IMG/VR virus record: IMGVR_UViG_3300033149_003973
Coordinates: 1 to 31,669 of that record
Length of the DNA stretch: 31,669 bases
Direction: 5' to 3' (one strand)
Source of the DNA: a virus
The notes below the pieces were generated by a model that ran no database searches, was not told where the DNA came from, and saw nothing but the letters and a program-made list of their open reading frames with translations. Within the stretch, counting starts at the first letter, position 1. Each line of letters starts with the position of its first letter. Made by a program: the position numbers and the translations under genes. Positions 1 to 31,669 of this stretch are shown in pieces.

Positions 1-262
1 CGTGAGCGTAACATACGGCGTCATCATCATACCCGTAACACTGCGCCATAAAGTATTGCTGGTCTGCAGCACTTATATGAGCGCAACCCGCACACAGCGA
101 AGTAGCCTGAGCTGCTGTTTGACATTTTTGGACGTCGACGCCGTCTCGGGTCCCATCGGCCTTCCACTCCAAAGGAACTCCCTCGGCGATCGATGCACCA
201 TCATCGTTCCGTACGACGATAAACACCTTCTCCGGACCCTTGGTCAAGCTACTAATTTCCAT
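1..262 (-). CDS. Partial hypothetical protein downstream of the capsid gene
   Basis: An open minus-strand frame starts with ATG at 262 and runs off the left edge without a stop, giving 87 visible residues (MEISSLTKGPEKVFIVVR...). A consensus ribosome-binding site, AAAAGGAGGTGAC, lies 5-6 bases upstream of the ATG and fixes the start. The visible part begins with a beta-rich stretch followed by several cysteines (KCQT, LCAGCAH, AQCYGY, VCYAH). It is the next late gene after the major capsid protein, so a structural or head-tail role is possible. I do not recognise the family. That it is a real gene is fairly sure; its function is unknown. Confidence 0.7.
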   Translation of the reverse strand, partial: MEISSLTKGPEKVFIVVRNDDGASIAEGVPLEWKADGTRDGVDVQKCQTAAQATSLCAGCAHISAADQQYFMAQCYGYDDDAVCYAH

Positions 263-293
263 ATTGTCACCTCCTTTTAAATGGTCTCACCTA

Positions 294-1346
294 CTAGGTA
301 ACTTCGGTGAGGTCAGCGTCAGCCATAACACCTAACTTGCCTCTATTGGAGCAAGTCATGTTGCCGTACCACAGGACCAAGGCAGTCTTAGCATCCTGGT
401 TTGCGGGACGGACGAAAGGCGTCCGACTGAAGTTCTTACCAGCGGCATACCTCATCTTAATAAACTTGGAGTTTATGAAGACCAGGCCGCAAGTTGTACT
501 AGGGTTTGTAACGGATGCTGTAGCAAACTGTTCATCCCAGTACAACGTCAAACCTCTATATTTAAGGTTGTCGAAACCAGCCTGGGCTGCTGCGTCATCC
601 TGAAACCTCTTAAAAGGGGACAAGTGGGCCTCGTAGTTCTCATATAATTTTTGAGAGCACAGCCCAATGTCTGGCGCGCCGCCTGCCCTTTTAGAGCAGT
701 TGTTGTACAACTCTCTCATTTTGGCAACGCCAGTAGGGTCGGCTGCCGTGACGCCAGTACTGGCGTGAGTGGTCCACGTCCAAGTCGTACCACCGTTACC
801 AGCAACCTTATTCTGCCACCAGGTATCAGCGCTTGTGTCGATCGACCCAACGTCGTAATTATTAGGCGTCTCGCTCACGAACGCTAGGAGACCACCAGGC
901 ACCTTTGACGATTGAGAGCTGTTGTACTTACCAGCCCCGAACAAGTACCCGCAGAATGCCTCTATAAAAGAGAGCTCCAGTTGGGTAATCTTTGCTGCTA
1001 ATAGGTTAACGACCCTATTTCTACCAGAGTTCTGCCATTCTGACAGACCATCTATAGTTACACTACCAGCAACTTGAGTCCAAGGATACAGGGCCGCGGT
1101 GATACCTTCCTGTGGCGTGACGTCTATAACCTCATAACGACTATAGCCGGCAATCGTAGTATTCTTACCATACATCAACGGCTCTACGATCTGAACGCCA
1201 GGTGTGGCTTGCACGTAACACCCTTTTCTCTTGAACTCCCAGAACGCTGGGCATGACTTATGAATGTTGTCTACCAGAGTTGGCATGTAGGCGTCTAAGG
1301 TCGTGCTTACGATTTCGTCGAACGTTCTAGTTTCTGTTGTATCCAC
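294..1346 (-). CDS. Major capsid protein (HK97-fold type)
   Basis: A 350-residue protein that by its features and position should form the capsid shell. The central part (YGKNTTIAGYSRYEVIDVTP, then GITAALYPW, SVTIDG and NLLAAKITQLELSF) resembles a family of phage major capsid proteins predicted to have the HK97 fold. The order portal, small protein, scaffold, capsid is the usual head-gene order. The start is a GTG, 8-9 bases after GGAGG; an ATG between them is followed at once by TAG, so GTG is the only sensible start. No N-terminal delta domain or protease is seen; a separate scaffold gene lies upstream. The family assignment is from memory of sequence patterns. Confidence 0.85.
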   Translation of the reverse strand: MDTTETRTFDEIVSTTLDAYMPTLVDNIHKSCPAFWEFKRKGCYVQATPGVQIVEPLMYGKNTTIAGYSRYEVIDVTPQEGITAALYPWTQVAGSVTIDGLSEWQNSGRNRVVNLLAAKITQLELSFIEAFCGYLFGAGKYNSSQSSKVPGGLLAFVSETPNNYDVGSIDTSADTWWQNKVAGNGGTTWTWTTHASTGVTAADPTGVAKMRELYNNCSKRAGGAPDIGLCSQKLYENYEAHLSPFKRFQDDAAAQAGFDNLKYRGLTLYWDEQFATASVTNPSTTCGLVFINSKFIKMRYAAGKNFSRTPFVRPANQDAKTALVLWYGNMTCSNRGKLGVMADADLTEVT

Positions 1347-1370
1347 CTACATTCACCTCCTTCAACTAGT

Positions 1371-1406
1371 TATTCTAACTATTCTAACTATTCTAACTAT
1401 TCTAAC
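1371..1406. repeat. Four 9-bp tandem repeats between scaffold and capsid genes
   Basis: Four perfect copies of TATTCTAAC on the plus strand fill the gap between the scaffold stop codon and the capsid ribosome-binding site. Read on the coding (minus) strand, in frame with the scaffold gene, the unit is TAG TTA GAA. The scaffold gene is therefore followed by a series of in-frame TAG codons that ends in TAA. Confidence 0.95.
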
Positions 1407-2230
1407 TATTTGAACCAACCTCGTTCGCTCGCCACAGCGTCAAAACACTCCTCGAAGCTCTTGAAGACTTTAGGCTTTGACTCGGTAGCCTTCCCTCCGG
1501 CACCGGTACCACTACCGTGTTCATCGCTTTCTAACAACTCAGCCTCCTTCTTTTGCCTACGTAGTTGAGTACGTTTAACGGCAGGTGGTTGCTTACCCTG
1601 TCGAATACGAGCAGCAGCCGCGATGTCGTAGGCATCCGCGAGCGTAAAGGCTCGCTGTTGTTCCATAATGTCAGCCATGTCATTCTTAAACTCCTGCTCG
1701 AGCATCCACGGGTACAAAAGGTTGCCCTCCTCGTCGACAGCCTCCTCCATATCACGTACCTCAGCCTTAATACTCGCGTTGCTGGCCGTGGCGTCTGCCT
1801 TCATAGCAACGTTTTGTATAGGCCCTACTCTCTCCTCAACCATAGCATCCACGAGCTTCTTGATTACGGGTGCAAGCTCCGGATCCTTTTGGGTGAGTGT
1901 TTGGAAGATTTCGTTGGGATCGGCTCCCTCTTTTTTAGACTCACCTGTCTGCTTGCCGGAGGACTTGTCTTCTAGCCACTGGCGGAACTCCGGGTCAGTC
2001 ATCATATTTTGCAGAATCTTATGAGATCGTTCCATGGGTTCATACTTCTTATTAATCTCATTAACCCTTCTACTTACGATCTCGTTGACCTGCTCCTGGG
2101 TAAAGGTCTTACTCTCTCCTCCCTCGCCTCCCTGATTTACGGTATCAGGTGCACCTTTTCCTGCGCCCGATTGGGAGCCGGCTTTATCTCCCTGGTCGGT
2201 ACCGCCTTTTACGCCTTCATCTCCTGACAT
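1406..2230 (-). CDS. Capsid scaffolding protein
   Basis: A 274-residue acidic, low-complexity protein. The first 40 residues are rich in Gly, Glu and Lys, followed by TFTQEQVNEIVSRRVNEIN, a pattern seen in many phage scaffold proteins. Long charged helices then run through the middle, and the C-terminal 30 residues are basic and aromatic (KPKVFKSFEECFDAVASERG), a common capsid-binding arrangement. It lies directly upstream of the capsid gene in transcription order. The ATG at 2230 follows AGAGGAGGTAAACAAA. Scaffold proteins assemble the procapsid and are then released. The call rests on composition, motif and position. Confidence 0.78.
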   Translation of the reverse strand: MSGDEGVKGGTDQGDKAGSQSGAGKGAPDTVNQGGEGGESKTFTQEQVNEIVSRRVNEINKKYEPMERSHKILQNMMTDPEFRQWLEDKSSGKQTGESKKEGADPNEIFQTLTQKDPELAPVIKKLVDAMVEERVGPIQNVAMKADATASNASIKAEVRDMEEAVDEEGNLLYPWMLEQEFKNDMADIMEQQRAFTLADAYDIAAAARIRQGKQPPAVKRTQLRRQKKEAELLESDEHGSGTGAGGKATESKPKVFKSFEECFDAVASERGWFK

Positions 2231-2370
2231 TTTGTTTACCTCCTCTCAGTATTTTTGCATATCTCTCACCGCGAGTTGCGTAACTCGCACTAATGCGTGC
2301 TTTTTGTTTAGTCGAGTGACAGCTCTTCACGGAGCCATCCTCTCGAATAAGTCACCATTTGCTTCCTTTT

Positions 2371-2772
2371 TTACGTATGTGATAGGGCACCTTTCAAAAC
2401 CTTTCTATCTATAGGATCCCTAACATCCTCTAGGGGTCTGTTGTACATTTTAATCCTTAACTTACTTTTGGTTACGCCCAACCTTTTCAAATGGTTTGCT
2501 ACGAACTCCCTTTTATTTGTGGGTTTAAACTTAAGCCTATTGGAGGTGTTCTTTGCTACATCCTTACTATCCACAGGTTCGCGTACGTTGAACATCTCCA
2601 TCAACCTCTTCTTATGTCGTGCGCTTTTGACCTCTATAGGGTAGCCTGTTAAGTCGGTTGTTATAAAAGGTTGTTTGAATGTTACGTCTGAAAATGTCAA
2701 CGGACCCTTAACCCTATCACTAATCTTAATTAGTTTCTTACCTCTTAGTACGTATGTACCCGTATGACTCAC
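2371..2772 (-). CDS. Small basic protein between portal and scaffold, function unknown
   Basis: A 133-residue basic protein that starts at a GTG 10 bases after the portal stop codon; an imperfect SD, GAGAGGTGT, lies inside that short spacer. The N-terminus (MSHTGTYVLRGKKLIKISDR) and the following TGYPIEVKSARHKKRLMEMFNV resemble the short phage proteins often found next to portal genes, which have a conserved 'YxxRxGKL' start and a segment referring to a numbered residue strip; their function is not known. No membrane segment or cysteine motif is present. The 140 bases between its end and the scaffold gene hold no gene I can support. Confidence 0.65.
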   Translation of the reverse strand: MSHTGTYVLRGKKLIKISDRVKGPLTFSDVTFKQPFITTDLTGYPIEVKSARHKKRLMEMFNVREPVDSKDVAKNTSNRLKFKPTNKREFVANHLKRLGVTKSKLRIKMYNRPLEDVRDPIDRKVLKGALSHT

Positions 2773-2782
2773 CTTACACCTC

Positions 2783-4450
2783 TCAAATTTGTCCTAGCCG
2801 AGCTACCTCAGGACTCCTCAACAACTCAGCCATCCTCTGCGGACTTGGCAACCTTTGCGACATAGGGTTCACACCGTACGGAGCCATATTTGGTAATTGC
2901 GTCCCGCCGCCTTGCGTCTGGGCAGCCTCTTGTGCTAAGGGTTGTTGTCGTAACAACTTGGTCCTGAAGGGAATGTTCATTAATCTTGTACATATATCCC
3001 TTAATACTATCGGGTCGAAGTTAGGATCGTTGCCAAATAGTTGGTAAATCAGCACACCTTTTTGGAAGTCCGCGCTTTCGTTCCTAGGTGCTGTGGAGCC
3101 AGCCTGTACTGTCACTCGGTGTACACCTTGCAAATCCTCTTGGGTTACCTGTCTCCAAAAACGGCCTTGTGGGCCTAACAACCTTACTACCCTAGGTTCG
3201 TCATAAAACTTCTTCATTAGGGCGATGTCTTTACGACTTACCTCGCAGATGAAGTCGTTCGTTAGGTCTGCCTTCTCACCTCTACGCTCCATCGTACCTC
3301 TAACTATTTGTTCTGTCTCGTAGGCGGTTTTTGTACGAGGCACGGCACCCGCCCTATCATATTCATTTATACCCAGGATTTCTCTATAGTCCTCTTTAAT
3401 AGCTGCGTGGTACGCATACACATCACCTGAGAGTGGGGCGTCCTCAATAGGTTTAAAGGCATCTGGGTCGTTGGCCTCGACGACGGTTCCATCCTCCTGA
3501 CTTTCTAAACGTTTTTTATTCTTAGCGTCTATGTTATCCTTAGCAGTTATGTATTTGCGGTTAAACCTACGGTTGTGTGTCCTCATCTGGTCACGAATTG
3601 TATCCAGTTCGTCCTGTTGGCGCTCGACTGGTTCGAGGTCGCTAATACCATAGTGTTGGAATACCTTTTCGTTAAACTGTAGTTGGGTAAACAACGACTG
3701 GGTTGGATAAGGACTTGGCCTAGGTTTGACTAGATAGCGGTCATATTGTAGATGGAACACACTTATCTCGCCCTCTAGTTGGTTGTGTACTTCGTATACG
3801 ATACACCTAGCCATTTCGTCATCGTGTAACTCCTCAGGTTCCTCTAAGTGGGAGAATATCCAACCGGTTGCTCGGTCCAGGTCCCCGTAGATTTCGTGAG
3901 GAGATGCTGGAGGTAGGTCGGCCTTCGGCCACATCTTCCTAGCCTTAGACCAAGGCATAACTACTTTGCGTATTACGTAGTAACTGTCAGCTACGTCGAG
4001 GGCACCATCCTTCCACAAATGGGCTGGAGATACTCTGGTCAGCCATGTAGTGTATTCTCCCGTCTCGGGGTCAGGTTTTAAGTGAGTCAACCCGTATCCT
4101 ACCTTCAGTAGAATAGTGTCTAAGACTATCCTCCTCAGTATTCTTTTACGGTTTTGAGCTCGCCAGTGGTCGTTCAACAGAAACTCGAGTACGTCTGCGC
4201 TTAAAACATACTCAGGTCGAGTCGGGTTTACGTATATATAAGGATTAGAGCTTGCTGCGCTTCTCATTAGAATTTTAACACTTGGGAATGTTAGGTTGAC
4301 TCTAACTTGTTTGGTGTCTGTTTCGTATTGTATCTCATATTGACGGATGATTCTGGACCAGTCGCGCTCGACCTGCTGGCGCTCAGCCATCGCAAACTCC
4401 AATCTAGCCTTCCATTTTCTAACCTCTTCAGCTTCTCCTCTTAACGCCAT
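2783..4450 (-). CDS. Portal protein
   Basis: A 555-residue protein that fits the dodecameric portal at the capsid vertex through which DNA is packaged and ejected. Supporting features are its length, a long N-terminal helical region (REAEEVRKWKARLEFAMAERQQ-like), a central alpha/beta part ending in an RQQDELDTIRDQMRTHNRR helix, the stem-like helical region around residues 350-420, and a Gln/Pro-rich low-complexity tail. It starts 10 bases inside the end of the large terminase gene, a usual translational coupling for terL-portal pairs. AGGTG lies just before the ATG at 4450. The exact portal subfamily cannot be given. Confidence 0.85.
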   Translation of the reverse strand: MALRGEAEEVRKWKARLEFAMAERQQVERDWSRIIRQYEIQYETDTKQVRVNLTFPSVKILMRSAASSNPYIYVNPTRPEYVLSADVLEFLLNDHWRAQNRKRILRRIVLDTILLKVGYGLTHLKPDPETGEYTTWLTRVSPAHLWKDGALDVADSYYVIRKVVMPWSKARKMWPKADLPPASPHEIYGDLDRATGWIFSHLEEPEELHDDEMARCIVYEVHNQLEGEISVFHLQYDRYLVKPRPSPYPTQSLFTQLQFNEKVFQHYGISDLEPVERQQDELDTIRDQMRTHNRRFNRKYITAKDNIDAKNKKRLESQEDGTVVEANDPDAFKPIEDAPLSGDVYAYHAAIKEDYREILGINEYDRAGAVPRTKTAYETEQIVRGTMERRGEKADLTNDFICEVSRKDIALMKKFYDEPRVVRLLGPQGRFWRQVTQEDLQGVHRVTVQAGSTAPRNESADFQKGVLIYQLFGNDPNFDPIVLRDICTRLMNIPFRTKLLRQQPLAQEAAQTQGGGTQLPNMAPYGVNPMSQRLPSPQRMAELLRSPEVARLGQI

Positions 4451-5988
4451 CCTAGCACCTCATAACTGTCTTGCGTGACCTCGTCCAGATTAGCCCAGGG
4501 TAAAATAGGTTTGGTGTAGTCAACCCTAACCTTTCTATCTGGGGGAGGTTTGATAGGATCCCTAACTAGTTTTTTAATGCCTACGCACGCCAGGCCAGCA
4601 GCCATTGCGCAGTCGTCAAACTCACCCTCGGGGGCCTGTAGTTTGCCATCAACCTCCTCTAGGCACCTCAACTCATGTATCGTCTGTTTGTCTACAATTA
4701 TCATTCCACGACGTAAATAAAGCTTAAGGGTGTTCGTTAGATGGAACTTAGACTTCTCAGTCGTTAGGAACCCTAGTGTGTTTTTCTTCTTATCATAAGG
4801 GGTCTTGGCATCTGGAGTTATGCGTCTATAAATCTTATTAACAGGATATATACGTTTCAAAACCTCAACGGTTAAAATACCGTGGTTGTTTAGCTCGGGT
4901 ACGGCGTAGGCGTCGTTGAACTTCCTACCTACCCGAGCTATTACGTGGGCAGCAGACTCAGGAGTGGTCCAGCAATCTCTATATATAGCTACTTGGCGCA
5001 GCCTTTCGAGGTCGAATACAATAACTACTGTGTAATCTTGCCCTATGCCTGCGCTAATGTCTGCACCTAGTACGTACCTACCCTCCTCTCTCGGTTGTTC
5101 GTAAACTTTAAGCTTTCCCTCCACCTCGATAGGTTCCAATTCCTCATAGTTAAACTGGCCTATGTAGGGAGCACCGGATGCTTGGAAGGCCTCCTCAGGT
5201 GTACAAGGGTACTCTTGTTTGAACAACCTTAGGCCTTCGATGTCATCTTCGGTCTCCATAAACTCCTCGCGTTTGGCTACGTACCATTTCAACTGTTCTG
5301 TAGTCAAACCAAAGGTTTCTTTTAGTTGCCAGTCGTCCTCGTCAAATATCTCGTTACCTTTTAGGAGTAAACGGTTGTCAGGATCGTCGAACCAAGCAAA
5401 AAAGTGTAGTTTGAATTGCCCTCTACCCCTTTGAGCTTTATCACATAAACGTTTGAACCAGTTGTGACCGTTTGCGGTGCTTTCGATTACTATACGTTTC
5501 GCGTGACTGGCTGCCTGTAGTGCGCCACCTATCACATTCTTAGGTTGTTCGTAGAATGCAGCCTCTGATAGGTGTAGGTGGGTAATAGTATCTCCTCGGC
5601 CGAACGTCTTACCACCTGCGGTGCCTATGTAAAACGTACTGTCTGTTTTAGGGAAACTTAAGAAGTTTTTAGCTTCACGTTTTAGGACGGGCGCGGGACC
5701 CTTTAAATGTTTTAAGTAGAAATGCACTCTGGCTAGGTGACGCTCAGTCGCCTCTCCCTCATGGCTCATAATAACGGCTGCTGTATTTTGTTCTGACATA
5801 CAGGCTACGGTGAACTCTGCCAACGTATAGCTACTAAAGCCTTCACGTCGTGCCTTTAGGATTATATCTCTACTGGTTGCCTGGGCGCTGTACTTACGTT
5901 GCGGATTGTTTAGAATGAAGTCTACGGTGACTGCTTGCTTGTTGGCAATTTGGAATAATGTTTGTATTACGTTATCACAAGGTCTCAT
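4441..5988 (-). CDS. terL: Terminase large subunit
   Basis: A 515-residue packaging motor with ATPase and nuclease domains. Visible motifs in order: a degenerate P-loop KARREGFSS (45-53), Walker B-type HLHLSEAAF (about 137-145), coupling motif ESTANG (169-174), then the RNase H-like nuclease with D310 (LGADISAG), E365 (PELNNHG) and D458/D459 (EFDDC). All three nuclease positions are present. The P-loop lacks the usual GK[ST] but matches the RxxGFS form used by many terminases. The ATG at 5988 has only a weak upstream AAAG and an in-frame stop lies just before it, so no earlier start exists. The N-terminal part before the P-loop is short. Confidence 0.93.
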   Translation of the reverse strand: MRPCDNVIQTLFQIANKQAVTVDFILNNPQRKYSAQATSRDIILKARREGFSSYTLAEFTVACMSEQNTAAVIMSHEGEATERHLARVHFYLKHLKGPAPVLKREAKNFLSFPKTDSTFYIGTAGGKTFGRGDTITHLHLSEAAFYEQPKNVIGGALQAASHAKRIVIESTANGHNWFKRLCDKAQRGRGQFKLHFFAWFDDPDNRLLLKGNEIFDEDDWQLKETFGLTTEQLKWYVAKREEFMETEDDIEGLRLFKQEYPCTPEEAFQASGAPYIGQFNYEELEPIEVEGKLKVYEQPREEGRYVLGADISAGIGQDYTVVIVFDLERLRQVAIYRDCWTTPESAAHVIARVGRKFNDAYAVPELNNHGILTVEVLKRIYPVNKIYRRITPDAKTPYDKKKNTLGFLTTEKSKFHLTNTLKLYLRRGMIIVDKQTIHELRCLEEVDGKLQAPEGEFDDCAMAAGLACVGIKKLVRDPIKPPPDRKVRVDYTKPILPWANLDEVTQDSYEVLGWR

Positions 5989-6005
5989 TCTTTAACTTAG
6001 GTTAG

Positions 6006-6413
6006 TTATTTAGTCAAACCGTGCTTCTTCTCGTAGGTACGAACTCCTGACAACCCTAGGAGGGCGAATACTAACGTCAAAAGCTCGCTGGTATTTATGT
6101 CAGGCATTTCTATAAACACATCGGTACACTTAAGTACTACCTCAACGACAGGTTGTCCTATAAAAGCCCAGGTTAGACCGATGCCACAAATCCAGCCTAT
6201 GAAGGGACGCCAGCCGGCTACAAATATAGACCTATGGGCTGCCTCGATTTGGTTTATTTTAGCTTGCCATTCATCCGGCTTTTGCTGGATTTTCGTCCTA
6301 ATTATTTCAGCAGCTGCCTTCTCCTCGGGAGTTTCGACAAACTTGTCTATGACGTTTGCTATCCCTTCAGCCATTCCGATTGGGTCGGCGCCTAACAACT
6401 TAAGTAAGTTCAT
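6006..6413 (-). CDS. Holin, 3TM/GTA type
   Basis: A 135-residue membrane protein. The segment AAHRSIFVAGWRPFIGWICG followed by a hydrophobic stretch is typical of the 3TM holin family (GTA_holin_3TM). A first membrane segment lies near residues 70-95 and a second near 110-124, and a charged C-terminus (RTYEKKHGLTK) follows. Holins open the inner membrane at lysis so that the endolysin can reach the cell wall. It sits directly downstream of the peptidase gene, forming a lysis pair. I chose the ATG at 6413, 6 bases after GAGG, over a TTG two codons upstream. Confidence 0.82.
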   Translation of the reverse strand: MNLLKLLGADPIGMAEGIANVIDKFVETPEEKAAAEIIRTKIQQKPDEWQAKINQIEAAHRSIFVAGWRPFIGWICGIGLTWAFIGQPVVEVVLKCTDVFIEMPDINTSELLTLVFALLGLSGVRTYEKKHGLTK

Positions 6414-6422
6414 TTTCAACCT

Positions 6423-6878
6423 CTATCTTAGTAGATATACATAATCGTTTATGGTTGGGTCGAGTTTCCAAATTTGAAAGTGTTTCCTCAAGTCTCCATG
6501 GAACCCTATCCTAAGTGTTCTATTGTTCCACTTCCAAACGTTTTGGTAGATGCCTATGCCTTTGAAACCGGAGCGAATGACGTGCCAAGCTTGGATGCGT
6601 GGATCCGTGTCCGTTACAAAATGAAAGTCAACGGCCGAACAACCCTCAGGATGGTCGTAGTTATGATAAGAGTTAGGGGTATGGTGGCCTCTCGACATGC
6701 AAACACAACCATGTAGACCGTATTTGTTATGGAATATCATCGGCCAACCGGTCGTCTTCCTCAACCAATGGCAGATTAGGATAGTCCTAGGACTCATATA
6801 AACATAGGAGCCTTTTAGATCGGGATCGTCGAACTCCTCCGGTTTGTGTATAATTTTACTCCAATCTAACTTCTTCAC
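6423..6878 (-). CDS. Endolysin, M15-type peptidoglycan peptidase (probable)
   Basis: A 151-residue protein with features of the M15A metallopeptidases that cut peptide links in murein. The segment DHPEGCSAVDFHF (75-87) resembles the SxHxxGxAxD zinc-binding motif with one extra residue, giving H76 and D84 as ligands; FHGD (126-129) can supply the third ligand in place of the usual WxHxD. It has no signal peptide, which fits release through the adjacent holin. The GTG start lies within the end of the upstream gene (22-base overlap) after AGGAAGA. Activity is inferred; the changed spacing in the first motif deserves care. Confidence 0.68.
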   Translation of the reverse strand: MKKLDWSKIIHKPEEFDDPDLKGSYVYMSPRTILICHWLRKTTGWPMIFHNKYGLHGCVCMSRGHHTPNSYHNYDHPEGCSAVDFHFVTDTDPRIQAWHVIRSGFKGIGIYQNVWKWNNRTLRIGFHGDLRKHFQIWKLDPTINDYVYLLR

Positions 6879-7131
6879 TCTTCCTAACGTTCCTAACGTT
6901 CCAATTTTTATTCATACCTATACTTTCTATCCTTTTCAACCTCTCATCCATTCTTATAACCATCTCAAGTATCCCAGGGTTGTTGTTAGGTCTACCGTAC
7001 AAAGCTTGTTCTAACCTATCCAGTTTTGTACAAATATGTCCATAACGCTCCTCAAACACCCTTTGGAGTACGTACTCACCATTTAACCCGTTAAAGATGT
7101 TCCTAAAGATACGTATCGTCGCCTGCCACAT
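6856..7131 (-). CDS. Small helical protein upstream of the endolysin, unknown function
   Basis: A 91-residue protein with no recognised family. Residues 30-75 are predicted helical and rich in charged residues (RYGHICTKLDRLEQALYG, MVIRMDERLKRIESIG), suggesting a short coiled coil. The N-terminal MWQATIRIFRNIFNGLNG is amphipathic rather than a clear membrane span. It overlaps the endolysin gene by 23 bases and so may belong to the lysis cassette, but a spanin or antiholin role cannot be shown. The ATG at 7131 has no clear SD. Two CCTAACGTT-type 9-mers lie near its 3' end. Confidence 0.55.
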   Translation of the reverse strand: MWQATIRIFRNIFNGLNGEYVLQRVFEERYGHICTKLDRLEQALYGRPNNNPGILEMVIRMDERLKRIESIGMNKNWNVRNVRKSEEVRLE

Positions 7132-7219
7132 ATATAACTTAGTTAGTCAGATATTAGGGTTGTTAGGATCAGGGCTGTTAGGGTCGTTATAGACAGCAGG
7201 GCTGGTTGAGCTAGTTTAG

Positions 7220-7675
7220 TTAGTGAAACGTTTTGTTGTCGGATTGGTCGAAAACATCCATATTCCTAACGTTATGCTTTTCAACCATTTGACGCTTAGC
7301 CTCCCCTACAGTCCTTTCACGCTGATCCTTAAGGAGCTCCTTAACCACATCTTCAGCTGTAAGCCTGCCCTCGACGACGTCTTTAAACATACCCTGGGTT
7401 CGGTAAACCTTCTCAACAGCCAATAGGACTACGTTCTTATTACTAGACAACAGACACTCACGTAGTTTCTCAGTAGCCAAGCCCACCAAGTTCTTAAGCT
7501 GACCAGCCACCTCTCGCTGGGCCTCCTGCGTAAGCCTTTTAACCTCCTCTCTGTTGAGGAGTTTACGTATATATTGAGTCGTTAGACCAGTCCGCCTACT
7601 AATCTGCCTAATAGATAAGCCATCCAACAACCTCAGATTTAAAACCTCATAATCTATAAAGGTTAACGGTTCCAT
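7220..7675 (-). CDS. terS: Terminase small subunit (probable)
   Basis: A 151-residue protein with an N-terminal helix-turn-helix (LSIRQISRRTGLTTQYIRKL, about 19-39) followed by long helices (residues 40-130) that could form the oligomeric ring, and an acidic-to-polar C-terminus. Small terminase subunits recognise phage DNA for packaging. It is the first gene of the leftward late operon, and the large subunit is in the same operon. The ATG at 7675 follows AGGTG by 10 bases, and a good promoter lies just upstream. It could instead be a transcription regulator; operon position and length favour TerS. Confidence 0.65.
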   Translation of the reverse strand: MEPLTFIDYEVLNLRLLDGLSIRQISRRTGLTTQYIRKLLNREEVKRLTQEAQREVAGQLKNLVGLATEKLRECLLSSNKNVVLLAVEKVYRTQGMFKDVVEGRLTAEDVVKELLKDQRERTVGEAKRQMVEKHNVRNMDVFDQSDNKTFH

Positions 7676-7717
7676 ATGATGTGAACACCTTAAACTTAGA
7701 AGTTTCGATTTAGGTTT

Positions 7718-7747
7718 ATTATATAATATTAAGGATTGTTAGGGCAA
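7718..7747 (-). promoter_or_regulatory. Sigma70-like promoter of the leftward late operon
   Basis: On the minus strand TTGCCC (7747-7742) is followed after 18 bases by a perfect TATAAT (7723-7718). The expected start site lies about 35 bases before the terminase small subunit start codon. The 13-bp direct repeats just upstream are well placed to act as operators or activator sites. Motif match only. Confidence 0.6.
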
Positions 7748-7752
7748 GTCAT

Positions 7753-7843
7753 TTACAACTCTCACTGATCACTTACAACTCTCACCGGTAAGGCGTCCTT
7801 AGGTCCCTAGGTAGTTAGGTTTTTAGGTAGTTACAACTCTCAC
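7753..7843. repeat. Three perfect 13-bp direct repeats upstream of the late promoter
   Basis: TTACAACTCTCAC (plus strand) occurs at 7753-7765, 7773-7785 and 7831-7843, with start-to-start spacings of 20 and 58 bases. All copies face the same way and lie immediately upstream of the -35 element of the leftward promoter. They are probable protein-binding sites (activator, repressor or packaging initiation); the binding protein is unknown. Confidence 0.85.
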
Positions 7844-8152
7844 CAGCCACCCTGTATGTATAGAGAAAGGGTCTTATACGCGACGACGTTTTGATTTTTG
7901 AGGGGGGTGTGTAGTAAGTAAAGTTTTTACAAAACCTACCAATCTGGTATGTTTGATAGGTCTAATCAGATTGATAGGCCTAATAGGCCTATAAACATAT
8001 GGTTATATATTAGGTGGTAGGTAAGTTATTGAAATTATTAGATTTTAGATAGGTTTATGTAAGTTATTGGAATTATTATATAAATTGATGGTTTTATTAT
8101 TTTCAAAAATATTATAATATATGTCAAAATTAAATGAAAGGAGGTGACAAAT
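7844..8152. promoter_or_regulatory. AT-rich regulatory stretch with repeats and a possible rightward promoter
   Basis: This 309-base stretch has no gene. It contains an inverted repeat CAATCTG/CAGATTG (7940-7946 and 7967-7973), two copies of TTGATAGGYCTAAT (7953-7966, 7971-7984), a near-perfect 19-bp palindrome built on two AGGCCT sites (7974-7992), and two 20-mers GTAAGTTATTGRAATTATTA at 8021-8040 and 8059-8078 that recur at 8940. A perfect TATAAT at 8113-8118 could be the -10 box for the small gene at 8153, although no -35 at 16-18 bases is convincing. Confidence 0.6.
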
Positions 8153-8362
8153 ATGAACTATAGAGAACACATTACCCAAAAATTCCCTACCCTTAAGTCC
8201 CTGATCAAACATTACGGAAAGGATGGTGTTTACATTCTTTGCGTTAATGAGTTGATCAATAAGACAAGACGTTCCGACTATAATAGAAAAAGGAACGAAA
8301 ACATCAAACGAATTAGGGAGGAGGTTAGGGTCTACAGGGAGAAGTATGGTAAGTTGGACTAA
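8153..8362 (+). CDS. Small basic protein in the control region, unknown function
   Basis: A 69-residue protein (MNYREHITQKFPTLKSLIKH...). The ATG at 8153 follows a full AAAGGAGGTGAC site; a GTG nine bases upstream overlaps the SD itself and is rejected. The C-terminal half is a strongly charged helix (RRSDYNRKRNENIKRIREEV). The gene stands alone between repeat-rich non-coding blocks and is closed by its own terminator at 8380-8420, so it forms a monocistronic unit. A DNA-binding or early regulatory role would fit size, charge and location but is inference. Confidence 0.7.
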   Translation: MNYREHITQKFPTLKSLIKHYGKDGVYILCVNELINKTRRSDYNRKRNENIKRIREEVRVYREKYGKLD

Positions 8363-8379
8363 TGTACATCCCTAACGGA

Positions 8380-8420
8380 GGATAGGTGGATCCAATTAGG
8401 GTCCACTTATCCTTTTTTTT
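8380..8420 (+). terminator. Rho-independent terminator
   Basis: A 14-bp stem GGATAGGTGGATCC (8380-8393) pairs with GGGTCCACTTATCC (8399-8412), with two G-U pairs and a 5-base loop AATTA, and is followed by eight T residues (8413-8420). It is a textbook intrinsic terminator, 17 bases after the stop codon of the 69-residue gene. Confidence 0.92.
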
Positions 8421-8490
8421 ATTTTTATTACGTTTACGTACCTAACAAGGTCCGCAATCTTTAACCTATAATGTTTAACCATTCCCTGAC

Positions 8491-8522
8491 GTTAAAACGT
8501 TAAAACGTTAAAACGTTAAAAC
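8491..8522. repeat. Four perfect 8-bp tandem repeats
   Basis: GTTAAAAC is repeated four times without change. It follows the terminator by about 70 bases and is followed by a TAGGTTTTTTAGG-type stretch. Function unknown. Confidence 0.95.
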
Positions 8523-8575
8523 GTCCTAACCTTTAGGTTTTTTAGGTTTTTAGGTTCCAGCCCTTATAATTATAC

Positions 8576-8668
8576 GTAATTTGTATATAATTAGTATGTA
8601 GTTTATATATAGTTTGTATGTAATTTGTACGTAGTTATATGTAATTATATGTAATTTATATGTAATTA
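8576..8668. repeat. Degenerate 10-11 bp tandem repeat, about 8.5 units
   Basis: Consecutive units are GTAATTTGTAT, ATAATTAGTAT, GTAGTTTATAT, ATAGTTTGTAT, GTAATTTGTAC, GTAGTTATAT, GTAATTATAT, GTAATTTATAT and a partial GTAATTA. The period is close to one turn of B-DNA, so any bend in the unit would add up in phase. It lies between the terminator and the A+T core. Confidence 0.85.
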
Positions 8669-8675
8669 AAAACTT

Positions 8676-8951
8676 AATAAAATCAAAAGGTTACAAAGTG
8701 ATAAATCAGTTTAGTATCATATCTGAAATTTCGTAATAAAATCAATAAGTTACAAAGTGATATTTTGAAACTGATACTTTTATATATATACATAAATATA
8801 TATACTTATATATAAAAACGGTAATAATAAATTTATATCTAAGTATATAAGTAAAGGTATCAGTTTAAAAATATCAGTTTGTAAACCTTTGAAATTATTT
8901 AGGATTTTTTGGTATGATACTAAAGTGAGTTATCACTTTGTAAGTTATTGA
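8676..8951. repeat. Direct and inverted repeats around an A+T core
   Basis: Two 28-bp direct repeats (8676-8703 and 8735-8762, 26 of 28 identical) contain TTACAAAGTGATA. An inverted copy at 8931-8951 matches 20 of 21 bases of the second repeat's complement. A second inverted pair, AAACTGATAC (8768-8777) and GTATCAGTTT (8857-8866), encloses a stretch of about 70 bases that is almost only A and T. The arrangement could form a cruciform or act as a melting element between binding sites. Confidence 0.82.
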
Positions 8952-9138
8952 AATCATTAAGTTTTTTAGCTAAAGCTAACCCTTTGAAATTATTAACTAA
9001 AGTTAAAAATTTTTATAACTAATTGAAATTATTAAGTTTTTTAATAGCTAAAGCTAACCTTTTGAAATCATTCTAAATTTTTATAATTGAAATAAATCTT
9101 AAAATATTATATAATTTACCCTAACATAGCTAAAGCTA
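8889..9138. repeat. Iteron array with TTGAAATYATTA units and TAGCTAAAGCTA palindromes
   Basis: Near-identical 12-mers of the form TTGAAATYATTA begin at 8889, 8948, 8984, 9023 and 9062 (two more upstream at 8029 and 8067). Spacings are 59, 36, 39 and 39 bases here and 38 upstream. The 12-bp palindrome TAGCTAAAGCTA, always followed by ACC, occurs at 8967-8978, 9045-9056 and 9127-9138, spaced 78 and 82 bases. The last copy overlaps the expected start site of the promoter at 9087-9115. Confidence 0.82.
9087..9115 (+). promoter_or_regulatory. Sigma70-like promoter of the rightward early operon
   Basis: TTGAAA (9087-9092) and TATAAT (9110-9115) are separated by 17 bases, an optimal arrangement. 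Transcription would start near 9122, giving a leader of about 70 bases before the first gene at 9193. The TAGCTAAAGCTA palindrome at 9127-9138 lies at about +5 to +16, where a repressor would block initiation. Confidence 0.68.
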
Positions 9139-9140
9139 AC

Positions 9141-9174
9141 CTAACTAAACCTAACTAAACCTAACCTAACTAAA
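9141..9174. repeat. 10-bp tandem repeat in the early leader
   Basis: CTAACTAAAC is present twice, followed by CTAAC and a further CTAACTAAA, immediately upstream of the AAAGGAGGTGA ribosome-binding site of the first early gene. Confidence 0.85.
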
Positions 9175-9192
9175 GAAAGGAGGTGAGTAAGT

Positions 9193-9600
9193 ATGCAACC
9201 ACAGCTCGAGGAATCCATTCTACAAGAAATTAAAGACAAACTAAACCCTGTTGAGATACCACAAGGACACCCCTATCCAGCAAACCTGCCAAACTATCTT
9301 GAACAGGTAGACGAAGCCTACCGAATACTTAAAGTCATCCTTAAACGATATGACTTAGCTCTTTATGCTAACTACAACCTAACCTACTATGAGGACTGGA
9401 CCTATATAGAACAGATTGACGGCGTCCTCTGGAAGCCTTCTAACGAGGTTCTGTATAAGTTCTACCGACATACAGGTATTCACGTCCCTTTAGTACTGTT
9501 TGCTTTAAGCGAATACGTCCATGGATTCTACAAACAACTTAAGTTGACCACTCTCGGATTAAACCCAGCCAAAAACACTTTAATTGGAAAGGAGAATTAA
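9193..9600 (+). CDS. First gene of the early operon, unknown function
   Basis: A 135-residue protein with no family I recognise. It starts at the ATG at 9193 after a strong AAAGGAGGTGAGTAAGT. It is rich in tyrosine and aromatic residues (YANYNLTYYEDWTYIEQIDG) and likely globular and soluble; no cysteine cluster, membrane span or nucleotide-binding motif is seen. It ends three bases before queC, whose SD lies inside its last codons (GGAAAGGAG), so the two are co-translated. Location suggests an early function, possibly linked to DNA modification or host takeover, but there is no direct evidence. Confidence 0.7.
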   Translation: MQPQLEESILQEIKDKLNPVEIPQGHPYPANLPNYLEQVDEAYRILKVILKRYDLALYANYNLTYYEDWTYIEQIDGVLWKPSNEVLYKFYRHTGIHVPLVLFALSEYVHGFYKQLKLTTLGLNPAKNTLIGKEN

Positions 9601-9603
9601 AGT

Positions 9604-10290
9604 ATGTCTAACACTAAAACCAGAAAGGCCTTAGTCCTGTTGTCAGGAGGTCTAGACAGCTCTACGTGTTTAGCTGTAGCTAAACAGACCTACAACTGTA
9701 CTGCAGTAGGGTTTAACTACAACCAGAGACATTTAGTAGAGTTGTTGAAAGCCTCTCAACAGGCCAAGAGCCAAAACGTTCCTTTCAAACTATTACGTTT
9801 ACCCTTATACACTAGAAGTAGTCTTACAGACCACCAAATAAGTGTCAACCAACGCTCTCAGTTTGCTAGGGACAAAAGGTTACCTAGTACGTTTACAGCC
9901 GGACGTAACCTAATCTTTCTAAGTCATATGTTAGCCTACGGATACCCACAGGGTATCAAGCACTACTTTATAGGTGTCAACAACGTAGACTACTCCGGTT
10001 ATCCAGATTGTAAACCTGAGTTTATACAAAACGTAACCAACACCCTAAGGTTAGCTGTAGACGACCCTGGCATTTACGTCCACACTCCCTTAATCTCCTA
10101 TCAAAAGGCAGCTATCATCAAACTGGGTCGTAGCCTAAACGTAGACTACTCTGAAACCTGGAGTTGTTACAACCCACAAGCCATAAATAAGGGTGAACCA
10201 CTCGCCTGTGGTAAGTGTGAGAGTTGTCGAATTAGGTTGAAGGGTTTTAGAGAGGCTAACCTACAGGATCCTATTAAGTATGTAACCTAA
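9604..10290 (+). CDS. queC: 7-cyano-7-deazaguanine (preQ0) synthase QueC
   Basis: A 228-residue enzyme converting 7-carboxy-7-deazaguanine to preQ0 with ATP and ammonia. The PP-loop ATPase motif LLSGGLDSST is at 12-21, the QueC signature YPDCKPEF at 133-140, and the four zinc cysteines at C188, C202, C205 and C208 (WSCY...ACGKCESC). All key positions are intact and the length is normal for QueC. No glutamine amidotransferase domain is fused, so conversion onward to the amido or archaeosine-like base is not indicated by this gene. It is separated by about 6.6 kb from queD, queE and folE in the same operon. Confidence 0.96.
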   Translation: MSNTKTRKALVLLSGGLDSSTCLAVAKQTYNCTAVGFNYNQRHLVELLKASQQAKSQNVPFKLLRLPLYTRSSLTDHQISVNQRSQFARDKRLPSTFTAGRNLIFLSHMLAYGYPQGIKHYFIGVNNVDYSGYPDCKPEFIQNVTNTLRLAVDDPGIYVHTPLISYQKAAIIKLGRSLNVDYSETWSCYNPQAINKGEPLACGKCESCRIRLKGFREANLQDPIKYVT

Positions 10291-10315
10291 AAGTAAACCT
10301 TATATGGAGGTAAAG

Positions 10316-10615
10316 ATGAACCACATACACCCCGAACCAAGTAAGTTTGCTGGTAAGAAGGTAAGAATCAAACAAGAGGTTGTCCACCCACAGTTCAAGG
10401 ACTTCGGAGGTTCGGAGTTCTTAGTAGAGGACTGGTGGGACCGAGTTGCTGGTGAGTCTTGGATGTATTGTGAAGGAAACCCAGCTTGTCTGACCTATGC
10501 CGTCCGCTCAGGTCTCTTAGGACTTCCTATAGACAACGAGGTTTTATATGGAAAAGTTGGTCTGTACGGTCATCTAGTCCATATAAGCGAAATCTGTATA
10601 AACGAAAAACGTTAG
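10316..10615 (+). CDS. Conserved phage protein of unknown function
   Basis: A 99-residue protein (MNHIHPEPSKFAGKKVRIKQ...). The core VHPQFKDFGGSEFLVEDWWD followed by GESWM, GNPACLTYA and EVLYGKVGLYGHLVHISEI resembles a short uncharacterised protein found in many phages and prophages, often near replication or nucleotide genes. The predicted fold is beta-rich. I chose the ATG at 10316 because GGAGG lies 5 bases upstream; an ATG at 10304 overlaps that SD. The family link is from memory and function is unknown. Confidence 0.68.
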   Translation: MNHIHPEPSKFAGKKVRIKQEVVHPQFKDFGGSEFLVEDWWDRVAGESWMYCEGNPACLTYAVRSGLLGLPIDNEVLYGKVGLYGHLVHISEICINEKR

Positions 10616-10623
10616 AGGTAAAG

Positions 10624-10764
10624 ATGAACCTAATAAACCAAATCTACTGTACTAGCCTAGGTAAAGCCTTTTTGGGTATAGTTTTACACCACCTAAGTTG
10701 GCTATGGCCTGTAGGTATAACTATTCTATTCCTAACAACCCTTTATTATGTTTTAGAGAAATAA
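10624..10764 (+). CDS. Small membrane protein, 46 residues
   Basis: A 46-residue protein (MNLINQIYCTSLGKAFLGIV...). Residues 15-43 form one long hydrophobic segment with a Trp-Leu-Trp-Pro centre (HHLSWLWPVGITILFLTTLY), consistent with one membrane span or a hairpin. The ATG follows GAGGTAAAG, the same leader as the preceding gene, and starts 8 bases after its stop. Small membrane proteins in early phage operons may affect host membrane or superinfection, but nothing here identifies a target. Confidence 0.6.
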   Translation: MNLINQIYCTSLGKAFLGIVLHHLSWLWPVGITILFLTTLYYVLEK

Positions 10765-10766
10765 CA

Positions 10767-10874
10767 GTGTGGGCGTAGACATAAACCGGCCTCGGAATGT
10801 AGCTAAATGAGATGTTCTCTTCCCTCTGTTATAAGAGCAAGAAGTGTGAATGGTTGCTACGTCTACGCCTACAT
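10767..10874 (+). ncRNA. Predicted structured RNA element A
   Basis: A 14-bp closing helix pairs 10767-10780 (ending GGCGTAGAC) with 10861-10874 (starting GTCTACGCC), with two G-U pairs. Inside are a hairpin CCG-GCCT-CGG (10786-10795), a 5-bp helix GTAGC/GCTAC (10799-10803 with 10856-10860) stacked directly on the closing helix, and an inner CTCTT/AAGAG pair (10817-10821, 10833-10837). The 3' side is followed by an A-tract, not U, so it is not a terminator for the plus strand. It matches no RNA family I can name. It may be an mRNA structural or regulatory element, or a stable RNA. Confidence 0.6.
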
Positions 10875-10924
10875 CAAAACAAAAAAAAATTCAAGTTGAA
10901 AAGATTAGGGAGGAGGGAATAAAA

Positions 10925-11152
10925 ATGTACATAACAAAAAAGATGTTAGAGGAGCAAGTTAAACGTCTTAAAGAGGACCTAATCTTTAAAGAGTTTGAAC
11001 TTGGTCAGAAGGACCACGAGGTGAACGAACTACGTACAAAACTCTTAGACCTTAAGTCTGTTATAAGAGAACAACAAAGAACGATAGACCACCTTACACA
11101 GGCCCAAAGGGCGTCTCTCAGTACCGCTATGTTACTCCTAACAAATACCTAA
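10925..11152 (+). CDS. Small coiled-coil protein, unknown function
   Basis: A 75-residue protein. Residues 5-60 are one continuous charged helix with heptad spacing (MLEEQVKRLKEDLIFKEFEL... LRTKLLDLKSVIREQQ), typical of a coiled-coil dimer. I chose the ATG at 10925, directly after GGGAGGAGGG; an earlier in-frame ATG at 10850 lies inside structured element A and has no SD. Function is not known. Confidence 0.62.
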   Translation: MYITKKMLEEQVKRLKEDLIFKEFELGQKDHEVNELRTKLLDLKSVIREQQRTIDHLTQAQRASLSTAMLLLTNT

Positions 11153-11179
11153 AAAGACCTCAAGGAGTTCTTTAACGGA

Positions 11180-11395
11180 ATGAACAAATTTCTACTAGAA
11201 CATATACAAACCTATAAAGACGACATTATTATTCCAATTTGCCCTCAAGTCCTTCTCGACAATCTTTGGAAGCGTCTCCAAAGTAAGAGGAGGGGGGACA
11301 TAATGAGTCTAAATACAACAGGAAAGGAGGTGAGACCATATGGCAAAGAAGAAGTACTCCCCGGAGGAGATCGAGCGCATTCTACAAGAGAATAA
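11180..11395 (+). CDS. Possible small protein overlapping the next gene
   Basis: A 71-residue open frame from ATG 11180, 12 bases after AAGGAG. Its last 19 codons overlap the next gene in another frame and look like the shadow of that gene. An in-frame ATG at 11303 follows a stronger AGGAGGGG and would give only 30 residues. Either the 71-residue protein is real, or the short frame acts as a leader whose translation feeds into the gene at 11340. Evidence is limited to SD sites and the helical N-terminal half. Confidence 0.4.
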   Translation: MNKFLLEHIQTYKDDIIIPICPQVLLDNLWKRLQSKRRGDIMSLNTTGKEVRPYGKEEVLPGGDRAHSTRE

Positions 11396-11627
11396 GGAAC
11401 TGCGCGTCTACAAGCAAAGGGAGGAGGAGCGTAGGAAACGGCAAAAGGAGTCCGGCGCCTACAAAAAACAATACGAACGGATGAAGAAACGGATGCAAGA
11501 GGATCCGGAGTACGCTGAGCTCGTTAAGAAACAAAGGAAGAGCTATCAAGAGAAACGCCGCAGAAAGCTCCAGAAGATTATAGAGGAGCACAAGCGGTAC
11601 GTAGAGCTCTACGGTCCTCTGTCCTAA
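11340..11627 (+). CDS. Highly charged helical protein, unknown function
   Basis: A 95-residue protein made almost entirely of charged residues (KYSPEEIERILQENKELRVY then repeated ERRKRQKE-like segments). It should be a single long basic helix or coiled coil, which could bind nucleic acid. The ATG at 11340 follows a perfect AAAGGAGGTGA by 6 bases. Codon usage is somewhat richer in G and C (CGC, GAG, CTC) than in neighbouring genes. No conserved family was recognised. Confidence 0.68.
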   Translation: MAKKKYSPEEIERILQENKELRVYKQREEERRKRQKESGAYKKQYERMKKRMQEDPEYAELVKKQRKSYQEKRRRKLQKIIEEHKRYVELYGPLS

Positions 11628-11644
11628 CCACCCTAAAACCTAAA

Positions 11645-11707
11645 GGGAGGCCGACCTACAACCTAAGTTAAAAAAGGTTAAAAAAGGTTAAAAAAGGTCG
11701 GCCTCCC
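11645..11707 (+). ncRNA. Long perfect hairpin, element D
   Basis: GGGAGGCCGACCT (11645-11657) pairs perfectly over 13 bp with AGGTCGGCCTCCC (11695-11707). The 37-base loop contains three tandem copies of GTTAAAAAAG. No T-tract follows on the plus strand, so it is not a standard terminator. It may block or pause transcription, protect mRNA ends, or be an independent structured RNA. Confidence 0.6.
11667..11696. repeat. Three 10-bp tandem repeats in the hairpin loop
   Basis: GTTAAAAAAG occurs three times in tandem inside the loop of the 13-bp hairpin; its last two bases enter the right arm. Confidence 0.9.
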
Positions 11708-11715
11708 GTTCCTAA

Positions 11716-11790
11716 CGAAACAAAACGAAACAAAACGAAACAAAACGAAACAAAACGAAACAAAACGAAACAAAACGAAACAAAACGAAA
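11716..11790. repeat. Seven 10-bp tandem repeats upstream of an RBS
   Basis: CGAAA followed by seven perfect copies of CAAAACGAAA (75 bp in all) ends directly at the GGGAG ribosome-binding site of the gene at 11801. The unit has no stop codon, no G-rich pairing and little secondary structure, so the transcript here would be an unpaired A-rich leader, possibly aiding ribosome loading. Confidence 0.97.
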
Positions 11791-11800
11791 GGGAGATGTC

Positions 11801-12037
11801 ATGCCTACCACAAAACAACTATGGGCTAGACAGAGAAACTGGGAAAAGGGTCTTTTAATGGCTATGAGGGTTCAGCTACAGGACTTTAGGACCCTTACGC
11901 CTAGAGAGCGTCTCGACGCGGACCTATTGTTGTCGACCCTTAACAACCTAATAAACTGTTGGAAAGAACGGAACGAACACTCTAAATTCTACTATCTGAA
12001 ATGGAGGAAAACGAAAGGTGAAAATACAACTACGTAA
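11801..12037 (+). CDS. Small helical protein upstream of the nuclease, unknown function
   Basis: A 78-residue, mostly helical and basic protein (MPTTKQLWARQRNWEKGLLM... DADLLLSTLNNLINCWKERN). The ATG follows GGGAG at 6 bases. Its last 20 bases overlap the nuclease gene in another frame, which suggests coupled translation and perhaps a shared task in recombination. No known family is recognised. Confidence 0.6.
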   Translation: MPTTKQLWARQRNWEKGLLMAMRVQLQDFRTLTPRERLDADLLLSTLNNLINCWKERNEHSKFYYLKWRKTKGENTTT

Positions 12038-12866
12038 CACAGCACTCAACTACTTTTGCGACTGCGAAACCAAGTTTTACCACGGTGTGGTTCGCAGTCG
12101 TCAACTCAAGGAGAGGCCGGATTACTACTCAATAGGATCGTTGTACCACGAGGGTATGAAAGTCTTACTCCACCCTATCAATAAAAACAAAAACTTACAG
12201 GATAGGTTTAATGACGCAACTAAACATATGCGTAATTATGCGGAGGAGAATTCGTTCTCTCAGGAGGTCTACGAGACAGCCCTTGGACTCCTCAGAGCCT
12301 ACTTTACCAAGTACCCAGAAGACCCTGATGTCGACATAATCTCAGTCGAACAAGAGCTGAGTAGAGCGTTAATAGACCGTAAAGGTCTGAAAGTGGTCTA
12401 CGAGGCTACTATAGACGCTATCGGTCGAACCAAAGACAGTTATAAACGTTTAGCTCTAATAGAACACAAGTCCACCTCAGGCTACGGGTCCACCTACAGT
12501 AGGTCTATTACACACAGCCCACAAGTTGACGGGTTTGCCTGGGTAGGTGAAGGTAGTCTAAAGGAGCCCATCGAGCTGGTGATCGTTAACTATGGGGTTA
12601 AAACCCGCCAACCGCGTGCGGAACGTGATAAGGTAGTTATGAACTCCAACCGTATCCAAAAATGGTACGACTTCGCCGTACATAAAGCTGAACGAATTGC
12701 AAAAGCAATCCAGACAAACGTTTACGATAGGAACCACTATCACTGTCATACAACTAGGTCTACCTGCCCCTACGTACAACTCTGCTGGCATGGTGAAAAT
12801 GACGCTACGCTTCAATTGTATGAGGAAGTAAAGATGGGTAGGCCCACCTCCAAAATCACTCTTTAA
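12018..12866 (+). CDS. PD-(D/E)XK nuclease, RecB/Cas4-like
   Basis: A 282-residue nuclease of the RecB/Cas4 exonuclease group. Motifs in order: GSLYHEG (40-46, the His motif), D133 in YEATIDAIGR, and the catalytic E149-H-K151 in LALIEHKST. Cysteines at 14/16 (YFCDCETKF) and at 243, 250 and 256 (CHTTRSTCPYVQLC) are placed like the four iron-sulphur ligands of Cas4/AddB-type enzymes. It would resect DNA ends to make single strands for the Sak4-like ATPase two genes later. The GTG start at 12018 follows GGAGG with a long spacer. There is no nearby CRISPR array. Confidence 0.85.
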   Translation: MKIQLRNTALNYFCDCETKFYHGVVRSRQLKERPDYYSIGSLYHEGMKVLLHPINKNKNLQDRFNDATKHMRNYAEENSFSQEVYETALGLLRAYFTKYPEDPDVDIISVEQELSRALIDRKGLKVVYEATIDAIGRTKDSYKRLALIEHKSTSGYGSTYSRSITHSPQVDGFAWVGEGSLKEPIELVIVNYGVKTRQPRAERDKVVMNSNRIQKWYDFAVHKAERIAKAIQTNVYDRNHYHCHTTRSTCPYVQLCWHGENDATLQLYEEVKMGRPTSKITL

Positions 12867-12929
12867 CCTTAACGTAAGACACTAACAACCTCGAAAATCT
12901 TAACGTAAAAAGGATTAAGGAGGTTTGAG

Positions 12930-13319
12930 ATGTTAACTATAGAAAACATACATCAGGACGTGTACCAGCTATACACGCTCCTACGTAAGAACCACTTCAT
13001 ACCTAGAACCTTGGTAATATTAGGCAGACGCTCCTTATTACCAGGAGCGTGCCTAGTAGACCTTTTGAACCCTAGCTACGTACGTTACGCGGACAAAGTC
13101 AACAAGTTACAAGAGTGTAAGTTGATAGGTGACACCCTAGTCTTTGTGTTCAACATAGAACACGAGGACTATGTAAAATGGGTACGACGCTCCCTGTTAG
13201 GTAGGACGTTCAAAATAGCTTGTTTATATAAAAGCTGTGTAGAGGAGCCTGACTTTTGCGTCTACGTCGTACCCCCCGAAGTACAACTAACACTACCACT
13301 TAGAACCAACCAAAGCTAA
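12930..13319 (+). CDS. Hypothetical protein in the recombination module
   Basis: A 129-residue protein with an alternating beta-strand pattern in the second half (LIGDTLVFVFNIEHEDYVKW, TFKIACLYKSCVEEP, FCVYVVPPEVQLTLPL), suggesting a compact alpha/beta fold. The ATG follows TTAAGGAGGTTTGAG. The 63 bases before it carry two copies of CTTAACGTAA 31 bases apart. It has no recognised family. Its place between the nuclease and the Sak4-like ATPase suggests a part in recombination or replication, which is inference only. Confidence 0.62.
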   Translation: MLTIENIHQDVYQLYTLLRKNHFIPRTLVILGRRSLLPGACLVDLLNPSYVRYADKVNKLQECKLIGDTLVFVFNIEHEDYVKWVRRSLLGRTFKIACLYKSCVEEPDFCVYVVPPEVQLTLPLRTNQS

Positions 13320-13344
13320 CAAAACTGACGAGGAGACTTGAGAC

Positions 13345-13452
13345 GTGGCGAAATGTATCGTACTCTTAATATTAATAGTACTAATGCTACTAACTCTAGG
13401 AGCTTTACTGAGTATGTTTAGGAAGCTCTTGAGGGAAAGGAGGAATCGTTAA
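13345..13452 (+). CDS. Small single-span membrane protein, 35 residues
   Basis: A short gene starting at GTG 13345, nine bases after GAGGAG, and ending directly before the ATG of the next gene. The protein begins MAKCIVLLILIVLMLLTLGA, a hydrophobic helix of about 20 residues, and ends FRKLLRERRNR, a strongly positive tail expected to stay in the cytoplasm. The next gene's SD (AAAGGAGG) lies inside its last codons. Size and form resemble small phage membrane modulators. No homologue can be named. Confidence 0.55.
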   Translation: MAKCIVLLILIVLMLLTLGALLSMFRKLLRERRNR

Positions 13453-14241
13453 ATGCCTAAGTTACAAACCTATGATGGTGCCTCAGACCGTCACATAATC
13501 TTACTAATGGGACCCAGTAAGGCAGGTAAGACAACCCTAGCCTGTCTTTTATTCGGCAAACAAAACACCTTTGTGTTGTCGTTCGACCCAGATGGTTTGA
13601 AAAGCGTACGCCCCATCGACGCCTTCATCGTAGACCCTAAAAAACCCTGGGATTATTGTGTAGACGTCTTCCCAGAAATAACCAAATTGAAGGGGAAGAA
13701 AAATACGTGCGTGGTGGACGACCTCACACACATGGGGTACGTCTTCCTCAGAGTCCAGAAGTCCTACAAAGACTCCAGAAAGACCTACGGTGAAGCAATC
13801 GAACAGATGAGGCAGCTCGTTGAAAAACTTAAATATGACTTCCCGTGGTTGAACATTATCTACACCTCTACGGATATGTACGTCGAGGACCAGGAGGAGA
13901 AGGTGGTTATGACGTACCCTAACGTTATAGGTCGTTACACCTTTGCCCAGGAGATGCCTGGCAGGTGTGACCACGTCTTCTACCTTCTACCGCCTAAGCA
14001 ACGTAAGAAGGTTGTCGACGGCGGCAAACGTTTAATAATTGACAAAGTGGAACGTAAAATACTAACAACCTCGGATGGCGTCCTAATGGCTGGTAACCGA
14101 GTAAATCAAGCTGGAGGGGAAACAATTTTAGAACTACAAGAGGAGGTGAGCGTTGATGACGGACTTAAGAACATCGAACGACTTAGATCGAAGTTACTCG
14201 GCACATACCGACCTAACAGCAGCAATACTAACGGCAATTGA
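13453..14241 (+). CDS. Sak4-like / AAA_24 P-loop ATPase (recombination)
   Basis: A 262-residue ATPase with the RecA-type core. The Walker A motif GPSKAGKTT is at 20-28 and Walker B CVVDD at 86-90. The pattern (short N-terminus, P-loop, SFDPDG at 43-48, and STD sensor in IIYTSTDMY near 137-145) matches the phage nucleotide-binding AAA_24 group that includes the single-strand annealing recombinase Sak4. Such proteins often neighbour an SSB-like gene, as here. It would promote annealing or strand exchange during replication and repair. A P-loop ATPase is sure; the Sak4 label is probable. Confidence 0.85.
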   Translation: MPKLQTYDGASDRHIILLMGPSKAGKTTLACLLFGKQNTFVLSFDPDGLKSVRPIDAFIVDPKKPWDYCVDVFPEITKLKGKKNTCVVDDLTHMGYVFLRVQKSYKDSRKTYGEAIEQMRQLVEKLKYDFPWLNIIYTSTDMYVEDQEEKVVMTYPNVIGRYTFAQEMPGRCDHVFYLLPPKQRKKVVDGGKRLIIDKVERKILTTSDGVLMAGNRVNQAGGETILELQEEVSVDDGLKNIERLRSKLLGTYRPNSSNTNGN

Positions 14242-14413
14242 GGTCATCGAAGCTCTACCCAACACAAACGTACCCTGTACAATAAACCCACAGGCCGTAC
14301 ACGGTACGTTCAACCACTACAGAAAGGAGGTGAGCAAGATATCCAAATCTCCCTTTATCTACGTAAAAACCTACACTAAGAAGAAGGAAAGGAGGAATAA
14401 GGTATGGCTGTAA
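14156..14413 (+). CDS. Small overlapping gene between Sak4-like and SSB-like genes
   Basis: An 85-residue frame whose ATG at 14156 follows a perfect AGAGGAGGTGAGCGTTG, although both lie inside the 3' end of the ATPase gene (86-base overlap). It also overlaps the next gene by 10 bases. The first 45 residues are polar and helical, the last 25 very basic (KTYTKKKERRNKVWL). A second perfect AAAGGAGGTGAGCAAG occurs inside it at 14321-14336, followed by ATA rather than a usual start codon. The strong SD argues it is translated; function is unknown. Confidence 0.55.
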   Translation: MTDLRTSNDLDRSYSAHTDLTAAILTAIEVIEALPNTNVPCTINPQAVHGTFNHYRKEVSKISKSPFIYVKTYTKKKERRNKVWL

Positions 14414-14823
14414 TTCGTACTAAGTTGAAAGATTTGGCCCAAGGCACCCCGGTTCCGGACGGCGTCTACCACTGCGAGGTAGTCAAACTGGAGGAGACCG
14501 AATTCCAATCCGGCTCCTGGGGGTTTAGTGGCGAACATAAAATCTTAGACGGTGAGCAGCAAAACCGTCGTTTGTTTGAAAACTACATCCTTATTAACGA
14601 GGACGGTGAGCTGTCCGGCGCCGCCTTCAGGTTCGCCCAACTCTACGAAGCCTGCGTAAACGATGAGGTCGAACTGGAGGGTGAGACTGAAGAGGTCAAA
14701 GAGATACTAAGGAACCTTGCCGAGGCGTGCGTAGGCGCCACCTTCACCTGCGAGACTGAGGTTGAACCAGGTGAGGCTGAGTATAGGGATAGGGCAAGGA
14801 TCGTAAGGTACCATAAGGACTAA
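14404..14823 (+). CDS. SSB-like protein (DUF669-type, probable)
   Basis: A 139-residue, acidic, beta-rich protein. The opening PVPDGVYHCEVVKLEETEFQ, the middle EHKILDGEQQNRRLFENYIL, and the acidic C-terminal half resemble phage DUF669 proteins, which are thought to bind single-stranded DNA and lie beside AAA_24/Sak4 ATPases. It would coat single strands for replication and annealing. The ATG follows AAAGGAGGAATAAGGT. Codons are richer in G and C than in the surrounding genes, which often marks a highly expressed gene. The family name is recalled from pattern. Confidence 0.68.
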   Translation: MAVIRTKLKDLAQGTPVPDGVYHCEVVKLEETEFQSGSWGFSGEHKILDGEQQNRRLFENYILINEDGELSGAAFRFAQLYEACVNDEVELEGETEEVKEILRNLAEACVGATFTCETEVEPGEAEYRDRARIVRYHKD

Positions 14824-14841
14824 AAACCTAAGAATTAAAAG

Positions 14842-14931
14842 TTACCGGCACCCTATCTAATTGTGTTATGGCGTTCCCTTCATACTAGTTACGGAGGGTC
14901 GACCCAGGCAAGTTAGGTTAGGGTGCCGGGT
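14842..14931 (+). ncRNA. Predicted structured RNA element B
   Basis: An 11-bp perfect helix CCGGCACCCTA (14845-14855) pairs with TAGGGTGCCGG (14919-14929), then after a small internal loop CTAA (14857-14860) pairs with TTAG (14913-14916). Inside, CCCTTC (14876-14881) pairs with GGAGGG (14893-14898) around an 11-base loop. The element follows the SSB-like stop codon by about 20 bases, with no T-tract after it. It has the same general plan as elements A and C but no clear sequence identity. No known riboswitch motif was seen. Confidence 0.6.
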
Positions 14932-14970
14932 CACCTAAAACCTTTAACATACAAAAAGGACACCCTCACA

Positions 14971-15020
14971 CAAACTTATACAAACTTATACAAACTCACA
15001 CAAACTCATACAAACTCGCT
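14971..15020. repeat. Five 10-bp tandem repeats upstream of an RBS
   Basis: CAAACTTATA is present twice, followed by CAAACTCACA, CAAACTCATA and CAAACTCGCT. The array ends 8 bases before the AAGGAG site of the gene at 15037. Confidence 0.95.
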
Positions 15021-15036
15021 ATAGAAGGAGACCATT

Positions 15037-15225
15037 ATGAAATTACTACTTAGTCTCGGAACACTGACAGGTAGGTCCTTCTTAGGTATTAAAACTCTAA
15101 AGGTATACCTCTACAACCCCTTCAAAAAGCCTTACGCGAAGTTTGGGAACGTGAGACACCTAAGACTTTGTGGCGTAAAATTCGTCTGGGTGAAAAGGAT
15201 AAAAAGGATAAAAAGGAGGCCGTAA
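15037..15225 (+). CDS. Small basic protein, unknown function
   Basis: A 62-residue protein (MKLLLSLGTLTGRSFLGIKT...), strongly basic, with a hydrophobic N-terminus and a C-terminus RIKRIKRRP encoded by a GGATAAAAA tandem repeat. The ATG follows AGAAGGAGACCATT. The terminal repeat also supplies the ribosome-binding site of the next gene, so repeat copy number sets both the tail of this protein and the distance to the next start. No family is recognised. Confidence 0.55.
   Translation: MKLLLSLGTLTGRSFLGIKTLKVYLYNPFKKPYAKFGNVRHLRLCGVKFVWVKRIKRIKRRP
15192..15218. repeat. 9-bp repeat merging into an RBS
   Basis: GGATAAAAA occurs twice (15197-15205, 15206-15214) and continues into GGAGG, the SD of the gene at 15227. 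The preceding GAAAA extends the pattern by half a unit. Confidence 0.85.
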
Positions 15226-15226
15226 A

Positions 15227-15490
15227 ATGTCTGAGCCTGAAATAGACCTAAATCTCGAAAACGAAAACGAAAACGAAAACCTGGAGGAAATTATAGACAT
15301 TAGCATGTACAACTTAGACAACCCTTCAGAATTTGACGAGGATACATATCACAAACTCCGTTTACATGAGCTGCGTAAGTCGAGAAAAGTTAGAAGGCTG
15401 TGTAAGGAATGCGGGTTTGCCGACCTTGTAGATAAGGACATTCGGTTCTGCCCTACCTGCGGCTTCGAACTGGAGGGTTGGAACGACTAA
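15227..15490 (+). CDS. Zinc-ribbon protein with Asn-Glu repeat
   Basis: An 87-residue protein. The acidic N-terminus contains an ENENENEN run encoded by four tandem CGAAAA hexamers (15256-15279). The C-terminus holds a zinc ribbon with C59, C62, C75 and C78 (LCKECGFADLVDKDIRFCPT). Such ribbons bind nucleic acid or protein partners. The ATG follows AAAAAGGAGGCCGTAAA. The acidic tail with a zinc ribbon suggests a protein that interacts with host transcription or repair machinery, but that is inference. Confidence 0.72.
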   Translation: MSEPEIDLNLENENENENLEEIIDISMYNLDNPSEFDEDTYHKLRLHELRKSRKVRRLCKECGFADLVDKDIRFCPTCGFELEGWND

Positions 15491-15513
15491 ATAGTTGAAA
15501 AAAGGAGGTAGCT

Positions 15514-15828
15514 ATGTACAGAGGTCAAACGAGAACACATATAAAAAACATGTGTAGGGGTAAGAACTACCCGTTGTGTAAGATAAGACTTGACGACGGG
15601 AGTATTTGTAATACGCCTATTCGTCCCAAACTATATATAAGCCCTTCAGGTAAGATATCTACTAGACCCTCTGCCAGTTCAATAGAGCTCAACCTCAGGT
15701 ATATGTGTGAGATATGTTATAAGGAACAACGACCAGTAGAACTGGTAGAAACCAAACACAAAAGAGGTCAAATCGACTGCGATTGGAGGGATATGGTATG
15801 TACCGACGTAAGCGTACCCGTATACTAA
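15514..15828 (+). CDS. Cysteine-rich protein, probable zinc binding
   Basis: A 104-residue protein with seven cysteines: C14, C22, C32, C65, C68, C89 and C96. The pairs C22...C32 and C65-x2-C68 (YPLCKIRLDDGSICNTPI, YMCEICYKE) look like one zinc site; C89 and C96 may form part of another. The N-terminus is basic. The ATG follows AAAAAAGGAGGTAGCT. It overlaps the next gene by 31 bases, so expression is coupled. No named family fits. Confidence 0.62.
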   Translation: MYRGQTRTHIKNMCRGKNYPLCKIRLDDGSICNTPIRPKLYISPSGKISTRPSASSIELNLRYMCEICYKEQRPVELVETKHKRGQIDCDWRDMVCTDVSVPVY

Positions 15829-16106
15829 CCTACAACCCAGACATACACGCTAAGAGACTTATTAGGATGTTTGAGAGTTCGGAATGCTGTGGGTGTCCAG
15901 TAACCCGTAAGTTCAAGCCTAGAAACAGACCTATACCCTTAGCACGTAATCCAGAGGCAGAGGGCGTTATGGCTAAGGTATGCCGCCTATGCAAGACATT
16001 TATAAAGGTCCCTATTACAGACTCTTGTCCGTGTCTAGCGCTTGGTAAGGAGGAGGCTGTTAAACGTACATGGATAGCCCTTGAAGAGAAGGGATACCTT
16101 AAATAA
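15798..16106 (+). CDS. Cysteine-rich phage protein, paralogue 1
   Basis: A 102-residue protein with C30/C31/C33, C62-x2-C65 and C77-x-C79 clusters. The C-terminal half (VCRLCKTFIKVPITDSCPC then ALGKEEAVKRTWIALEEKGY) is nearly repeated in the gene at 16596, so the two are paralogues. A C-terminal CPCxxLGxEEAxKRxWxALEE pattern occurs in other small phage proteins, to my memory without assigned function. The ATG at 15798 is preceded by GGAGGG; an upstream TTG overlaps that SD. It probably binds one or two zinc ions. Confidence 0.7.
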   Translation: MYRRKRTRILTYNPDIHAKRLIRMFESSECCGCPVTRKFKPRNRPIPLARNPEAEGVMAKVCRLCKTFIKVPITDSCPCLALGKEEAVKRTWIALEEKGYLK

Positions 16107-16132
16107 AATACAATAAACCGAAAGGAGTTGAA

Positions 16133-16321
16133 ATGGGAGAATTAAGAAATTTAACTGAAGAAAATGTTGAGGAACTAAAGGTAAATCTTAAGCGAATGCA
16201 ACAGGACAACCCGGACCTTGAGTATCGGTTTTTTCAGCAGAATGAGACCGATACATTGGATATAATTACAATCAATGGTCATGTTTTAATAAACAGTGCC
16301 TTCCGAAAAATACCTAGCTGA
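16133..16321 (+). CDS. Small hypothetical protein between paralogues
   Basis: A 62-residue protein (MGELRNLTEENVEELKVNLK...) with a charged helix followed by a short beta-like end (DTLDIITINGHVLINSAF). It starts at the ATG after AAAGGAGTTGAA. Its base composition is more A+T-rich with codons such as AAT, TTT and ATT more frequent than in its neighbours, suggesting separate acquisition. Function unknown. Confidence 0.58.
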   Translation: MGELRNLTEENVEELKVNLKRMQQDNPDLEYRFFQQNETDTLDIITINGHVLINSAFRKIPS

Positions 16322-16345
16322 CCAGTCACTCGAGTCGACTAAAAG

Positions 16346-16567
16346 ATGAAGGAAGTACCAAGACCAGTCATATGTTCGATGTGTGGAAGTAAGATGAAAA
16401 TTAAGGAATGGATGAGCGCATCGCTCAAATACCCTGATACCGATCCCAACCTCCTGATTCCGCATATGAACAGGAGCCATGAGTGTCAAGTGTGTAAACA
16501 TTTGTGGCTTAGCACTGATGATATTTTGTGTGTAGGAAATATACTGGTTTGGCTTGAGATGCCTTGA
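16346..16567 (+). CDS. Small zinc-ribbon protein
   Basis: A 73-residue protein with C10-x2-C13 (VICSMCGSKMKI) and C47-x2-C50 (HECQVCKHLW), a standard four-cysteine zinc ribbon with a 33-residue insertion and a hydrophobic C-terminus. The ATG at 16346 lacks a good SD (AAAAG only), so expression may depend on upstream translation. A long minus-strand frame overlaps it but has no SD and no family. The coordinated cysteines favour this plus-strand call. Confidence 0.6.
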   Translation: MKEVPRPVICSMCGSKMKIKEWMSASLKYPDTDPNLLIPHMNRSHECQVCKHLWLSTDDILCVGNILVWLEMP

Positions 16568-16595
16568 ATAAGATATTAGATTAAGGAGGACTACA

Positions 16596-16907
16596 GTGAA
16601 ATGTAAATACACTAAAGACGACCATGCCAAAAGGATTATCAAATTACTCGAATCTCCGAAGGCGTGTTTCAAGTGCCCAGGACAGACAACCTTCGGACCT
16701 AACCTGTACGTTGCTCCCAGGAGCATTCCTTCTACGATCACAGATGAAGAAGAAATTCCTGTCTCCATCTTACCAAGAGAAGTCTGCTTGGTATGTAGAA
16801 CCTTTGTTGGACTTCTTTTTACAGACAACTGTCCCTGCAATGCCCTTGGAAAGGAGGAAGCTGTCAAACGAACATGGTTAGCCTTAGAGGAAAAGGGTTA
16901 CATATAA
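16596..16907 (+). CDS. Cysteine-rich phage protein, paralogue 2
   Basis: A 103-residue protein starting at GTG, 6 bases after AAGGAGG. Cysteines C24-x2-C27, C64-x2-C67 and C79-x-C81 match those of the gene at 15798; the last 25 residues (ALGKEEAVKRTWLALEEKGY) are almost identical while the middle has diverged. This indicates an old tandem duplication, later split by two unrelated small genes. It ends 16 bases before queD. A link to 7-deazaguanine synthesis or to nucleic acid binding is possible but unproven. Confidence 0.7.
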   Translation: MKCKYTKDDHAKRIIKLLESPKACFKCPGQTTFGPNLYVAPRSIPSTITDEEEIPVSILPREVCLVCRTFVGLLFTDNCPCNALGKEEAVKRTWLALEEKGYI

Positions 16908-16923
16908 AAAAAGGAGGTAAAAG

Positions 16924-17298
16924 ATGAAAACTGTTTTAGGTTATATGACGACGTTCCACGCCGCCCACAAGCTGTCGATGCACACAGGTAAGTGTAAAAA
17001 TCTCCACGGGCATACCTACAGACTCCTAGTGGAGGTGGAGGGTCATCCTAACTATAACAGACACGACCCTTCATACGGTATGATAATAGACTTTAAGGAG
17101 CTTAAACAAATCGTAGAAGGTGTCGTAGAAAAGGTTGACCACACCTATCTCAACGACTCTACTAATACCTACCCAACCGCTGAATTCCTTTGCAGGTGGA
17201 TCTGGGGAGAACTACATGTACACCTCGAACACATACTTAAACGTGTTCGTTTATGGGAGACCGACCACACCTACGCCGAATTCAGAGCGAGGGGTTAA
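16924..17298 (+). CDS. queD: 6-carboxy-5,6,7,8-tetrahydropterin synthase QueD
   Basis: A 124-residue enzyme of the PTPS family that turns dihydroneopterin triphosphate into 6-carboxytetrahydropterin, the second step to preQ0. Zinc ligands H15, H28 and H30 (FHAAHKL, LHGHTY), catalytic C24 (GKCKNLHGH), the VDHTYLND motif (71-78), PTAEF (84-88) and E112 (LWETDH) are all present. The length is normal. The ATG follows AAAAAAAGGAGGTAAAAG. It lies 20 bases upstream of queE and shares its transcript. Confidence 0.95.
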   Translation: MKTVLGYMTTFHAAHKLSMHTGKCKNLHGHTYRLLVEVEGHPNYNRHDPSYGMIIDFKELKQIVEGVVEKVDHTYLNDSTNTYPTAEFLCRWIWGELHVHLEHILKRVRLWETDHTYAEFRARG

Positions 17299-17318
17299 AC
17301 TCAAGAGGAGGGAGAAAG

Positions 17319-17918
17319 ATGACCAAAATTATACCAGTAGCCGAGACGTTCGAAAGCTACCAAGGAGAAGGTAGACATGCGTTCACCCCTATGTTTTTTA
17401 TAAGACTAGCAGGGTGTAACCTAAAGTGTTCGTTTTGCGACACCGACCACAGAACCAGATTGGAGTATGCGGTTGAGGAACTTGTCAGCCTAGCAAGCAG
17501 ATCAGAGCTAAAGTGTATATGTATTACAGGTGGCGAGCCTACTATACATCCTTTACTACGTAAGCTCGTACAAACCCTTTTAGACAAAGGCCATAAGGTG
17601 TACGTAGAAACAAACGGAGTAGAGCCCATACCAGACCTTCCACGAACCTATATATCCTGCTCCCCTAAGGAGATTATGGACCTAACGAACCTCGATAAGG
17701 TTAACGAGTGGAAGGTCTTAATTCCAACCTATAGTAAATGGGTACACCAACTACGTAACCTTGACACCGCGGCCCATAAGTTCGTACAACCAATAGATCC
17801 AGGTGGACGTAAACCCTATCTAGTACGTATAAAAGAAAACCTTGAGCTCTGCGAACCCTACCTGAGGGAGGGATGGAAACTCTCTCTCCAATGGCATAAG
17901 GTGTTCGGCTGGCAGTAA
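17319..17918 (+). CDS. queE: 7-carboxy-7-deazaguanine synthase QueE (radical SAM)
   Basis: A 199-residue radical SAM enzyme that contracts the pterin ring to 7-carboxy-7-deazaguanine. The cluster motif C33-x3-C37-x2-C40 (GCNLKCSFCDTDH), the substrate motif YQGEG with AFTPMFFIRL, and GGEP at 71-74 are clear. The ATG at 17319 follows GAGGAGGGAGAAAG; a longer in-frame extension would overlap queD and has no support. The gene is compact, like phage and minimal QueE proteins. Confidence 0.95.
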   Translation: MTKIIPVAETFESYQGEGRHAFTPMFFIRLAGCNLKCSFCDTDHRTRLEYAVEELVSLASRSELKCICITGGEPTIHPLLRKLVQTLLDKGHKVYVETNGVEPIPDLPRTYISCSPKEIMDLTNLDKVNEWKVLIPTYSKWVHQLRNLDTAAHKFVQPIDPGGRKPYLVRIKENLELCEPYLREGWKLSLQWHKVFGWQ

Positions 17919-17920
17919 TA

Positions 17921-17950
17921 ACAAACTATAACAAACTATAACAAACTATA
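17921..17950. repeat. Three 10-bp tandem repeats between queE and folE
   Basis: ACAAACTATA occurs three times in tandem directly after the queE stop codon and just before the AAAGGAAAGGA site of folE. Because 10 is not a multiple of 3 and each junction gives TAA, three units put a stop codon in every plus-strand frame. Confidence 0.95.
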
Positions 17951-17968
17951 AAAGGAAAGGATGAACGA

Positions 17969-18556
17969 ATGGAAAAAGGACGTCTGGTTTTAGAAAACCT
18001 AACGAAAGAGGGAAAGAAGAAAATACTCAACAAGTTAGAGGACGCCTTCGCCGACATACTAGACGCGCTAGGCGCCCCTGACAACGACCTAAACTTTAGA
18101 GACACCCCTAACAGGTGTGCCAGAGCTCTGTTGGACGACTTCATAGCCGACGACTTCGAAATCAGCGAGTTTGAGGAGGAACCTTTCGACGGTATGATCA
18201 CCTGGCCATCTCACACCGTCTGGACTAGGTGTCCACACCACCTCGAGAGGGTAGGCATAAGAGTCTGTGCGAGTTACATCCCACGCTCCAGTAGAGTCGT
18301 AGGCCTCTCCAAACCTATCCGTCTAATGGACTACCTAGCTAAAGGTTGTATTCTACAGGAGACCTATACCCGTCTCCTAGCCGATGAGATTATGGACCAC
18401 CTAGAACCGGAGGGTTGCGGCGTACATACAGAAGCACGTCACCAATGTATGCAGTGTAGAGGTGTACGTACCCACTCACCAGTACGTATGACAATCCTAC
18501 GTGGCTCGTTTGCCTACAGTCGTTCTATAAAAGAAGAGTTCCTTAGGAATGTTTAA
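17969..18556 (+). CDS. folE: GTP cyclohydrolase I FolE
   Basis: A 195-residue enzyme opening GTP to 7,8-dihydroneopterin triphosphate, the first step of both folate and preQ0 synthesis. Visible motifs: FRDTPNRCARALLDDF (43-58), zinc ligands C88 and H91 in CPHHL, VVGLSK (110-115), and C160 in RHQCMQCRGV, the third ligand. The C-terminal TxxRG-like segment is complete. It follows queE with the same promoter, so the phage supplies its own GTP entry step. The ATG at 17969 follows GGAAAGGATGAACGA; an ATG at 17961 is out of frame. Confidence 0.95.
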   Translation: MEKGRLVLENLTKEGKKKILNKLEDAFADILDALGAPDNDLNFRDTPNRCARALLDDFIADDFEISEFEEEPFDGMITWPSHTVWTRCPHHLERVGIRVCASYIPRSSRVVGLSKPIRLMDYLAKGCILQETYTRLLADEIMDHLEPEGCGVHTEARHQCMQCRGVRTHSPVRMTILRGSFAYSRSIKEEFLRNV

Positions 18557-18568
18557 TAGGTTTTATTA

Positions 18569-18680
18569 GGTTGTACGGAGCCCCGACTAGCCGGGAGAGT
18601 GTGGCGTTGGGGGTGTACCCGTCCGATGTGCGGCCACTGCAGAATTCGGGTTGCTGGAAGGGGCTCCATAACCCTTTTTT
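18569..18680 (+). ncRNA. Predicted structured RNA element C, possible attenuator
   Basis: GGAGCCCC (18577-18584) pairs with GGGGCTCC (18660-18667), extended by GGTT/AACC (18569-18572, 18670-18673). The 75-base interior contains GTGGC/GCCAC (18601-18605, 18633-18637) and a GGG-TGTA-CCC hairpin (18611-18620). Six T residues follow at 18675-18680, so the outer helix could end transcription, and the DUF3310-type gene begins 12 bases later. An alternative fold could allow readthrough, as in an attenuator. The 8-bp end helix recalls a tRNA acceptor stem, but no T-loop is present. No Rfam-like family is recognised. Confidence 0.58.
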
Positions 18681-18692
18681 GGGGGGTTTAAA

Positions 18693-18896
18693 ATGAAATA
18701 CTACAAAAAGGGTAAGATAGAAGTTATAGACTTTATAGTCGACCAACAACTCGGCTTTCGGGAGGGTAATGTAGTCAAATACATTTGTAGGTATAAACAT
18801 AAAAGCCGTTCTCGTAAACACCGACTACAAGACTTGCGTAAGGCTAGACACTATATACAGATGTTAATTGACGAGTACGAAACAGCCTTAGGTTGA
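18693..18896 (+). CDS. DUF3310 (SaV-like) small protein
   Basis: A 67-residue protein with the DUF3310 pattern: YYKKGKIEVIDFIVDQQLGF, EGNVVKYICRYKHK, DLRKARHYIQMLIDEY. The family is common in phages and linked by annotation to nucleotide metabolism or kinases, without proven function. The ATG lies after GGGGGG and the T6 run of structured element C. Its stop codon lies in the first unit of a 10-bp tandem repeat. Confidence 0.78.
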   Translation: MKYYKKGKIEVIDFIVDQQLGFREGNVVKYICRYKHKSRSRKHRLQDLRKARHYIQMLIDEYETALG

Positions 18897-18930
18897 TTTA
18901 GGTTGATTTAGGTTAATTTAGGTTGATTAA
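18891..18930. repeat. Four 10-bp tandem repeats carrying a stop codon
   Basis: GGTTGATTTA, GGTTGATTTA, GGTTAATTTA and GGTTGATTAA follow each other. The first holds the stop codon of the DUF3310-type gene and the last merges with AAGGAGG, the SD of the next gene. Confidence 0.93.
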
Positions 18931-18940
18931 GGAGGTCGAA

Positions 18941-19186
18941 ATGAAACCTAGGTATGAAATCAGACTAATTGACGACGATTGGATCTTAACGGAGTTCCAC
19001 GCAAACTCCGACAAAATCAAAGCCCAGATCATTTTGACTAACGAGGAGGCTGTTGCAATCTGTCGTCATATTCTACGATACAACCTTGGAGGCGTAAATG
19101 GACGGGAGAAAGGCAACGAGTTACCCAAACATATCAAAGCAGCCTACGGTATTTTACGACCTATTCAAATTAAATCGGAGGCGTAA
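18941..19186 (+). CDS. Hypothetical protein, 81 residues
   Basis: An 81-residue protein (MKPRYEIRLIDDDWILTEFH...) with an N-terminal beta hairpin-like region and a helical C-terminus (NEEAVAICRHILRYNLGG). It starts at the ATG after AAGGAGGTCGAA; an in-frame upstream start would lie within the tandem repeat. Its stop codon abuts the start of the HTH gene. No recognised family. Confidence 0.6.
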   Translation: MKPRYEIRLIDDDWILTEFHANSDKIKAQIILTNEEAVAICRHILRYNLGGVNGREKGNELPKHIKAAYGILRPIQIKSEA

Positions 19187-19486
19187 ATGGACGAGAGGAA
19201 GGAACAACTCGAATACCTTTATTATGATTGCAAGATGTCTATAAGCCAAATGGCTCGCCACCTACATATGAAACCCCCAACTCTCTACAGAGAGTTGCGA
19301 CAACTAGGAATAAAGATGCGACCCAGAGGCGGCCCTAACAAACCAAGAATCTTAGAGAACCTAGAGCGAGATGGCCTGGACGTTATGCAAATTATAAAGG
19401 AGGCTGGGAACTTGGATAAGGCAGCCGTTCGTCTAGGCGTAAGTCGAGGAACCCTTTACAAGTGGTTGAAAAGGAGGACACGATGA
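19187..19486 (+). CDS. Protein with two helix-turn-helix motifs
   Basis: A 99-residue basic protein with two HTH-like segments: MSISQMARHLHMKPPTLYRE (17-36) and NLDKAAVRLGVSRGTLYKWL (75-94), joined by an RPRGGPNKPR linker. Such tandem HTH proteins act as transcription regulators or as DNA-binding adaptors in phages. The ATG comes right after the previous stop and GGAGGCG. Its TGA overlaps the polymerase ATG by one base pair step (ATGA), so both are translated together. It is a candidate for the regulator binding the palindromes at 8967-9138, but nothing shows this directly. Confidence 0.72.
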   Translation: MDERKEQLEYLYYDCKMSISQMARHLHMKPPTLYRELRQLGIKMRPRGGPNKPRILENLERDGLDVMQIIKEAGNLDKAAVRLGVSRGTLYKWLKRRTR

Positions 19487-21768
19487 ACGAATGTAACAAA
19501 TGTAAATTATGTGTGGAACGTACAAAGGTAGTCCCAGCTAGAGGCAACCTTAACAGCCCAATATGTTTGTTAGGTATGGGACCCGGGGCCACTGAGGACC
19601 AGAAGGGTATACCGTTTTGTGGTGACACAGGAGCCCTTCTACACCGCCTGCTGGCAGACGCCGGCCTGTCTAATAAGACGTACACTCAAAACACTATAAC
19701 AGGTGACAACGAATGGCTGTTTGAGGTATACGCCAAAAAAAGGTTTTTTAAGGTTATATACAAACCCTATATAATGATTGATAATGTGGTTAGGTGCCGT
19801 CCGCCTAATAACAGAGCCCCTACTCTAGAGGAAATGGAGGCGTGCCACGTACACACCGAAAGGCTATTTAGGAGGATGCCTAACCTAAAGGTAATTATTG
19901 CCTGCGGGGCTCCGGTTCTACAACATTTTACTGGTCACACGAGCATAACTAAATATAGAGGGTATCCATTTCAATACAACGACTATATAGTCATCCCAAT
20001 AGTACACCCTCGCTTCATCCAACAACAATGGCAGTATTACGATATAACCGTTTACGACCTAGAGAAAGCCAACAGGTTGGCTCTGGAGGGTTGGCAGCCA
20101 CCTAAGACGGATTACGTAGAGGCAAGTCATATTCCTAGAGATGAGGTGTTAGGTAAGCTATCAAAATGTTATGCGTTCGACATCGAGACCGTTGGTATGG
20201 AAGAGAAGGACGCCCTAGACCCAGTAAGAGGTCATATTACTGGTATGGCGTGCTCCTATGCCGAAGGTAAAGCTATACATTTCGACTTCGACAATAGGTA
20301 CGAACGCGACCTAGCTAAAGAGGTATTAGAGAACGACGCCTACAAAACAGCTCATAATGCTACGTTCGACGTTACCTTCCTCAGACGTATGAACATAAAG
20401 ATAAAGGCTGACTTTGATACCTCTCTAGCCCAGTACAGCTTGGTACCCCACTGGCCTAAATCCCTAGCGTTTTGTAATTCTCTACATACCGACTACCCCT
20501 ACTACAAGAGCATGCGGACCTCTCTAGACAGAAACGATAGGATTACCTACTGCTGCTTTGATGCGGACACTACCTACCAGAACTACGTCAAACTGTCTAA
20601 GGAAGTTAAACAGGAGGGAACCTCAGACGTCCTAAAGGAGATCGTTTTCCCGCTTGTCCACGTCTGTAGCGGGATGACCTTAACAGGTATAAAGGTAAAC
20701 GAGCAAATGTTAGACGAACAACTAGAGGAGGTAAGTAAAGAGGCAGACCAAATATGGGACCATTTTGACAAGTATAATGTTAACATTCGCTCTCCTAAAC
20801 AACTTAACGAGATGTTCGTCGCCCTAGGTTTAGGTAGGCAAGCCTCTACAGACGAGGACCACTTGGAACGTCTCTATAAGAATACAGAAAGTCCCGTAGT
20901 AGCAGCCATCCTAGACTATCGTAAAAAGAACACAATCCAAAAGTGGTTGCGTACTATAAAAAGTAATTTGTTCAACGGACGTATCCACGCTAGGTTCGGT
21001 CCATCTGGTACCGAGACCGGTAGGTTAAACTCCGAGAAGCCTAACATGCAGAACGTTAACAAAAAACGTAGACATATATTCATACCTGATGAGGGTAAGG
21101 TATTACTACAGGCTGACTACGACAGGTTGGAGTTTGCCGTAGCAGCTATTTTAGCAAACGACGAGAAAATGATACACGACGCCTTCTACAAACACATTCA
21201 TAAGGAGGTTACTACGTTGTTACACGGGCCTAATTATACTGACCAACAATACCTTGAGGGTAAGAGCATAGTCTTTGGTTTAATCTATGGGAGAACAACC
21301 GGTTCCATAGCCCTCAAGTTTGGCATCCCAAAATGGAAGGCTCAGAAGTATGTAGATATAGTTTTAGGTAACTACCCCGGACTAGACACCTTTAGGAAGA
21401 CTTTACAACGTAAAGCTAAGAGTGATGGGTTTCTACGATCCGCCTTCGGACGCATTCGTTATTTTCTAAGAGGCAACATTACCGGTCAAGCTCTCAACTT
21501 CCCAGTTCAATCGGCCGCGGCTGACGTCACCCTTAGCTCTTTGATACGTTTATCCCACTTACTAGAGGAGAAGTATCCCGAGGCCGACCTGTTGTTATCA
21601 GTTCACGACTCTATATTAATTCAATGTCCTGAGGAGGACGTATACAAATATGCTAAGTTAATGAAGGAGGTGATGGAGCGACCTATACCGCAACTCAAAA
21701 ACATGAGCTTTAAGGTAAGTTTTGAATATGGTTACAACTGGAGAGATTTGAAGGAATTGGAGGTGTAG
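19483..21768 (+). CDS. DNA polymerase I with N-terminal uracil-DNA glycosylase-like domain
   Basis: A 761-residue replicative polymerase. Residues 1-200 form a family-4-like UDG domain with iron-sulphur cysteines C4, C7, C105 and C121 (CNKC, RCRPPNN, EAC), but motif 1 is GMGPG (31-35) rather than GEAPG and motif 2 is HPR (175-177) rather than HPS. A 3'-5' exonuclease follows (FDIETVG, HNATFDVTFLR, YCCFDAD), then the palm with TETGRLNSEKPNMQN, DYDRLEFA (motif A), KSIVFGLIYG (motif B) and SVHDS (motif C). Motif B lacks the usual Arg four residues before Lys. A UDG-like domain on a phage polymerase is known in SPO1-type phages. The ATG follows AAAAGGAGGACACG. Confidence 0.93.
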   Translation: MNECNKCKLCVERTKVVPARGNLNSPICLLGMGPGATEDQKGIPFCGDTGALLHRLLADAGLSNKTYTQNTITGDNEWLFEVYAKKRFFKVIYKPYIMIDNVVRCRPPNNRAPTLEEMEACHVHTERLFRRMPNLKVIIACGAPVLQHFTGHTSITKYRGYPFQYNDYIVIPIVHPRFIQQQWQYYDITVYDLEKANRLALEGWQPPKTDYVEASHIPRDEVLGKLSKCYAFDIETVGMEEKDALDPVRGHITGMACSYAEGKAIHFDFDNRYERDLAKEVLENDAYKTAHNATFDVTFLRRMNIKIKADFDTSLAQYSLVPHWPKSLAFCNSLHTDYPYYKSMRTSLDRNDRITYCCFDADTTYQNYVKLSKEVKQEGTSDVLKEIVFPLVHVCSGMTLTGIKVNEQMLDEQLEEVSKEADQIWDHFDKYNVNIRSPKQLNEMFVALGLGRQASTDEDHLERLYKNTESPVVAAILDYRKKNTIQKWLRTIKSNLFNGRIHARFGPSGTETGRLNSEKPNMQNVNKKRRHIFIPDEGKVLLQADYDRLEFAVAAILANDEKMIHDAFYKHIHKEVTTLLHGPNYTDQQYLEGKSIVFGLIYGRTTGSIALKFGIPKWKAQKYVDIVLGNYPGLDTFRKTLQRKAKSDGFLRSAFGRIRYFLRGNITGQALNFPVQSAAADVTLSSLIRLSHLLEEKYPEADLLLSVHDSILIQCPEEDVYKYAKLMKEVMERPIPQLKNMSFKVSFEYGYNWRDLKELEV

Positions 21769-22602
21769 ATGAGCGTAGAACAACAAATACTGTTATCTAT
21801 GGAGATACCCTATAAACACTTACAACACTTTTACCTTCAGGAGGACATAGGTTTCTGTATAGCTCCCTACGTAAGAGAGAAAAAGGAATATATAGAACAC
21901 TACAAACTTCAGGTTCTCGCTGGCAAAAGGGTCATACTGGACAACGGGATGTACGAACAAGGCGTAGCTATAAACAACGAGGAACTTATCAAAACAGCTA
22001 AGTCCTTAGTGACTACGTCTGAACAACCCTATATAATAGCCCCGGACGTTATGGGCGACTCTATTAAATCCTACGAGTTGACCACGGCCTTTAGAGAACA
22101 GGCGAGATGGAATGGACTGTATAGAATAGGAGCCGTAGTGCACGGTAAAAATGTAAACGAGATGATTAATTACTACAAATGGCTAGTAAATGAGGGCTTC
22201 GAACCTATATGCATAACATTTTTAGAGAACCGTATAGACCTCCTTAGAAAGTTAAGACTAGAGTACGACATCTGGCACCACTTTCTAGGTATGACTACCA
22301 TAGAGGAAATTAAATATATTCGCTCTTATATTCCTTTACCACGTATGACAAGTATAGACACCTGTAAGCCTATTAAAGCAGCTTTACACAACTTACGTAT
22401 AACACAGAACGTTAGAGGTTTAGGTACATGGTCACCAACCGTAGAACTCGACGAGAAGGCTATAATACTAACCCTGGAGAACATTAAAACGTTAAAATTC
22501 TACCTACAGGCGAGCCTCCCACTTGCTAAGGTACATAAAAGGTACGCTACACAGGAGGAGTTATGCGGTACCGAGAGCTCATTCCAAAAGAAGGATGGAT
22601 AA
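21769..22602 (+). CDS. dpdA: DpdA-like DNA guanine transglycosylase
   Basis: A 277-residue TGT-superfamily protein expected to exchange guanine in phage DNA for preQ0. TGT landmarks appear in order: D58 in LDNGMYEQG (like the DSGGFQ motif), D93 in APDVMGD, VVHG at 123-126 (like the VQG motif), LGM at 173-175, and D197 in SIDTCKP (like the nucleophile in FDCVxPT). The CxCxxC zinc site of tRNA-type TGT is absent, as in phage DpdA proteins. It starts right after the polymerase stop with GGAGGTG as SD, and it overlaps the helicase-like gene by 40 bases. Modification is thus tied to replication genes. DNA activity is inferred from family and context. Confidence 0.88.
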   Translation: MSVEQQILLSMEIPYKHLQHFYLQEDIGFCIAPYVREKKEYIEHYKLQVLAGKRVILDNGMYEQGVAINNEELIKTAKSLVTTSEQPYIIAPDVMGDSIKSYELTTAFREQARWNGLYRIGAVVHGKNVNEMINYYKWLVNEGFEPICITFLENRIDLLRKLRLEYDIWHHFLGMTTIEEIKYIRSYIPLPRMTSIDTCKPIKAALHNLRITQNVRGLGTWSPTVELDEKAIILTLENIKTLKFYLQASLPLAKVHKRYATQEELCGTESSFQKKDG

Positions 22603-23867
22603 GAAAATATGTTTGTTATGCCGCCGGCTCCGACAGCCTCAAACTACCTGAAAAGTATAGGAACGAAATACCTTTCGAGTTCCATCTATTTACTGGTCTA
22701 ACTATACTAGGAGCCAATCTTGGACGTAACGTCTACGTACCCAGGGGGACCTATAAGGTATATCCGGCGATGATCACCGTGCTGACCAGCCCTACTGGCA
22801 TCTGTAAAAAGACAACGGCTATATCAATAGGTCAACGCATACTAAGGGAAACAGGTCAAACGAAAATTATTAGTGAAAGTATAACACCTGAGGCACTTGT
22901 AGAGGCACTAAGACGCGAACGTCCCAAGCTCCTTAAGAAGGGTGATAAGCAAAAGATAGTTCCTGAGGTACTAGACAGTACGGCTATAATAATAGCTCCC
23001 GAGTTGTCTACGTTTATAGACAAACGGGACTACCATGCAGGCCTTATTCCCTTAATAACCAGATTGGCGGATTGCCCGGACATATGGTCCTCCGAGACTA
23101 TAGGTAGAGGGACTACTACGTTACGTAACGTAGGCCTCTCAGCCCTCTGGGCCTCGGCTCCCTCTTGGTTGTTTGGGATGCCGGACGTTATGTTCTCAGG
23201 TGGCTTCGTAGCTAGATGTATTTACGTATGCAGAGACTTCCCAACAGGACCAGTGTCGACACCTACACCCTTATGTAGTGAGCTCAGGGACGAGCTGGTT
23301 AAGGAGTTGATAGAGCTCCACAAGGTTAAAGGGGAGATGCCTCCGACTGAAGAGGCTGGCGAGTGGTTCGATAACTGGTATGACAACGAGTTCTATCCCT
23401 ACAAGAGCCACGAGGAGAAGCGTGCGGCCTACCAGGAACGTAAACCAGACCATTTATTCAGGATGGCTCTTGTTATATCCACCAGCAAATGTAGACAACA
23501 AATACACTTGGAGGATTTAAAGGAAGCCCTAGCCATCCTAGAGGCTACTGAGGAGAAGATGTTCCAACTGTTCGGTACCATAGAACGTAGCTCCTCAACC
23601 ACTGGCTGGATCCTAGAGACGGTCCTTAAGAAGATTAAACGTCGGGGCAGAATTATGCACACCGACTTGATGAGGGGTCTCGTAGCTAGAGGCATCCACA
23701 AGGGAGATATTATGCAAGCCATAGGCAGCCTAACCGAGGCCGGGTTTGTTAGACGGGAGGTGGAACAGCGTAACAGAGGTAGAAGTCCTATATTTTATAA
23801 ATATATAGGCGGGGAGGATGTTGACGACCTTGCCCAACCAAAAAAGAGAAGAAAGGAAAGGAGGTAA
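22563..23867 (+). CDS. DUF3987-like replication ATPase / helicase (probable)
   Basis: A 434-residue protein with a degenerate P-loop SPTGICKKTT (76-85) and a Walker B-like IIIAPELSTF (142-151). The pattern (ITVLTSPTG, ISESITPEALVEAL, VRRLSALWASAPSWLF-like region) resembles DUF3987 proteins found in phage and plasmid replication modules, which contain a RecA-like ATPase. The C-terminal 100 residues form a winged-helix region (IMHTDLMRGLVARGIHKGDI) and a very basic tail. The ATG follows GGAGGAGTT inside the dpdA 3' end. Helicase or primase-loading activity is inferred. Confidence 0.7.
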   Translation: MRYRELIPKEGWIRKYVCYAAGSDSLKLPEKYRNEIPFEFHLFTGLTILGANLGRNVYVPRGTYKVYPAMITVLTSPTGICKKTTAISIGQRILRETGQTKIISESITPEALVEALRRERPKLLKKGDKQKIVPEVLDSTAIIIAPELSTFIDKRDYHAGLIPLITRLADCPDIWSSETIGRGTTTLRNVGLSALWASAPSWLFGMPDVMFSGGFVARCIYVCRDFPTGPVSTPTPLCSELRDELVKELIELHKVKGEMPPTEEAGEWFDNWYDNEFYPYKSHEEKRAAYQERKPDHLFRMALVISTSKCRQQIHLEDLKEALAILEATEEKMFQLFGTIERSSSTTGWILETVLKKIKRRGRIMHTDLMRGLVARGIHKGDIMQAIGSLTEAGFVRREVEQRNRGRSPIFYKYIGGEDVDDLAQPKKRRKERR

Positions 23868-23871
23868 TGGT

Positions 23872-24156
23872 ATGAGACGTTACGTATTATCACTTAAGAA
23901 CGAACAGCTAGGGGTTCTTAACGACTTAATTAGAACGTTAGGAAACCAGGAAAAGGCTGAACTAACCCTAGGTAACCTTAGGGCAACGGGTAGATGGTTC
24001 TTCCACGAGAAGGATTACAGGAAGGATAAGCTCATCGTTGAGCTCTATGGGTTGACTCGCCTTGAGCCACCTAGGCGTCCCACGGAACCTAGAACACTAT
24101 CAGATGGTGAGACAGTCATAGTAGGTGAGATCGAACTCAATCCTAAGGAGAGTTAG
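23872..24156 (+). CDS. Last gene of the early operon, unknown function
   Basis: A 94-residue protein (MRRYVLSLKNEQLGVLNDLI...). It starts at the ATG after AAAGGAGGTAATGGT; an upstream in-frame ATG overlaps the previous gene and is rejected. The first 70 residues look alpha/beta; the C-terminus is proline-rich and acidic. It ends 17 bases from the end of the convergent giant gene. No family recognised. Confidence 0.62.
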   Translation: MRRYVLSLKNEQLGVLNDLIRTLGNQEKAELTLGNLRATGRWFFHEKDYRKDKLIVELYGLTRLEPPRRPTEPRTLSDGETVIVGEIELNPKES

Positions 24157-24183
24157 ATCCTAAGGAGACCTAATTAGTCCTCC
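24140..24183. repeat. Direct repeat and palindrome at the convergent junction
   Basis: ATCCTAAGGAGA occurs at 24140-24151 and 24157-24168. An imperfect 20-bp palindrome centred on CTAATTAG spans 24164-24183. They sit where the rightward early and leftward late operons meet. There is no T-tract, so it is not a clear intrinsic terminator for either strand. Confidence 0.6.
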
Positions 24184-27100
24184 ACAGCCCATATCCTACG
24201 GAGCCGGTCTTGGGCCCGCCTAACAGCACGCTCGCTGAGGCCGGCTCCCCCTCTATACTCCCTATACACCTGGGACCACAACTCACGTTCCTGTTCTTGA
24301 CGCCTAGCATAATCAACCCTAGCTACTTGTTCCTCTGTCCTAGCAAACGTTTTCAAACCAAACTGACTGGCAAGTACCTGCTTAGCGGTAGGTTCGTACT
24401 CCCTTTGCTCCTCAAACAATAGGTTGTAGACCTTCATGAAATCATAACCACCTATAAATATAGAGGGGACTGCAGCCTTCCAGATATGGTTGAACACCTT
24501 AAAAGCTTGTATAGGGGTCGGCTCCCAGTCGTGCCTAATTGGCTGGCCCGCATAATTCTTATTAAAGGCCAGCTCGTAAGCTGTCGTGAACAACGGATTA
24601 GCAAATATAAACCTACCTATACCTAGACGACCCTCCTCACCACCAGCCCTCAACACCTCATAGAAGTCGCCCCAGGGAAGTATGTAAGTTAGGTCTAAGA
24701 GTTGTAGACGACCTTGACTATCCCTCCAGGGTAGCGGTAAATAGGCGCCATTCTTAACGTACCCGGGCAACCTCTTCCTTAGGTCTTTCCACTCCTCATC
24801 CGTAATGTTTAAAGTCTCCAAGCTCGCCTGGGCTCCTAACCACAAAGCGCTCATTAGACCAGCTATACGCCAGGGGGCTCGAATAGTAGTCTCCATAATA
24901 TAAGGTATAGCCTTATAGGTAAACGTTACGAAAGGAAACCCTAACGGGCTAGTTCTCACCCTTCTAATGAACGGAGTAATCTCCCCATAATGGAAGGTAG
25001 ACTTAACAGCATCCTCAGCAGCCTCAACACTAGACATACCTCTATACTTAACGTTATGAAGGTACTTAGCTGCCTTAGCCCAGTGTTCCTCTAAAGTATA
25101 TAGACGTGCACCCTTCCTAGCCAGTTTGGACGTTAGGGTGCCTACCAACTCACCTACGTTCTTTACGTTTTCTAACCTAACGGCCTTTAGGGCCCTAAGT
25201 TCCTCAGCACCAAAGGCTCCGGTGAACACGCCTACGTCTCTCATCTCCTCCCACATAGCCTTATGTTTCTCAGGGTTACGTATAACCCTTAGTGCTTCTA
25301 TATAGCTCTCAAGACTACGCGGGCTGTATAAAGGCATACCACCTAGATGGTTGAGGATGACGTTCGACATCATATTTCTGAAGTGTGTAGATGGTCTAGC
25401 AACCACTTTACCAAACTTCCATAGCTGCATCGCCTCTCTCAACAACGGCACACTCTCCTGTATAGGATCTATGAACGACTTGAGTTCAAGCCAGACATCC
25501 CTGTGTAGGTAACCACCCTCAAGCACGCCGTATTTAGCCCAGGGCCCCTCGGTTACTGGTACCCTGACCCAGCGACTGCCGTCGAACGTCGGTACATTCT
25601 TAACAGCCTGCCTAAACTCTCTAGGTGTTTTAAACACATTCTTCATATTATGAATAGTCTGGAACAACCTCGCGGTTTCGACGTCCCTAGTAATATCCAC
25701 CAGACTTTGATAGGCCACCTCGCCAGCATCAACTACCTCACCTAAGGCCTCTCTGGCTTCCTTCGACAAGTCGTGCCTTCTCATAAACCTACTTAAATCT
25801 AGTCGTAACATCTCCGTTTTACGGAAACTATTCCTATCAGTCAAAGGGGTTCTAAGGACATCTTCCAACTTTTTAACCGTCTCCGCATCCAAAGTTTTGT
25901 AGTACCTACCCAGCCACGCACCGGCATTACGTTGGAAGGTCCAGACAGACATCAAAGGTTGTATTTGCCCCTTAACTTTCTTCCAGCCTGCCTTCGTAGC
26001 CTCCTGGCCCCAGTGGGTCATATACTTATTTATATCCTTAGCGTACCTTTTAATTAGTCCCCTACGGTCCGCAGGTAAGTCAGCTAACACGCCTACCTTA
26101 CTTCTAGCCTGCGCCCTTTCAGACCAAAAGGCTATACCCTCTACATGTTGACGCAACTCCTTATAGGCCTGGGTTGGGGTCTTAGCGATCTTAAACCTTT
26201 CGGCGAAGTACTCGTACAACTTCTGACGCTCGTAACTATTTAGGGGTTCGATGCCCTTCTCTAAATTCTTACCTGTTACTATACGTTCGGCCAACCCAAG
26301 CGCCTCTTCCTTATGTATCCCAAGGTTGCGATAATAATCTCTAAACATCCTCCTAACCTTAGGTTCCATACGATACAGAGCAGGTTGCAACCACTCCCTC
26401 CAGGTTTCGCCGAAGTCTTCGATCCAGGGACGTATCAACCTCCCAAAGTCCTTAGGTTGCGGTATACGTAGAGGCCCTACACCTCTCTGACCCTCTATAA
26501 CCTCCCAAGCTGTCTTTATAATCCTATCAGCGAACTTATCTCTATTTTTCATGTATCTACCAACGAGCCGAAAAGGGAACGATATAGCTTTAGGTACGTA
26601 GGGCAAGACTTCCAATCCACCCCATAAAGCAGCCTCCTTAGCCACCTCCTCCGGCGTCTTAGCCCTTCCCTTAGCCCATTCGTAGGCAGCTCCATAGGCT
26701 CCTGTAGTTATAAACTTATTCCAGAAGTTGGGAGACCAGCGTAAAGCACCTATGGTCCATCTAGCCGCACCCATAAACATAGTTATAGGGGCAAACTCAC
26801 CAATGATCTCTCCAGCCTGTTCTACGTAGGGCTTAGGTTCTATACCTAGTTGTTTGTACATATCCTCAAGACGTTCCTTCGTAAAGTCCATAGTCTCCTT
26901 ATAACCCGGTGTGAAGAACATAGGACCAGTGACACCTTTCACCAGTCCGTACTTTAGGGACATATTGTCCAATTCCTGTTGGGTTACGTATTGCTTCATC
27001 GTCCTAGAGAGTTGTTTGACGTCTACAGGCTTGCGCTCAGGATGGAACGGGTCGAAGGGGTACGTAGCCTCTCCAGGCTTGACCACCTCAGACTTCTCCT

Positions 27101-29744
27101 CTAACCCTTCAGGTGGTACTATATCCTTCGGCTCTACTATACCCTGGTCTACTAGTTCTTGCATCGTAAGCGGACGCTCCTCCGCTCTAGCCTCACGTTC
27201 GTCTACAACGACCAACCCTAAACCCAGTGGTAGGGCGATAGTCGTTGAACGCCAGTAGCCTTTCTTAGGTACGCCTTCAAAGGTTATACCCTCGTTAAGT
27301 AGGCGCTTGTAGAACCTAAGTGCTGTATTACGAAGAGGGATTGATTTATCCTCAAAATGAGGTCTTATGAGGTCATTCACGATATGATCGACTACCTCCT
27401 CCTTCGTCTCTGGAGTAATGACTCCACCAGCCTCCTGAAAGCCTTCAAAAACGTCCCTTAGGAGTTGGGCGTCCCTGTCCGGCAGATCCTCCGGTAGCCT
27501 TAAAGTAGGTCTAACGATAGGCATCCCTGTCTCATCAAGGGCCCCTACAAGCTCGTCTTTCTTAAAGCCGCCTAACTTAGACATCGTCCTCTTATACATA
27601 ACATCATACAAACCCTTAGACTGAGTCGAGCCGATTGGCATACTCGACAAATCGGGGACGAATACCCTATCTATCCCTTTCTCCTTAGCATCCTTTATAA
27701 GGGTAGCTAGGGCGTCTATACGATATCGTTCTAATCGCTTAAGAGCTTTTTTAGACGTACTCTCCGAGACTTTAAAGGATGGCAGGTTCCTTAGGTCTTT
27801 TATAAGCGCCTCTATATACCTTTGTACATCCGACTGTATCTCATGGATAACTCGGACCTTCCTACCATCAGGAACGGTAACATCTTTATAACGTATCCAA
27901 AGGAGACCACCTGGATGTGCCGTACCTGCACCTTCGACAACCGCCTTGTTAAGAAGTTGTTCAACTGGATCCTCACGGGCTCCTTTTCTAAGGTTAACCT
28001 TTAACACCTCGTCAGCCTCACCGGGAAGCCAAGTCTCAACAGCTTCAGGGGTCCACTCGCCAAACTCGCCGACGACCTCAGGACTACGACTCTTCAACGC
28101 CTGCTCTATATCCCTCAAAGCTACCTTAGCCCTAGGTTGGAAACCCTCTGTTTTTAACGTATGGCTTGCCGAGGGTAATTTACCTTTCAACTCACCCCAG
28201 GAAATCTGGTCCTTACCCTGAGATTTGAAGTAGTTACGGAACGCCTCTAAGGCTCTATCTTGCTTTGTTAATATCCTACCAAACCTTTGAACTGAGTCCT
28301 CAGGAATACGAGCCTCCTTCAGAACTCTTTTTATAGCGTCATAAACCCTTTGAGATACAAAAGGATGACGATTTATAAGATAATCCTCCTGTAAGTTTAT
28401 ACCTAAGATATTCAGGAAATCCTCAAACCAATCTGAGGGCAACCGTTCTCCTTCTAATTTAGACACAAATTTGGCCAGTTCATGTAAACCCTCTCGACGA
28501 AAACCCTCTGTAAGTTTAGACTTAAGATATTCAGGAATTCCTTTAGGTATATAGGCAGCCTCAGCCTCATCAGGTCTTGTTAATTCTAACCCTAGGGCAC
28601 CTAACCCTAAGGCCGGCAATCCTATCAACCTTCTATACTTCATCAAAATCTCTTGAGCTTTACGTGCGAACGTACCAGCACCTTCTTCTTCTCTAAAATA
28701 CTTCAAAACCTCCTTATAGGCATCTAAGGGGTGCGTACCCTCCTGCATCTCCGACAACCATCTTTGTAAATGTATCTTAACTGGCTCGGGAACATCTTTC
28801 TCTTTCAACAACTGACGGACCTCTCTAATTACAGGCCTACGCTGAGCCCTTTGGGTTAACGTAGTACCACGCCTCTCGCTCGTAAGAACGCTAGGCTCCT
28901 CTATAGGTTTACGACTCGCCCTTAGACGTTCCTCAGCCTTACGTACACCCATAGCCTCCCTAGGTCTAAACTTAGCTTGGTTGGATTGGTACCAACCCTC
29001 GCCACCTTGCTGACGTTTACCCCACCAACGTAAAAAGTACTCCTTAGGATCCTTGGCCCTAGCACTCTTAGCCAGCTCTCTCCAGAATCTCTTGTCGGCG
29101 TGCTGCCATACCTTCTCACCAGAAGGTATTAGCTCCTCCACGGCTCCCTCGGGGGTACGTCGCACCCTCATCTCTCTAAGGGCCTGGGCGATCTCTGTAG
29201 CCCTTTTACGTCGAGTCTCAGCAGCCTTAAGTCTAGCCCTTGCTCGACTTACCAAAGGTAGCCTCTCCCTGTAGGCTTGAACCTTACCACCCTCAGTCAA
29301 TCTGGTCTTATACTCCCAGGGTCTAGGGATACCTATCACCTCTCTCATAACGTAAAGATGGGCAGGCTCCCTAGTCTTAGGGTGGAGGGCTTCAACCTTC
29401 CCCTCAGGAGTTACTGTGTAGATCCAGTCTATAGCACGTCGACCTCTCTTAGGCTCGCCCTTGAATATTAATTGCTCTAGTTGACGCCTTTGCTCTGGGT
29501 TGATTGCCTTATCCAACTCCTCTTGGAGACGTAAACGCTCAGCCTCTGCCTCTAAGTAGTCTTGCCATAATGGATGCTCAGGATGCATACCTTTAGGGAT
29601 GGGTCGCATACCCTTAGGCATCCTAGTCATCTCCCTCTCAGAACGTCTGAGTGCTTCCGCAAAACCTTCAGGAGGGGTTAGGCGTCTAGCCCTCTCCCTT
29701 AGGTGTCTGAGTAGTAACGTAAGATACTTCTCACCTGCAGGCAT
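24174..29744 (-). CDS. Giant internal virion / polyvalent ejection protein
   Basis: A 1856-residue protein, by far the longest gene, expected inside the capsid and ejected with the DNA as in podophages. Two hydrophobic segments, at about 372-388 (RLIGLPALGLGALGLELT) and 833-847 (TTIALPLGLGLVVV), are each followed by an acidic Ala-Glu-rich stretch (PDEAEAA, DEREARAEE), dividing it into three parts. Part 2 has VIHEIQSD near 632-639, a motif I associate with phage polyvalent proteins. Part 3 ends with a conserved-looking membrane-like region (PFVTFTYKAIPYIMETTIRA, LPWRDSQGRLQLLDLTYILP). Its ATG overlaps the upstream stop (TAATG). Roles of single domains are not proven. Confidence 0.75.
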   Translation of the reverse strand: MPAGEKYLTLLLRHLRERARRLTPPEGFAEALRRSEREMTRMPKGMRPIPKGMHPEHPLWQDYLEAEAERLRLQEELDKAINPEQRRQLEQLIFKGEPKRGRRAIDWIYTVTPEGKVEALHPKTREPAHLYVMREVIGIPRPWEYKTRLTEGGKVQAYRERLPLVSRARARLKAAETRRKRATEIAQALREMRVRRTPEGAVEELIPSGEKVWQHADKRFWRELAKSARAKDPKEYFLRWWGKRQQGGEGWYQSNQAKFRPREAMGVRKAEERLRASRKPIEEPSVLTSERRGTTLTQRAQRRPVIREVRQLLKEKDVPEPVKIHLQRWLSEMQEGTHPLDAYKEVLKYFREEEGAGTFARKAQEILMKYRRLIGLPALGLGALGLELTRPDEAEAAYIPKGIPEYLKSKLTEGFRREGLHELAKFVSKLEGERLPSDWFEDFLNILGINLQEDYLINRHPFVSQRVYDAIKRVLKEARIPEDSVQRFGRILTKQDRALEAFRNYFKSQGKDQISWGELKGKLPSASHTLKTEGFQPRAKVALRDIEQALKSRSPEVVGEFGEWTPEAVETWLPGEADEVLKVNLRKGAREDPVEQLLNKAVVEGAGTAHPGGLLWIRYKDVTVPDGRKVRVIHEIQSDVQRYIEALIKDLRNLPSFKVSESTSKKALKRLERYRIDALATLIKDAKEKGIDRVFVPDLSSMPIGSTQSKGLYDVMYKRTMSKLGGFKKDELVGALDETGMPIVRPTLRLPEDLPDRDAQLLRDVFEGFQEAGGVITPETKEEVVDHIVNDLIRPHFEDKSIPLRNTALRFYKRLLNEGITFEGVPKKGYWRSTTIALPLGLGLVVVDEREARAEERPLTMQELVDQGIVEPKDIVPPEGLEEKSEVVKPGEATYPFDPFHPERKPVDVKQLSRTMKQYVTQQELDNMSLKYGLVKGVTGPMFFTPGYKETMDFTKERLEDMYKQLGIEPKPYVEQAGEIIGEFAPITMFMGAARWTIGALRWSPNFWNKFITTGAYGAAYEWAKGRAKTPEEVAKEAALWGGLEVLPYVPKAISFPFRLVGRYMKNRDKFADRIIKTAWEVIEGQRGVGPLRIPQPKDFGRLIRPWIEDFGETWREWLQPALYRMEPKVRRMFRDYYRNLGIHKEEALGLAERIVTGKNLEKGIEPLNSYERQKLYEYFAERFKIAKTPTQAYKELRQHVEGIAFWSERAQARSKVGVLADLPADRRGLIKRYAKDINKYMTHWGQEATKAGWKKVKGQIQPLMSVWTFQRNAGAWLGRYYKTLDAETVKKLEDVLRTPLTDRNSFRKTEMLRLDLSRFMRRHDLSKEAREALGEVVDAGEVAYQSLVDITRDVETARLFQTIHNMKNVFKTPREFRQAVKNVPTFDGSRWVRVPVTEGPWAKYGVLEGGYLHRDVWLELKSFIDPIQESVPLLREAMQLWKFGKVVARPSTHFRNMMSNVILNHLGGMPLYSPRSLESYIEALRVIRNPEKHKAMWEEMRDVGVFTGAFGAEELRALKAVRLENVKNVGELVGTLTSKLARKGARLYTLEEHWAKAAKYLHNVKYRGMSSVEAAEDAVKSTFHYGEITPFIRRVRTSPLGFPFVTFTYKAIPYIMETTIRAPWRIAGLMSALWLGAQASLETLNITDEEWKDLRKRLPGYVKNGAYLPLPWRDSQGRLQLLDLTYILPWGDFYEVLRAGGEEGRLGIGRFIFANPLFTTAYELAFNKNYAGQPIRHDWEPTPIQAFKVFNHIWKAAVPSIFIGGYDFMKVYNLLFEEQREYEPTAKQVLASQFGLKTFARTEEQVARVDYARRQEQERELWSQVYREYRGGAGLSERAVRRAQDRLRRIWAVED

Positions 29745-30853
29745 TATTTAACCCTCGTCTTCTTTCTTAATTGGTTTATGAGGTGTTGTCGCCTTAACTC
29801 TAAGGTGTCTACGTCTACGATAGAACCCTTCTTAGCCTTCTCATACAACTCTAGCAACTTAATAGCATACTCCACCTGAAGGGCTTCGTAGTCCTGAGGA
29901 GCCATTTTTGGAGGCTTGGGAACGCCGTCCTGCGTTAAAGAGCGGTTGTGGGTAAGTTGGTAGGCTTGCTGTGCAAATGCTTGTGTGGGACTCCTTAAAG
30001 CCTCGACCGCAGGTTGGTTGGGCGGCTTACCAGTAAAGACGCTCTTTAGGTAGTCGAGTCGTCCTGGACCAGATTCAGATTGTTCGCCGACAGGCTCTCC
30101 CAGCAAATCTACATAACTAGGGCCACCTATGCCGAGTTCCGTAGATATAGCGTCTAGTCGAGCAGCTACACCTAGAGCGGCCTCCATCAACTTCTTCCTT
30201 TGATCCCTGGTTAGGCGTATATCGCCAGCATCGGCCAGCATTCTACGTAGATCCTCAGAAAGAGCTGTAAACAACCTAACGTCTTGCGTGTGACCTATAT
30301 CCTGCATACGTAAAAGATCTAAGGTCATCTGAGTATCTAAGGCCTCCAGACGTCTTTGCGTCTCCAATCTACCTAGTTCTAAGTTGGTCTGCAGACCCTT
30401 TATCCTTAGGTTATATTCAGCCCGTTGCTCAGGTGTTAGGGGTAGCCTTTCTAACGTACCATAAGGGGTCCTAAACCCGCCTGGGACGAGGTCCTCCTCA
30501 ACAACACCCTCGCGTGTCGTAGGCTCATGTAACACATAACCTCTACTCATAAGGTCTAATACATCCGAGCGCCTTTGACGCTTACCTCTCAACTCCTCAA
30601 TTTGGAATTGGGCTTTACGTCTCTCCTCCTCTATTTCCTTCTCGAACTCTTGTCTTTCTCTAGCCTGGCGTGTAAGGAAGTCCCATTCGCGCTCTTGTAG
30701 ACGTTCGCGCTGACCCATCTCCTCACGTCTTAATCGGTAGTCCTCTCTAAGGGCCTGAATACGTTGACCAGCCATTATACCCTCGATAAAACGTCTAGCA
30801 AACTGAGGGTCGAACCTTCCCTCTACTATACCTTGCAAAGTAGGATCATACAT
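29744..30853 (-). CDS. Coiled-coil internal virion protein (probable)
   Basis: A 369-residue helical protein. Residues 25-100 are a charged coiled coil (RRFIEGIMAGQRIQALREDY then Arg/Glu-rich repeats), residues 140-210 another helix bundle, with a Gly/Pro-rich section near 245-300. Gene position next to the giant protein, overlapping it by one base (TAATG), suggests a core or ejection protein made in equal amounts. The ATG follows AGGAGGTAGTAGTT. It has no enzymatic motif that I can see. Confidence 0.65.
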   Translation of the reverse strand: MYDPTLQGIVEGRFDPQFARRFIEGIMAGQRIQALREDYRLRREEMGQRERLQEREWDFLTRQARERQEFEKEIEEERRKAQFQIEELRGKRQRRSDVLDLMSRGYVLHEPTTREGVVEEDLVPGGFRTPYGTLERLPLTPEQRAEYNLRIKGLQTNLELGRLETQRRLEALDTQMTLDLLRMQDIGHTQDVRLFTALSEDLRRMLADAGDIRLTRDQRKKLMEAALGVAARLDAISTELGIGGPSYVDLLGEPVGEQSESGPGRLDYLKSVFTGKPPNQPAVEALRSPTQAFAQQAYQLTHNRSLTQDGVPKPPKMAPQDYEALQVEYAIKLLELYEKAKKGSIVDVDTLELRRQHLINQLRKKTRVK

Positions 30854-30878
30854 AACTACTACCTCCTAAAACAACTGC

Positions 30879-31669
30879 CTAAAACAGGGCTCCAGCGGTC
30901 TGCGCCTCGGTTAGTTGATCAAGCCTGGTCTCATTATAGTTAGGCGTTGACCATGGTACCCTGTTACCACTAAGTGCATATTGCATACCTAATGTATAAC
31001 CTAGGTCACCTACACCTCTTCCTAAGGTGGTCCAGAAAGCAGCTTTACCAGCCGCACCAGGCTGCACTCCTGGCCAAGGCGGACTGTAAGCACGTGAGGG
31101 TAGGCCTACAGCAGTCTGCAGGGCTGAAGTTCTAGCCTCCTGTTCCTGTAAGAATGGTATCGCCTCAGCTTCAGCTATAGCCTTTGCGGTCTCGGCGTCC
31201 ACTCCGGCCATTTGTAGCTCAGCTGCTAGGCGTTCCTTATCATAAGCGGCCTTCTCTCTCAACGAGGCTATTGCTAGGGGTAACGCTTCCTCACTTATCC
31301 TCCTTTCAGCGTACCCTCCACCTCTCCATGGCTCAAAGGACCAGCCACCAGGTCGAAAGGTCTCCTCGGCGCCACGTAGAAATCTAGCATACTCCGCCTG
31401 TGCTGTAGAGGTTGTAGGAATCCTACTAACGTACTCGCCGAGTAATTCTTTAGTGCGTTCGCCACCTCTCCTGAGGGCGTCTACATATTCTTCCATAGAG
31501 GGGGCTCGCCATTCCTCAGCCCTTCGAACTAGGCCCTTTAGTCCATAGTAGGGGACGTTTGGATCTGCGCCAGACTTCTCACCTCTCAACCACTCAGGAT
31601 AGCCGTAGCCCCACCTATGTATCTCTCTTAGGGCTGCAGCTTGCTCATCTGCGGCACCCCTGTAGGCAG
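30879..31669 (-). CDS. Partial internal virion protein, 5' end outside the window
   Basis: The frame stays open to the right edge, giving 263 visible C-terminal residues; an apparent TTG start at 31589 lies inside the coding region and is not the true start, because codons upstream of it (AYRGAADEQAAALREIHRWG) continue without a stop. The protein has an Ala/Glu-rich helix (ASLREKAAYDKERLAAELQM, about residues 135-180 of the visible part) and a Gly/Pro-rich end. It precedes two other virion genes with 25 bases of spacing. A structural or ejection role is inferred from position and composition. Confidence 0.6.
   Translation of the reverse strand, partial: AYRGAADEQAAALREIHRWGYGYPEWLRGEKSGADPNVPYYGLKGLVRRAEEWRAPSMEEYVDALRRGGERTKELLGEYVSRIPTTSTAQAEYARFLRGAEETFRPGGWSFEPWRGGGYAERRISEEALPLAIASLREKAAYDKERLAAELQMAGVDAETAKAIAEAEAIPFLQEQEARTSALQTAVGLPSRAYSPPWPGVQPGAAGKAAFWTTLGRGVGDLGYTLGMQYALSGNRVPWSTPNYNETRLDQLTEAQTAGALF

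Follow-up and report, generated by a model that had tools for sequence, protein, structure and literature searches.

Gene content of the locus

The sequence analysed, hereafter the window, is a 31,669-nt stretch of an uncultivated phage (IMGVR_UViG_3300033149_003973, positions 1-31,669), in which the gene set under study occupies positions 9604-22602 on the plus strand (Table 1). A sister contig from the same virus extends the window to a nearly closed map of about 40.4 kb, where closure relies on an overlap of 43 bases, one of them mismatched, and 708 bases of the window lie outside the sister contig. No tRNA genes were found in the window. The terminase was searched for a clue to the host: nothing related turned up among the genomes of the collection, and the viral set yielded the sister contig alone.

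Table 1. Predicted genes of the preQ0-DpdA region and its neighbourhood
Feature	Length (aa)	Position	Strand	Supporting matches
QueC, 7-cyano-7-deazaguanine (preQ0) synthase	228	9604..10290	+	PF06508 1.4e-63; TIGR00364 171.6 bits (over cut-off 150.3)
PD-(D/E)XK nuclease, replication/recombination module		12018..12866	+	PF12705 2.3e-11; homologue in related locus L009
AAA ATPase, Sak4-like annealing protein		13453..14241	+	PF13479 1.6e-12; phrog_124 3.3e-21
QueD, 6-carboxytetrahydropterin synthase	124	16924..17298	+	PF01242 3.4e-32; TIGR03367 94.1 bits (over cut-off 89.25)
QueE, 7-carboxy-7-deazaguanine synthase (radical SAM)	199	17319..17918	+	PF04055 Radical_SAM 1.4e-10 (over Pfam cut-off)
FolE, GTP cyclohydrolase I	195	17969..18556	+	PF01227 1.4e-29 (over Pfam cut-off, under NCBIfam cut-offs)
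DUF3310 protein	67	18693..18896	+	PF11753 1.2e-12
DNA polymerase A with N-terminal uracil-DNA-glycosylase-superfamily domain	768	19462..21768	+	PF00476 1.7e-63; PF03167 5.5e-18; PF01612 1.7e-6
DpdA, very probable DNA-guanine transglycosylase, CP220/immuto lineage	277	21769..22602	+	Predicted fold; family profile
Primase/helicase-like protein		22563..23867	+	phrog_14296 DNA primase 1.8e-34

Chance matches can be excluded for FolE, QueD, QueE and QueC. The QueC protein aligns with Bacillus subtilis QueC (3bl5) at E 6.7e-37, and alignments to solved relatives and to other phages showed that the SGGLDS loop, the YxQxHxxE motif (as YNQRHLVE), the YPDC motif and four zinc cysteines are all kept. It departs from the family in having TAGRN in place of the canonical VPxRN, and its first zinc cysteine lies 13 residues before the next cysteine instead of 8. 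The residues reported as required in QueC (Y35, R99, Y131 and Y189; PMC13329287) all have counterparts here, where the match to Y189 is our own reading of the alignment. QueD was aligned to 2oba and 4ntm and retains the C-xxx-HGH and DH..LND motifs, while QueE was aligned to the QueE structures 6nhl and 4njg and retains CxxxCxxC, QGEG and TGGEP; its best NCBIfam models are QueE models, all under cut-off. The mechanical open reading frame of queE begins at 17253, and the most likely start is the ATG at 17319, which is preceded by a strong ribosome-binding sequence. In FolE, alignment to solved GTP cyclohydrolases placed the zinc ligands in CPHH and HQCM (C-P-H-H, H-x-C). These family matches and alignments bear out the original prediction of a complete GTP-to-preQ0 set with intact catalytic and metal-binding residues, and all four genes lie on the plus strand. 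The term operon stands here for genes that share a strand and are closely packed; queC lies 6.6 kb from queD.

The start codon of dpdA immediately follows the stop codon of polA, and the last 40 nt of dpdA are shared with the primase/helicase-like gene. A homologue of this gene is found directly 3' of dpdA in the related locus L009.

A divergent, very probable DpdA of the CP220 lineage

The dpdA product matched no Pfam or NCBIfam model, so its label required independent support. An AlphaFold model (pLDDT 86.4) was compared with the PDB using Foldseek, whose best match was a solved DpdA (7ui4, E 5.3e-6, TM 0.44), followed by further TIM barrels at E 5e-5 and weaker. With VIA-align, the 50 rows listed comprised 49 tRNA-guanine transglycosylase (TGT) entries and 7ui4 (Z 16.9-18.4), with 7ui4 at Z 17.2 over 229 residues; the TIM barrel is a common fold, and 983 of 999 chains reached a Z of at least 8. 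A search of 177,635 PDB sequences with the DpdA family profile gave 7ui4 as the sole match under E 1, at a non-significant 0.55. A profile built from 55 relatives, leaving out the window and L009 proteins, recovered the window protein at 102.7 bits, and the reversed control was absent from the list. Three aspartates (D58, D93 and D197) are invariant in all 57 aligned sequences. The fold and the profile uphold the presence of a DpdA-like transglycosylase in the gene run: judged from its sequence and predicted structure, the protein is very probably a DNA-guanine transglycosylase, and chance is a very unlikely source of the match.

The sequence places this protein, on a deep branch, with those of Campylobacter phage CP220, Flavobacterium phage immuto and Cellulophaga phage phiST. 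We take this lineage to be 'DpdA3', a name that reportedly comes from Cui et al. 2023 (NAR). The best PHROG of the window protein is phrog_19058 (1.5e-9), the family that the CP220 protein matches at 1.5e-181, and the immuto protein is 43-44% identical to proteins from 14 Campylobacter phage records. The window protein does not exceed 31% identity with any relative and shares 19-26% with seven named phage proteins, values so low that substrate choice is not transferable from these relatives. The window and L009 proteins paired with full support in a DpdA tree, in which long branches and unsettled bootstrap values make the position of the pair unsure. As a further clue to the host, the DpdA profile matched just three metagenome-assembled genomes, one of Winogradskyella, one of a Clostridia bacterium and one of a further bacterium, at 23-24% identity.

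Membership of DpdA1 (phages 9g and CAjan) or of DpdA2 (Vibrio phage nt-1) was considered and rejected, as no sequence kinship was detectable with either. The family profile had no match in CAjan, 9g, Dp-1 or nt-1, hhalign gave probabilities of 1.6% to CAjan DpdA (partly co-linear, non-significant) and 2.4% to nt-1 DpdA2, and the 9g/CAjan DpdA and the window protein fall in different PHROGs. The PHROG families 19058 and 20335, now listed as being of unknown function, could be relabelled as transglycosylases.

The best 80 of 158 related viral loci were inspected, leaving 79 after removal of the window's own virus. At least one of FolE, QueD, QueE, QueC and QueF is present in 73 of these. QueF occurs near the CP220-lineage DpdA in 61 of the same 79, which suggests that this lineage often works with preQ1-type bases.

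Tailoring enzymes

Searches for QueF, GATase_2, GATase_6 and the ArcS-type domain DUF5591 gave no match on the window or the sister contig, whereas phages 9g and nt-1 were matched as positive controls for the GATase_6 and DUF5591 searches. The predicted lack of QueF, ArcS and amidotransferase therefore stands for these four families on both contigs, and extending the search for queF and amidotransferase genes to the rest of the nearly closed map found none. TIGR00432 was discarded as a marker of ArcS: the model describes archaeosine TGT and matched all 14 control genomes, so the absence of ArcS is based on DUF5591. PF14489 matches to QueF in Bacillus phage BSP7, Weizmannia phage Youna2 and L009 (over cut-off in BSP7 and Youna2) were also rejected, as they fall inside the folE genes and reflect a cross-match between related folds. 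Open reading frames between folE and dpdA in Bacillus-type phages were considered as a uracil-glycosylase partner and rejected, as they gave only weak, sub-threshold matches of P-loop type.

Proposed pathway and comparison with known phage systems

From its gene content, the preQ0 set with DpdA and no tailoring match, we infer that a preQ0-type base is exchanged into the DNA, in the manner of phages CAjan and Rosebush. FolE, QueD, QueE and QueC would convert GTP into the free base preQ0 (7-cyano-7-deazaguanine), and DpdA, a putative TIM-barrel base-exchange enzyme akin to TGT, would remove guanine from replicated DNA and insert the 7-deaza base at the vacated positions, possibly while coupled to the replisome. 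Host restriction enzymes would read such DNA poorly. The cassette is probably a DNA modification system that serves restriction evasion, in which the enzyme activities, the choice of DNA over tRNA, replisome coupling and protection are all predicted. The independence from host genes that was originally proposed would apply to the genes for preQ0 supply only.

The window is a further member of the known type of phage that combines the preQ0 pathway with DpdA. FolE, QueD, QueE, QueC and DpdA are described as the minimal set for dPreQ0, as in CAjan and Rosebush, and CAjan lacking dpdA was reported to contain no dPreQ0 (PMC6884629). As in the window, genes for a DNA polymerase and for Cas4-like and Sak4-like proteins lie close to the preQ0 genes of CAjan, although its DpdA is of another lineage. 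The reported 70,628 dPreQ0 per million nt in CAjan DNA of 44.7% GC (PMC6884629) corresponds, by our calculation, to about a third of its guanines. CP220 and CPt10 represent the system of complete dADG (7-amido-7-deazaguanine) replacement, and the CP220 transglycosylase belongs to the family of the window DpdA. The two proteins are, however, only 25.6% identical over 227 columns, and CP220 has a family B polymerase and pathway genes scattered over its genome, whereas the window dpdA lies between polA and primase.

A similar arrangement is that of BSP7 and Youna2, whose QueC-QueD-QueE-FolE-DpdA-PolA genes form one run in that order and which have no QueF outside the FolE cross-matches. Their dpdA precedes polA, with an 8-nt overlap, but follows it in the window, and their DpdA proteins are 21-23% identical to that of the window. 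Our literature search found no report on the DNA chemistry of BSP7. Phages immuto and phiST share the DpdA family together with FolE, QueD and QueE, but immuto also has QueF and a gene annotated as a formyltransferase while phiST has no QueC match, so their bases should differ. In the window virus, a complete preQ0 cassette and a divergent DpdA of the CP220 lineage occur together in a compact phage genome of about 40 kb that lacks QueF; with BSP7 and Youna2, this virus marks a QueF-less subset with a predictable and testable base.

Which base may be incorporated

dPreQ0 was originally put forward as the simplest product. The minimal gene set, shared with CAjan and Rosebush, fits this, but the DpdA lineage is that of CP220 and immuto, and dADG is reported to occupy 100% of the dG positions in CP220 DNA (PMC8306585). 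With the same gene set, CP220 makes dADG a serious rival, in which the mechanism is unchanged and guanine is again fully replaced, either because QueC stops halfway or because DpdA prefers ADG, reported to be an intermediate of the QueC reaction (PMC13329287). Besides the shared PHROG family and the likeness of immuto DpdA to Campylobacter phage proteins, this reading draws on the genes of CP220 itself, which encodes FolE, QueD, QueE, QueC and a DpdA of this lineage and has no match to QueF, GATase_2 or GATase_6. The QueC proteins differ, however: CP220 has FPDC and YGSNH (for YxQxH) where the window has YPDC and YNQRH, and a Y131F variant of QueC, comparable to the FPDC of CP220, was reported to have partial activity only (PMC13329287). 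A further argument against dADG is that this gene set is reported to go with dPreQ0 in CAjan and Rosebush. The residues of QueC point towards dPreQ0 for the window virus without settling the base. We expect dPreQ0 with modest confidence, consider dADG possible but rather unlikely, and regard another derivative, or no modified base, as unlikely. Comparison of CP220 (dADG reported) with the window virus, BSP7 and Youna2 (dPreQ0 predicted) offers a way to test whether the final base is set by the residues of QueC or by the choice of DpdA.

The lineage's frequent association with QueF raises the prospect that a host QueF converts phage preQ0 into preQ1 before insertion, which would give dPreQ1 or a further derivative in a phage without queF. 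QueF was matched in the E. coli control genome, but CAjan, which was grown in E. coli, is reported with dPreQ0 and fewer than 6 dPreQ1 per million nt (PMC6884629). Moreover, L009, BSP7 and Youna2 each carry all four preQ0 genes and lack QueF apart from the matches inside FolE, and host conversion appears improbable. It is slightly less probable still that the genes serve to increase preQ0 for the queuosine of host tRNA and not for phage DNA, a role proposed for phages that have pathway genes and lack DpdA (PMC6884629). The transglycosylase fold is common to tRNA enzymes, but here a protein of DpdA lineage shares the gene run, its CP220 relative sits in a phage with reportedly modified DNA (PMC8306585), and the window has no detected tRNA gene. 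TGT also carries a zinc-binding CxCxxC...H motif, which was not found in the 277-aa DpdA sequence.

Returning to dPreQ0, high or complete replacement of guanine is plausible. A stronger proposal, that the deep-branch CP220-type DpdA, beside polA and primase, replaces every G with dPreQ0 in step with replication, is tentative and rather doubtful. Complete dPreQ0 replacement was not among the reported cases that we found, which are partial in CAjan and Rosebush (PMC6884629) and complete, but with dADG, in CP220 (PMC8306585); if true, it would represent a new G-free genome chemistry.

Palindrome statistics

Observed/expected ratios of 6-base palindromes are only suggestive with regard to complete guanine replacement, as the signal is weak owing to confounding by host. 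The ratio was 0.90-1.02 in seven phages of the window's DpdA lineage and averaged 0.92 across 51 IMG/VR loci of that lineage, each of at least 12 kb. Four DpdA1/DpdA2 phages gave 0.74-0.77, while ten phages without a CP220-lineage DpdA, presumed to be mostly unmodified, ranged from 0.59 to 0.93; NCTC12673 gave 0.84. At low GC the groups overlap (SPBc2 0.92, phi14:2 0.93). At a GC content of 0.40-0.45 they separate, with the window virus at 0.99 (contig G001), BSP7 at 1.02 and Youna2 at 0.91, against 0.77-0.78 for two Geobacillus phages and the values of the DpdA1/DpdA2 phages; CAjan, at 0.74, avoids these palindromes and the window virus does not.

Layout of the gene run and the four preQ0-pathway enzymes

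Between ∼8.1 and 24.2 kb of the 31,669-base virus record, all assigned genes lie on the plus strand, with minus-strand structural genes (major head protein, portal and terminase) to the left and long minus-strand ORFs to the right. The run includes QueC (from 9604) and, after some small ORFs, genes for a PD-(D/E)XK nuclease, a Sak4-like ATPase and a DUF669 protein; further small ORFs then precede QueD, QueE, FolE, a DUF3310 protein and a helix-turn-helix protein, and the run ends with DNA polymerase A, the DpdA candidate and, last, a primase-like protein. The original prediction placed the pathway genes and dpdA in the same operon. The five genes are indeed closely packed on one strand, but queC lies 6.6 kb from queD, and "operon" here describes a layout, not a mapped transcript.

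Alignments to solved and phage relatives agreed with the prediction that all four enzymes keep their catalytic and metal-binding residues, as zinc, iron-sulphur and catalytic motifs were retained throughout. QueC and QueD passed the curated NCBIfam cut-offs, FolE scored above the Pfam cut-off but below that of NCBIfam, and QueE passed the general radical-SAM model only, with QueE models as its best specific matches. According to Libby et al. 2026 (PMC13329287), E. coli QueC needs Y35, R99, Y131 and Y189. The alignment gives counterparts in the window QueC as the Y of YNQRHLVE, the R of TAGRN and the Y of YPDC, and in our reading the tyrosine after the first zinc cysteine would correspond to Y189. 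The protein departs from the canonical motif in having TAGRN in place of VPxRN, and its zinc spacing is longer.

Across 36 QueC proteins (those of the window and BSP7 plus 34 from the related loci, with near copies among them), the zinc pattern C...CxxCxxC was missing from 19, with the SGGxDS, YxQxHxxE, PxRN and YPDC patterns kept. QueF is also encoded at 18 of these 19 loci, the exception being L057, on a contig that stops early. It would be unusual for a QueC to lack zinc.

The DpdA candidate belongs to a separate lineage

The DpdA candidate had no match among Pfam or NCBIfam models, and a single-sequence search of the PDB gave nothing significant. At E up to 0.01, tblastn matched nine phage records at 22–24% identity. 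Four are from Flavobacterium phage immuto and carry the annotation DNA guanine transglycosylase; five are from Bacillus phages and are labelled hypothetical or otherwise. A three-sequence alignment found relatives encoded in 158 viral stretches, of which the best 80 were taken, one being the window's own virus. An AlphaFold2 model built from the 50-sequence family alignment A2 (mean pLDDT 86.4, pTM 0.83) had the DNA preQ0 insertase DpdA (7ui4) as its best Foldseek match in the PDB (E 5.3e-6, TM-score 0.44), ahead of other TIM barrels. When the top 999 Foldseek chains were compared by VIA-align, the best 50 comprised 49 TGT entries and 7ui4 (Z 16.9–18.4), and 983 reached Z ≥ 8, as a common fold predicts. 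With the family profile, 7ui4 was the sole PDB match with E < 1 (E 0.55, non-significant alone). A profile from 55 relatives, with the window and its closest partner (locus L009) left out, scored the window protein at 102.7 bits. D58, D93 and D197, which by motif order probably correspond to the TGT catalytic aspartates, were invariant in all 57 aligned proteins.

The A2 profile matched five of 12 phage records (immuto, CP220, Youna2, BSP7 and phiST), with no match in CAjan, 9g, Dp-1, nt-1, lambda, T7 and Almagne, nor in eight further phages. The immuto DpdA shares 43–44% identity with proteins from 14 Campylobacter phage records, and the CP220 protein matches phrog_19058 (1.5e-181), which is also the best family for the window DpdA. 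Judged by sequence, this profile scope and the links to immuto and CP220 place the window DpdA outside both DpdA1 and DpdA2, classes set out by Hutinet et al. 2019 (PMC6884629). The fold and family profile thus support a DpdA-like transglycosylase, but the implied kinship to CAjan-type phages needs qualifying. We take the lineage to be DpdA3, reportedly described by Cui et al. in 2023.

The PHROG unknown-function families phrog_19058 and phrog_20335 contain the CP220 and phiST transglycosylases, and PF20314 (DUF6610) gave sub-threshold matches to BSP7, Youna2 and CP220 members; all three are open to relabelling.

The window and L009 proteins form a deep pair (31% identity), and polA, dpdA and the primase gene are tightly packed in both. 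In the window, dpdA begins directly after the polA stop codon and shares 40 bases with the primase gene; in L009, a 176-aa ORF separates polA from dpdA, which overlaps the primase gene.

QueF and other tailoring genes

Among 79 viral loci from the best 80 of 158, many shortened by contig ends, FolE was encoded at 55, QueD at 52, QueE at 52, QueC at 34 and QueF at 61, with at least one of the five at 73. The full four-gene preQ0 set occurred at 27 loci and lacked QueF only at L009 and L057, the latter contig ending ∼1.3 kb past dpdA. BSP7 and Youna2 also have no QueF outside FolE cross-matches. The window is thus part of a QueF-less minority. Such cross-matches, over the Pfam cut-off, are an annotation trap for QueF counts.

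A second contig of the same virus (G001; 39,737 bases) is 99.99–100% identical to window positions 752–31669 except near 11.75 kb, where the two differ in length by ∼30 bases. Window 1–43 recurs at the very end of this contig with one mismatch, so together they form a closed circular map of about 40.4 kb. Searches of both contigs gave no match to QueF (by Pfam; for the second contig also by family profile), GATase_2, GATase_6 or DUF5591, the last presumably a stand-in for ArcS. For the families searched, the lack of QueF, ArcS and amidotransferase noted in the original prediction therefore extends to the rest of the nearly closed genome. The DUF5591 model was positive in archaeal controls and nt-1, and GATase_6 found the 508-aa Gat-QueC-like frame of phage 9g, below cut-off, indicating that the search works on phages.

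The predicted base in virion DNA

The window has the minimal gene set of CAjan and Rosebush, for which PMC6884629 reports dPreQ0 at about 70,600 and 96,500 per million nucleotides; there, CAjan without dpdA had no dPreQ0, and no dPreQ1 was seen in CAjan grown in E. coli. QueF is present in the E. coli control genome. CP220, however, shares the window's DpdA lineage, its FolE, QueD, QueE and QueC, and the absence of QueF, GATase_2 and GATase_6 matches, and PMC8306585 reports for it, at second hand, 100% dADG. On that likeness dADG could be the base here, which we consider rather unlikely: the aligned CP220 QueC carries FPDC and YGSNH, and the window QueC has neither change. Y131F of E. coli QueC is only partially active (PMC13329287). 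Because the window QueC lacks the CP220 changes and CAjan and Rosebush hold dPreQ0, we rank dPreQ0 ahead of dADG and lean slightly towards it as the base in this virus. The proposal of dPreQ0 as simplest product thus stands on the minimal set, qualified by CP220. The original observation is borne out and its interpretation is right in kind; this type of system was already known, and the window is a further member.

The observed/expected ratio of 6-base palindromes was 0.99 in the window's virus (G001; bootstrap 0.91–1.05), 0.74–0.77 in four DpdA1/DpdA2 phages and 0.77–0.78 in two Geobacillus phages with similar GC content. That palindromes are not avoided is consistent with strong protection, and hence with high guanine replacement, but is only a hint because low-GC phages without this system reach 0.92–0.93.

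Additional features

The glycosylase domain of the window polymerase has GMGPG where L009 has GEAPG, and may therefore be inactive. The methyltransferase and glycosyltransferase-like proteins of the second contig may act in DNA hypermodification.

Coordinates of features in the window and in related loci
Feature	Location	Observation
DpdA candidate	21769-22602 (+)	277 aa
DNA polymerase A	19462-21768	N-terminal uracil-DNA-glycosylase-superfamily domain
Homologous polymerase	L009:5227-7479	Layout equal to the window's by eye
QueC without zinc pattern	L054:2465-3346, L012:10756-11610 and 17 other loci	Motif reading
QueF model match, rejected	BSP7 42469-42645; Youna2 46663-46839	Inside FolE genes
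Cysteine-rich ORFs	15783-16106; 16596-16907	Paralogue-like by eye, C-terminal 20 residues nearly identical; family scan of the second without match
1,856-aa protein	24174-29744	No match in Pfam (E ≤ 0.01) or PHROG (E ≤ 0.001)
queE-folE gap	17919-17950	aacaaactat three times in tandem
Tail-side module, second contig	L007:17690-19199	Class-I methyltransferase (PF08241, 3.3e-14); protein with sub-threshold glycosyltransferase-2 match
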